Positions 1 to 47,403 of a DNA stretch of 47,403 nucleotides are shown one piece after another. The notes under the pieces are model-generated. The model made no database searches, was not told where the DNA came from, and saw only the letters and a program-made list of their open reading frames with translations. This DNA is from an uncultured Eubacterium sp. Its GTDB lineage: Bacteria; Bacillota; Clostridia; Lachnospirales; Lachnospiraceae. The position numbers and the translations under genes were made by a program. Location: positions 1-47,403 of the forward strand of contig CANDJC010000024.1 of NCBI GenBank assembly GCA_947384955.1, in the 5' to 3' direction. The first letter of the stretch is position 1. Every line of letters starts with the position of its first letter.

Positions 1-126
1 CAGACAGAAGGCGGGACACAGGGCAGTCCGCATAGTGCGGGCCAGACAGAAGAACGGACACAGGCCAGACCGTATAGTATGGGGCAGACAGAAAGCCGGG
101 CAAAGCTGCAATATAGAAATATCGAT
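1..126 (+). repeat. 42-bp tandem repeat inside the first CDS
   Basis: Two full 42-bp units (1-42 and 43-84) and the start of a third (from 85) each begin CAGACAGAA and encode 14-residue units beginning QTE. The array probably continues upstream of the window edge. Confidence 0.7.
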
Positions 127-2088
127 AGTGAAGTAAATAGAAATAAAGGTAAAGATATAGGTAAAGATATAGATGTAAATACAGGTGCAGCTGCAAATAA
201 AGATATCTATTCAGGCAGAAAAATAAATGCACATCAGGCTGCAAAGCAGAATCACGACGGCCCGGAAAACAAGGACTTGCAAAACAGACGGGAAATGCAG
301 AACCAAAAAATGGAACAGCTGCTGCAATATTTAGAAGCCAGCGCAGTGTCTGCTCAGGGAAATCAGAGTCTTCCAAGGCAGACCGGCGTGTACGGTGCGG
401 TGCAGCTTTTAAGAAAACAGACAAACAGTTTTCTGCAGGCGGATGCAGCGCAGATGTTACATATCCGCATTCATGAGGAATTTCTTCAGCCGCCAAGGGA
501 AAGCCTGTCCCAGAATTCAGCTTCCGTTCGCAAAACGGGTACAGATACTGTAAACCAGGCAGCGGTCAGCCAGGATGCTGTAAACCAGGCAGCAGTCAGC
601 CGGGATGCAGCATCACCAGGCACAGCGATGCGTCAGGATGCAGCAGTACCAGGTGCGTCAGTCAGCCAGAATGCAGCGCAGCGCGGCACGTCAGACATCC
701 TTGAGCAGGCAGCAGTGCCCGGCGCGTCAGAAACCCTGGAATATGTGAAAGCAGGAGAAAGCAGAGAAGATGCAGCAGTGTCTGGTGCGTCAGAAACCCT
801 GGAATATGCGAAAGCAGGAGAAAGCAGAGAGCAAGCGGCAGTGCCCGGCGTTTCAGAAGCCCTGGAATATGTGAAAGCAGGAGAAAGCAGAGAAAATGCA
901 GCAGTGCCCGGCGCGTCGTCAGAAGCCCTGGAATATGCGAAAGCAGGAGAAAGCAGAGAAGATACAGCAGTGCCTGGCGCGTCAGAAGTCCTGGAGTATG
1001 TGAAAGCAGGAGAAATGAGAGAGCAAGCGGCAGTGCCTGGCGTTTCAGAAACCCTGGAGTATGCGAAAGCAGGAGAAAGCGGAGAAGATACAGCAGTGTC
1101 TGGCGCGTCAGAAGTCCTGGAGTATGTGAAAGTATCGGAAGCATCCGCAGCCAGAAAGTATCCGGCAGCATTAGAAGCAGCAGTCAGCCGGGATGCGGCA
1201 GCATGGAGAGAAACGAATGGCGGATGGAGCAGGGAAGAAACACAGAATGCAGAGCAGTCTGGCGCATCAGTTACCTTAGAGTACGCGGAAATGCCCGGTG
1301 TATCAGATGTCTCAGAGCATGTGAAAGTGCCTGGTGCATCGGATATCTCAGAGCATATGGAAGCGCCCGGTGCATCAGATGTCCTAAAGCATATGAAAGT
1401 ACCCGGTGCATCAGATGTCCCAGAGCATATGAAAATACAAATACCCGGTGCATCAGATATCAGAGTGTATGCGGCAGGGCCAGCACTATCCGCAGCCAGA
1501 GAGTATGACGCAGTACCAGGTATGCCGGATATCCTTGAATATGCGGCAGTACCAGGCGCAGCAGCCAGACAGGATGCTGCGGCATGGAAAGAAGCGCAGA
1601 ACGAGCAGAATGAACAGGAGAAATCCGTTCGCAGTCCGGCCGGCAGCATGCAGGAGAAATCCGTTCGCAGTCCGGAATCCCGGATGCAGAATCTGACAGC
1701 GCGCACTTCAAAAAACAGCCGGCAGCATACAGCCGTACCGTCTGCAAAGCTGGTACATACGAAGCTGTCTGCCAGAACAGCTGCTGCCGGAAAAATGAAA
1801 AAGGATTTGTCAAAGAAGAAAGCAGAGGACGCGCAGCAAAAGCAGGCCATTCAAAAACTTGCCGGCAGTCTTCTGGATGCGGAGCGGGATTTGAAAACGA
1901 AGACAGTCCGTCTGCAGCAGCTGGAGCAAAAGCTGTCTGAACAGGAAAAGGATTTGCAGCGCCTGCACAGCAGCCATAAAAAAGCGGCGGCGCAGCTGAA
2001 ACCGTCCGTACAGCGTAGGAAGCTGCTCGAACAGATGAAAGCGGCTTTTCAGCTGGAACGGATGCGAAACGGCGCGGATAAAAGATAA
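1..2088 (+). CDS. Repeat-rich disordered protein with C-terminal coiled coil, 5' end outside window
   Basis: The frame is open from base 1, so the start lies upstream and the first internal ATG (79) is probably not the start. No known domain is recognised. The visible 695 residues are Ala/Glu/Ser/Gln-rich and hydrophilic. They hold a 14-residue repeat beginning QTE at 1-84, seven 21-residue units with the core AVPGASE..LEY.KAGES at 709-1152, five 12-residue PGASD units at 1291-1476, and two QEKSVRSP units near 1615. The last roughly 95 residues are Lys/Glu/Gln-rich with heptad-like leucines (LQQLEQKLSEQEKDLQRL), so probably a coiled coil. The gene lies directly upstream of the LysM adaptor, in the CIS operon. 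It could be a flexible scaffold, an assembly factor, or a carried substrate; function is unknown. Long antisense ORFs here are repeat artefacts. Confidence 0.75.
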   Translation, partial: QTEGGTQGSPHSAGQTEERTQARPYSMGQTESRAKLQYRNIDSEVNRNKGKDIGKDIDVNTGAAANKDIYSGRKINAHQAAKQNHDGPENKDLQNRREMQNQKMEQLLQYLEASAVSAQGNQSLPRQTGVYGAVQLLRKQTNSFLQADAAQMLHIRIHEEFLQPPRESLSQNSASVRKTGTDTVNQAAVSQDAVNQAAVSRDAASPGTAMRQDAAVPGASVSQNAAQRGTSDILEQAAVPGASETLEYVKAGESREDAAVSGASETLEYAKAGESREQAAVPGVSEALEYVKAGESRENAAVPGASSEALEYAKAGESREDTAVPGASEVLEYVKAGEMREQAAVPGVSETLEYAKAGESGEDTAVSGASEVLEYVKVSEASAARKYPAALEAAVSRDAAAWRETNGGWSREETQNAEQSGASVTLEYAEMPGVSDVSEHVKVPGASDISEHMEAPGASDVLKHMKVPGASDVPEHMKIQIPGASDIRVYAAGPALSAAREYDAVPGMPDILEYAAVPGAAARQDAAAWKEAQNEQNEQEKSVRSPAGSMQEKSVRSPESRMQNLTARTSKNSRQHTAVPSAKLVHTKLSARTAAAGKMKKDLSKKKAEDAQQKQAIQKLAGSLLDAERDLKTKTVRLQQLEQKLSEQEKDLQRLHSSHKKAAAQLKPSVQRRKLLEQMKAAFQLERMRNGADKR
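709..1152 (+). repeat. Seven-copy 63-bp coding repeat
   Basis: Seven units of 63 bp (the fourth is 66 bp, with one extra Ser codon) encode a 21-residue motif with the core AVPGASE and EY.KAGES. Units start at 709, 772, 835, 898, 964, 1027 and 1090. Substitutions alternate between units (EYVK/EYAK, RED/REQ), which suggests past expansion of a two-unit block. All length changes are multiples of three, so the frame is kept. Confidence 0.85.
1291..1476 (+). repeat. Five-copy 36-bp coding repeat
   Basis: Units at 1291, 1327, 1363, 1399 and 1441 encode 12-residue repeats of the form (V/A/I)PGASD(V/I)..HMK. A two-codon insertion (IQ) precedes the last. The PG(A/V)S core is shared with the 21-residue array upstream, so both arrays probably derive from one ancestral unit. 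Confidence 0.8.
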
Positions 2089-2135
2089 AGCAAAAAGGAT
2101 AAAGGATACAAGGAAAAGAAAGCGGGGGAGGGACT

Positions 2136-2822
2136 GTGTCTGTATTATTATCATCCATGAAGTCGCTTGTGACAGGAATCAAGTCGATGTTTTCGAACAA
2201 AGCGTATTTTCAGACGGAAGACGGGGAAAAATTTCATGTGCAGTTTAATCCAGAACAGTTTCGGATTACAAAGACAACAGAATACAGCAGCTCCCAGCAG
2301 AAAGAACAGCCCTATGTAGAGTTTTCGGGCATTGCGCTGCCGCAGCTGGAGATTAGCTTTTTTTTCGATACGAGCGGCATAACGGAGATATCCGGCTCGG
2401 GCTCTGTAATCGAATCCGATGTCACCGTGCTGACAAATGCGTTTCTGTCTCTGTTAAATGTGAAAACCGACTTGCACAGGCCGCCGGTTGTAAAGTTTAT
2501 CTGGGGCTCAGTCTGCTTTGAAGGATTTTTAAAGCAGGCAGCTGTAACCTATACGATGTTTAACAAAAACGGCATGCCTGTGCGGGCCAGTGCAGACGCC
2601 CTGGTGCTGGGAGTCCCGGATGTCAGTACAGTGAAAATCCCGCTGGAATCGCCCGACCGTACAAAGGCGCGCACCGTTTCGGATGAGACAAGCCTGTGGG
2701 GCCTTGCGGATGCGGAATACGGAGATATCAGCCAGTGGCGCGTGATTGCAAGGGCGAACGGCATTATGGACCCGTTTGACATTCCGGCGGGAACGGTGCT
2801 TAAGGTGCCGGCGCTCAAATAG
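2136..2822 (+). CDS. CIS tube-baseplate adaptor with LysM domain (Afp7/gp53-like)
   Basis: The protein has 228 residues. Residues about 15-165 resemble the N-terminal fold of CIS LysM adaptor proteins (FHVQFNPEQFRITKTTEYS near the start). A C-terminal LysM follows at about 183-228 (SLWGLADAEYGD, WRVIARANG, IPAGTVLKVP). In CIS and T4-like particles this protein joins the inner tube to the baseplate hub. The start chosen is GTG 2136 behind GGGGGAGG; the gap is only about four bases, so ATG 2157 is an alternative. A gpD-like gene follows after 78 bases. Confidence 0.85.
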   Translation: MSVLLSSMKSLVTGIKSMFSNKAYFQTEDGEKFHVQFNPEQFRITKTTEYSSSQQKEQPYVEFSGIALPQLEISFFFDTSGITEISGSGSVIESDVTVLTNAFLSLLNVKTDLHRPPVVKFIWGSVCFEGFLKQAAVTYTMFNKNGMPVRASADALVLGVPDVSTVKIPLESPDRTKARTVSDETSLWGLADAEYGDISQWRVIARANGIMDPFDIPAGTVLKVPALK

Positions 2823-2900
2823 GAATCGGACTAGGAATCAGAATGGGAATCAGAATGGAAATGATAACAGGAAGAGGAAGACAGGGAGAGACAGCAGAAA
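2823..2900 (+). repeat. Purine-rich degenerate repeat in the leader of the gpD gene
   Basis: The gap holds three copies of a GGAATC(A/G)GA-like unit followed by a purine run (AGGAAGAGGAAGACAGGGAGAG) up to the ATG at 2901. It contains several Shine-Dalgarno-like tracts. Similar purine repeats occur at 2089-2135 and 17955-18107. Confidence 0.5.
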
Positions 2901-3974
2901 ATGGCGGATTTGATGAGCGCGGCATTTACTTATCAGCAGCTGGCAGACCGTTACGCGAATTTTATTGTTCCGGCTGCAAAGATTAAAGTCAACGGAATGG
3001 ACGTGCTGCGGACACATAGGCTCGTCATTCATGAAATGGAAATTTCACTGGCGCTGCATATGGCAGGAAGTGTCGTCGTGAAATTCGCCCATGTCTACGA
3101 TGAAAAAAGCCATTCGTTCGGTTCCGGCATCCGGCAGGTGTTTCCGCTTGGGACGATTGCGGAGGTGGAGCTGGGCTATGTTTCCAATACGCAGCAGGTG
3201 TTCAAAGGGTATGTGGAGATGGCCGGGGTGGAAATGGGCGAATCCGAGCTGTTCGTCGTCACGCTGATGGATGTCAGGCGCCTGATGATGGCCAGCGGGA
3301 AAAAATCCATCCTTCATAAAGTGAGCAATTATTCGGATGCCTTCACAGCCGTGATGGAAAGCTACCGGCCGCTGTGCAGGCTGAGCGTGGATGCGACCAG
3401 CGACGGGCTGGAAGAACCGGTCCCGCAGGCAGAAAATGATTATGAATTCGTGGAATACGGGCTGATTCAAAACGGCCGGGCAGACCGGGAATTTCTTGTA
3501 TGCGGGGATACCGCATATTTTCGAAAGCCGCAGAAAGTAAAGGCCCCGGTGATGACGCTGCGTTATGGGCGCGAGCTTTTGTCGCTTTCGGTATCGCACT
3601 GCTATCAGGACTTGAAAATCCGGGTCCTTGGCGTGGACGACGCAGAACAGGAGATTCGGGCAGAGGAAAAGGTTACGGCAAATATGCCGCTCAAAAAGCT
3701 GATTATCCCGCCTCCGGTGCATCTTGTGACAGACCCATACGCCGATACGCAGAGCAGGGCGGATACGCGTGCGCAGGCGGAAGCCGGGAAAGTAAGCATT
3801 TACGGCAGCATCGGCCACGGCACCACGCTCGGACTGCCGGAAATCGTGCCGGGGCGTTTTGTCCAGATTGAAAATGTGGATGCATTTGTGAATAAAAAAT
3901 TTTATGTTACGGAAGTCACGCATACTTATACGGATGATACGTTTGTGACACAGTTTGAAATAGGAGGCTGCTGA
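2901..3974 (+). CDS. Baseplate hub protein, phage late control gpD / VgrG N-half-like
   Basis: This 357-residue protein has the pattern of the gpD family (T4 gp27-like hub). An N-terminal beta domain holds LVIHEMEISLALHMAG and a (VELGYV..TQQVFKGYV) segment. The C-terminal part ends GRFVQIENVDAFVNKKFYV, TEVTHTYTDDTFVTQFEI, typical of these hubs. In CIS particles the hub trimer closes the inner tube and carries the spike. The next gene, one base downstream, encodes the spike, so a VgrG/Afp8-type function is split into gpD and gpV genes. Confidence 0.85.
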   Translation: MADLMSAAFTYQQLADRYANFIVPAAKIKVNGMDVLRTHRLVIHEMEISLALHMAGSVVVKFAHVYDEKSHSFGSGIRQVFPLGTIAEVELGYVSNTQQVFKGYVEMAGVEMGESELFVVTLMDVRRLMMASGKKSILHKVSNYSDAFTAVMESYRPLCRLSVDATSDGLEEPVPQAENDYEFVEYGLIQNGRADREFLVCGDTAYFRKPQKVKAPVMTLRYGRELLSLSVSHCYQDLKIRVLGVDDAEQEIRAEEKVTANMPLKKLIIPPPVHLVTDPYADTQSRADTRAQAEAGKVSIYGSIGHGTTLGLPEIVPGRFVQIENVDAFVNKKFYVTEVTHTYTDDTFVTQFEIGGC

Positions 3975-3975
3975 T

Positions 3976-4764
3976 ATGGCGATGCTTGGAAATCTGCTGG
4001 CGGCACAGTATAAAGGAACGGCAGCGGGGGTCGCAAGAGGGACGGTAAAAGAAAACTGGAATGAAAAACATCCCGGCATGGTTAAGGTGGAAATGTTTCT
4101 GGGAGAACGGGGAAAGCGCATGACAGGCTGGGTTCCGGTTTTGACGCATTACGCCGGAGACGGCTACGGGGCCTACTGCCTGCCGGAAACGGGCGAGGCT
4201 GTCGTCATTGCGTTTGAGCTTGGGGATATCAGCTGTCCGATTGTAATCGGCACGCTCTGGGATAAAAAGAACAGACTGCCGCAGGCAACGGCAAATGAGA
4301 AAAATACCGTGAAGCGTCTGCTGACAAAGGGAAACTGCGAGATTGTCTGCAGCGAGGAGCAGGGAAAAGAAAAAATTACCGTTACCACGCCGTCTAAGCT
4401 GTCGGTCAGCCTGGAGGATGAGAAAAAGACCATCTGCCTCAGGGACGAAAAAGGAGAAAATGCAGTTACGCTGGACTGTGCCAAAGGTACCATTGAAATC
4501 TGCGCAAAAACAAAAATCATGCTTAAAATCGGACAGGACGAAGCGGTGACGGTTGACAGCAGCTCGATTCGAATGAAAAGCCAGGATATTAAACAGGAAG
4601 CGCAGAATGCGTTTTCGGCAGACGCGCAGAATATAAAGCTTTCGGCAAAAGCAAATGCCGGCATGGAAGGAAAAGCCGGGACAGAAATCAAATCCGGCGG
4701 CCCGGTAAAGGTAAATTCCAGCAGTGTCCTGGAAATCAAAGGCAGCATGGTAAAAATCAATTAG
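3976..4764 (+). CDS. CIS spike protein, gpV / VgrG C-half-like
   Basis: The protein has 262 residues. Residues about 18-100 form the OB-fold of gpV/gp5 proteins (HPGMVKVEMFLGE, GWVPVLTHYAGDGYG, PETGEAVVIAFELGD, CPIVIGTLWDKKNRLP). From about residue 115 the sequence alternates short hydrophobic strands with Lys/Ser-rich turns up to KGSMVKIN, as in the triple-stranded beta-helix of spikes. It presumably trimerises on the gpD hub. The sharp tip is probably supplied by the DUF4280 PAAR-like protein at 17548. The ATG lies one base after the preceding stop. Confidence 0.87.
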   Translation: MAMLGNLLAAQYKGTAAGVARGTVKENWNEKHPGMVKVEMFLGERGKRMTGWVPVLTHYAGDGYGAYCLPETGEAVVIAFELGDISCPIVIGTLWDKKNRLPQATANEKNTVKRLLTKGNCEIVCSEEQGKEKITVTTPSKLSVSLEDEKKTICLRDEKGENAVTLDCAKGTIEICAKTKIMLKIGQDEAVTVDSSSIRMKSQDIKQEAQNAFSADAQNIKLSAKANAGMEGKAGTEIKSGGPVKVNSSSVLEIKGSMVKIN

Positions 4765-4785
4765 CAAAGGCAGGGGAGATACCGC

Positions 4786-5205
4786 ATGAAAGAGGATGCA
4801 AACGCGTTCCTGGGCCGGGGATTTCAGTTTCCGGTACAGACAGACGAGGCTACGGGCAGGATGAAGACATCCAGCTATGAACAGGATATCAAAGAAGCGA
4901 TTTACATTATCCTGATGACCAAAAAAGGCGAGCGGATTATGAATCCGGCCTTTGGCTGCGGGGCGCATGATTACGTCTTTGATACCATGGATTATACGAC
5001 GCTCAGCATGGTGGAGCGCGAGGTGCGCGAAGCGCTCATACTCTGGGAACCGCGGATTACAGACTTAAATGTGAATCTGAGCATAGATGAAAAACGGGAC
5101 GGATGTGTCCTGATTGAGATTGACTATGTGGTGCGTTCCACGAACAATCCTTATAATCTTGTATTTCCGTTTTATTTAAACGAAGGCTTTGGAGAACATG
5201 CATGA
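4786..5205 (+). CDS. Baseplate wedge protein gp25-like (GPW/gp25 family)
   Basis: The protein has 139 residues, the usual size for gp25. It shows family features: a stretch leading to GERIMNPAFGCGAHDYVFD (the conserved ERxMxPxFG-type motif), then LWEPRITDLNV and a final strand VLIEIDYVVRSTNNPYNLVFPFYL. gp25 nucleates sheath assembly at the baseplate. AGGGGAG precedes the ATG. It overlaps the next gene by four bases (ATGA), which implies translational coupling. Confidence 0.92.
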   Translation: MKEDANAFLGRGFQFPVQTDEATGRMKTSSYEQDIKEAIYIILMTKKGERIMNPAFGCGAHDYVFDTMDYTTLSMVEREVREALILWEPRITDLNVNLSIDEKRDGCVLIEIDYVVRSTNNPYNLVFPFYLNEGFGEHA

Positions 5206-8174
5206 CAGAGGAATCTATGATACAGCTGGCAGAAGAAATCGAAAAAAAAGCCCGCAGCTACGTGCCGGAATGGCGTTTTACAGCCGAAAATCCGGATATC
5301 GGAAGCGCCCTGGCGCTGGTTTATGCCCGGATGATGTCAGGACTGGTCAAAAAGCTGCAGGGTATCCCGTATAAAAACCAGATTGCATTTTTTAATATGC
5401 TGGATGCGCAGCGTCTGGCGGCAGTCCCGGCCGGGGGATTTGTATCGTTTTGCCTGGCGGACGGGGAAACACAGGGGGAAGAAGTCCCGGCTGGCACAAG
5501 CGTGCTGGCTCCGGCGCAGAGTGCGCAGGAAGAAACACTGTCGTTTGAAACGCTGGACGATATTTATGTCACGCCTGCGCAGCCGGACTGCCTGCTGCAG
5601 GTATCGGCGCAGAAGGATTTTATCGGCGTATCGGCGCTTTCGGACTTGCAGGGCGGTGTATGTTTATTTGGCTGCCACGGTGAAAACCTGCAAAGGCACA
5701 GGCTGTATTTCTGCCATGACGACGCGCTGTCTATAACAAGAGAAGGGCGCATTACCGTGGATTTCTGGCTGCGCGGGCAGGCTGTGGAGGAGAGCTTTGT
5801 GCAGATGATGGCAGACCCTTCCATGGCGGAATTTTCTTACAGCTGCGAAGACGGCTACCGTCCGTTTGCTTCCGTCGAAAGAAACGGGAGCCGTCTGGTG
5901 TTTGTGACTGGAAAGCAGGAGCCGCCGTTTGCGCTTCGAGAGGAAGGCGGCAGGGAAAGCTTCTGGATTTGCTGCGAGATGAAAAAGCTGGAGCCGTCTG
6001 ACCGTTTCCGCGCGGATTTGATACAGCTTGCATCGGGCTGCGGACGGCATGCGCCGGACTGTATCTATGCGGACGGGACGGAAGTAACAAAGGACGCGTT
6101 TTTTCCGTTCGGAGAGCAGTTTTCTGATTATAACGAGGTTTATTTTTTAGCGGACGAGGTGCTTCGCAAAAAGGGAGCTGTCGTGACGCTTTCGTTCAAT
6201 CTGGATTTTGCGAAAATCCCGCTTGATTTTGAAAAGACGCAGATTCAGTGGGAGTGGATTATGCACCGCTCAGACTTTAAAACAGACATGGAATTTGATG
6301 TGACCATTGAAGAAACCGTGTGGGAGTATTTCAACGGGTATGGCTGGACTTCTTTATTTGAGGATAACAGCTATCACGATTTGTTTTCGGCTAAAAATAA
6401 AAAGCCCGGCCGTTTCGAAAAAATCAGCTTTGTGTGCCCCGGCGATTTATCGCGGATTCTGGTCGGCGCGCAGGAGGGCCTTTACATACGCGCAAGGATT
6501 TTAAAAGCGAATAACCTGTATAAGCAGAAAGGATATTATATTTCTCCGGTTTTAGACCATGTGCAGGTACAGTATGATTATGCGCAGTCTCCGGTAAGCC
6601 CGCAGCAGATTTTAATTGAAAATAACTGCACAAAGCAGCTGTATCAGCCCGCGCGGGACGCCTTAAAACCGCTGTTTTTCGGGATTCCCAAAGAACAGGA
6701 GGCGCTGTATCTGGGATTTGAACAGGCGCCTTATGGAGGCCCGGTGAAAATGCTGTTTGAGTTTTTCAGGCGGCTGGAACCGGAGAGCCGGACGCTGTAC
6801 TGGGAATACAGCGCGGAACGTAAGGCCTGGCGCGAGCTGGACTTAGCAGACGAGACAGAGAATATGTCGCGCACAGGCATTGTCACGATGATGGGCAGTG
6901 AGGATTTTGAAAAACGGATGCTGTTCGGGCTTGAAAAATACTGGATACGGATACAGAACGTGACGGCAGCTAAGCTGGAAGAAAAGGAAGAAATCCCGCT
7001 GCCGTGCCTGTGCGGATTTTATATGAACACCGTGCGTATCCGCCAGAAGGGCCGGATGCAGGAAGAATATTTCCATATGGATATTTATGAGGAAAACAAG
7101 CATTATCCGCTGCTTTCTGGCGGAATTATCTCCTGCAGGCTCTGGGTTGATGAAACCGGCAGCCTGAGCCGGGAGGAAATGAAGGAGTTAGAAAAGCAGG
7201 GCCGCCTGTATATCGAATACAGGCAGGATGCGGAGCCTGAGCGGGTCTGGGCGGAATGGACAAGGACCGGGGATTTTTTAAGCTCCAAAAGCTCTGACCG
7301 GCATTATCTGCTCGACAGCCATGCGGGCGTTATCCGCTTTGGAAACGGCCGGGAAGGCAGGATTCCGCCGGCATCCAGGAAGGACAGCATCAGGGTCCTG
7401 TATGAAACGGGCGGCGGGGAGCAGGGCAATGTAAAAAAAGGCGCGGTAAACCAGCCCGGCGGGGAGCCTGGAAGGATTCAGTCGCTGTTTAATCCCAAAG
7501 CTCTGACCGGAGGCAGCGACGCGGAGCCTTTAAAAGCGGCGCTGCGCAGAAACGCGGCCCTTTTGCGTCATCAGAATATGGCTGTGACACAGCGGGATTA
7601 TGAGCAGATTGCGCTGGAAGCCTCCAGGAGCCTGAAACGCGTGAAGTGCTTCTGCGGCCTGGATGATCTGGAGCGAAAGAAAAGCGGCGCTGTGACGCTC
7701 GTGCTGCTGCAAAAGGATTTCCGGCATGCTCATGCCCGTTTTTATGATGTAAAAGCAGAGGTTGAAAGCTATATGAAGGATAAAATTTATACCTTTACGG
7801 CGCAGCGCGGCGCGTTTTACTGCATCCCGCCGCAGTTTGTGGAAATCTGTGTCCGCATAGAGGCCGTGGCTGAGCGTTTTGACGAGGTATTCCGCATCAA
7901 AAAGCAGATGCGGGAGCGCCTGGAGCAGTTTCTCAATCCGCTTTCCGGCGGCTTTGACCAGACGGGCTGGGAAATCGGCACAATGCCGGACAGCCTGCAG
8001 ATTCGCAATGCGCTAAACAGCATTCCGGGAGTCCGTTCGATTCGGGACGTTTATATGAGCGGTTTTCTGGGCGGGCAGAACGGGCGTACGGAAGCGGATT
8101 TGGAAGCGCTGAGAAAGAGCAGGTATATTCTGCCGGTCAGCGGGAAGCACGAGATTATGATTCGCATAAACTAG
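5202..8174 (+). CDS. Baseplate J-like wedge protein 1 (Afp11-like)
   Basis: The protein has 990 residues. The start resembles large CIS wedge proteins (SYVPEWRFTAENPDIGSALA). The J-like core lies at about 700-810, with VIRFGNGREGRIPPA, a GGSDAEPLKAALRR stretch and MAVTQRDYEQIALEASRS. The C-terminal part (LEQFLNPLSGG, GWEIGTMPDSLQIRNALNSI) is typical of J proteins. J-like proteins form the wedge ring that triggers sheath contraction. It is larger than phage P2 gpJ but in the range of eCIS Afp11-type proteins. Confidence 0.88.
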   Translation: MTEESMIQLAEEIEKKARSYVPEWRFTAENPDIGSALALVYARMMSGLVKKLQGIPYKNQIAFFNMLDAQRLAAVPAGGFVSFCLADGETQGEEVPAGTSVLAPAQSAQEETLSFETLDDIYVTPAQPDCLLQVSAQKDFIGVSALSDLQGGVCLFGCHGENLQRHRLYFCHDDALSITREGRITVDFWLRGQAVEESFVQMMADPSMAEFSYSCEDGYRPFASVERNGSRLVFVTGKQEPPFALREEGGRESFWICCEMKKLEPSDRFRADLIQLASGCGRHAPDCIYADGTEVTKDAFFPFGEQFSDYNEVYFLADEVLRKKGAVVTLSFNLDFAKIPLDFEKTQIQWEWIMHRSDFKTDMEFDVTIEETVWEYFNGYGWTSLFEDNSYHDLFSAKNKKPGRFEKISFVCPGDLSRILVGAQEGLYIRARILKANNLYKQKGYYISPVLDHVQVQYDYAQSPVSPQQILIENNCTKQLYQPARDALKPLFFGIPKEQEALYLGFEQAPYGGPVKMLFEFFRRLEPESRTLYWEYSAERKAWRELDLADETENMSRTGIVTMMGSEDFEKRMLFGLEKYWIRIQNVTAAKLEEKEEIPLPCLCGFYMNTVRIRQKGRMQEEYFHMDIYEENKHYPLLSGGIISCRLWVDETGSLSREEMKELEKQGRLYIEYRQDAEPERVWAEWTRTGDFLSSKSSDRHYLLDSHAGVIRFGNGREGRIPPASRKDSIRVLYETGGGEQGNVKKGAVNQPGGEPGRIQSLFNPKALTGGSDAEPLKAALRRNAALLRHQNMAVTQRDYEQIALEASRSLKRVKCFCGLDDLERKKSGAVTLVLLQKDFRHAHARFYDVKAEVESYMKDKIYTFTAQRGAFYCIPPQFVEICVRIEAVAERFDEVFRIKKQMRERLEQFLNPLSGGFDQTGWEIGTMPDSLQIRNALNSIPGVRSIRDVYMSGFLGGQNGRTEADLEALRKSRYILPVSGKHEIMIRIN

Positions 8175-8180
8175 CCGTGC

Positions 8181-10319
8181 ATGCATAAGCGGAAGGGGGC
8201 GGAAATTTTGCTGGGCGATTACAGTCTCGATACGGAACTGTTTTCGGATATGATGGATGAAGCGAGGAATATGGCGGTCAGCCTGTATCCGGACTGGACG
8301 GATTTTAATTATCATGATCCGGGAATTACAATGCTGGAGCTGTTTGCATGGATTAAGGAGGGCCAGCAGTATTTTCTGGACCAGACGGGAACGGAGCATC
8401 AAAAGAAATATTTAAAGCTGCTGGGCATTTTTTTAAAACACCGCGCAGCGGCGAGGGCAGATATCCATGTGGAAACGCAGAAGGATTTTACGCTGCTAAA
8501 AGGAACCCGCTTTTATGCACAGGACGTGCCGTTTGAAGCCGCGGCCAGGCAGAGCATCGTCTGCAATGCGGTGACAGCCTGTTTTCATGCGCGGGAAACA
8601 CGAAAAGTCGACTGCGCCTGCGAAGGATATGGGTACAGCACAAACCTGCAGCTTCCGGTATTTGGCATGCAGCCGCAGAAAGGGGACGCCTGGTATATAG
8701 GATTTGAGCGGGCGCTGCCGCTGCGGGAGACGGTCAGCATTTCCATTCGTCTGGCAAAGCTTGCGGACGGCCTTGCACGGGTCCCGCTGCACGCGCCGCT
8801 GCATGCGCCGCTGCTGCGGCTGTGCTATGAATCTTTTGCTGCAGACGGCTGGCATGCGCTCAGGCTGGCCGCAGACACGACTTACGGCATGCTTGCAGAC
8901 GGCATGCTTGCGCTGGCTGTGGAACAGAAGATGCACCAGACAGAACTTTACGGCAAAAGGGCATATTATATCCGTATCCGTGTGGAAGAAAGCGATATCG
9001 ATTTTCCTCCGGTCTTAGAAAGCATCCGCATCAATGCTGTCCCGCTGGTGCAGACTGATACCTGGATATGCAGCGAGGAAAAAACGGCGCAGGCACGCGG
9101 CGGGGACTATACGGTTTCGACGGATTCCTGGCTGGGCGTAAACGGCGCTAATGAGCTGTATCTGAAAGCGGGAGAGCTTTATTATCCGCTGGCGGCTGTG
9201 GAAAAATACAGGCATACCAGGGAAGGACAGGCAGAATTTGTGTTCCGTCTGCCTGAGCGTTTTTCCGATGCGGATTTTGAAAAGAAGATTCTGATTGTCA
9301 GCCGCAGTAAGCGGGCGGACTTGCGCTGCCTTGGGAGCGGAAACGGCCTGCCCTGGCAGGAGTATGAGCTTCCTTTTAAAGGGGCGCTGTATGAAAGCAT
9401 TGAAATCCTCGTACATGAAATCGGCGGACAGGGCGGCTATGCACGCTGGCAGCGGACAGAGGATTTCGGCGCGTCGCTGCCGCAGGATAAGCATTTTACA
9501 GCAGATACAAAAGAGGGCAGGATTTATTTCGGAGACTGCATACATGGCATGGCGCCGGAAGGCCCCATTCTGTTAATCTCGGCTGCGGCATCTTTGGGAG
9601 AAGAAGGAAATGTAAAAAAAGGCGGGATATGCAGGATGGACGGGATGCCGGAAACAGAAGATGCGGTTATCGTATCCAGCGAACAGGACGCGGCCGGAGG
9701 AGAACCGGAAGAAAGCCTGGAGCACTGCTTCTGGCGGGCGAAAAAGGAATACAGGCACCCGCGGACGGCGGTTTCCTGCGCGGACTATGAACGCCTGATA
9801 AAAGAAACGCCAGGGCTTGTCATTACAGGCTGTAAGGCAGTGCCTGCGAAAAAGCTGCCCATGATTCAGGAAAATGCCGGGGAAAATAAGCTGGTATTTG
9901 TCGTAAAGGCCGAGGGGATAAACGCTCTGAGCCGTTCGTACCAGAAGAACATCCTGGCCCATTTAGAGCCGTACCGTCTGCTGGGCACCGCGGTTAAGCT
10001 GATACCGCCCCGCCGGATTCCTCTGGAAGTGTATCTGGAAGTGACTGTAAAACCGCATTATCGCAATGCAAAGCAGCAGATTCGCCAGGCCGTGGAGGAC
10101 TATTTCAAAGAGCTTTCGGAAAGCTTTGGCGCGGTCATTGTTTACAGCGGGCTGTACGGCAGGGTGGATATGTCCGCCTGTGTGGCCGCGGTGAATGATA
10201 TGACGCTGGACGTAAAGGACAGCCGGGTACAGACAGCGGAAGACGGCAGCCTGATACTGCCTCCGGACGGGGCGGTACAGCTGGCCGGGGTGCATCAGAT
10301 ACTTTCATTTGCCGTTTAG
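8181..10319 (+). CDS. Baseplate J-like wedge protein 2 (Afp12-like)
   Basis: The protein has up to 712 residues. The N-terminus carries the conserved putative-baseplate-assembly signature (PDWTDFNYHDPGITMLELFA). The J-like core is at about 440-545 (GRIYFGDCIHGMAPEGP, then RHPRTAVSCADYERLIKETP). A C-terminal domain holds PPRRIPLEVYLEVTVKP. Start choice is uncertain: ATG 8181 lacks a ribosome binding site, whereas in-frame TTG 8208 sits eight bases after GGAAGGGGG and may be the real start. Together with the preceding J protein it would form the heterodimeric wedge. Confidence 0.86.
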   Translation: MHKRKGAEILLGDYSLDTELFSDMMDEARNMAVSLYPDWTDFNYHDPGITMLELFAWIKEGQQYFLDQTGTEHQKKYLKLLGIFLKHRAAARADIHVETQKDFTLLKGTRFYAQDVPFEAAARQSIVCNAVTACFHARETRKVDCACEGYGYSTNLQLPVFGMQPQKGDAWYIGFERALPLRETVSISIRLAKLADGLARVPLHAPLHAPLLRLCYESFAADGWHALRLAADTTYGMLADGMLALAVEQKMHQTELYGKRAYYIRIRVEESDIDFPPVLESIRINAVPLVQTDTWICSEEKTAQARGGDYTVSTDSWLGVNGANELYLKAGELYYPLAAVEKYRHTREGQAEFVFRLPERFSDADFEKKILIVSRSKRADLRCLGSGNGLPWQEYELPFKGALYESIEILVHEIGGQGGYARWQRTEDFGASLPQDKHFTADTKEGRIYFGDCIHGMAPEGPILLISAAASLGEEGNVKKGGICRMDGMPETEDAVIVSSEQDAAGGEPEESLEHCFWRAKKEYRHPRTAVSCADYERLIKETPGLVITGCKAVPAKKLPMIQENAGENKLVFVVKAEGINALSRSYQKNILAHLEPYRLLGTAVKLIPPRRIPLEVYLEVTVKPHYRNAKQQIRQAVEDYFKELSESFGAVIVYSGLYGRVDMSACVAAVNDMTLDVKDSRVQTAEDGSLILPPDGAVQLAGVHQILSFAV

Positions 10320-10342
10320 CTTTGGGAAAGGAAGGACAGACA

Positions 10343-11497
10343 GTGAACAAGCCGGTCTATTTTCTATTTAACAAACCGCTGGATTTTGAACGGTGCATGC
10401 TGATACATATGCATTATGCGCACGGCGTGCTCCGGACGGACGCCGGGGCGCAGGGGAATGCGTGTGCGATGATTTCGCGTGTGTTAGACAGCCGGGAATA
10501 TGACATGGAATGGCATCAGTTTGTATACAGCATGGACCGGAAGGGGAATCCGGCCGTGCAGCTTTCGATTTATACAGCCAATTCCCTGATGCGCCAGCAG
10601 GAAGGACGGGAAGAAAGCATTGAGCAGATTCTGTCTGATACGGGGCGTTCCGTGCCGGAAAAGAAAACGCTTCTGCGCCCGTACCTGTGCAAAACCGCGG
10701 AGCATACGGACGATATTCTGCTTCATGACGTCAGGGGGCGGTATCTCTGGTTTGTTTTTGAGATAACGCTGCAGGCGGGGCAGTCTGTGCAAATCAGCCG
10801 GATTCAGATTTATTTTCCAAAAAGAAGCTGGAATGCCTATCTGCCGGAACTGTATCAGGTACACGATAAGGACGCTTTTTTTGAGCGGTTCCTGGCTGTG
10901 TTCCAGACGATTTATGAATTGCTGAATGAAAAAATCAGCCGGATTCCGTATGAAATTGACCCGGACTGCGCAGACCGGGAATTTTTAGAATGGATGGCGG
11001 GGCTTTTGGACCTCGCGCAGACGTATATGTGGACAGATGAACAGCTGCGCAGTCTGATTAAAAAGGCGGGGAGGCTTTATCAAATCCGCGGAACAAGGCG
11101 TGCCGTGCTGGAAATGGTACATTTGTATACCGGAGGCGCGCAAGCCTTTGTGATAGAAAATTTTGAGACGGTGCTGCCCGGCGGGGCAAAAGCGCAGCTG
11201 ATGGAACAGCTGTACGGAACAGACCCGTACCGTTTCCAGGTCGTCGTTCATGAAAAAGACGTGCCCACGGTACAGGACTGCCAGACGCTGATTCAGATTA
11301 TCAACGAAGTAAAACCGGCTCATATGGAACTGGAGCTGGTTGTGCTAAAGCCTTATATTTTTCTGGACCGGCATACCTATCTGGGCATGAACAGTGTGCT
11401 GGGTGTTTACCGCAGCTTATCGCTGGACGGGGCGGCAATGCTGCCGTTTGCCGTGCTTGGCAAAGATGCAGCCGGACAGCAGGAGAGGAGAGACTAA
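10343..11497 (+). CDS. Phage tail protein I-like baseplate protein
   Basis: The protein has 384 residues from GTG 10343, chosen because AAAGGAAGGA lies six to seven bases upstream; an in-frame TTG at 10322 precedes that signal. Residues about 160-265 match the P2 gpI / tail-protein-I type: SWNAYLPELYQ, FLAVFQTIYELLNEKI, a DREFLEWMAGLLDL stretch and LYQIRGTRRAVLEMVHLYTG. Members sit at the baseplate periphery. The roughly 150-residue N-terminus is probably a CIS-specific extension. The stop overlaps the next start (TAATG). Confidence 0.82.
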   Translation: MNKPVYFLFNKPLDFERCMLIHMHYAHGVLRTDAGAQGNACAMISRVLDSREYDMEWHQFVYSMDRKGNPAVQLSIYTANSLMRQQEGREESIEQILSDTGRSVPEKKTLLRPYLCKTAEHTDDILLHDVRGRYLWFVFEITLQAGQSVQISRIQIYFPKRSWNAYLPELYQVHDKDAFFERFLAVFQTIYELLNEKISRIPYEIDPDCADREFLEWMAGLLDLAQTYMWTDEQLRSLIKKAGRLYQIRGTRRAVLEMVHLYTGGAQAFVIENFETVLPGGAKAQLMEQLYGTDPYRFQVVVHEKDVPTVQDCQTLIQIINEVKPAHMELELVVLKPYIFLDRHTYLGMNSVLGVYRSLSLDGAAMLPFAVLGKDAAGQQERRD

Positions 11498-13239
11498 TGA
11501 AAAATTCCAAGTATTTTCCGTTTGAAAGAAATAAATATTTTTACGGCAAGCTGCTGTCCGTGGATGATTTCGAGCTGGAACAAAGGTATGCCAATAACAA
11601 GCGCAGGATGACAAACCGCTTCCTTTTGGGCTGCGGCGTGGCGGCGGGCATGTATGTGGTGCGCATTGATGAAAAAACGATTTCCCTGGAAAGCGGTTTT
11701 GCGCTGGACGGCCTTGGAAGGGAAATTGTCGTGGATGCTCCGGTTATCCGCAGGCTGTCTTTGCTGGAGGGCTACCGCGCCAGTGTTGAAAACAGCGGGC
11801 ATGATTATGTCTATTTATGCATTGACTATGAAGAAACGTATGCGGAGCCGGTACATCATATCGCAGGAACTGCGCCCGCGGAAGGAGGCGGCAGCGAATT
11901 TAACAAAATAAAAGAAACCTACCGCCTGTATCTGACAGATGCCGCACCGCAGGAGGAAAATCTGGACAAACGGGCGCTGTTTGAAAAGCGCCAGGTGCTT
12001 TACTGCGCGCAGGGCATTTCCATCCGGCTCGTGATACCCAGATATGTAAAGGCTGGCACCGTGGCGGAAATCCGCCTGGAAATCGAAAACGTGACTAAAA
12101 AATATCTGTCCTTTTCCTGTGAAGCCCTGTTAGAATGCATGGACCAGGAAGGCCAGCCGTCCGTCAGCATCAATTTTAACGAAGCGCAGCATGAAAAGAC
12201 AGGCAGCTATGTGCTGCGCTATCCGCTTACAGCGGCGGACCTGCCGGGAGCGGAGGCTTCGGTGCAGATTAACGCAAAGAGCATACAGCTGTATTTAAAT
12301 AAGGAAGCGATGGAGTATGATGCGGGCAGCCTGAATGTTTCCGTGCAGATTGTCGGCGGCGATATCCGAAACCATGTCGTGCAGGATTACTACCGAAGGG
12401 CAATGGAGCGCATCGTCAGCAGCAGCCAGACGCAGCGGCTGTATCTGGCCAAAATCTATCTGCTGCGCACATATGACGAGGGGGAGGACGCCTGTGTGAT
12501 TGACCGGGTGGAAAACCTGCCGTTTCACCAGTATATTCTGAATCAGAACCTGAGCTTTGCGCTGCACCAGCTTGCGATGGACGGAATCGTTTCTGACAGC
12601 CGCTGTCAGAATCCGGTTTCGGGCAGCGGCGGCGCACAAAGCGGGAAAACGGAAGGAATGGTCCGGCTTTCCCAGGGCAGTTACTGGCTGGATTTAAACG
12701 GCGGCGGCCAGCGGGGCGACCGCTTTTTAAGCGGGGAGATTTCCCACGGGTTAGGCCTTGGCCCGGCTGTGGTAAAGGCAGGGCTCGAGGATGAAAACGG
12801 AGCCGTTACCTATGGCTCCAGCGAGATTTTTCCCGATATGGAGCTGCTGCTGGAGTTAGCCGTGCGCGTGTTTCCGGATAAAGGGACGTTTCAGATTGCA
12901 GGAAGGCTGCGCGAGCAGGTGATTAAAAGCGGGGTCATGGTACACTGGGCCGCGGTCATGAACGAAGCGGAAAAAGCGGCGAAGAAAATGACCAGAAGGA
13001 TTTTTATCAAACCGGGCATCTTAGAGCTGGCTGTGCGCGAGAACCACTATCTGGAAGCGGTATGCACCAATATGGAGGATAAGACTGTGGAATGGAGCAT
13101 ACAGGCGCACGGCGGCAGCATCAGTGCAAACGGCATGTATACCGCGCCGAATTTACCGGGCGTTTATGAGATTACGGCGCAGAGCGCGGCTTATCCGGAA
13201 GTAAAGGCTTCTATTTTTGCGGTGGTACGGGAGGCATAG
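11497..13239 (+). CDS. CIS-associated protein with C-terminal Ig-like domain
   Basis: The protein has 580 residues with no assigned enzymatic function. The N-terminal 95 residues (FERNKYFYGKLLSVDDFELE, NRFLLGCGVAAGMYV, FALDGLGREIVVDAPV) resemble a conserved module I associate with phage-tail-like clusters of Firmicutes and cyanobacteria; this is from memory and unverified. The middle is beta-rich. Residues about 505-580 look like a bacterial Ig-like domain (SANGMYTAPNLPGVYEITA). Position after tail protein I suggests a peripheral baseplate, fibre or adhesin-like part. An alternative is a fibre-attachment connector. Confidence 0.6.
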   Translation: MKNSKYFPFERNKYFYGKLLSVDDFELEQRYANNKRRMTNRFLLGCGVAAGMYVVRIDEKTISLESGFALDGLGREIVVDAPVIRRLSLLEGYRASVENSGHDYVYLCIDYEETYAEPVHHIAGTAPAEGGGSEFNKIKETYRLYLTDAAPQEENLDKRALFEKRQVLYCAQGISIRLVIPRYVKAGTVAEIRLEIENVTKKYLSFSCEALLECMDQEGQPSVSINFNEAQHEKTGSYVLRYPLTAADLPGAEASVQINAKSIQLYLNKEAMEYDAGSLNVSVQIVGGDIRNHVVQDYYRRAMERIVSSSQTQRLYLAKIYLLRTYDEGEDACVIDRVENLPFHQYILNQNLSFALHQLAMDGIVSDSRCQNPVSGSGGAQSGKTEGMVRLSQGSYWLDLNGGGQRGDRFLSGEISHGLGLGPAVVKAGLEDENGAVTYGSSEIFPDMELLLELAVRVFPDKGTFQIAGRLREQVIKSGVMVHWAAVMNEAEKAAKKMTRRIFIKPGILELAVRENHYLEAVCTNMEDKTVEWSIQAHGGSISANGMYTAPNLPGVYEITAQSAAYPEVKASIFAVVREA

Positions 13240-13266
13240 CGGATATGCGCCGGGAGGATACAAAGG

Positions 13267-14148
13267 ATGCTTATAGAAACTTATGACAAGGTGTATGCGG
13301 TCATCCGGCATTATTATGCCGGAATGCAGACGGACATTTATGTATGCAGATGCAGGTCAGACCATCGGCTTTATGAAATCATCCGTGTGAGGGATAAAAA
13401 AATCACGGAAAAGATTATGGAATTTATCAGCGCGCAGAAAAGCAGCCGAAAGTTTTTGGATTTAACCGATGCATTTGTATATGAAGGAGACCTGCATGTC
13501 GTATTTTTTCATACAGAGGGCATGACGCTGGAAAAAAAGCTGGAGCAGCCCTGTACGCTGGAGGAACGCATGGAGACTGGCAGAAAGCTGTTAGAGCGGA
13601 TGATTCTGTCGGGACAGCCGTATTATTTTCAGTGCCAGTGTCTGTGCCCGGAACATATTCTGGTGACGGATTCACTGGATATCCGGTTCTGGTATACGCT
13701 GCAGGATGCAGAAAATTACAGTTCTTATACACAGCAGCAGGCGGCGGCATATTTATACCGTGTACTGCAGCTTTTGTCTGCGCCGGAACTGCAAAAAAGA
13801 GGACTGAAGCCTTTGGTATTTTATTTCCGGCGCCTGAAAGAAGTCCAGCAGCTGGATTATGTGAAGGAATATGAACAGTATACAAAGACCTTTGAAGAAA
13901 TCCGAAAGATTCCAAAAGAGGAGCTGGAGCTGTCAGAAAGTTTTATGTACCACGTGTGGGAGCTTTTCAAAAGCGTGCGCAGGCGGATTCAAAAAATGAT
14001 GCTGGCGCTGATTTTTACCGGGGTGTTTTTTTATATGATTTACTGCATTTACTGGTCTTTCCGGGCGAAAGGGTATGCGCGGCATTTTGATGCGATAGGG
14101 ACGATGCAGATGGATGAGGAGCAGACATACGATGAAATTTACAAGTAA
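13267..14148 (+). CDS. Tail-anchored cytoplasmic protein of unknown function, possibly kinase-fold-like
   Basis: The protein has 293 residues. About 240 soluble residues precede one hydrophobic helix at about 244-265 (MMLALIFTGVFFYMIYCIYW) flanked by RRRIQK, so a cytosolic N-terminus is likely. The soluble part has a layout loosely like a protein kinase (N-lobe strands, then RKLLERMI, CLCPEHILVTDSLDIRFW), but no HRD, DFG or clear lysine motif is visible; a pseudokinase fold is a guess. GGGAGGA precedes the ATG. It overlaps the MORN gene by 17 bases, and the pair may form a membrane complex of the CIS. Confidence 0.6.
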   Translation: MLIETYDKVYAVIRHYYAGMQTDIYVCRCRSDHRLYEIIRVRDKKITEKIMEFISAQKSSRKFLDLTDAFVYEGDLHVVFFHTEGMTLEKKLEQPCTLEERMETGRKLLERMILSGQPYYFQCQCLCPEHILVTDSLDIRFWYTLQDAENYSSYTQQQAAAYLYRVLQLLSAPELQKRGLKPLVFYFRRLKEVQQLDYVKEYEQYTKTFEEIRKIPKEELELSESFMYHVWELFKSVRRRIQKMMLALIFTGVFFYMIYCIYWSFRAKGYARHFDAIGTMQMDEEQTYDEIYK

Positions 14149-16168
14149 TTTTTCAGCCTCTTTTTTTACATTCGCAAAGAAAATGAGAAGGATTCTCACA
14201 GCGCCGTTTGAAACAGCCTGGCGCAGGTTTCGGCAGAAAACAAGTCCGGGCAGTATCTTAAGCAGGGTCAGTGAAGATGTCCGCACAGAGGTTAAGGATA
14301 TCGTAAAAAAGCCCAAATCGATTGAAGAATATGTCCTGGTCGGGGACCATTTTGCCGCGAAAAAGCTGCTTTATCTGCTGGGCATTTTAATCATGCTTCT
14401 GATTATTTTTCTGGTAACGGCTGTGCGGCCGCTGATCATTGCGCGCTGGTTTACGAAAACAATGGTGATTACGGACGAAGCAGTCGCGAATTATACAGGC
14501 AGGGTGCGGCTTTTAAGCGAGCGGGATAGAAAAACCGTGCTTTTTACCGGGCGGCTGGAAGACGGCGTGATACAGGGGGACGGAAAGTCTTATGACTATG
14601 ACGGCAGGCTTGTTTATGAGGGCGGATTCGCGGATGACCAGTATGACGGCGAAGGCAGGCTGTACCGCAGCGGGCGGCTGCTGTATGAAGGCGCATTTGT
14701 AAAAAACGAATACGAAGGCAGCGGCATTTTGTACCAGGATAACGGAAAGGTGCTGTACCGGGGCAGCTTCTTGCAGGGGCAGAAGGAAGGGCGCGGAAAG
14801 TATTACGATAAAAGCGGCGGGGTCATTTATGACGGACAGTTTCAAAGCGATGCGTTTATGACCGGGTATGCGAAGCTGTCTGATAAAGAAGACGGGCTGG
14901 TGTATGAAGGATATATGAAAGAGGGCGCCTATGACGGGGAAGGGAAGCTGTATGAAAAAGGCGCGCTTTTGTATGACGGCGAATGGAAGGAGGGTGTATA
15001 CGACGGGGAAGGAAAGCTGTACCGGAAAGGAAAGCTTCGTTATGAAGGGGGCTTTGCAGCCGGAGAATATGACGGTACCGGGAAAAAATATACCAAAAGC
15101 GGGAACCTGCGTTATGACGGAGCATTCGTTCAGGGTGTATTTGACGGCAGAGGGACGCTGTACTTTTACGATTCCGGCTTTCCGAAATACAGCGGGAGCT
15201 TTGCGGATGGAAAATTCGAGGGCAAAGGAAAGCGCTATACCAGACAGGGGTATCTGCGCTATGACGGCGGTTTTGCGGCCGGGGAATATGACGGCAGAGG
15301 GACGCTGTATTTTTACGATACGCAGGTACAGAAATACGACGGAACGTTTGCGGCGGGAAAGTTCGAGGGAAAGGGAAAGAAGTATACAAAGCAGGGGTAT
15401 CTGCATTATGACGGCAGCTATGCCGCAGGAGTTTATGAAGGCAGCGGCGAGCTGTATTATTACGATACGGAAACGGTCAAATACCGGGGAGAATTTGCCG
15501 CAGGAGTTTATGAAGGAGACGGGCGCAAATATAACCAGGATGGGCGCAGGGTTTATAAAGGCAGCTTTTCCAAAGGGAAAAAAGAAGGCAGCGGAAAGGA
15601 ATACGACGCGGTAACCGGAAATGTGATTTATGACGGCATGTTTTCGCAGGGGAAATATTCCGGCGCGGGAAAAGCCTATACGGCTGAAGGAATTCTTTTG
15701 TATGACGGGAATTTCGAAGAAGGGGAATACTACGGAGCCGGGAAACTGTATGAGGAAACAGCGGGAACGCTTTTGTATGACGGGAATTTCGAAGAAGGGG
15801 AATACCACGGAGCCGGGAAGCTGTTTGATGAGACGACGGGAAATCTGGTTTATCAGGGAGATTTTTACCAGGGGAAGCGCGAGGGGCAGGGAAGTGCGTT
15901 TGACCCGGAGGCGCAGGCGCTGATTTATACCGGAGGGTTTCGACAGGGACTGTATGACGGGAACGGAAAGCTGTATAACAGCCAGGGTATTTTATTATAC
16001 GACGGGGAATTTCTGCTGGGCGTTTATAACGGATCCGGCACGCTGTACCAAAGAGACGGGCAGGACCCGGTAAAGGGGACATTTGTAAACGGCGAACTGA
16101 AAGCGCAGGAGGAGCCGGAGGAAGAAAAGGATAAAAAAGAAGATGTGCCGCAGGAAGGGGGAATCTGA
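14132..16168 (+). CDS. Membrane-anchored MORN-repeat protein
   Basis: The protein has 678 residues. An N-terminal basic cytoplasmic segment precedes one transmembrane helix at about 79-103 (LLYLLGILIMLLIIFLVTAV). From about residue 135 to 655 there are about 21 tandem MORN-type units of 22-25 residues (YDG.F..G.YDG.GKLY), ending in an acidic tail (EEPEEEKDKKED). MORN arrays form long beta-hairpin rods that bind lipids or proteins; YwqK-type proteins share the fold. The start ATG 14132 has GAGGAG ten bases upstream; ATG 14114 is in frame but lacks a site. Units 17 and 18 are nearly identical in DNA. Inferred role: membrane scaffold or anchor for the injection machine. Confidence 0.78.
   Translation: MKFTSNFSASFFTFAKKMRRILTAPFETAWRRFRQKTSPGSILSRVSEDVRTEVKDIVKKPKSIEEYVLVGDHFAAKKLLYLLGILIMLLIIFLVTAVRPLIIARWFTKTMVITDEAVANYTGRVRLLSERDRKTVLFTGRLEDGVIQGDGKSYDYDGRLVYEGGFADDQYDGEGRLYRSGRLLYEGAFVKNEYEGSGILYQDNGKVLYRGSFLQGQKEGRGKYYDKSGGVIYDGQFQSDAFMTGYAKLSDKEDGLVYEGYMKEGAYDGEGKLYEKGALLYDGEWKEGVYDGEGKLYRKGKLRYEGGFAAGEYDGTGKKYTKSGNLRYDGAFVQGVFDGRGTLYFYDSGFPKYSGSFADGKFEGKGKRYTRQGYLRYDGGFAAGEYDGRGTLYFYDTQVQKYDGTFAAGKFEGKGKKYTKQGYLHYDGSYAAGVYEGSGELYYYDTETVKYRGEFAAGVYEGDGRKYNQDGRRVYKGSFSKGKKEGSGKEYDAVTGNVIYDGMFSQGKYSGAGKAYTAEGILLYDGNFEEGEYYGAGKLYEETAGTLLYDGNFEEGEYHGAGKLFDETTGNLVYQGDFYQGKREGQGSAFDPEAQALIYTGGFRQGLYDGNGKLYNSQGILLYDGEFLLGVYNGSGTLYQRDGQDPVKGTFVNGELKAQEEPEEEKDKKEDVPQEGGI
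15698..15816 (+). repeat. Recently duplicated MORN unit pair
   Basis: About 41 bases starting TTTTGTATGACGGGAA near 15699 recur near 15773 with only a couple of changes, in frame within the MORN array. This points to recent expansion by unequal recombination. The remaining units are more diverged. Confidence 0.65.
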
Positions 16169-16756
16169 ATGGCGGATTATACGATTATATCGGATATTGG
16201 CAGTGCGTTAGTGCGTATTCTGCGGGAAGGCATGGTGCCGGATGTGATTCCGAATGCGGATGCGGTCGGATTGTGCAGCCCTTCCGACAAAGGGGATTTT
16301 GTGCTCGGGCTGTATCTGTATGATATCCGGGAAAGCGAGGAAGTGTTTGAAAGCAGCATGCGCATGTCCGGGCAGAACCAGATGCGTTACCCTTCCAGGT
16401 ACCTGAATCTGTTTTATATGCTCACAGCGTATTCCATGAGCGATATTAAATTCCGCTCATTTGAAGAACACCGGATTCTGGGCCGGGCCATTCAGGTACT
16501 GCAGGACCACCCGGTTTTGGATGATATTTTGCATGAAAACAGCGCGGCATCCGACCGCTATCCGGTAAGGATAGAGCAGCAGCGGCTGGAAAACGACGAA
16601 AAAATGCGGCTGTGGAATATGCCGAATGTGCCTTACAAGCTGTCGATGTACTATAAAGTCTCTCCGGTCGAGCTTTCCTCCGCCCGTACAAGAAAAGTGC
16701 CAAGAGTCCGCAGAGTGGACATGGATTTTGTGGAAATGGAAAGAAACGGGAGGTGA
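16169..16756 (+). CDS. DUF4255 (Pvc16/Afp16-like) tail terminator protein
   Basis: The 195-residue protein matches the DUF4255/Pvc16_N family: an N-terminal helix-strand segment (IISDIGSALVRILREGM), then LYLYDIRESEEVFE, RYLNLFYMLTAYS, EEHRILGRAIQVLQDHPVLD and YKLSMYYKVSPVELSS. In Afp/PVC particles this protein caps the distal end of tube and sheath. Its presence strongly marks the operon as CIS rather than prophage. The ATG directly follows the stop of the MORN gene. Confidence 0.85.
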   Translation: MADYTIISDIGSALVRILREGMVPDVIPNADAVGLCSPSDKGDFVLGLYLYDIRESEEVFESSMRMSGQNQMRYPSRYLNLFYMLTAYSMSDIKFRSFEEHRILGRAIQVLQDHPVLDDILHENSAASDRYPVRIEQQRLENDEKMRLWNMPNVPYKLSMYYKVSPVELSSARTRKVPRVRRVDMDFVEMERNGR

Positions 16757-16760
16757 AGCT

Positions 16761-17546
16761 ATGGCAGGAGGAATCCGCGAACGGGTCAGCGTGTGGGTGT
16801 CGCTAGTCCTTGCGGCAGTCGACGATTTCAGCGGCAGGCCGGCTGAAAGAAGCCTGCTGCACGTCTGGATGGAAGGAGCGCCGGAGCCGTCCGCAAAAGA
16901 AGGCGGGTATTATGTTTTTACAAATATCCATACATCCTGTGCCCGGATTCACCTGGAAGGGCCGGTGTTCCAGAAAAAGGAGATTGTGCTGGATGAAAAA
17001 CAGCTGGCGCAGTATGAAGGAACCGTCATGAAGGTGCGCCTGCTCCCGAACCGCTCATATCCGGTGCCGCGCGGGACGACCTGCGTGCAGGGATATGCGC
17101 CTGCGCATGCGACGGTCATGGCTTTTGATATGACGATGGAAAACCCGCTCAGGCTGCTCTATGCGTATGAGGCGGGAAGCGGGGAAATCAGCATTTATCA
17201 TCCCGAAGATATGGACCTGGAGGGCAGGGTATTCTGCATTCAGGATAAGCCAGAAAAAAAGCGGGAGCTGCTTCGCATTCTGTCGCAGTCAGAGGCAGAA
17301 AAGAGCAGATACCGGCTGGCCGCGCCGCTTTCAGGCTCTTACAAAAAAATCGGGACAGTCCTGTTTCCGGTTCTGGAAGCAAAAGCGGATAAAACCGGGG
17401 AATTTTATATGCCGGCATCGGGTATTCGCGGGGAAAAAGCGGTTTTTGCGTTCTGGCTGGAAGGAGAAGAGGAGCGCCGGATAGAAGCGGAATTAATCAG
17501 CGGCAGGCATAACAGCGTTGATATTAGAAAGAGAGCGGGAAAATAA
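16761..17546 (+). CDS. Beta-rich CIS-associated protein of unknown function
   Basis: The protein has 261 residues from ATG 16761, preceded by GGGAGGTGAAG; an open frame upstream (from 16626) only overlaps the DUF4255 gene. Residues about 10-110 (DDFSGRPAERSLLHVWMEG, GYYVFTNIHTSCARIHLEGP) resemble prealbumin/carboxypeptidase-regulatory-like folds that accompany DUF4255 genes. A second beta segment lies at about 185-250. No catalytic motif is seen. It may decorate the cap or the PAAR-like tip. Four bases separate it from the preceding stop. Confidence 0.55.
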   Translation: MAGGIRERVSVWVSLVLAAVDDFSGRPAERSLLHVWMEGAPEPSAKEGGYYVFTNIHTSCARIHLEGPVFQKKEIVLDEKQLAQYEGTVMKVRLLPNRSYPVPRGTTCVQGYAPAHATVMAFDMTMENPLRLLYAYEAGSGEISIYHPEDMDLEGRVFCIQDKPEKKRELLRILSQSEAEKSRYRLAAPLSGSYKKIGTVLFPVLEAKADKTGEFYMPASGIRGEKAVFAFWLEGEEERRIEAELISGRHNSVDIRKRAGK

Positions 17547-17547
17547 A

Positions 17548-17937
17548 ATGGGACAGTGTGCGTGTGCAGCAGGAGTTTTACAGTGTTCTTTCGGAATGGC
17601 GCCGTCGGGCTTTATGGTGCTGCCGGATAAAATGATACTGACGGAAAATAAACCGATGGCAAATATTATGGATTATAAGCCGATGGTCAACATTCTGCCG
17701 TTTGGGATGTGCCAGTCGCTGTCGAATCCGACGGTCGCGGCGGCAACGGCAGCGGCGTTTGGCGTTTTAACGCCCATGCCGTGCATCCCGGTGACAGCAG
17801 CGCCGTGGACGCCGGGCAGTCCGACCGTGCTTGTAAAAAACATGCCGGGGCTGACAGACAGCTGTAAGCTGATGTGCAGCTGGGGCGGCATCATACAGTT
17901 TCAAAATGCCGGAACAGTAAAGGTGCAGATGCCTTAG
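17548..17937 (+). CDS. DUF4280 PAAR-like tip protein
   Basis: The 130-residue protein fits DUF4280 closely: an early Cys-Ala-Cys (GQCACAAGVLQCSFGMAPS), a MDYKPMVNILPFGMCQSLSNP stretch, LTPMPCIPVTAAPWTPGS, and a closing CSWGGIIQFQNAGTVKV. DUF4280 proteins are PAAR-like and probably sharpen the spike or adapt effectors. There is no C-terminal toxin extension, so effectors would be separate proteins. The ATG starts one base after the preceding stop. Confidence 0.9.
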   Translation: MGQCACAAGVLQCSFGMAPSGFMVLPDKMILTENKPMANIMDYKPMVNILPFGMCQSLSNPTVAAATAAAFGVLTPMPCIPVTAAPWTPGSPTVLVKNMPGLTDSCKLMCSWGGIIQFQNAGTVKVQMP

Positions 17938-17954
17938 CAGACAGTATTTTTTAG

Positions 17955-18107
17955 AAAGAACAGAAGGAACAGAAAACCACAAAAGGCACAGAAGGAATAG
18001 AAAACACAGAACAAGCAGAAGAAGCGGAAGAAACAGAAGGAATAGAAGAAACAGAAAGCACAGAAAACAGAAGGAACAGAAAGTACAAAAAACAGAAAAA
18101 GCACAGA
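17955..18107 (+). repeat. Low-complexity purine-rich repeat before the cyclase-like gene
   Basis: The stretch is built from degenerate ACAGAAGGAA(C/T)AGAA units (ACAGAAGGAA occurs four times) with almost no T. It is open in the frame of the downstream gene back to a TAG at 17952-17954 but has no start codon of its own. It reads as Lys/Glu/Thr-rich sequence. It may be a slippage-expanded leader or decayed coding sequence. Confidence 0.6.
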
Positions 18108-18155
18108 AATATGATAAGCATAGGAAGCACGGGAAACATGGAGAGAGTACAGAGC

Positions 18156-19220
18156 ATGATAAGCACAGTGAGCCTGGAAGAAATCAAATGGCTGGAATGG
18201 CTCCGGGCGGGCATAAATCCCGGCCTGTTCGCAATAGCGGCTGTATGCGCGGCCGCTGCCCTGATTTATATGTGGAGAAATTATAAGCTGGAAGAACTGA
18301 TTGTGGAATACCAGAAAAAGGCAAAAAAGGAGTCTGAGCCGGGAAAAGCCGCCGAGACAGAAACCGCAGGCATTTATCCGCGCATGGTTCCGGCAGAACT
18401 GCTGGAAATCCTGCAGATGAAAGAACCGGAGGACTTTTCGGCGGGAAAGCACAAATACGTGCAGGCGGTCAATATGTCGGTCAACACGAACGAATTTTCA
18501 AGGCTGATTCATTCCATGGGAGCGCGGGAGATGTTTGCGTTTATCAACCGTTTTCTGGAACGTGCGGTTCCTCTGATTTATGAGGCCGGAGGAATGGTGG
18601 AGACGTACCGTGACGCCGGCATGACGGTTTTATTTTTAAAGGATTATGAACAGGCGCTTGTATCAGCCGTTACAGTCTGCGAGCTTTGGAATGAGCTGTC
18701 GCAGCAGATGCCGCAGTATGACAGCTTTACCATCGGCATGACCTATGAGAATGCGATTGCCGGAGCTGTGGGAAACAGCCAGCGGATGGAGCTGTCTGTA
18801 TTATCCGCGGAATCCGGCGGGCTGTCGGACTGGCTGCGGAGCATTGCGGCCAGGTATTATGCGAGAATCCTTGTGGCGGATTCCTATGCGGAGCTGATTT
18901 CGGACTTTCAGCAGAAATTTCATACGCGGCTTTTAGGCTATGTGTATATCCGGGATACAGACAGCATCTGCCAGATTTACGACGTGTTTGACGGAGATGC
19001 CTGGGAGGTGCGCAGCCTCAAGCGCCAGACAAAAATTCTGTTTGAAAAAGGCGTTTCCCTGTATGCGCAGCAGCAGTACGGACAGGCCAGGCAGTATTTT
19101 ATCGAAGTGCTGAAAACCGACCGGTCTGACCGGGCAGCGAAAGAATATATCTATCGCTGCGAGCAGCGGCTTCAAAATCCCGGAAAAGAGGGAGACATTT
19201 ATATGGAGCGTTACGGATGA
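18156..19220 (+). CDS. Membrane-anchored degenerate class III cyclase-homology protein with TPR-like tail
   Basis: The protein has 354 residues from ATG 18156 (GGAGAG ten bases upstream); ATG 18138 and 18111 are in-frame alternatives. One N-terminal helix lies at about 23-40 (GLFAIAAVCAAAALIYMW). A cyclase-homology domain follows at about 100-240: VNMSVNTNEFSRL at the metal-site strand, YRDAGMTVLF at the second site, and GMTYENAIAGAVGNSQRMEL. The first metal Asp of the F.DI.GFT motif is replaced by Asn/Thr, and the VN.AARL catalytic stretch is missing, so activity is doubtful. Residues 294-340 look like one or two TPRs. It is the last gene of the CIS operon; its stop overlaps the convergent phosphatase-like gene. 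Confidence 0.65.
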   Translation: MISTVSLEEIKWLEWLRAGINPGLFAIAAVCAAAALIYMWRNYKLEELIVEYQKKAKKESEPGKAAETETAGIYPRMVPAELLEILQMKEPEDFSAGKHKYVQAVNMSVNTNEFSRLIHSMGAREMFAFINRFLERAVPLIYEAGGMVETYRDAGMTVLFLKDYEQALVSAVTVCELWNELSQQMPQYDSFTIGMTYENAIAGAVGNSQRMELSVLSAESGGLSDWLRSIAARYYARILVADSYAELISDFQQKFHTRLLGYVYIRDTDSICQIYDVFDGDAWEVRSLKRQTKILFEKGVSLYAQQQYGQARQYFIEVLKTDRSDRAAKEYIYRCEQRLQNPGKEGDIYMERYG

Positions 19221-20845
19221 TTCTGATAGCGGAATAACAGTACCGTGCTGTCCTGGGACTGTACGGTGCCGGCTTCAAAATCGAGAATCCGTGCAAAGAA
19301 GCGGTCCGTAATCGTTTTCAGGGAAAATTCTTTTTGAAGCAGCCCGGAAAGTGTCTGCGCCGCATAATCCGTGCCAAAGAGAAACCCCTTTGGACTGACC
19401 GCGTTTGCTATCCCGTCTGTATGGAGAAACAGGATATCGCCCTGTGAAAGCACTGTCTGCTGCGGCGGATAGGCCGCCTGGTCAATGGAAGCAAGCGGAA
19501 AGCAGTTTTTGCAGGCAAGCGGCTCAAATGCGCTGCCCGGCTTTTTTAATAAAACGCGGACGCTGTTTCCGGCAGCCGTATAGGTGAGCAGCCCGGTGGT
19601 TAAGTCAGTCACCGCGAGAAATACGTTTACGGTCAGCCCGGCATGGTTATTTCTGCTCAGCTGGCTGTTGACATCGGCAAGGATGCGGTCCGGCGGCAGC
19701 TTCAGAGTGGCATAGCTGCTGATTAGGGCGGCGGTAATGGCAGAGAACATGCAGGCCGGGATGCCGTTTCCGCTGACATCTCCGGCAAACAGGCACAGCG
19801 TATGGTCGTCAGACAGAAGGAAATTATAAAAATTGCCCCCGATGGCTCCGCATGGTTCCATGCGGGCATAAATGTCAAAGTCCTTCCGTCCGGGAAATGC
19901 GGGATACTGATAAGGAAACAGGTTTTCCTGAATCTGCCTGGCCGCTTTATATTCTGCGGCGGTCTGCTGCTTAGCGGCGGATGCGGATGCCAGATTTTCC
20001 ATATACTGGCGGATATCGGTTTCCATTTTCGAGAGCGCGTCTGCAAGTGTTTCGATTTCATCTCCGGTATGTATTTTCTCCAGCGTATCGGACATGCCCA
20101 GGCTGGAAATAAAGCGGGAAGCGTGGTCTGTGATTTTTTTAATCGGCGTAATTACCCTGCGGTTCATGTAAGACATGCTGGCAGTCAGAAACAAAAGAAC
20201 CAGCACGGCTGCAAGCCCGACCGCATAGACCAGATACTGGCGGAGCGTTTCGTGAATCTGCTGCGCACTGGACTGCACGCATAAAAGAGCAGCAATGCGG
20301 TTACTGCTGTCATAAACCGGTACAAGCGCGAAAAAATTGAATCCGTAAACGGCGCTTTCCATCGAAGTCAGATCACCGCTGCTGTCAAAGCCGTCATAAT
20401 AAACGGATTCGATTTTTTCTTTAAACTGCTGCGGGTACGGGGCACAGGCGCCGAGCGGGTTTTCCATATCATGGTCGATAAAGGTATCTATGATATACAG
20501 ATAACTGCCGTCTGCGGGTTCATTGACCTGTACGATAAAAATGGAAATCGCGTTCATATTTTTGCGCAGCTCTTCGAGGCGTGCCTTCAGGCGCAGACAG
20601 CTTTCGGATTCGAAGCCTTCTGCCAGGTACCGGCGCAGCGCGTCGCCGTCTGTCATGGAGCGCGCCTGGTAAGCGACGGAATAAATACTGGTATTATATA
20701 ATTTTTCGATATTTGTCCGGTAGACATAATAGCCGATGGAGCAGCTCGCCGTTAAAACCGCGAGTGCAAGAAGGAAAATACTCAGGTTGAATTTTCCGTT
20801 TAATGTGTGAAAAAGGTACTTTTTGTTTTGGGAATTTTTTCTCAT
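19211..20845 (-). CDS. HAMP-PP2C (SpoIIE/RsbU-like) membrane protein, atypical active site
   Basis: The protein has 544 residues from ATG 20845, chosen because AGGAGG lies six bases upstream. Order: TM helix about 19-42, extracytoplasmic sensor about 43-203, second TM about 203-226, HAMP and coiled coil about 227-295 (VITPIKKITDHASRF), and PP2C domain from about 298. Two PP2C motifs are intact (DVSGNGIPACMF and HTDG). The usual GGDFYD is GGNFYN, so the metal-binding Asp is Asn (residue 338, codon 19832-19834). It may be a weak phosphatase or a binding-only regulator. No anti-sigma or STAS partner is adjacent. Its 3' end overlaps the cyclase-like gene by ten bases. Confidence 0.82.
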   Translation of the reverse strand: MRKNSQNKKYLFHTLNGKFNLSIFLLALAVLTASCSIGYYVYRTNIEKLYNTSIYSVAYQARSMTDGDALRRYLAEGFESESCLRLKARLEELRKNMNAISIFIVQVNEPADGSYLYIIDTFIDHDMENPLGACAPYPQQFKEKIESVYYDGFDSSGDLTSMESAVYGFNFFALVPVYDSSNRIAALLCVQSSAQQIHETLRQYLVYAVGLAAVLVLLFLTASMSYMNRRVITPIKKITDHASRFISSLGMSDTLEKIHTGDEIETLADALSKMETDIRQYMENLASASAAKQQTAAEYKAARQIQENLFPYQYPAFPGRKDFDIYARMEPCGAIGGNFYNFLLSDDHTLCLFAGDVSGNGIPACMFSAITAALISSYATLKLPPDRILADVNSQLSRNNHAGLTVNVFLAVTDLTTGLLTYTAAGNSVRVLLKKPGSAFEPLACKNCFPLASIDQAAYPPQQTVLSQGDILFLHTDGIANAVSPKGFLFGTDYAAQTLSGLLQKEFSLKTITDRFFARILDFEAGTVQSQDSTVLLFRYQNHP

Positions 20846-20894
20846 GCAGGCCTCCTGTAATAACGTTTGATTCTGTAACAACAGTATTCGTTTT

Positions 20895-20900
20895 ATTATA
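20895..20900 (-). promoter_or_regulatory. Candidate -10 for the HAMP-PP2C gene
   Basis: On the minus strand a perfect TATAAT lies about 50 bases upstream of the start. No good -35 is seen at 17 bases; the AT-rich run at that distance (TTATTT) is a poor match. Confidence 0.35.
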
Positions 20901-20973
20901 GGCGCGGAGTCTATACAAAATAATAAACAAAGCATTCGGATGCAGAATGCAGCCTGAAAAAAGGAGGACTTTT

Positions 20974-22188
20974 ATGCTTCGAAAATGGATAAGCCTGGCG
21001 CTGCTCGCCCTTCTGGCGTTTCCGGTCTGGGTACTGGCACAGTCTCAGAGCGGCGGGACGGATGCGGCGGCGTATGAGCAGGCAGAAAATTACTTTGCAA
21101 AAAAACAGGCAGATGCCGGACCCTGTACAAAGCCGGACGGCTCGAAATTTACCATTGGCTACGTAGACCTGGACCCGTATCCTGCGACCGGGGAATGGCT
21201 TTACCGGTTTATCGAGCAGCTGCGGGCAGACGGGTGGATTGCTTATTCCGGCGAGCTGCCCTTTGACGTGCACAATACCGATGCAAAGAGGCTGATTGAG
21301 TATCTTTCGCATCAGGACCTTGGGGACTATCTGCAGTTTTCCGGCGAAGTGAATTATTATATTTCAGAAAGCTGCGACGGGGAAGCATTTGTAAGAAAAG
21401 ACTTGCAAAAGCATGTGCGGCAGAAAGATATCGACCTGCTTTTATGTCTCGGCACACAGCCGGCGGAGCTTGTCATCCACAAAATGGGAATTACGCAGGT
21501 GCCGGTTATGGTAACGGCGGTTGTCGACCCGGTTGCATCCGGGCTGGTCGAAAGCGAAGAATATTCCGGGAAGCCGAATGTCTGGGTACATACAAACAAC
21601 GGGATTTATACCAATCAGATGAAGCTTTATTATGACAGCTGCCCGTTTCAGAATATCGGCATGGTATATTACGATGAGTCCATTGCTTCTTTAGAATCTT
21701 ACCAGAAGGCCGCGGATGAGCTGGGCTTTGTGATTACGGCGGAAAAAATCAGCCCAAAGGTTACGGACACCTATTATGACAGGCTGGAAAAAATTTATCG
21801 GAAGTTAGCTGCCCGGGGGATTGACGCGTTTTTATTAAACAGCGACATTATCAAAGACGAAAGCCGCATCCGGCCGCTGCTGGAGATTTTTTATGAAAAG
21901 GACATACCGGTTTTTGTGCAGACGAGCGAATATTATGTCAGGGACGGAGCGGTGATGCTGATTGAAAGCCTGGACGCGCAGCTGGCGGCGCCGTTTTTAA
22001 CAGGCACGATGTCACAGATACTGAACGGGAAAAGGCCGGGCGAAATCAGCCAGAGCTTTGTCACGCCGCCGTATTTAAGCATCAATCTGAAAGCGGCAGA
22101 CCAGACTGGGTTTCCGGTTACCGAGGATATGATTCTTTCGGCCGGAAGGCTGTATCACTATATCGAAACAGTGCTGCCGGAAGAATGA
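20974..22188 (+). CDS. ABC-type substrate-binding protein (TrpX/PF04392-like), orphan
   Basis: The protein has 404 residues from ATG 20974 behind AAGGAGG at seven bases; ATG 20947 is upstream of that signal. A signal peptide is visible (LRKWISLALLALLAFPVWVLA) with no lipobox. Motifs fit the PF04392 family: DIDLLLCLGTQPAELV, VPVMVTAVVDPVASGLV, NIGMVYYDESIASLESYQKA and FLLNSDIIKD. Family members bind amino acids or other small ligands for ABC importers, but no permease or ATPase is adjacent. It overlaps (ATGA) or closely precedes the sensor-MFS gene, so it may feed ligand information to that protein. Confidence 0.8.
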   Translation: MLRKWISLALLALLAFPVWVLAQSQSGGTDAAAYEQAENYFAKKQADAGPCTKPDGSKFTIGYVDLDPYPATGEWLYRFIEQLRADGWIAYSGELPFDVHNTDAKRLIEYLSHQDLGDYLQFSGEVNYYISESCDGEAFVRKDLQKHVRQKDIDLLLCLGTQPAELVIHKMGITQVPVMVTAVVDPVASGLVESEEYSGKPNVWVHTNNGIYTNQMKLYYDSCPFQNIGMVYYDESIASLESYQKAADELGFVITAEKISPKVTDTYYDRLEKIYRKLAARGIDAFLLNSDIIKDESRIRPLLEIFYEKDIPVFVQTSEYYVRDGAVMLIESLDAQLAAPFLTGTMSQILNGKRPGEISQSFVTPPYLSINLKAADQTGFPVTEDMILSAGRLYHYIETVLPEE

Positions 22189-22208
22189 AAACAGGGAGGG
22201 CAGGAGGA

Positions 22209-24524
22209 ATGAAGCAGTTAAAAAAAGATATTGTTGCCATTGTCATTTTAATCGTACTGACGCTGCTGAGCCTTGAATTTGTAAGCTGGGTCTGCCGGAT
22301 GGCATTTGAAAATACCTGTATCGAGCTGGAAGAACAGTATCTGTCGGCGGAAACAGACGAGATTGTAAAAAATATCGAAAATTCGATTAATTTCGGCAAG
22401 ACACTGGATAACTATTACGGCATGGGGGATGTGCTGGCACAGACGGCGGGACTGTCAGACAGCGGGCTGAAGGCCGTGATTTTAAATGCGGACGGAAAAG
22501 TGCTGTATGCTTCTTTTCATGAAAAGGAGCCGGAGCATGTGGATGACCTGGCCGCTTTGTATGCGAAAGCGTTTCAGGAGAACTTAAAGACCGTATCGGG
22601 AGGCGGAAAAATCGAGGCAGGCTCGAAAACGTGTATGGTTTTTCCGGTTTATGAACGGAAAAATAACCTGGCAGGATATCTGTGCGTGCTTTATCAGCCG
22701 CGGAATCTGATTCACGCAGAGCATAAGGTCCGCACACAGACGGCGTTATTTATCATACTGGAGCTTGTGTCCGTTCTTTTGATGCTGGCGCTTACGTCCT
22801 ATTCGGTGCATCAAAAGCCAAAAGCCGGGCAGCTTGTATCGTCGCTGTTTATGATGGGCGGGATGCTCTGCTATATTCTGTTTTTGTTTTTTTCCTACCG
22901 CGGCAGCTATCATACGCTGGTAGAGCAGAAGGCCCGGCAGGCGGCGGTGTCCGTGCAGGAGACGGTCGAAGGGCTGCTGGACAAAGGACTGGACGCGGAC
23001 CAGCTTTACCGGATTGACCATTATATTAAAGAACGGGCAGAAAGCTCGCAGTCCATACAAAAGATTACGCTTCTTACCGGCAGCAGGCAGGAAACGGTGA
23101 AAGATATTAATAAAAAAGCGCTGTATTTTTCCGCCGCATCCGGTTTAGTTACAATGGAAGTGGAAATTAACCAGGATTACATTCAGGAAAAAATCAATCT
23201 GATGCTTCTGACCTTCGGCGCGATTTTCGCCGTATGCCTGATGATTGCCTATGAGCTTACAAACCTTGCGGGAATCATTTCCGTGCGGCTGTCTGAGGAT
23301 TTTAACAAAAGGACGCCGAACCAGGCGGCGGGCATTTCCGCGCAGATACGCGTGCTGTCCTTTATGGCTTATACGGCCAGCTACGCCAGCATGCCGTATG
23401 CGGCTGTGATTATGCGCTCCTGGAATGCCTCCGTATTCGGGCTTCCGGCATCGGTGAGCGCGTCACTTCCGCTGACGGCAGAGCTTTTGTCCATACTGGC
23501 AGTTTCGGCGCTGATTCAAAACGTTTTTAAGGGCGTTCGTCCAAAGCGGCTGATGATTTTTATTTTTCCGTTTCTGATGCTGGGCAATGCCGCCTGCATC
23601 AGCGTGGATTCGCCGCTGCTTTTAATCGGGCTGCGTGCGTTTACCGGAGCCGGGACGGCGTTTTTAAAATACTGGCTGAATCATATTGTAGCGGCAGGCT
23701 CTGCGGATGAGGAAAGTTTCAGCCTCAACTGCGGCAGGCTCAATGCCGGGCTGTTAGGCGGGATTACGGCAGGAGCTTCCCTGGGCGCCGTTACGGCACA
23801 GGCTATGGGCTATCAGTTTAACTATCTGTTTACGGCAGCGGTGTATGTGATTCTGGCGCTCTGGGCGCTGCTTACGATGCCGTGGCAGCTGCTGGCACAG
23901 CCGCAGGAGGAAGACGCGGACGTAAAAGAAAACAGCTCCGGCAGCTTTGCGGGCATTTTTGAAAATCCAAAGATTCTGCTTACGCTTTTATTTGGCTGCG
24001 TGCCGTTAAATATCGGGCTGATGTATGTGGTGTCGTTTATTCCTTCTTATATGAGCAGTATCGGGCAGAGCGCGGCGGCATCCAGCTATGTGTATCTGGT
24101 AAACGGCATCGCCGGGATGTACCTGGGTGTTTTTGTACTGAAGCTGTTAAAAAAGAAATCGTTTTATGTATCGGCCGCTGCCGCGCTGTTTTTAGCGGCT
24201 GGCGGGATGCTGTGCCTGCTAATCAGCAAAAGCCTCGGGGCCGTCATGCTTTCGGCGGCGGTGCTCGGGCTGTTCGACGGCTTTGGGACGCCTTCGATTA
24301 CCAGCTATTTCACCGGATTATCGCCGGACCATTCCGATACGGCAGGCATGATGACGATTTTTGGCATTGTCGGCAGTGCGGTACAGATTGTATGTCCGTT
24401 ATTGTACGGAATGCTGATTCAGGCGGACGGAAAGACGGCGAATCTGGCTGTGTTCGGCGCTGCCTACCTGCTTATGGCAGTTTTATTTACACTCACATGC
24501 AGGCCGGGGAAAAGGCACGCATGA
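22209..24524 (+). CDS. MFS transporter with N-terminal extracytoplasmic sensor-like half
   Basis: The protein has 771 residues from ATG 22209, eight bases after GGGAGGG; ATG 22185 overlaps the preceding stop and is the alternative. Residues 1-365 contain TM helices (IVAIVILIVLTLLSLEFVSW; FIILELVSVLLMLAL; LFMMGGMLCYILFLFF) bracketing two extracytoplasmic segments. The first has a Cache-like pattern (KAVILNADGKVLYASF). Residues about 370-765 form a 12-helix MFS domain (PYAAVIMRSWNASVFGLPAS onward). Sensor-like regions in front of MFS domains are unusual. It may be a transporter gated by, or signalling for, the adjacent binding protein. Confidence 0.75.
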   Translation: MKQLKKDIVAIVILIVLTLLSLEFVSWVCRMAFENTCIELEEQYLSAETDEIVKNIENSINFGKTLDNYYGMGDVLAQTAGLSDSGLKAVILNADGKVLYASFHEKEPEHVDDLAALYAKAFQENLKTVSGGGKIEAGSKTCMVFPVYERKNNLAGYLCVLYQPRNLIHAEHKVRTQTALFIILELVSVLLMLALTSYSVHQKPKAGQLVSSLFMMGGMLCYILFLFFSYRGSYHTLVEQKARQAAVSVQETVEGLLDKGLDADQLYRIDHYIKERAESSQSIQKITLLTGSRQETVKDINKKALYFSAASGLVTMEVEINQDYIQEKINLMLLTFGAIFAVCLMIAYELTNLAGIISVRLSEDFNKRTPNQAAGISAQIRVLSFMAYTASYASMPYAAVIMRSWNASVFGLPASVSASLPLTAELLSILAVSALIQNVFKGVRPKRLMIFIFPFLMLGNAACISVDSPLLLIGLRAFTGAGTAFLKYWLNHIVAAGSADEESFSLNCGRLNAGLLGGITAGASLGAVTAQAMGYQFNYLFTAAVYVILALWALLTMPWQLLAQPQEEDADVKENSSGSFAGIFENPKILLTLLFGCVPLNIGLMYVVSFIPSYMSSIGQSAAASSYVYLVNGIAGMYLGVFVLKLLKKKSFYVSAAAALFLAAGGMLCLLISKSLGAVMLSAAVLGLFDGFGTPSITSYFTGLSPDHSDTAGMMTIFGIVGSAVQIVCPLLYGMLIQADGKTANLAVFGAAYLLMAVLFTLTCRPGKRHA

Positions 24525-24555
24525 GGGCAGATGCGGCGGCAGATAGGAACAGGGC

Positions 24556-26313
24556 ATGGAAGAAAACAGCGCGGCGAAAGACGGCGGGAAGGAATACGGC
24601 ATGGATAAAAACAATATGAGACATATGGGTGAAATCAGCATGGAAGGGAGCGCGTTATCGAAGCTGAATGAGGACACACAGGACTTTGAGGCGTCGCAGG
24701 AACGCACGCTGCTTAAAATCCTGCAGGACAATCAGGATACGGTATACGGCAGAAGATACGGCTTTGCGGGCATTCGTTCCGCTAAGGAATACCGTAAGAA
24801 GGTGCCGGTTACGGTGTATTCGGATTATGAGGAGCTTATACGCCGGATGCTGGCCGGGGAAAAGCAGGTGACGTCTGCCTATCCGCTGCGTTACTGTGTC
24901 GTATCATCCGGCACGACCGGGAAAAATAAATATATACCGGTCGCAGATACCGGCATCAGCCTTTATGAGCGCTATGTCTTTCAGTGCGCCGGGGATGTCA
25001 TCTGCGAGTATTACCAAAAGAACGGCAGGAAGCTGTCAAAAGAAGAACTGACCGCGCGGGTATTCCGCTTAAATGAAGTCCGCTGCGGCAGGCTGGAAAA
25101 CGGCTGTAAGACGCTGATGATGTCCAATGCTGTTTATCAGAGAAGACTCGAAGAGGGAACCTTTGATTTTCATACGTTTACGTCGCCGGAGCAGGTGCTG
25201 TTTCCCCAATATGAGATGGATATGAATTATTTAAAGCTGCGCTATGCACTCGCCGATAAGCAGGTAACCGGAATCGAAGGCGTTTATGTGCATCAGGTGT
25301 TAAATATCCTGCATTACCTGGAACAGAACTGGGAGCGGCTGACACAGGACATTGCGGACGGTATTATTCACAAGGATATCCAGGTGCCGCAGGAAGTCCG
25401 CAGCCAGCTAGAGCCGGGGCTTGTGCCGATGCCGGAGCGTGCGGCGAAGCTGCGGGAGGAGTTTGAGCGAGGATTTGATACGCCGGTTGTTCCGCGCATC
25501 TGGAAAAACATCCGGTATGTTATGGCAGTCAGCGGGGATGTTTTTGATGCTTATATGAAGAAGCTGCGGCGGTATATCGGAACGACGCCGTATCACTATC
25601 TGCTTTACGGTGCATCCGAAGGCATCTTTGCTGCCGCAGCTGGCATTGACTATCCGGGCCAGTATATTTTTGCACCGGAGCTTGGCTACTGCGAATTTCT
25701 GCCGGAGGGTACGGAAAATCCCCGGGATGTCTGCGGGGTTCAAAATCTCGAAATCGGGAAACGCTACGAGCTGATTCATACCGGCTATGCCGGGCTGTAC
25801 CGCCACCGGATGGGGGATGTGCTGGAAGTGACCGGATTTTACAACAGCGCGCCGATGGTAAAATTCTGCTATCGCAGAGCGCAGGAGGTCAATCTTGCGG
25901 GTGAAAAAATGGACCAGGAAACCCTTTCCCACGCAGTCAGGGATTTTGCGGCGGCATACGGGATGGAAATCGAAAATTTCTGCGTCTATCCGGATACGGA
26001 CAAAATACCGGCGGAATATGTTCTGCTGCTCGAATCGCCGCAGGCCGGGCATGCGGATATGCCAGGGCTGGAAGCCGCAGAAACAATGGACAGGCTGCTG
26101 CGAAAGCACAATATAGACTATGACGACTGCCGCAGGCTGAAAGAAATCGGGCCTTCGAGCGTGTATTTTTTAAAAAACGGTACGACGAAGCTGCATATGG
26201 AATATCTGCGGAAACGCGGGATGGACGTTTCCCAGTACAAACCGGTCCGCGTAATTGATACGCCGGAAAAGAAGGCGTTTTTCTTTGGGAATATTTTAGA
26301 CGGTCGTTCATAA
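24556..26313 (+). CDS. GH3 (auxin-responsive promoter) family acyl-adenylating enzyme
   Basis: The protein has 585 residues, normal for the family. The ATP/AMP-binding motif of the ANL superfamily is clear (YCVVSSGTTGKNKYIP, residues about 113-128), with later LLYGASEGIFAAA and GYAGLYRHRMGDVLEVTGFY. Plant GH3 enzymes conjugate amino acids to acyl acids via acyl-AMP; bacterial substrates are generally unknown. The start could be ATG 24556 or ATG 24601 (AAGGAA six bases upstream). It follows the sensor-MFS gene by 31 bases and is terminated by the hairpin at 26323. Confidence 0.85.
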   Translation: MEENSAAKDGGKEYGMDKNNMRHMGEISMEGSALSKLNEDTQDFEASQERTLLKILQDNQDTVYGRRYGFAGIRSAKEYRKKVPVTVYSDYEELIRRMLAGEKQVTSAYPLRYCVVSSGTTGKNKYIPVADTGISLYERYVFQCAGDVICEYYQKNGRKLSKEELTARVFRLNEVRCGRLENGCKTLMMSNAVYQRRLEEGTFDFHTFTSPEQVLFPQYEMDMNYLKLRYALADKQVTGIEGVYVHQVLNILHYLEQNWERLTQDIADGIIHKDIQVPQEVRSQLEPGLVPMPERAAKLREEFERGFDTPVVPRIWKNIRYVMAVSGDVFDAYMKKLRRYIGTTPYHYLLYGASEGIFAAAAGIDYPGQYIFAPELGYCEFLPEGTENPRDVCGVQNLEIGKRYELIHTGYAGLYRHRMGDVLEVTGFYNSAPMVKFCYRRAQEVNLAGEKMDQETLSHAVRDFAAAYGMEIENFCVYPDTDKIPAEYVLLLESPQAGHADMPGLEAAETMDRLLRKHNIDYDDCRRLKEIGPSSVYFLKNGTTKLHMEYLRKRGMDVSQYKPVRVIDTPEKKAFFFGNILDGRS

Positions 26314-26322
26314 AAAGGCTTT

Positions 26323-26360
26323 ACAGGCCGCGCCCCGGTATGCGGAGCGCGGCCTGTTTT
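26323..26360. terminator. Strong intrinsic terminator, probably shared by convergent genes
   Basis: An 11-bp perfect stem (ACAGGCCGCGC, 26323-26333, with GCGCGGCCTGT, 26347-26357) closes a 13-base loop and runs into TTTT on the + strand. On the minus strand a T run appears only seven bases further, so it is stronger for the GH3-family gene than for the YczE-like gene. Confidence 0.85.
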
Positions 26361-26363
26361 GCA

Positions 26364-26996
26364 TTAGTTCTTCTGTCCTGCAAGAAACGGCTCGGAAAAA
26401 CGGTGATTGAAAAATTCTATTAAAGGACCCATAAAAAACGCGGTGATCAGGGTTCCGATGCCTGGCAGAAGCCCGGACAGCGTGCCGATGATAACGCACA
26501 GCAGGTCGCATGCAATCCGGACGAATTTAAACGGCAGCCTGCGGCTGCGCGAAATTACAATCGGGATGGCGTCATAAACGGATACCCCTAAATTGGAGGT
26601 CATGTACAGAGAAGATGCAAAGCACATGACCAAAACTCCGATAGCCAGAAACAGCACCCGCACTGGAAGGGCCGGGTCTGGTGCACAGTATGTAATCACG
26701 CCTGCGGTAAAATCCACGATATACCCGGTCAGAAACATGTTAACCAGTGTCGCCACACCCAGGCAGTTTCTGGCGATAAACAGGTCTATCAGCAGCAGTA
26801 TGCCGCTTAATACCGTATAGTACACGCCGTAAGATATGCCCGGCTCGAAAAAGCGTCCCCAGACGCCTTGTGCAAAGCACTGGAACGGATCTACGCCAAA
26901 TCTGGAACATTTGAAAAATCCGACCGCAGCCGCGCATAAAATGACACCGGCGGCAGTCATAAACACTCGTTTTTGAAAATTATCCGGCAGCTTCAT
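26364..26996 (-). CDS. YczE/YyaS/YitT-like membrane protein
   Basis: The 210-residue protein has five or six hydrophobic helices (MTAAGVILCAAAVGFF; VYYTVLSGILLLIDLFI; VLFLAIGVLVMCFASSLY; LLCVIIGTLSGLLPGIGTLI). Family-type motifs are GVDPFQCFAQG and SNLGVSVYDAIPIVI. Function of the family is poorly defined; transport is presumed. The ATG is preceded by AGGAAAGG. It lies 65 bases behind the LacI-type gene on the same strand and is probably cotranscribed with it. Confidence 0.75.
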   Translation of the reverse strand: MKLPDNFQKRVFMTAAGVILCAAAVGFFKCSRFGVDPFQCFAQGVWGRFFEPGISYGVYYTVLSGILLLIDLFIARNCLGVATLVNMFLTGYIVDFTAGVITYCAPDPALPVRVLFLAIGVLVMCFASSLYMTSNLGVSVYDAIPIVISRSRRLPFKFVRIACDLLCVIIGTLSGLLPGIGTLITAFFMGPLIEFFNHRFSEPFLAGQKN

Positions 26997-27061
26997 GTTT
27001 TTTCCTTTCCTGTCTGTTTGTTTTGTCAGTAAGATACTGTTTTGGCACTTGCCCGGATGGG

Positions 27062-28063
27062 TCAGGCAGATACAAAGCGGATGGTCGATTCTCTTGCAAT
27101 AATGCGGGACTCCAGCTCATACATGCAGGGCTCTGTCCCGTTGTTTATCTGATCCAGCAGGATTTCCACGGATTTTTTCCCAATCTCATCTAAAGGCTGC
27201 GCCAAAGCTGTGAGCTTGGGGCTGATTTCTTTTGCCAGCAGAGAATTATCAAAACCGGCAATGGCGATATCCTGCGGCACGGCATAGCCTAATTCACGGA
27301 AAGCGGTAATGGCTTCACAGGCGGTAATGTCATCGTTGGCCAGATATGCTTCACTGTGCAGCCCCGATTCTGCTGCGTACTGCTTTACCAGCTTATAGAC
27401 CAGGCTGGCGTTCATGTTCTTCGGAGCCGGACATTCAATTACATCGGTAAGCTGAATCTGGCTGGCAGATAAATACTGCTGGAATCCGGCATATTTCAGG
27501 GCAGAGGTTGATTCTCTGGTGGGGCCGATATATCCTATTTTCTGAAAACCCATGTTCAGAAAGTGGCGGGCAATCTGCTGGCCTCCGCTGTAGTGGGAGA
27601 TATATACACTGCTGAATCCATCCATTCGTTTGGTAATCATTACCGCAGGAACCTGCAGGCGCTGATAGGCGGGCGGGCTCTGCTTTGTGGAGACCGGAAC
27701 GGCAATGATACCGTCCACCTTCCGCTGGCGCAGCTGGGCGAGAATATTTTTTTCTTTGTCCAGGCTGCGGTGGGTGCTGCAGATAATAATACTGTATCCT
27801 TCATAAAATGCCTGGTTTTCGATAGATTCTATAATTTCGCTGAAAAAAGGGTAGGCAATCTCCGGGACCAGCAGGCCTATGATGTTCGTCCTGTTTCCAG
27901 CCAGACTCTGGGCAATGAGATTGGGCTCGTAATCCAGCTCTTTCACCCAGCGGAGCACTTTTTGCCGTGTCTCCGGCCTGACAGAAGGGTGGTTGGAAAG
28001 GACTCTGGAAACGGTAACTCTGGAAACGCCCGCTTTGTCGGCAATATCCTGCATACTGACCAC
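27062..28063 (-). CDS. LacI-family transcriptional regulator
   Basis: The protein has 333 residues from GTG 28063, seven bases after AAAGGAGG. The N-terminal helix-turn-helix and hinge are classic (MQDIADKAGVSRVTVSRVLS, then LAGNRTNIIGLLVPE). A periplasmic-binding-protein-like effector domain follows, with QKIGYIGPTRES, AYLANDDITACEAI and IAIAGFDNSLLAKEISPKLT. It presumably binds a sugar. It has its own strong promoter with an overlapping palindrome and probably controls itself and the YczE-like gene. Confidence 0.92.
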   Translation of the reverse strand: MVSMQDIADKAGVSRVTVSRVLSNHPSVRPETRQKVLRWVKELDYEPNLIAQSLAGNRTNIIGLLVPEIAYPFFSEIIESIENQAFYEGYSIIICSTHRSLDKEKNILAQLRQRKVDGIIAVPVSTKQSPPAYQRLQVPAVMITKRMDGFSSVYISHYSGGQQIARHFLNMGFQKIGYIGPTRESTSALKYAGFQQYLSASQIQLTDVIECPAPKNMNASLVYKLVKQYAAESGLHSEAYLANDDITACEAITAFRELGYAVPQDIAIAGFDNSLLAKEISPKLTALAQPLDEIGKKSVEILLDQINNGTEPCMYELESRIIARESTIRFVSA

Positions 28064-28134
28064 GGCAGTCCCTCCTTTCTTCTTACACAGAATGCTGCGG
28101 TCTGCTATTCATCTTACTGATTTCATCTCTTAAC

Positions 28135-28148
28135 ATAAAATATTTTAT
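28135..28148. promoter_or_regulatory. 14-bp perfect palindrome, candidate LacI-type operator
   Basis: ATAAAATATTTTAT is a perfect inverted repeat covering the -10 and likely start site of the LacI-gene promoter, a good place for autorepression. It lacks the central CG common in LacI-family operators, so it may only be an AT-rich coincidence. Confidence 0.35.
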
Positions 28149-28170
28149 TCCAGACACTTATGATTGTCAA
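28142..28170 (-). promoter_or_regulatory. Sigma-A-type promoter of the LacI-family gene
   Basis: On the minus strand: TTGACA (28165-28170), a 17-base spacer, then TAAAAT (28142-28147). The leader to the GTG start is about 70 bases. Confidence 0.75.
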
Positions 28171-28175
28171 GAATG

Positions 28176-28205
28176 AAAAGAGCCGCCCTTATGGGAGGCT
28201 CTTTT
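28176..28205 (-). terminator. Intrinsic terminator downstream of the EIIA remnant
   Basis: AAAAGAGCC.CCC (28176-28188) pairs with GGG.GGCTCTTTT (28193-28205) with one mismatch and a TTAT loop. T runs flank both sides, so it could act in both directions. It lies just past the stop of the EIIA fragment. Confidence 0.7.
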
Positions 28206-28214
28206 GACGTTTTG

Positions 28215-28490
28215 TTATGCTTTCAGGAGCATCAGCTGGTCGCCGGGCATAAGACTGCCAGAGGCGGATGTTTCCACGGATGTCAGATCATCAGAATTCG
28301 TAACGATTACCATGATGGTTGCAGGGTGGCCTGCTGCCTTGATTTTTTCAAGATCCATGGTCAGCAGAAGGTCTCCTTTTTTTACCGCCTGTCCTTCTTT
28401 CACATGGCTGGTAAAGCCGTCGCCATTCATGGAAACGGTATCTATGCCTGCGTGAATAAGCAGTTCTACGCCGGCTGCCTCAATGCCTAT
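28215..28490 (-). pseudogene. Truncated EIIA-Glc-like PTS domain remnant
   Basis: The minus frame encodes about 92 residues matching the C-terminal half of EIIA-Glc (Crr) domains: GVELLIHAGIDTV with one conserved His, then NGDGFTSHVKEGQAVKKGDL, MDLEKIKAAG and VIVTNSDD. The N-terminal half, including the other active-site His region, is absent; upstream of 28490 the frame simply runs antisense to the HAD gene. No ribosome binding site precedes the possible ATG at 28505. Loss by recombination or deletion when the HAD gene was joined here is likely. A downstream terminator survives. Confidence 0.75.
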
Positions 28491-28503
28491 CGTGGAGGAA
28501 AGC

Positions 28504-29334
28504 ATGGAACAGAAATTAATTTTTTTAGATATTGACGGTACGCTGACGGAACCGGGGAAAAATGTCCCGCCCGCATCTGCAGTGGATGCGGTTACGCGGG
28601 CAAGGGAAAAGGGCCACAAAGTGGTATTATGCTCCGGAAGGAATTACGGGATGCTCTTTCCTGTAATGAAGTATGGCTTTGACGGGCTGGCTGCCAGTGC
28701 CGGAGGCTATATCGAGTATAACGGCCAGGTGGTTTATGACTGTCCGATGAACCCGGAGCAGCAGGCCAGGGTATTAGATATTTTTAAAGAAAGCGGCATT
28801 TACCGTACCATAGGAGGCAGAAATCATAGTTATACGGACGAGGGCTTTAAGGAATTTCTGGCAGAAAATATGCAGTCGAAGGCCAACAGCGAACTGCTGC
28901 GGTGGCGCGTTCAGATTGAAAAGGAACTGGGCATTCATCCGATGTCTGAATATGACGGCGAGCCTATTTATGGAATGGCATTTATGAGCCGCGGGGCAGA
29001 GAGGCTGAAAAAACCGATGCAGCTGCTGCAGGAGGAGTTTAATTTCTGTATACAGGATGAGGATGCCTGCGGCATCGTAAACGGAGAGCTGTCAAGCAAG
29101 GCTTTTGATAAAGGAAAGGCGGTGGAAAGACTGTGCGATTTTCTGGGGATTTCCAAAGAGGATACGATTGCTTTTGGAGACAGCATGAACGACATGGAGA
29201 TGCTTGAGGCTGCGGGGACGGGGGTATGCATGGCTGGCGGCAGCCCTTCCCTGATGCGGACTGCCGACATGGTATGCCCGCCGGTAACGGAGGACGGACT
29301 GTACAGCGCTTTCGAAAAACTAAAATTGCTATAA
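28504..29334 (+). CDS. Cof-type HAD-superfamily phosphatase
   Basis: The protein has 276 residues. Motif I is FLDIDGTL (nucleophile Asp9, Asp11), motif II VVLCSGRN, motif III the lysine in KGKAVERL, and motif IV AFGDSMNDMEML. A C2B-type cap lies between about 85 and 195. Such enzymes dephosphorylate sugar phosphates, FMN or similar small molecules; the substrate cannot be read here. The start ATG 28504 is preceded by GGAGGAAAG, which lies at the broken edge of the EIIA remnant. No separate promoter is evident. Confidence 0.9.
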   Translation: MEQKLIFLDIDGTLTEPGKNVPPASAVDAVTRAREKGHKVVLCSGRNYGMLFPVMKYGFDGLAASAGGYIEYNGQVVYDCPMNPEQQARVLDIFKESGIYRTIGGRNHSYTDEGFKEFLAENMQSKANSELLRWRVQIEKELGIHPMSEYDGEPIYGMAFMSRGAERLKKPMQLLQEEFNFCIQDEDACGIVNGELSSKAFDKGKAVERLCDFLGISKEDTIAFGDSMNDMEMLEAAGTGVCMAGGSPSLMRTADMVCPPVTEDGLYSAFEKLKLL

Positions 29335-29362
29335 GATAGTTTTCTAAAACGGAGCGGGATGT

Positions 29363-29388
29363 AAAAGGGCAGGAACGATTTCCTGCCC
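29363..29388 (-). terminator. Intrinsic terminator of mscL
   Basis: GGGCAGGAA (29367-29375) pairs with TTCCTGCCC (29380-29388) around a four-base loop. On the minus strand the hairpin is followed by TTTT (29363-29366), four bases past the mscL stop. There is no T run on the + side. Confidence 0.8.
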
Positions 29389-29391
29389 ATA

Positions 29392-29928
29392 TCAGACGTT
29401 TTGCGTGTCTGCTTCGCCGCTGTCCGTAGTTTTGCTGTCCGTAGTTTCATTACCTGTAATTTCACTGTCCGTAATTTCACTATCCGCAGTATTCAGTTCA
29501 GACGTGCAGTGTCCGCACCGCACAGCCCCGTATGGAATCTCCATCAGGCAGTAAGGGCAGGTCTTAACCGCGGGCTCGCTGGGCGGTTCTTCTTTTTCCT
29601 GTTCTAAATGTGCCAGCTTCGCAGCTTTGGCCTGCAGCGCATTCAGTCCTTTCAGCATCAGAAAAATAATCAGCGCCATCAGAAGGAAATTTACAACCGC
29701 GGTTATAAATTTTCCATAATTCAGGGTTACTTCTCCTAAGATATTTACGGACAGCTGGTCAAAATTCATGCCGCCGAATAGTCCAAGGACCGGGGATATG
29801 ATATCTTCGGTCAGGGATGTGACGATACTGGAAAACGCCCCGCCGATTAAAACGCCGACTGCCATATCCATAACGTTTCCGCGGGAAATAAAGTCTTTGA
29901 ATTCGCTGATAAAACCTTTTGCTTTCAT
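29392..29928 (-). CDS. mscL: Large-conductance mechanosensitive channel with zinc-ribbon tail
   Basis: The protein has 178 residues, longer than typical MscL (about 130-150). The core is canonical: FKDFISRGNVMDMAVGVLIG, AFSSIVTSLTEDIISPVLGL (TM1), and TM2 at about 72-95 (FITAVVNFLLMALIIFLML). It forms a homopentameric channel that opens under osmotic downshock. The unusual part is the C-terminus: four cysteines (124, 127, 138, 141; CPYC and CGHC) make a zinc ribbon, followed by an acidic Thr/Ser tail with DSEIT/DSKTT repeats. AAAGGGA precedes the ATG. Confidence 0.93.
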   Translation of the reverse strand: MKAKGFISEFKDFISRGNVMDMAVGVLIGGAFSSIVTSLTEDIISPVLGLFGGMNFDQLSVNILGEVTLNYGKFITAVVNFLLMALIIFLMLKGLNALQAKAAKLAHLEQEKEEPPSEPAVKTCPYCLMEIPYGAVRCGHCTSELNTADSEITDSEITGNETTDSKTTDSGEADTQNV

Positions 29929-29982
29929 TGATAAATCCCTTTCTTATGTAGTGTAGAATCTGTATCGTTTTGTATCTTTCAT

Positions 29983-30011
29983 ATAGTAATTGATTTTTTG
30001 CTTTTTGTCTA
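29983..30011 (-). promoter_or_regulatory. Candidate promoter of mscL
   Basis: On the minus strand: TAGACA (30006-30011), a 17-base spacer, then TACTAT (29983-29988), about 55 bases ahead of the start codon. Confidence 0.5.
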
Positions 30012-30064
30012 CTCTTAAATTTTATGACATTTGCCGTGCCAGGCAGATGTCTTTTCTATTTCTC

Positions 30065-30093
30065 TTGTGCAAACGTCCCGAATGCAGTATAAT
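30065..30093 (+). promoter_or_regulatory. Promoter of the hybrid histidine kinase gene
   Basis: TTGTGC (30065-30070), a 17-base spacer, then TATAAT (30088-30093). Predicted leader about 55 bases. It probably drives the signalling operon 30156-36100. Confidence 0.7.
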
Positions 30094-30155
30094 CGGATAT
30101 TATAATATGTATCTGAATTTCCAAAAGAAATCTAAAAGCGCAGGGAGGAGCATTC

Positions 30156-33100
30156 ATGTACCATTGCAGGATACAGTTTTATTTCACAGGCGAACCGTGC
30201 CGTGCATTTGATATGATAAAGGAAATAACCCCGTACACAAACTTTACACATGAATATACATGGAGTAAACAGATGAATCCGGATGCCGCGGCCGCAGCGG
30301 ATGTGATACTGTCAAACCTGGAAGGAGTCCGTGCCGATGAAGCTGTGCGGGCGCTTTTAGGAGCAAAGCGCGCGGAAACGCAGCTGATTCTGCTGCTGGA
30401 TAAAAGCCAGATGGACAGCATTACGGATTCTTTTTGTGAAATCAAAGATATGTGGACAGTTCCGGTGACAGACGCCGAAATCCGCTTCCGCTATGAGCGG
30501 TGGCGTCAGGATTATAAAATGAGCAAAGACCTCTGGCAGGCGGAGCATTTTTTGGAAACAACGATTAATCATGTGCCGAACCTGGTCTGGTATAAGGATA
30601 AAAACGGCATTCACGAAAAAGTAAATAACAGCTTCTGCCAGACAGTCGGGAAAACAAGACAGCAGGCAGAGGGACGCGGGCACGCTTATATCTGGGATGT
30701 GGAACATGATGATCCGGCATGCATCGAATCCGAAAATGAAGTAATGAATCACCGCAGGACATTCGTTTCGGAAGAACTGGTGCAGACCGGGGCAGGCACG
30801 CGCACGCTGATGACCTACAAGTCTCCGCTTTACGATTTGGACGGCAGCGTGATGGGAACGGTCGGCGTTGCCATTGACGTCACGCAGGAACGGGTGTATG
30901 AACAGGAGATTGTGCAGAAAAATGAGACACTGGAGAAAATTTTTACGACCATTGACTGCGGTGTCATCCGGCATACGTCAGACGGCAGCCGCGTGCTGAG
31001 CATTAATCGGGCTGCGCTTAAGATACTAGGGTACGAGTCCCAGGAGGAAATGGAAGCGGACGGGTTTCAGACGGTTGCGGGCTCGATTCTGGAGGAAGAC
31101 AGGGCGCGGTTTACAGAATGCATCAAAAAGCTGGAGAAGGAAGGAGACAGCGTCAGCACAGAATACCGCGTCAGACATAAAAACGGAGAAATTCTGCATA
31201 TTATGGGAAATGTAAAGCTGCTTATGGAAAACGGAGAGCTGTTTTACCAGCGGTTTTTACTGGACTGTACGGCTCAAAAGCTCCAGGAAAAGAAAAGGGA
31301 GAAGCGCCAGGCAGAACTGGCGCATGCACTGACTGTTGATTATAATATAGTCTGCTTTTTTAACCTGAATTCGGGAAAAGGAGTTCCGATACGCAGCGAC
31401 GGGTGCGACGGGGGAGCGTTTGCCGTAGATAAGCATGGAAATATCTTTTTTGAACAGAGTATGGAAAAATACATCCAGACAGTTGTTTATGAGGAAGACA
31501 GGGAAAAAATGCGCCAGTTCTGCAATGTGGATGATTTGCGGAAAAATCTGGCTGAGCATGTCGTGCAGCATATCAGCTACCGCGCCGCTGTCGGAGACGA
31601 GGTGCTTTATTATCAGCTCAAAGCGGTGCGGACTGGCAGCTGGAACATGCAGTGCGGGATTGTGATTGGCCTTCGCAGCGTAGACGCGGAAATCCGCAAG
31701 GAGCTGGAGCAGAAAAATCTGCTGGAAACCGCGCTGATGCAGGCGAACCGCGCAAGCAAGGCAAAGAGCGTCTTTTTATCAAATATGTCTCATGATATCC
31801 GTACGCCGATGAATGCGATTGTCGGGTTTACAGCGCTTGCAATTGCACATATCAATCAGCGTGAGCAGGTAGAGGAATATCTGAAAAAGATAATGACCTC
31901 GGGCAATCATCTGCTGAGCCTGATTAACGATGTGCTGGATATGAGCCGCATTGAGAGCGGCAGGATGCATCTGGACGAGAAGCCGTGCAGCCTGCCGGAT
32001 ATCCTGCACGGGCTGCGCAATATTTTACAGGCAGATATTCATGCAAGACAGCTGGATTTATTTATGGATGCGGTGAATATTGTGCATGAGGATATCTGCT
32101 GTGACAAGCTGCGGTTAAACCAGGTGCTTTTGAATCTTTTGGGCAACGCGGTCAAATATACGGGCGCGGGCGGCATGATCAGCATGCGGATTACAGAAAA
32201 ACCGGGAGCCGCTGAAGGAAGAGCGGATTACATATTTACCATCCGGGATACCGGGTTTGGAATGAGCGAGGAATTTGTGGCGCATATTTTTGAACCGTTT
32301 GAGCGGGAAAAAAACAGCACCATCAGCGGAATTCAGGGAACCGGGCTCGGCATGGCTATTACAAAAAACATTGTGGATTTGATGAACGGCACGATTGCGG
32401 TTAAAAGCGAGCTGGGCAGGGGCACGGAAGTGACCGTCTGTTTTTCCTTCCTCCTGCACGACGGGGAAAAGCAGCAGCTGGATATTCCAAAGCTGAAAAA
32501 CTGCCGGGCGCTTGTGGTGGACGATGATTTTAATACATGCGACAGCGTGACCTATATGCTCAGCCAGATAGGGATGCGGGCGGAATGGACGCTTTCGGGA
32601 AAGGAGGCGCTGCTGCGCACGCACCAGGCGGTAACCAGAGGGGATAATTATACGGTTTATGTCATCGACTGGATGCTTCCGGATATGAACGGAATAGAAG
32701 TGACCCGCAGAATCCGCAGGGAAATGGGCGACGAGGTGCCGATTATCCTGCTGACGGCTTATGACTGGAAGGATATCGAGGACGAGGCAAAAGAAGCCGG
32801 TATTTCGGGATTCTGCAGCAAGCCGCTGTTTTTATCCGAGCTGAGGGGATGCCTGCATTCGATTGTAGAGACGGAAATGCGGGAGCCTGCAGGCCGGGAA
32901 GAAGAGCCGCAGACACATCATACCGGGCATATTCTGCTTGCGGAGGATAATGAGATTAATCAGGAAATTGCAGCGGCGATTCTTAAGGACGCGGGATTTA
33001 CGACGGAGATAGCCGGAAATGGGAAGACCGCGGTTGAGATGCTTCGAAATTCTGCCCCGGGGTATTACCAGCTGGTGCTGATGGATGTGCAGATGCCGGT

Positions 33101-33299
33101 CATGGACGGCTATGAGGCGACAAAAGCAATCCGGAACCTGGAAAACAGAGAGCTTGCTTCGATACCGATACTGGCGATGACGGCGAATGCGTTTGAAGAA
33201 GACAGGCAGCAGGCAATCGAGTGCGGAATGAACGGGCATCTGGCAAAGCCGATTGATGTTGAGGTGCTGCTGGATACACTGGACAGGATTCTGTCCTGA
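30156..33299 (+). CDS. Soluble hybrid histidine kinase with PAS domains and two receiver domains
   Basis: The protein has 1047 residues, with GGGAGGAG before the ATG. Order: a receiver-like N-terminal segment (about 1-125) without a clear phospho-Asp; PAS at about 130-245 (NHVPNLVWYKDKNGIHEKVN) and about 255-370; an unassigned region to about 520; HisKA with His546 (FLSNMSHDIRTPMNAIVGF); HATPase (NLLGNAVKYT, DTGFGMS, GTGLGMAI); REC1 with Asp838 (VIDWMLPDMNG); REC2 with Asp977 (LMDVQMPVMDGYEAT). No TM helix is seen, so it senses a cytoplasmic cue. There is no DNA-binding output; signal may pass to the adjacent pair by an unknown route. Confidence 0.9.
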   Translation: MYHCRIQFYFTGEPCRAFDMIKEITPYTNFTHEYTWSKQMNPDAAAAADVILSNLEGVRADEAVRALLGAKRAETQLILLLDKSQMDSITDSFCEIKDMWTVPVTDAEIRFRYERWRQDYKMSKDLWQAEHFLETTINHVPNLVWYKDKNGIHEKVNNSFCQTVGKTRQQAEGRGHAYIWDVEHDDPACIESENEVMNHRRTFVSEELVQTGAGTRTLMTYKSPLYDLDGSVMGTVGVAIDVTQERVYEQEIVQKNETLEKIFTTIDCGVIRHTSDGSRVLSINRAALKILGYESQEEMEADGFQTVAGSILEEDRARFTECIKKLEKEGDSVSTEYRVRHKNGEILHIMGNVKLLMENGELFYQRFLLDCTAQKLQEKKREKRQAELAHALTVDYNIVCFFNLNSGKGVPIRSDGCDGGAFAVDKHGNIFFEQSMEKYIQTVVYEEDREKMRQFCNVDDLRKNLAEHVVQHISYRAAVGDEVLYYQLKAVRTGSWNMQCGIVIGLRSVDAEIRKELEQKNLLETALMQANRASKAKSVFLSNMSHDIRTPMNAIVGFTALAIAHINQREQVEEYLKKIMTSGNHLLSLINDVLDMSRIESGRMHLDEKPCSLPDILHGLRNILQADIHARQLDLFMDAVNIVHEDICCDKLRLNQVLLNLLGNAVKYTGAGGMISMRITEKPGAAEGRADYIFTIRDTGFGMSEEFVAHIFEPFEREKNSTISGIQGTGLGMAITKNIVDLMNGTIAVKSELGRGTEVTVCFSFLLHDGEKQQLDIPKLKNCRALVVDDDFNTCDSVTYMLSQIGMRAEWTLSGKEALLRTHQAVTRGDNYTVYVIDWMLPDMNGIEVTRRIRREMGDEVPIILLTAYDWKDIEDEAKEAGISGFCSKPLFLSELRGCLHSIVETEMREPAGREEEPQTHHTGHILLAEDNEINQEIAAAILKDAGFTTEIAGNGKTAVEMLRNSAPGYYQLVLMDVQMPVMDGYEATKAIRNLENRELASIPILAMTANAFEEDRQQAIECGMNGHLAKPIDVEVLLDTLDRILS

Positions 33300-33324
33300 A
33301 TCTTCAGGAAAGCGTGAACAGGGC

Positions 33325-35115
33325 ATGAAGTACAAAAAAACGCGGAAACGGACACTGAAAGCAAAAATGATGCGCACAGTCATGCTGTGTGCCTTAGCGG
33401 GCATACTGGCGGCAGGAATGGTTTCGTATCTGACCATCCGCATGATACAGGATGACAGCATGCAGGACAATATGAAGCTGTATCTGGACCAGCTGACGGA
33501 AAACACCGACCGGGCATATTTCGATATGCTCAATATCGCGAACCAGATGGGGCCGGACGGTCTGATTGGCAGCGTGACGGACGCCTATCTTATGGCGCAG
33601 GATAATTTTGAGCTGTATGTGGGGCAGAAAACGCTCCGTGAGTAGCTGACAGGGCTTGGATATGTCAATACAAAGCTGATGGGGGCTAATTATTTCGACG
33701 CGCGAAAGGGAGAGGAGCTTATCAGATGCATGACACCCAGAGAGCTCGGCAGGCAGTACATGAGCGTCCCCGCTGTAGCGGAATGCGCGGGAAATACGAT
33801 GCAGGCGGCGCATGAGGATTATCTGGGAATCGGCGCAAGGACTGTATTTTCCGTCAGAAAGAACGCGGTATTTGGAAATGGAAAGAACCTGGATATCTAT
33901 GTCGAAGTAGAAGCCGGCATGGAAGTGCCGGAAGAAATCAACCAGGACAGGCATCCGTATACCGTTATGCAGATGGACCAGGACGGCATTGTGCGTTACA
34001 GTACCAATCCGGTGATTATCTGCGGACAGCAGCTGTCAGCAGAGCTGCCGGAGCGGGGAAGCTACTGTATGACAAAGCAGGAAGGGTATCAGATTATGAT
34101 ATACCGCAGCAGAATCGGATACATGAACGCGGCGGCCCTTCCGGCGGATATCTGCCAGAAGGAAGTGCGCCTGTGGCGGTTTAAGATGTTTGCTGTGATT
34201 GCCGTTTCGTTTCTTGTATTTTCCGTATCGGTGGTGCATTTATACGGGTTTATCTGGCGTCCGCTGCATCTGCTGCGCAGGCAGATGATTCAGGTAGGAG
34301 AAGGCCGGCTGCAGGAAACGCCGCAGGTATACGGCATTGAGGAATTTGATATTCTGATGGAAGAAATCAGCCATATGAAAAAACAGATTGCCAGTCTGAT
34401 ACACAGCATGGTGCAGAAAGAAAAAGACGTGCAGAGAACCGAGTATGAGAAGCTGCTGTATCAGATTAACCCGCATTTTCTGCTCAATACGCTGAATTCC
34501 GTCCAGTGGATGGCAAGGCTGCGCAATCAGAAGGATATCAGCGATTTTGTCCAGAAGCTGAAAATGCTGCTGTCTTATAATCTGGGCAAGGAAGGCAGCG
34601 AGACGACGCTGCGGCTCGAACTGGATATCCTGGATAAATATATTGCCCTGCAGCAGATGCGGTATGACTTTACAGTCGAAATGAATGTGGAAGAAGGAGA
34701 ATACCTGGACCAGCCGATGGTCCGCATGCTCTTGCAGCCGCTTGTGGAAAATGCCATCCGCTACGGGCTCGGAGAAGATGAAAAAATCAGCATACAGGTA
34801 TTTGAAGACCATAAGCGCGGGCAGGCGGTCATTACGATTTCAGACAGCGGAAAAGGGTTAAGCCAGGAAGAAATCGACCAGATTAACGAACCGTTTGACT
34901 ATAAGCCGGACAGCCGAGGGAATGAAAACCGCGGAATCGGGCTGCGGTATGTAAAAGCTGTGCTGGATTCTTTTTATGACGGACAGACCAGCCTGTTTGT
35001 AAACAGCAGAAAAGGAATCGGAACCAAAATTACCATACTGCTTCCGGAAAAAAAGCCGGATATGCAGAATCGAAAAAAGGCGGCGCATACAGATGAAAGT
35101 ATTGATTGTGGATGA
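33325..35115 (+). pseudogene. YesM-like sensor histidine kinase interrupted by in-frame amber codon
   Basis: One frame runs from ATG 33325 to 35115 (596 codons, normal for the family) except for TAG at 33643-33645, codon 107. Residues 17-37 form TM1 and an extracytoplasmic sensor follows. TM2 is near codons 291-313 (MFAVIAVSFLVFSVSVVHLY), then HAMP (WRPLHLLRRQMIQVGEG), His_kinase with His384 (YQINPHFLLNTLNS) and HATPase (LLQPLVENAIRYGL, DSGKGLS, GIGLRYV). The amber falls inside the sensor domain; sense sequence resumes at once in the same frame, and TAG may derive from CAG (Gln). A restart at ATG 33679 would keep the catalytic part but lose TM1. It overlaps the response regulator by 23 bases. 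Confidence 0.8.
33643..33645 (+). other. In-frame TAG inside the sensor kinase gene
   Basis: TAG follows the codons for TLRE and precedes those for LTGLGYV. Both flanks are in the same frame and fit one continuous sensor domain. One C-to-T change from CAG would explain it; a base-call error is also possible. Confidence 0.8.
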
Positions 35116-36100
35116 TGATAAGCTGGCCAGACAAGGGCTGATTGCTGTCATGAACTGGGAAAAATACGGGTTTGAGGTGGCAGGCGATGTGCAGAATGGC
35201 AAGAAAGCGCTGGAATTTTTAGAAAAACATCCGGTGGATATCGTATTTACGGATATTGATATGCCGGAAATGGACGGATTTCAGCTGATGCAGCAGTGCC
35301 AGAAGAAGCATCCTTCTGTCTCGTTTGTCATCTTTTCGGTCTATGAAAATTTCCGTTATGCACAGGCTGCGATTCGCATGGGCGCTTTGGATTATATTTC
35401 CAAAATCAGCTTTGAGCCGGATGAATGCGAGCAGGTACTGGGGCAGATTCGCGCAAAATTCGAAAAAACAGGACGCCAGGCCAGGGAAGAAGACGATAAG
35501 GATTTAAAGGCGTTAGAAGACGGCTGGATGAGCCTTAGCTGGATTTTTGACGAACGGCGGCTGGAAGGTTTATGCAAAGACACAGCCGCGGCGGGGGCGC
35601 GCAGTGCGGAGCGCATTTTTATCAAGAGCTTTCATAATCTTCAGATGATGATGGGGAAAGAAGAAAATGAATTCCCTTCCCTGGACAGCGTCGGGGAAAT
35701 GCTGGCGTGGGTAAAGGAGTGGCGCGGAAAGGTATACGAACGGTGCGTGCGCGGGAAATATGAAAACGATATTTATTCGTTCGCGTTTGTGGCGGCTTAT
35801 GTCAGAATGCATGTCTGCGAAACGCTGAAGCTGGAAGACGCTGCCAGGCAGATTGGCATGAGCAGGAGCTATTTCAGTGCAAAATTTAAAGAAATGACAG
35901 GAGAGACATTTCATAATTTTGTCATCCGCCAGAAAATGCAGGAAGCGGCGCGCAGGATTGCGGGCGGAAAACAGACCGTCACCCAGGCTGCATCAGACCT
36001 TGGCTATGATAATTTTCACTATTTTGCGAAGGTGTTTGCAAAGGAATACGGATGTATGCCGTCCGATTATAGAAACAGCGTAAAAAATTGTCCGATATAA
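35093..36100 (+). CDS. AraC-type response regulator (YesN-like)
   Basis: The protein has 335 residues. The receiver (1-125) has MKVLIVDDDK, phospho-Asp54 (VFTDIDMPEMDGF), and IFSVYENFRYAQ with GALDYISK. A short linker (about 125-230) leads to an AraC helix-turn-helix domain (about 232-332: LEDAARQIGMSRSYFSAKFK, then QAASDLGYDNFHYFAKVFAK). Many YesN proteins exceed 500 residues, so the linker here is short. It is the expected partner of the sensor kinase and probable activator of the sugar operon that follows. Its stop codon lies inside the terminator loop. Confidence 0.93.
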   Translation: MKVLIVDDDKLARQGLIAVMNWEKYGFEVAGDVQNGKKALEFLEKHPVDIVFTDIDMPEMDGFQLMQQCQKKHPSVSFVIFSVYENFRYAQAAIRMGALDYISKISFEPDECEQVLGQIRAKFEKTGRQAREEDDKDLKALEDGWMSLSWIFDERRLEGLCKDTAAAGARSAERIFIKSFHNLQMMMGKEENEFPSLDSVGEMLAWVKEWRGKVYERCVRGKYENDIYSFAFVAAYVRMHVCETLKLEDAARQIGMSRSYFSAKFKEMTGETFHNFVIRQKMQEAARRIAGGKQTVTQAASDLGYDNFHYFAKVFAKEYGCMPSDYRNSVKNCPI

Positions 36101-36115
36101 TTCGGACTTTTTTTT
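36090..36115 (+). terminator. Intrinsic terminator overlapping the response regulator stop
   Basis: GTCCGA (36090-36095) pairs with TCGGAC (36102-36107), followed by eight T. The TAA stop at 36098-36100 is in the loop. It separates the signalling operon from the transport operon. Confidence 0.85.
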
Positions 36116-36116
36116 A

Positions 36117-36191
36117 TTTCTAAAAAAGGGTACTCGAAATCAAAAACGATATCGTCTGGCACCAGGCTTTCTAAAAAGGTATACTCAGAAA
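36117..36191 (+). promoter_or_regulatory. Two direct repeats, candidate response-regulator sites
   Basis: Copy A (36117-36139) and copy B (36168-36191) share TTTCTAAAAA, then GG, TACTC and GAAA, with one-base indels. They start 51 bases apart, about five helical turns. Copy B contains the -10 (TATACT). Placement between the AraC-type regulator and the transporter genes makes them the obvious candidate operator. Confidence 0.6.
36156..36185 (+). promoter_or_regulatory. Promoter of the sugar transport operon
   Basis: CTGGCA (36156-36161; weak -35), an 18-base spacer, then TATACT (36180-36185). The weak -35 is consistent with dependence on an activator. AAAGGGGG precedes the ATG at 36211. Confidence 0.55.
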
Positions 36192-36210
36192 AAAAGAAAG
36201 GGGGTACTTT

Positions 36211-37101
36211 ATGTACATCAAACGATTTGTAAAGCATTATTACCTGATGCTTGTTCCGGCGCTTTTATGGCTTGTGTTTTTCAGCATCGTGCCAATGTTC
36301 GGTATTATCATGGCGTTTCAGGATTACAATCCGGGAAAAGGGATGCTGCATTCTCAGTTCGTGGGACTTGCAAATTTTCAGTACATGTTTGAAATGAGCG
36401 ATGTAAAACAGGTGCTGGCGAATACCGTTATCATTGCGGTGGGCAAGATAATCGGAAATATCATTGTCCCGCTTGTGTTCGCGCTCCTGTTAAACGAGCT
36501 GTGCTTTCAGAAAATCAAGCGGCCGATTCAGACGATTGTGTACCTGCCGTATTTTCTGTCATGGGTTATCCTTGCAAAAGTGGTCCTGAATATTTTTGGC
36601 TATACGGGCCCGGTGAATCAGCTGATTGAACTGTTCCATGGAAGCCCGGTGAATTTTTTCGGAGAACCGGAGCTGTTCCGGCCGCTTGTCATCGGTACGG
36701 ATATCTGGAAAGGATTCGGCTACAACATGGTCGTCTATCTGGCTGCGATACTGGGTGTAGACCAGAGCCTGTATGAAGCGGCCGCAATGGACGGTGCGGG
36801 AAGATTTAAGCGGATATGGCATGTGACCATGCCGGGCATCCGCACGACGGTTGCGCTTTTGGCAATTCTGTCACTTGGAAATGTCTTAAACGCCGGGTTT
36901 GACCAGATTTATAACCTGTACAATCCGCTTGTATATTCGACGGGGGATATCATCGATACGTGGGTATACCGCTCAGGTCTTGAGAACCTGCAGTTTTCGC
37001 TGGCTACCGCGGTCGGCCTGTTCAAATCCGTAATCAGCGTGATTCTGATATCAGTCGGATACTGGCTGGCAGACAAATTTACAGGCTACAAATTGTTTTA
37101 G
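36211..37101 (+). CDS. ABC sugar transporter permease 1 (LplB-like)
   Basis: The 296-residue protein has six predicted helices, starting YYLMLVPALLWLVFFSIVPM. The EAA loop contacting the ATPase is clear (YEAAAMDGAGRFKRIWHVTM). Family features include GIIMAFQDYNPGKG and VLNAGFDQIYNLYNP. LplB-type permeases import oligosaccharides or glycosides with an extracytoplasmic lipoprotein. No ATPase gene is in this operon; such systems usually borrow a shared MsmX-like ATPase. First gene after the promoter. Confidence 0.93.
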   Translation: MYIKRFVKHYYLMLVPALLWLVFFSIVPMFGIIMAFQDYNPGKGMLHSQFVGLANFQYMFEMSDVKQVLANTVIIAVGKIIGNIIVPLVFALLLNELCFQKIKRPIQTIVYLPYFLSWVILAKVVLNIFGYTGPVNQLIELFHGSPVNFFGEPELFRPLVIGTDIWKGFGYNMVVYLAAILGVDQSLYEAAAMDGAGRFKRIWHVTMPGIRTTVALLAILSLGNVLNAGFDQIYNLYNPLVYSTGDIIDTWVYRSGLENLQFSLATAVGLFKSVISVILISVGYWLADKFTGYKLF

Positions 37102-37111
37102 GAGGGATGGC

Positions 37112-37996
37112 ATGATTGAAAACAAAAGTTTCGGATCCAGGGTTTTTGATATCGTAAACGCAGTGATTCTGGTACTGATTACAATCCTTTGCATTCTCCC
37201 AATCTGGTATGTGCTGTGCGTTTCTCTGAGCAGCAGGGAGGCTGTCAATGCGGGCCAGGTATCGCTGTGGCCGGTTGGCTTTAACCTTCTGTCATATCAA
37301 AAGATTATGGGGGAGAGCGACTTTTTCGGCTCGTTTTTCGTTTCCATTAAGCGGGTGGTGCTTGGCACGGCCGTCAGCATGGGCTGTATTATTCTGGCTG
37401 CATACCCGCTGTCGCGCACGAAAAAGCAGTTTCCGCAGAGAGATATTTTTATGTGGATTTTTGTACTCTGCATGCTCTTTAACGGAGGCATCGTGCCGTG
37501 GTACATAACAATGAAAAATTACGGCCTGATGGACAGCATCTGGGGACTGGTGCTCGGTATGGGCCTTCAGGTATTCAATGTCGTGCTTGCCGTGAACTTT
37601 TTTAAAAATCTTCCGGCAGAACTGGAGGAAGCCTGCTTTGTAGACGGCGCGGGGCCGTGGAGATGCATGATTTCTGTTTATATCCCGCTGGCAAAGCCGA
37701 TGCTTGCCACGATTTCGCTCTTTACGATTGTACAATACTGGAATGAGTTTTTCCAGGGAATGGTGCTCAGTACCAGGCAGTCGAGTTATCCGCTTCAGAC
37801 TTATATCCAGCAGATGGTCGTGACACTGGATTTCTCGTCCATGAATGCGGAACAGATTTCACAGGCGATGAAGCTGAATAATCTGTCGCTGGATGCGGCA
37901 AAGATATTTATTGCGATGATTCCGGTACTGATTGTGTACCCGTTTCTGCAAAAGTATTTTGTATCCGGCATTACGTTAGGGTCGGTCAAAGGTTAA
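37112..37996 (+). CDS. ABC sugar transporter permease 2 (YtcP/AraQ-like)
   Basis: The 294-residue protein has six helices (VNAVILVLITILCILPIWYV at the start). The EAA-type loop is EEACFVDGAGPWRCMISVYI, and FNGGIVPWYITMKNYGL is typical of this subfamily. It pairs with the preceding permease as a heterodimer. GGAGGG at 37101-37106 overlaps the upstream stop, so translation is likely coupled. Confidence 0.93.
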   Translation: MIENKSFGSRVFDIVNAVILVLITILCILPIWYVLCVSLSSREAVNAGQVSLWPVGFNLLSYQKIMGESDFFGSFFVSIKRVVLGTAVSMGCIILAAYPLSRTKKQFPQRDIFMWIFVLCMLFNGGIVPWYITMKNYGLMDSIWGLVLGMGLQVFNVVLAVNFFKNLPAELEEACFVDGAGPWRCMISVYIPLAKPMLATISLFTIVQYWNEFFQGMVLSTRQSSYPLQTYIQQMVVTLDFSSMNAEQISQAMKLNNLSLDAAKIFIAMIPVLIVYPFLQKYFVSGITLGSVKG

Positions 37997-38009
37997 AGGA
38001 GGTAACAGG

Positions 38010-39722
38010 ATGAAAATGAAAAAAATAACTGCCCTTGCAGGAGCACTTGGCATCTGCACCATGCAGCTGACAGGCTGCGGAGGAGCGGGCGCTCAGGATG
38101 ACAGGCAGAAAGAAACCGTACAGGAAGCAGAAGGGGTTGCGAAAGAAGACCTTCCGCTTTCCAGATATCCGGAAACAGTGACGGTGCACCTGGGCGGAAA
38201 GATGAATCCGAACGCAAAGCTTTCAGAAGGAAAATCGTTTGAAAATAACACATATATTGACCTTTTAAAAGAAGAATTAAACATTGACGTCCAGTATGAC
38301 TGGGTGGCTTCCATGGCTGACTACGATGAAAAGATGAGCCTGTGTATCGGAAGCAATACCATTCCGGAGCTGATGAACGTCACGGCGGCACAGTACCGGG
38401 CTTTGCTGAAATACGATTTAATCCAGCCGCTGGATGCTTATTTTGACGATTATGCCTCGGATGCGTTAAAAAGCTATGTGGATTCCGGCGGTGAGGAGCT
38501 GATGAAATGCATTACGGACGAAGAAGGACGGATTATGGCGATTCCGGCTCCGAATCTGACAGCCGGGGGCATTAATGAGATGTGGATTCGCCAGGACTGG
38601 CTGGATGCGCTGGACATGGAGGCTCCGCGGACATGGGAAGAGTTAAAAGCAGTCGCGGAAGCGTTTGAAACGAAGGACCCGGACGGGAACGGGGAAGATG
38701 ATACCATCGGTATTTTAGGGCCGGGCAACGCGGACCATATGAATGCGGTCGGCGGCAATCAGTTTGGGCTGGACCCGCTGTTTGGCTGTTTTCAGTCTTA
38801 TCCGCAGTACTGGCTGGAAGGTGACGGCGGAAAGATTGTATACGGTTCTATTCAGCCGGAGACAAAGACAGCACTGGAAAGAATTGCAAATCTGTATGAA
38901 GAAGGGCTGATTGACCCGGAAATGCTCGTACGCAGTGACAGCAAGGAACCGCTTCTGGCAGGAAAAGCCGGCATCTTCTTCGGGCCGTGGTGGTGCGCGT
39001 ATACATTTGCAGATACAATATTATCGGGTTCCGCAGACTGGCGGGCATATTTTACGCCGCTTTCCGAAGACGGCAGCTTCTATACGCATATGGCGGAGCC
39101 GACGACTCAGTATGTGGTCGCGTCCAATGAATGCAAAAACCCGGAAGCAGCGTTTAAAATCATTAACTTTCTGATTGCAAACGAGCAGAAGTGGGTAGAG
39201 GAAGGCGTGTCTTCTACAGAAATGGGGACGGCAGATTTTTATCCGCTTTATAATACTTATGATAACGCTGACGAAATTGAAACGTCTTATGAAATACTGA
39301 CGAAATACCTTGCAGGAGAAACTACTATGGAAGAAGTAGACTTTTCCACGCATAAGCTGCTGAAAAATGACATGGAGGCAGTGACACAGCTGAAAAAAGA
39401 ACCTTATGACGACTTCAGCCTGGAAAACTGGAACCTGGACAGCGAGCTTGCAAAAGGAAACCTTCCGAGACTGGTTGCCATTATGGTCGGGGACGCGCCG
39501 CTTGTAAACGAAACCTATGTACCGGTTTACAATGCCTACAACGGACAGACAGATACGATGGAGGCTAAATGGGCGAACCTGAAAAAGCTGGAAGAAGAGA
39601 CATTTGCAAAGATTATTATGGGCAAAGCAGATATCAGCGAATTCGACGCATTTACAGAAAAGTGGCTAAGCCAGGGCGGAGAACAGATTCTGGAAGAAAT
39701 CAATCAGGAACTGGGCAGATAA
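38010..39722 (+). CDS. Extracellular solute-binding lipoprotein of the sugar ABC transporter
   Basis: The protein has 570 residues. A lipoprotein signal peptide ends in the lipobox LTGC (TMQLTGCGG). The size and pattern fit large family-1-type binding proteins linked to LplB/YtcP permeases: LPLSRYPETVTVHLGG, PELMNVTAAQYRALLKYDLI, EMWIRQDWLDALDMEAPRTW, DPDGNGEDDTIG and GIFFGPWWCAY. A perfect AAAGGAGG precedes the ATG, which suggests high expression. It delivers the substrate to the two upstream permeases. Confidence 0.93.
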   Translation: MKMKKITALAGALGICTMQLTGCGGAGAQDDRQKETVQEAEGVAKEDLPLSRYPETVTVHLGGKMNPNAKLSEGKSFENNTYIDLLKEELNIDVQYDWVASMADYDEKMSLCIGSNTIPELMNVTAAQYRALLKYDLIQPLDAYFDDYASDALKSYVDSGGEELMKCITDEEGRIMAIPAPNLTAGGINEMWIRQDWLDALDMEAPRTWEELKAVAEAFETKDPDGNGEDDTIGILGPGNADHMNAVGGNQFGLDPLFGCFQSYPQYWLEGDGGKIVYGSIQPETKTALERIANLYEEGLIDPEMLVRSDSKEPLLAGKAGIFFGPWWCAYTFADTILSGSADWRAYFTPLSEDGSFYTHMAEPTTQYVVASNECKNPEAAFKIINFLIANEQKWVEEGVSSTEMGTADFYPLYNTYDNADEIETSYEILTKYLAGETTMEEVDFSTHKLLKNDMEAVTQLKKEPYDDFSLENWNLDSELAKGNLPRLVAIMVGDAPLVNETYVPVYNAYNGQTDTMEAKWANLKKLEEETFAKIIMGKADISEFDAFTEKWLSQGGEQILEEINQELGR

Positions 39723-39776
39723 ACAGGCAGCCGCTGTGAAAACAATAGACATGTACCGGGCAGAAAGGAGGCGGCA

Positions 39777-40832
39777 GTGAAGAAGGAAAAAATATGTTAC
39801 GGACTGATTGGATTTGGAGGAATGGGAACATGGCACACGCAGATTTTGGAGCGTGTGCCGCAGGTGGAAATTGCGGGTATTTATGATATCCGGGAAGACC
39901 GGCGCAGACAGGCGCAGAAGCTGGGATTTGCAGTATATGAAACAGAAGAAGAGCTGCTTTGTGATTCAGCTGTGGACATCGTATTGATAGCTACCCCGAA
40001 TGACAGTCACAAGCCGATTGCGATTCGCGCTATGAAAAAAGGCAGGCATGTGATTTCGGAAAAGCCTGTAACGCTGTCTTCTTCGGATTTAAACGAAATG
40101 ATTCAGACAGCGCAGCAGACGGGCAGATTTCTGACGGTGCACCAAAACCGCAGATGGGACGAGGATTTTCTGACGGTCAAAAGGATTTTCGAAGAACAGC
40201 CGTTAGGACGGATATTTCGGATTGAAAGCCGCGTACACGGTTCGAGAGGGATTCCCGGGGACTGGCGCGGAACAAAGGAGCATGGCGGCGGCATGGTGCT
40301 GGACTGGGGCGTGCATCTGCTGGACCAGATTCTGTGCCTGACCGGGCAGCGGAAATTAAAAACAGTGTATGCATCTTTAACGAATGTCACAAACCAGATT
40401 GTGGACGACGGGTTTACTGCGGTTCTCAGGTTTGAAGACGGCCTGGAGGTGCTTGTGGAAACCGGCACGAATAACTTTATTTCCCTGCCAAGATGGTATG
40501 TGCTGGGAGAAAACGGCACGGCTGTCATCAGGGACTGGGAGCTGAACGGAGAAATGATTCAGGCGTCCGGGAAAGACGAATCGGATGTTATGCCGGTTAA
40601 GACGGCAGCCGGACTGACGAAAACGATGGCTCCCAGAAGAGACGATACGATTCGCAGGATGGAGCTTCCGCATGTATCCGGGGATATCGCGGATTTTCAC
40701 AGGAATGCGGCGGATGTTTTGTTACACGGAGCGCAGCCGGCAGTCCGCATGGAGCAGGCCGCGCGGGTGATGCGCCTGATGGAAGCGGTATTTTGTTCGG
40801 CAAAGGAAAATCAGGCTGTGCCGTTTGAATAA
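39777..40832 (+). CDS. Gfo/Idh/MocA oxidoreductase 1
   Basis: The protein has 351 residues from GTG 39777, with AAAGGAGG five to six bases upstream. The Rossmann motif is GLIGFGGMGTWH; VISEKPVTLS carries the family lysine; DWGVHLLDQ carries the family Asp/His pair. These enzymes oxidise sugar hydroxyls with NAD(P). With the neighbouring TIM-barrel protein it could form a 3-keto-glycoside or inositol-type step. The C-terminal part lacks extra domains. Confidence 0.92.
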   Translation: MKKEKICYGLIGFGGMGTWHTQILERVPQVEIAGIYDIREDRRRQAQKLGFAVYETEEELLCDSAVDIVLIATPNDSHKPIAIRAMKKGRHVISEKPVTLSSSDLNEMIQTAQQTGRFLTVHQNRRWDEDFLTVKRIFEEQPLGRIFRIESRVHGSRGIPGDWRGTKEHGGGMVLDWGVHLLDQILCLTGQRKLKTVYASLTNVTNQIVDDGFTAVLRFEDGLEVLVETGTNNFISLPRWYVLGENGTAVIRDWELNGEMIQASGKDESDVMPVKTAAGLTKTMAPRRDDTIRRMELPHVSGDIADFHRNAADVLLHGAQPAVRMEQAARVMRLMEAVFCSAKENQAVPFE

Positions 40833-40864
40833 AAGGCCTTGGGAGGAGAAAAGGAGTTTATATT

Positions 40865-41764
40865 ATGAAGCAGATTAAAATCGGTACCTGCATTCCCGGT
40901 CCCGAGGCGGAGCAGTGGCTGACGCTTTTAAAGGACAAAGGGTTTGAAACGTTTTCAATTAATTTTCATATGTCGTTAGAGGGCACAAATCTGGACCGTC
41001 TGGCAGAAACGGCAGAAAAGATTCTAAAAGGAAGCGGGGCATCCGTCAGTACCATCGGATGCTACTGCAATCCTGTTCAGCACCCGGAGCAGCGCAGAAT
41101 GCTCGAACAGGTAATCCGCAAAGCAGAAAAATTCGGCGCGACGCATGTAAGCACCTTTGCGGGCGCGCTGGAAGGATGCTGCGTGGAGGAAGCTTTTCCG
41201 GAATTTGGCCGGGTATTCCGGGAACTGGCGGATATGGCGCAGGAAAAGGGAATCCGTCTCGGCATTGAAAACTGCCCGATGGGCGGGACATGGGAGCGCG
41301 CTTCCTGTAATATCGGGTTTCATCCGAAAGCATGGGAGGCGATGTTTGAAGAAGTGACAAATGAAAACTTTGGCCTGGAATGGGAGCCGGCGCATCAGAT
41401 TATGCAGCTGGCGGAGCCTGTTGCGCAGCTGAAAAAATGGGCCGGGAAAATCGTGCATGTACACGGCAAGGATGCGTCGGCAGACTGGGACTGCGTCAGA
41501 CAAAACGGAGTGCTCGGAGCGGTTCCGTTTGCGTGTCACAGGCTGCCGGGTTTTGGAGACACGGACTGGAGACAGATTATTTCCATTCTGCATGCGCAGG
41601 GATACGAAGACGATATCTGCATCGAGGGATATCATGACCCTGTTTACTGCGGGGAATGGGAAATGACAGGCCAGCTTCATGCGCTGCGGTATTTAAAATG
41701 GTGCCGGGGAGGGGAATTTATCCCTTCGCCGTGGTGGCAGGAAAAATCGGAGGAAGGAATGTGA
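40865..41764 (+). CDS. Sugar phosphate isomerase/epimerase (xylose isomerase-like TIM barrel)
   Basis: The 299-residue protein has the AP-endonuclease-2-like TIM fold with candidate metal ligands on successive strands: RLGIENCPMGG (Glu), FGLEWEPAHQ (Glu, His), KIVHVHGKDA (His) and DICIEGYHDPV (Glu). Members isomerise, epimerise or dehydrate sugars and keto-sugars. AGGAGAAAAGGAG precedes the ATG. It ends with a four-base GTGA overlap with the next gene. Confidence 0.9.
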   Translation: MKQIKIGTCIPGPEAEQWLTLLKDKGFETFSINFHMSLEGTNLDRLAETAEKILKGSGASVSTIGCYCNPVQHPEQRRMLEQVIRKAEKFGATHVSTFAGALEGCCVEEAFPEFGRVFRELADMAQEKGIRLGIENCPMGGTWERASCNIGFHPKAWEAMFEEVTNENFGLEWEPAHQIMQLAEPVAQLKKWAGKIVHVHGKDASADWDCVRQNGVLGAVPFACHRLPGFGDTDWRQIISILHAQGYEDDICIEGYHDPVYCGEWEMTGQLHALRYLKWCRGGEFIPSPWWQEKSEEGM

Positions 41765-42837
41765 AAAAATTAAGGGCAGGAATCATAGGCTGCGGCGGAA
41801 TTGCCAATGCGAAGCATCTCCCGGCAATGAAGAAAAGCGGATTGTATGAAATCACAGCATTCTGCGATGTGATTCTGGAAAGGGCGATAGCAACCAGGGA
41901 AGCGTTTGGAACAGAAGACGCAAAGGTATATGAGGATTACCGGGAGCTGCTTTTGGAGGAGCTGGATGCCGTGTATGTGACGACGCCGAACCGTTCTCAT
42001 GCCGCGATTTCGATTGCGGCTATGGAAGCGGGAAAGCATGTCATGTGCGAAAAACCAATGGCAAAGACAAGCGCGCAGGCAGAGCAGATGCTTGAAACAG
42101 CAAAGCGGACGCAGCGGATTTTAAATATCGCATATCAGAACCGCTACCGCCCGGATGCGGCTTATCTGAAAAAGCTGTGCCAAAACGGAGAGTTCGGGGA
42201 AATTTATTTTGCCAGGGCGCATGCGCTGAGAAGGCGCGCGGTTCCGACCTGGGGCGTATTTTTAAATGAAGAAGAGCAGGGCGGCGGGCCTTTGATTGAT
42301 ATCGGCACCCATGCCTTAGACCTGACGCTTTGGATGATGGATGATTATGAGCCGCAGTCTGTGACAGGCGCGGTATTCCATAAGCTGTCCGGACAGAAAG
42401 ACCAGGGAAATGCATTCGGGGACTGGGATACGGAACAGTTTAAGGTAGAAGATTCCGCCTTTGGCTTTATCCGCATGAAGAGCGGCGCGGTCATAGAGCT
42501 GGAGGCATCCTGGGCGCTCAATACCCTGGATGTGGATGAGGCGAAAACGACGCTGTGCGGAACGAAGGCCGGAGCAGATATGAAAGACGGCCTGCGCATT
42601 AACCGGATACATCTCAATACGCCGGTTGTCGAAAAACCGGACCTTTCAGGAGGGGGCGTCGCGTTTTTTGACGGAAATGAAAAATCAGCCGCCGACGTGG
42701 AACAGGAGCTGTTTTATCATATGGTCACGGACGGAGCCGAACAAATCGTAAAGCCGGAACAGGCGCTTGCAGTCACGCGCATTCTGGAAGCGGTGTACCG
42801 TTCTGCACAGACCGGAAAAACGGTTTATTTTGATTAA
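41761..42837 (+). CDS. Gfo/Idh/MocA oxidoreductase 2
   Basis: The protein has 358 residues from GTG 41761, behind GGAGGAAGGA. The open frame extends further upstream but overlaps the isomerase gene. The nucleotide-binding motif is GIIGCGGIANAKHLP; the family lysine is in VMCEKPMAK; the catalytic-site stretch is DIGTHALDLTLWMMD. It is a paralogue, not a copy, of the enzyme at 39777. Two dehydrogenases around an isomerase suggest oxidation and later re-reduction of the sugar. Confidence 0.92.
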   Translation: MKKLRAGIIGCGGIANAKHLPAMKKSGLYEITAFCDVILERAIATREAFGTEDAKVYEDYRELLLEELDAVYVTTPNRSHAAISIAAMEAGKHVMCEKPMAKTSAQAEQMLETAKRTQRILNIAYQNRYRPDAAYLKKLCQNGEFGEIYFARAHALRRRAVPTWGVFLNEEEQGGGPLIDIGTHALDLTLWMMDDYEPQSVTGAVFHKLSGQKDQGNAFGDWDTEQFKVEDSAFGFIRMKSGAVIELEASWALNTLDVDEAKTTLCGTKAGADMKDGLRINRIHLNTPVVEKPDLSGGGVAFFDGNEKSAADVEQELFYHMVTDGAEQIVKPEQALAVTRILEAVYRSAQTGKTVYFD

Positions 42838-42873
42838 AAATGCATCCGGCAGAGATAAGAAGGGGGAGTGCAG

Positions 42874-45048
42874 ATGAAAAAAGAGAGCTTGCAGCAGTTA
42901 TTGTCGGAAATGTCTCTGCGTGAAAAAATCGGGCAGATGATACAGATTACGGGTGCATGCTTTGATGAAGAAGCAGTGCTTACAGGCGAAACAGGAAAAG
43001 AGCAGCTGCCGGAAGAAGCAGTCTGGCTGGCGGGCTCTGTCCTTGGCATGATTGGCGCGGATAAAATCCGAAAACTGCAGAAAACATATATGAAAAGGCA
43101 TCCGCACCATATTCCGCTTGTGTTTATGGCGGATGTGATACACGGCTGCAGGACAATATTTCCGATTCCGCTTGCACAGGCGTGCTCTTTTCACCCGCAG
43201 CTGGTGCGTGAAGCAGCCGCGGCTGCGGCTGCGGAGGCGTCTTCAGAAGGAATCCGGGCATCCTTTTCACCGATGACAGATGTTTCGAAAGATGCAAGAT
43301 GGGGAAGGATAATGGAATCGTTCGGGGAAGACCCGTATGTAAACGGCGTGATGGGAACCGCGATGCTGGAAGGCTATCAGGAAGACCGGAGCGGGAAACA
43401 GACGCAGATTGCCGGATGCCTGAAGCATTTTGCCGGTTACGGAGCGGTCAGCGCCGGGCGGGAATATAACGATGTCGAGATATCGCAGCGCACGTTTTTA
43501 GAACAGTATCTCAAACCATTCCGAATGGCTGTAAAAGCAAAGCCTGCAATGGTTATGACAGCTTTTACGGCAGCTGACCGAAAACCAGTCAGTGCAGACG
43601 GGCATCTGCTGGGGGACATACTGCGCGGCCAGCTTGGATTTGAGGGTACCGTGATTTCGGACTGGGGTTCCGTCGGACAGCTCGAAGAACAGCGGACAGC
43701 CGAAAACCAGAAAGAAGCGGCCCGTCTGGCAGTCACAGCAGGCGTGGACATTGATATGATGAGTCCGGCTTATGTGTTCTGGCTGGAAAAACTGGTGCAG
43801 GAGGGCACGGTTTCAATGGAACAGATTGATGCCTGCGCATGGAGAATCCTGGAAATGAAAAACCGCCTGGGGCTGTTTGAACATCCGTATGCAGGAATCG
43901 GAAAGAGCCGGATTCTTTCGGAAGAATCAGCGCATACCGCGTTCGAGCTTGCCTGTGAAAGCTGCGTGCTGCTGAAAAATCAGGACATCCTTCCTCTGGA
44001 TAAAAACCGAAAGACACTGTGGGCAGGGCCGTATGTAAATTCGCCGGAGCTGCTGAGCAGATGGGCGATTTTCGGCAGGCATTCAGATGTGACGGTAATC
44101 CGTGACGAACTGAAAAAAAGCGGCGCGGATGCGGAATGCCTGCAGGGATGCGGCATGCTGTCAAAGGAAGAATGCAGGATGTGGCAGGTTCAGGAAACAC
44201 CGGAGATTACACAGGGCGTCCGGTTAGAGGATATTTCGAAAATCGGCAGGGGTGATACGGTGGTGCTTGTGCTCGGCGAGCATGAGTCGCAGTCCGGCGA
44301 AGCAGCCAGCAGGGCATTTTTAGAGCTTCCGGTCCGGCAGATGCAGCTGTTTGAAATGGCGGCGGAGCGGACAGAGAACCTGATTACGGTTATCATCACG
44401 GGAAGGCCGCTGGATTTGCGCAGGATTACAGAAAAATCACGCGCCGTGCTTTTGGCATGGAGGCCCGGAACAATGGGGGCCAGAGCTATCGTCAGTCTTT
44501 TGTACGGCAGTAAAAATCCGTCCGGGAAGCTGGCGGCCTGCATGCCTTACTGTGTGGGGCAGGAGCCGGTAAGCTACTGGGATATGACGACGGGGCATGT
44601 GATGTCTCAGAAAGAAATCCATAACCGCTACCGGAGCCGCTATATGGATATTCCAAACGAGCCGCTGTACAGCTTCGGATACGGACTGTCCTATACACAG
44701 TTTGAAATTTCCAGCCCTTCGGCATGGAGGGAAGGAGAACGGCAGGACGGAAATGTATCCGTATGCTGCAGGGTAAAAAATACAGGCCAAAAAGCGGGAG
44801 CAGAAGTCGTCCAGTGCTATGTCCGCACGCTCTGCGCGAGGATTGTGCGCCCGGCAAAAGAGCTTATCCGCTTTGAAAAAGTATTTCTGGAACCGGGCGG
44901 GGAAACCGAAGTGAGATTCTCCATTAGTCTGGAGGAATTTATGTACTATGATGAAAACATGCAGCTGACGAATCAGAATACGCCGTTTGAGATACTGGTC
45001 GGAAACAGCAGCGCATGTGTGCAGCCGGCGGGCAGACTGATATTCTGA
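42874..45048 (+). CDS. Glycoside hydrolase family 3 beta-glycosidase
   Basis: The protein has 724 residues from ATG 42874, behind AGGGGGAG; GTG 42868 is in frame but too close to that signal. The GH3 (alpha/beta)8 domain shows RWGRIMESFGEDP, CLKHFAGYG and the nucleophile Asp263 (TVISDWGSVGQ). The second domain carries a possible acid/base Glu region (ESQSGEA), and a C-terminal fibronectin-III-like domain ends the protein (SFGYGLSYTQFEIS). No signal peptide is seen, so it acts in the cytoplasm on imported glycosides. Last gene of the operon; its 3' end is the start of an 82-bp duplication. Confidence 0.93.
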   Translation: MKKESLQQLLSEMSLREKIGQMIQITGACFDEEAVLTGETGKEQLPEEAVWLAGSVLGMIGADKIRKLQKTYMKRHPHHIPLVFMADVIHGCRTIFPIPLAQACSFHPQLVREAAAAAAAEASSEGIRASFSPMTDVSKDARWGRIMESFGEDPYVNGVMGTAMLEGYQEDRSGKQTQIAGCLKHFAGYGAVSAGREYNDVEISQRTFLEQYLKPFRMAVKAKPAMVMTAFTAADRKPVSADGHLLGDILRGQLGFEGTVISDWGSVGQLEEQRTAENQKEAARLAVTAGVDIDMMSPAYVFWLEKLVQEGTVSMEQIDACAWRILEMKNRLGLFEHPYAGIGKSRILSEESAHTAFELACESCVLLKNQDILPLDKNRKTLWAGPYVNSPELLSRWAIFGRHSDVTVIRDELKKSGADAECLQGCGMLSKEECRMWQVQETPEITQGVRLEDISKIGRGDTVVLVLGEHESQSGEAASRAFLELPVRQMQLFEMAAERTENLITVIITGRPLDLRRITEKSRAVLLAWRPGTMGARAIVSLLYGSKNPSGKLAACMPYCVGQEPVSYWDMTTGHVMSQKEIHNRYRSRYMDIPNEPLYSFGYGLSYTQFEISSPSAWREGERQDGNVSVCCRVKNTGQKAGAEVVQCYVRTLCARIVRPAKELIRFEKVFLEPGGETEVRFSISLEEFMYYDENMQLTNQNTPFEILVGNSSACVQPAGRLIF

Positions 45049-45192
45049 TGCGCAGGTGCGGCTGTGTTAAAAAGTCTGTATCCGCAGACGGGCTGGAAAG
45101 ATGACGGCTGCGGGCAGACTGATATTCTGATGCTCAGCTGCGGAAGTGTTAAAAAGGCTGTATTCGCAGACAGGCTGGAAGGATGAAAGCTG
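45029..45192. repeat. 82-bp tandem duplication including the GH3 gene 3' end
   Basis: Units at 45029-45110 and 45111-45192 share GGGCAGACTGATATTCTGATG, GTGTTAAAAA and CGCAGAC blocks and differ at about a dozen positions. The first unit contains the last five codons and stop of the GH3 gene; the second repeats them as non-coding DNA. A partial third start (GCAGACAGGATG) follows. On the minus strand unit 1 reads GTCTG...CAGAC then TTTTT, a weak terminator-like hairpin for the convergent genes. Confidence 0.8.
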
Positions 45193-45215
45193 CGGATGCG
45201 GCAGACAGGATGCGG

Positions 45216-45662
45216 TCACAGATATTCACAGGAATCAAAGAATGTTCCCTGAATGTCTGTGATATCATCTATCGGTATTTCAAGCCCGTCTTGCAGGATG
45301 ATAATCCGTCTGCGGGAGTCGGCTTTTTTAATGCATCCGGTGATGTTTTTATAAATACCGCCGCTTTTTTCAGCATCCGGCTCAAACCGGGTAATCTGTA
45401 CAGACAGCTCGTCTGCTGCCCGTTCCAGTACGTACTGCAGCTTTCCGTTTAAAATGCTTTTGGCATTTTCGTCAAGTTCTTTTCTTTCTGATACGATGCG
45501 CTCCGCTTTTTTTACAGCCTCTCGGTGCCCGCTCAGGGCAGCAAAGGGCGAGAACTGAGCCGCCCGCTCCGATAACGGCATATGCGGGTGCGAAACGGAA
45601 ACGTGGTGCGGGAGGTTTAAGATATCGTCATAACAGTTTTTTGTATATCGGTCAGTCTTCAA
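45216..45662 (-). CDS. YolD-like protein
   Basis: The protein has 148 residues from TTG 45662, chosen because AAAGGAG lies eight bases upstream; an in-frame ATG at 45698 precedes that signal and overlaps the polymerase gene. The N-terminus (MPLSERAAQFSPFAALSGH) and ELSVQITRFEPD fit the YolD family, which accompanies Y-family polymerases in Firmicutes and may help regulate or dock them. It starts 16 bases after the polymerase stop and is cotranscribed. Confidence 0.82.
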   Translation of the reverse strand: MKTDRYTKNCYDDILNLPHHVSVSHPHMPLSERAAQFSPFAALSGHREAVKKAERIVSERKELDENAKSILNGKLQYVLERAADELSVQITRFEPDAEKSGGIYKNITGCIKKADSRRRIIILQDGLEIPIDDITDIQGTFFDSCEYL

Positions 45663-45678
45663 GTGTCTGGCTCCTTTT

Positions 45679-47208
45679 TTATGCATTGTGTCCGCCAATC
45701 TGCTGGTTGCGTCTGGAGGATGTAGCTGCGGATTCTAAGTTCATTCCTTTCAATACGGCGTTTTTCCCAAATTTCTTTTTGATATCCAAAACGGCTTTCT
45801 GGACTTTTTTCTCACGCTCTGAGGCCTCCTGCTGCGCCTGTTTTGCTTTTTCCAATGCCGCATAGTCAGTAAACAGGTCAAGCTGCTGATAGTCTGTGCA
45901 GGCAGCGGCGGCTTCGGTTTCGCTGACGGCATGGCAGGCGGCCAGCGATACTCTGCGAATCAGAAGGTTTTTGTCTGCAATGCGTTCATAAAGCGCAGCG
46001 GCTGCGTCCATCAGCTGCCTGGACGATGAGGTAACATGCCCGAGATTCTGCGAGCCGTGGGCGTGCTTTGGAACTGAGCGCCCGTAATGGTCTGTTGTCA
46101 CGGGCCCGCGGTAAAGTTTTCTTATTTCCGGGTCTGACAGATTGTCCGTATCATAACCAATGGTCAGTACAAGCTGGTCCGCTGCAAGATTTTTGTCTAA
46201 AAGGTCAAGGGCGAGCTGGTCTGCCATTTCGAGTACAATCAGCCGGCCTTCTAAAAACCGGTACGGCCGCGGCAGCACCTGGCCGGAACTTAAGCTGTTA
46301 GTCTGCGGACGGTATGCCTTGATATGTGCCATGGTGCAGGGCTCCCATCCCCAGGCATGGTCAATCAGCAGCTCCGCATTGACGCCAAACAGCTGATAGA
46401 GCAGGTCCTCATTATAAAAATCCGAAGGCTTCCCAATGGAGCATCTGGCGATATCACCCATGGTATACAGTCCGTTTTCTTCCAGTTTTTTTGCATAACC
46501 CCTTCCGACGCGCCAGAAGTCTGTAAGCGGACGGTGGTTCCAAAGCAGCCTGCGGTAGGACATTTCATTAAGCTGCGCAATCCGCACGCCGTCTTCATCG
46601 GCAGGGATGTGCTTGGCTCCGATGTCCATGGCGATTTTGCACAGATACAGGTTCGTGCCGATGCCTGCAGCAGCCGTGATACCGGTATTTTGCAGGACTT
46701 CCAGTATCAGCTTCTTTGCAAGGTCATACGCGCAAAGGCGGTAAGTGTTTAAATAATGCGAGGCATCAATAAATACTTCGTCTATCGAATAAACATGGAT
46801 GTCTTCGGGCGCGATGTATTTCAGGTAAAGCTGATAAATCCGGGTGCTGTATTCCAGGTAACAGGACATGCGCGGCGGCGCTGTAATATAAGAAACGGCA
46901 AGCGAGGGCTGCTGCTTTAGCTCTGTATCCAGGAAAGATTCGCCTGTGAAAACATGTCCGGGGGCCTGGCTAAGACGTGCGGCATTGACTTCTTTGATTT
47001 TCTGCGATACTTCAAACAGCCGCGGGCGGCCGGGGATGCCGTAGGATTTTAGGGATGGCGAAACGGCAAGGCATATTGTTTTTTCTGTGCGGCTGGCATC
47101 GGCGACGACAAGATTGGCGGTCAGCGGGTTTAGGCCGCGTTCGGTGCATTCGACAGAGGCGTAGAAGGATTTTAGGTCTATTGCGATGAAGGTGGATGCT
47201 GGATTCAT
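45679..47208 (-). CDS. Y-family (UmuC/UvrX-like) translesion DNA polymerase
   Basis: The 509-residue protein has Y-family polymerase motifs: FIAIDLKSFYASVECTERG (first catalytic Asp), HVYSIDEVFIDASHYL (catalytic Asp-Glu), GITAAAGIGTNLYLCKIAMD and FWRVGRGYAKKLEENGLYTM (helix-hairpin-helix). The little-finger region follows (LVLTIGYDTD). It is closer to UvrX/YqjW-type than DinB. It copies past DNA lesions during the SOS response. The C-terminal 90 residues are Gln/Lys/Glu-rich and end near NQQIGGHNA. TCCAGGAG lies ahead of the ATG. Confidence 0.93.
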   Translation of the reverse strand: MNPASTFIAIDLKSFYASVECTERGLNPLTANLVVADASRTEKTICLAVSPSLKSYGIPGRPRLFEVSQKIKEVNAARLSQAPGHVFTGESFLDTELKQQPSLAVSYITAPPRMSCYLEYSTRIYQLYLKYIAPEDIHVYSIDEVFIDASHYLNTYRLCAYDLAKKLILEVLQNTGITAAAGIGTNLYLCKIAMDIGAKHIPADEDGVRIAQLNEMSYRRLLWNHRPLTDFWRVGRGYAKKLEENGLYTMGDIARCSIGKPSDFYNEDLLYQLFGVNAELLIDHAWGWEPCTMAHIKAYRPQTNSLSSGQVLPRPYRFLEGRLIVLEMADQLALDLLDKNLAADQLVLTIGYDTDNLSDPEIRKLYRGPVTTDHYGRSVPKHAHGSQNLGHVTSSSRQLMDAAAALYERIADKNLLIRRVSLAACHAVSETEAAAACTDYQQLDLFTDYAALEKAKQAQQEASEREKKVQKAVLDIKKKFGKNAVLKGMNLESAATSSRRNQQIGGHNA

Positions 47209-47240
47209 GTTAGTTCTCCTGGAGGGGTGAGGATGTTTGT

Positions 47241-47269
47241 ATTATATCAGAATGTATGTTCGAATGCAA
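47241..47269 (-). promoter_or_regulatory. SOS-type promoter of the polymerase operon
   Basis: On the minus strand: TTGCAT (47264-47269), a 17-base spacer, then TATAAT (47241-47246). It lies about 33 bases ahead of the start codon. Confidence 0.85.
47249..47262. promoter_or_regulatory. LexA (DinR)-type operator in the promoter spacer
   Basis: On the minus strand CGAACATACATTCT matches the Gram-positive LexA box CGAACRNRYGTTYC at 12 of 14 positions. It lies between -35 and -10, where a bound repressor would block RNA polymerase. Confidence 0.8.
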
Positions 47270-47370
47270 GGGGTTTTGAAGGAAAAATTTTTTCTGTGGG
47301 GAGGGGGGACGGGGGATGGCTGCACGGACGCCGGGAGAGGGGATTTGTCCGGTCTTCCTGCGGCGGCTCC

Positions 47371-47397
47371 AGAATGTTAAGAATCCCTAAGCATTCT
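47371..47397. repeat. Imperfect inverted repeat near the window end
   Basis: AGAATGTTAAG and CTAAGCATTCT pair over about eight positions around a short spacer, with no T run before the window edge. Purpose unclear. The rest of 47270-47403 shows no recognisable gene. Confidence 0.35.
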
Positions 47398-47403
47398 GCA
47401 TTT

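Follow-up and report, generated by a model that had tools for sequence, protein, structure and literature searches.

A conserved pseudokinase, MORN and sensor module beside the baseplate of Clostridia contractile injection systems, with a probable role in membrane docking

The window analysed here, a whole contig of 47,403 nucleotides from an uncultured Eubacterium sp. of the Lachnospiraceae, carries the baseplate half of a contractile injection system (CIS) and, in the same operon, genes for three single-pass membrane proteins. What are these proteins doing in such an operon? A preliminary description had suggested that the CIS may be fixed to the producer's membrane by a tail-anchored protein plus a MORN rod. 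Families were called with Pfam and NCBIfam and membrane helices by a hydropathy scan, giving the following features.

1..2088, plus strand: 3' part of a low-complexity ORF with no Pfam family; relatives have a long ORF here, and the 5' part ends contig C69
2136..2822, plus strand: CIS_tube protein (PF19266, E 8.7e-31) with a weak C-terminal LysM match (E 0.036)
2901..3974, plus strand: gpD-like hub, weak in the window (E 0.073) and clear at the same place in a relative (PF05954, E 7e-11)
3976..4764, plus strand: gpV-type spike (PF04717, E 2.6e-20)
4786..5205, plus strand: gp25 wedge (PF04965, E 5.4e-25)
5202..8174, plus strand: baseplate J-like protein 1 (J1, Cis11-type; PF04865 and TIGR02243), used for the tree
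8181..10319, plus strand: baseplate J-like protein 2 (Cis12-type; PF04865 and TIGR02243)
10322..11497, plus strand: Tail_P2_I-like protein (PF09684, E 4.6e-10)
11497..13239, plus strand: Cis13-like protein, partial match to CIS13_fam NF053767 (E 8.4e-24; 84.5 bits, the cut-off being 370)
13267..14148, plus strand: putative membrane pseudokinase, from kinase profile comparison; helix at residues 244-262
14132..16168, plus strand: MORN protein (PF02493, E 2.7e-20)
16169..16756, plus strand: DUF4255/Pvc16_N protein of the cap type (PF14065, E 7.7e-32)
16761..17546, plus strand: 261-residue protein with no family, present in 58 of 80 loci (the best 80 of 351 matches)
17548..17937, plus strand (ORF from 17518): DUF4280 PAAR-like protein (PF14107, E 1.3e-33)
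18156..19220, plus strand: putative shortened receptor with one helix, a cyclase-like domain and a TPR-like end
19211..20935, minus strand: SpoIIE-type phosphatase with membrane helices and an outer stretch (PF07228, E 2e-28)
20947..22188, plus strand: substrate-binding protein (PF04392, E 4e-13)
22185..24524, plus strand: MFS protein with an extra N-terminal part, paired with the 20947 gene (PF07690, E 3.7e-21)

The baseplate set read from the sequence in the preliminary description was borne out by these matches, the weaker LysM and gpD calls included. Because the window is the whole contig, it lacks the left part of the operon. Another contig of this genome, C69, carries the genes for sheath, tube and AAA ATPase, and its end has 28 bases in common with the start of the window, found once in each stretch. 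Window and C69 together hold the core set of the extracellular (eCIS) lineage: sheath, tube, AAA ATPase, gpV, gp25, J-like proteins and DUF4255. The first ORF, between the tube and CIS_tube genes, probably occupies the tape-measure position. The window contains no recognised gene for a tail fibre. One hydrophobic helix was found in each membrane protein, as had been described: at residues 244-262 of the 13267 product and, counting in the longest ORFs, at 86-104 for the one starting at 14114 and at 34-52 for the one starting at 18111. For the last two, the starts at 14132 and 18156 are preferable to those of the longest ORFs because a purine-rich stretch lies upstream of each and relatives start nearby.

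The first membrane protein appears to be a membrane-tethered pseudokinase. Compared with 25 kinases whose ORFs were confirmed by phmmer in 25 of 25 loci, the profile of its family (A3) scored 98.0% (E 2.3e-13), against at most 1.4% with eight unrelated families; a less clean kinase set, taking the longest ORF per locus and including at least one wrong-frame row (L269), gave 93.3%. The best match in the PDB was PAK1 (E 0.004), but RASSF5 chains followed from E 0.013, and single sequences matched Pkinase in only 4 of 71 members. By profile, then, the family has a kinase-like fold and belongs to the protein kinase superfamily. The catalytic aspartates of kinases are carried by the HRD and DFG motifs. 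In the alignment to a true kinase neither is kept: the HRD place holds C, A, V, I, L, M or G in all 71 members and the DFG place holds N in 42 and D in 5. The predicted topology is a cytoplasmic kinase-like head, the helix and a short outer tail, and is supported by the positive-inside rule; the exceptions to it, 4 among 74 pseudokinases and 2 among 74 MORN proteins, count against the model proposed below. EssB/YukC of type VII secretion has a pseudokinase-plus-helix layout. The layout of 13267 is similar, but it has only about 30 outer residues and no match to YukC (PF10140) at E up to 1; its own genome gave no match, and 41 genomes of the class gave one, under the cut-off. A match in a genome lacking a CIS (G120), considered as an EssB in a type VII locus, proved to be an ordinary membrane kinase whose 1529-residue neighbour is DNA polymerase III.

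The 14132 product is predicted to have a short inner N-terminus, one helix and MORN repeats outside the cell, forming a rod of 11-41 repeats in the family. With the rod predicted to point outward, it would not be an internal strut. A weak helix score (1.14) in at least one homologue also counts against that model. In a sister group the rod may be joined by a signal-anchored protein whose coiled-coil matches are TolC-like. The third protein, 18156, appears to be a receptor of the sensor–HAMP–cyclase-like–TPR type that has been shortened. Class III nucleotide cyclases have a motif with a first metal-binding aspartate. This residue is missing from the cyclase-like domain of 18156, and D is not among the six most frequent letters at its position, which account for 46 of 51 rows. 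Of 23 complete loci with a short receptor, 13 have the SpoIIE-type gene beside the CIS, and the 20947 substrate-binding protein likely belongs to the same sensory neighbourhood. The exchange of sensors is not seen everywhere: a long receptor is accompanied by a SpoIIE-type sensor in G149, G174 and G407, and by the substrate-binding/MFS pair in G679.

How regularly do these genes accompany the CIS? We collected 80 named loci through the neighbouring Cis13 gene, the best 80 of 351 matches, a choice that under-samples distant relatives. Of these, 79 have the pseudokinase gene and 78 the MORN gene, following Cis13 each time and so beyond chance; the misses are contig ends. Among the 52 of these loci with at least 9.9 kb of downstream DNA, pseudokinase and MORN genes are found in all 52 and the sensor in 49, the three loci without it counting against the model. 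In a second count, of 250 family genomes, 21 of the 22 with CIS_tube have the pseudokinase (that of G104 was missed in the first profile search and found in further ones), although the two counts are not independent, as at least 7 of the 80 named loci appear to coincide with genomes of the family sample. The one miss, G138, has a tube match broken by two stops, with no CIS gene in the 20 kb around it. The A3 profile matched in 56 genomes, of which 20 have CIS_tube; the remaining 36 were taken as ordinary kinases, which all seven examined by Pfam were. G446 has a strong pseudokinase match (E 2.2e-21) outside any CIS, in a protein with a PKD domain. Two further observations count against the model: MORN and sensor occur in G274A and G679 where no pseudokinase was found, and the pseudokinases of G511 and G870 have no helix. 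In four loci, one cut by a contig end, pseudokinase and MORN protein are fused. The order of the module genes, between baseplate and cap genes, is constant across many genera. Most of the carriers detected belong to the Lachnospiraceae and other Clostridia, and in many cases their sequence records point to animal guts. Cultured carriers are Sporofaciens musculi WCA-9-b2 (L119), Petralouisia muris NM01_1-7b (L112), Anaeromicropila populeti 743A (L069) and Bacilliculturomica massiliensis (L066). The preliminary description had made its proposal depend on homologous clusters carrying the membrane genes, and within this lineage they do so almost universally. A literature search, judged mostly by titles and the openings of abstracts and with subscription papers largely outside it, found no account of Bacillota CIS membrane proteins, nor of a pseudokinase or MORN protein belonging to a CIS.

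The neighbouring Cis13 offers a clue to what the module may replace. Its N-terminal ~110 residues are common to the tail fibres of fibre-type Clostridia CIS; 10 of 11 fibres match only the first ~110 Cis13 columns, save for one small extra piece in G838, and the window Cis13 keeps only this common domain. It had no match in a phage collection at E up to 1e-3. The fibre-bearing Clostridia eCIS (G383, G448, G488, G274B, G838) have the same core genes and long fibres that contain the N-terminal Cis13 domain, most with an S74 chaperone (5 of 6 fibres tested), and none has pseudokinase, MORN or sensor. The J1 tree parts module-bearing from fibre-type CIS with 100/100 support, so that module and baseplate are inherited together. 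G446b was put in the fibre group although its fibre gene is cut off; the tree omits the prophage-like G536 and G865 as well as G828, and G174 and G699 have no J1 row. In neither group are G616 and G835 (both cut), G717, G630, Nostoc, Haloferax, Paenibacillus, Rhodococcus and the two Streptomyces.

From these gene-level data we think it probable that the producing cell docks the CIS on its own cytoplasmic membrane and triggers it there. The Cis13 baseplate arm, which in relatives bears the target-binding fibre, would meet the pseudokinase on the inner membrane face; the pseudokinase would pair with the MORN protein, whose rod would run outward into the cell wall. The receptor, 18156 in its full-length relatives, would pass an outside signal to the complex and release contraction, the short form in the window being aided by the SpoIIE and substrate-binding/MFS neighbours. 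Firing may be outward through the wall, as in type VI secretion; no wall-opening gene was identified, which counts against the model. The earlier idea of an anchor with a MORN rod fits the conservation, the absence from fibre-bearing CIS and the natural 13267–14132 fusion. It needs amending in that 13267, with its cytoplasmic head, would be more than a tail anchor, and in that the module, because 18156 looks like a shortened sensor, appears to be a trigger as well as an anchor.

Membrane docking has precedents. The type VI secretion system is docked on the producer's membrane, as we propose here, and no TssJ/L/M-type membrane-complex family was found in Pfam scans of the membrane proteins of the window. 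The T6SS-mode CIS of the haloarchaeon Halogeometricum borinquense likewise combines eCIS-type genes with a one-membrane cell, and the nearest relatives of haloarchaeal CIS by Cis11 are Bacillota (PMC11566945). Its particles were seen docked on the cytoplasmic membrane, and its anchor candidate has six helices in place of our single-pass proteins (PMC11566945). The thylakoid-anchored CIS (tCIS) is also membrane-anchored. Among plasmids, the best match of J1 is a Nostoc CIS with a similar set of genes; judged by genus and gene content it is probably a tCIS. The profiles of pseudokinase, MORN and sensor matched neither the Nostoc locus nor the Haloferax larsenii stretch. At the place of the 16761 gene, the Nostoc CIS has a gene annotated as carboxypeptidase regulatory-like, to which the profile of the 16761 protein gave no match.

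Streptomyces suggests a different use of a membrane partner. There CisA, a single-pass membrane protein whose N-terminus is disordered and whose outer domain resembles substrate-binding proteins, is encoded just downstream of the baseplate genes, the place of 13267 here, and is required for contraction and function (PMC12237407, PMC10066040). By analogy, cytoplasmic particles might under stress engage a membrane adaptor against the producer's own membrane, leading to death or a developmental switch; the module would then be stress receptor and adaptor, and nothing would cross the wall. The lack of a recognised fibre gene in the window agrees with this. Against it, two Streptomyces CIS loci had no match to the three module profiles, and an outer rod of 11-41 repeats suggests reach past the membrane, even if an outer domain is present in CisA as well. 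We regard such self-directed action as unlikely, if worth keeping in mind. It is more doubtful still that the membrane genes merely control expression or assembly of an ordinary released eCIS: receptor and SpoIIE genes do resemble signalling proteins and other eCIS have linked regulators (PMC8213781), but pseudokinase and MORN genes sit after Cis13 within the structural operon, and their fusion, and their loss in the presence of fibres, point to a physical role. That the proteins are cargo, effectors or immunity proteins is very improbable, since their order between baseplate and cap genes is kept across many genera, unlike variable cargo, even if eCIS operons frequently have effector genes at their 3' end (PMC8213781).

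Firing from a membrane-docked position is documented in Gram-negative bacteria and, more recently, also in haloarchaea (PMC11566945). We would tentatively suggest that Gram-positive Clostridia own a receptor-gated, type VI-like machine, derived from eCIS by a path of its own, in which the fibre arm is turned inward onto a membrane pseudokinase, a MORN rod (with a TolC-like partner in the sister group) spans the wall, and exchangeable outer sensors decide firing at neighbours. The conserved module, with its predicted outer rod and receptor, provides concrete genes for testing membrane-docked firing, and an evolutionary choice is seen around one baseplate arm: fibre or membrane module. One metagenome survey found human-gut CIS predominantly in Bacteroidota, and its main text does not contain the words Firmicutes or Bacillota (PMC12210884); the Clostridia gut carriers contrast with that picture. 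The CIS of gut Lachnospiraceae travels with a dead kinase, a predicted outer rod and a sensor that look built for docking and for the control of firing.

The CIS baseplate set that the preliminary description reported is borne out by the families found in the window (CIS_tube, a gpD-like protein, gpV, gp25, two J-like proteins, Tail_P2_I and a Cis13-like protein, with DUF4255 and DUF4280), and in gene content the system belongs to the eCIS lineage. The window, whose closest relatives with a name are MAGs of Lachnospiraceae, is one complete contig of a genome in 271 contigs and starts in the interior of a low-complexity gene. The genes for sheath, tube and AAA ATPase are on another contig of the same genome, C69. 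The end of C69 and the start of the window share 28 identical bases, occurring once in each stretch, and the gene order over the break matches that of relatives; this genome therefore probably holds a whole CIS. Two genomes of the genus have assemblies that break in this low-complexity repetitive ORF (window 1–2088 and the end of C69; the start of contig C35 in G076). Directly upstream of its ATPase gene, G022 encodes a small protein with an eCIS_core domain (L042, 9145–9507; PF13699, E 2.4e-12), and homologues lie close to the clusters of G149 and G104. The genes after the baseplate set are ordered as follows.

11497–13239, Cis13-like gene
from 13267, putative membrane pseudokinase
from 14132, MORN protein
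then DUF4255, a 261-residue protein without family, and DUF4280
from 18156, shortened receptor

The preliminary description had called for a search of CIS clusters for the same three membrane genes. We used Cis13 as the query, a neutral neighbour, so that the choice of loci did not favour the membrane genes. Among the best 80 of 351 matches, the pseudokinase follows Cis13 on the same strand in 79 (median gap 16 bases; partial only in L120 and L133), and in the remaining locus the contig stops inside Cis13. The MORN gene is present in 78 of these 80, both misses being contig ends. Where at least 9.9 kb lies downstream (52 loci of the same best 80), the pseudokinase, MORN and receptor genes are found in 52, 52 and 49, respectively. 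Of 250 genomes sampled evenly from the family, 22 have CIS_tube, and in 21 of these the pseudokinase lies beside Cis13 (on a separate contig from the tube in G174, G176 and G208); the sole exception is G138, whose tube match is broken. The labels of MAGs cannot be relied on: L107, under the title of a Bacteroidales bacterium, has a CIS typical of Lachnospiraceae and probably bears the wrong label. In a sister group of these CIS, the module is followed by a signal-anchored protein of ~ 700 residues that matches the TolC family OEP (L182, 10109–12271, in G180; also L184, L186, L190, L178, L222, L146 and L265). The Pfam cut-off was reached by six of eight tested (best E 1.5e-11), and the match may be an artefact of coiled coils, or the protein may form a conduit through the wall.

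CIS_tube was found in 11 of 291 class and 14 of 348 phylum genomes. The pseudokinase is present in further clusters of G469, G407, G511, G737 and G870; in G511 and G870 it lacks the helix and the MORN protein has one. Two clusters have MORN and receptor genes with no pseudokinase found (G274A, whole genome; G679, about 40 kb). Fibre-type clusters (G383, G448, G488, G838 and the second of G274) encode long fibre-like proteins, with no pseudokinase, MORN or receptor gene in the stretches fetched; the G446 cluster has a fibre-type baseplate but is cut off. Ten of 11 fibre-like proteins match the Cis13 profile over columns 8–118 of 583 (with one further small piece in G838), the G274B protein being the one without a match, and five of six tested have the S74 chaperone of tail fibres. 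In G717 and G630, the Cis13-like protein matches only the first ~ 155 columns and the module was not found. The G616 cluster is truncated inside Cis13, no gene of the three was seen in the cut cluster of G835, the 8 kb of G699 are without Cis13, and G536 and G865 are prophage-like. None of the three genes was seen in the stretches fetched from Nostoc, Haloferax, Paenibacillus, Rhodococcus and two Streptomyces loci.

In a tree of the first baseplate J-like protein (43 rows, ten of which fall in no group and are uncounted), all 25 module-bearing clusters and G616 lie on the same side of a 100/100 branch. Six fibre-type clusters group together (100/100), and G835 and the two clusters that have MORN and receptor genes alone sit just beyond the first branch (91/86). 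By this tree the module moves with the baseplate, and one gain or loss is needed.

Hydropathy confirms one hydrophobic helix in each of the three proteins, as first described; ORFs came from a simple caller. Among 74 pseudokinase homologues, the helix score is always at least 1.78, and K + R in the 20 residues before the helix averages 5.66 against 1.89 after it (higher before in 63, lower in 4). For 74 MORN homologues, the averages are 4.43 and 1.77 (higher before in 70, lower in 2), the weakest helix scoring only 1.14. From hydropathy and charge arguments only, this excess puts the predicted pseudokinase head on the inner side of the membrane and the MORN repeats on the outer.

The window's MORN protein has 25 motif hits spaced mostly 23–25 residues apart; in 68 complete homologues, counting the fusions, length ranges from 413 to 1108 residues and the number of motifs from 11 to 41 (median 20). 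A MORN repeat is roughly 1 nm long, and the rod would thus be of the order of the Gram-positive wall. In four loci (L072, L073, L076, truncated by the contig end, and L130), a single gene joins a pseudokinase head, one helix with MORN-protein flanks and MORN repeats. Such joined genes point to a common function of the separate proteins and agree with the predicted topology.

No Pfam family fits 13267. A profile of 71 homologues finds PAK kinases as its top PDB matches (E 0.004), with RASSF5 chains from E 0.013 amid further kinases and a few other proteins. Its matches in genomes without CIS_tube are ordinary kinases (7 of 7 tested), and against an alignment of kinases (25 loci, five genomes) it scores 98.0% (E 2.3e-13); eight unrelated families reach at most 1.4% against the profile and 4.7% against the kinase alignment. 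The relation is remote, since the kinase model is matched by only 4 of the 71 single members. HRD and DFG are kinase motifs, and their places were read from alignment to a true kinase. The HRD aspartate is replaced by C, A, V, I, L, M or G in all 71, and at the DFG place most have N and only 5 of 71 have D; judged by sequence, 13267 is a membrane pseudokinase. Its homologues share an invariant IG pair in the outer tail. The family reaches beyond CIS, as a 406-residue relative with helix and outer PKD domain lies outside any CIS locus (L264, 11338–12558, minus strand, in G446).

The product of 18156 is the stump of a receptor. The same gene encodes 555 to 950 residues in 33 relatives, and long examples have outer stretches (weak Cache matches, below cut-off) and HAMP, some with a Guanylate_cyc match as well; the window's protein is without outer part and HAMP and has a weak TPR match. 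The cyclase-like domain probably relays shape rather than making a messenger, because the first metal aspartate of cyclases is absent. A purine-rich repetitive spacer (17938–18155) occupies the place at which the longer genes of relatives code for the outer sensor portion. Short receptors are accompanied by other sensors among the best 80 of 351 matches: with at least 2 kb behind, a helix-bearing SpoIIE-type phosphatase adjoins 12 of 20 short and 0 of 28 long forms (p 1.8e-6), and six of the eight remaining short forms are accompanied by a substrate-binding/MFS pair or a long MFS protein. The window carries both phosphatase and pair. Outside the 80 loci the exchange is not strict, G149, G174, G407 and G679 having a long receptor and a second sensor. 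The pair, its MFS protein with an extra N-terminal part (20947–24524), is also beside CIS in L060, L062, L065, L068, L070, G679 and G835; in L066, L067, L074 and G174, long MFS proteins take this position.

The anchor of the T6SS is a membrane complex. For other systems, a six-helix protein is described as the anchor candidate in haloarchaea (PMC11566945) and the membrane protein CisA in Streptomyces (PMC12237407). The window's candidates are unlike all three, and the terms MORN, cyclase and transmembrane are absent from the main text of the 2021 eCIS survey (PMC8213781).

Cis13 keeps the head of the fibre and not the fibre itself, and the next gene is nearly always the membrane pseudokinase. 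In the simplest reading, Cis13 would grip the pseudokinase at the inner face of the producer's membrane, pseudokinase and MORN protein would form one trans-membrane complex with its rod in the wall, and the receptor would release contraction. Self-directed use, described for Streptomyces (PMC12237407, PMC10066040), seems less likely here. Docking and triggering at the producer's membrane, as the preliminary description had proposed for fixing, we consider reasonably probable, and the particle may, somewhat more tentatively, fire outward at neighbours, as described for haloarchaea (PMC11566945).
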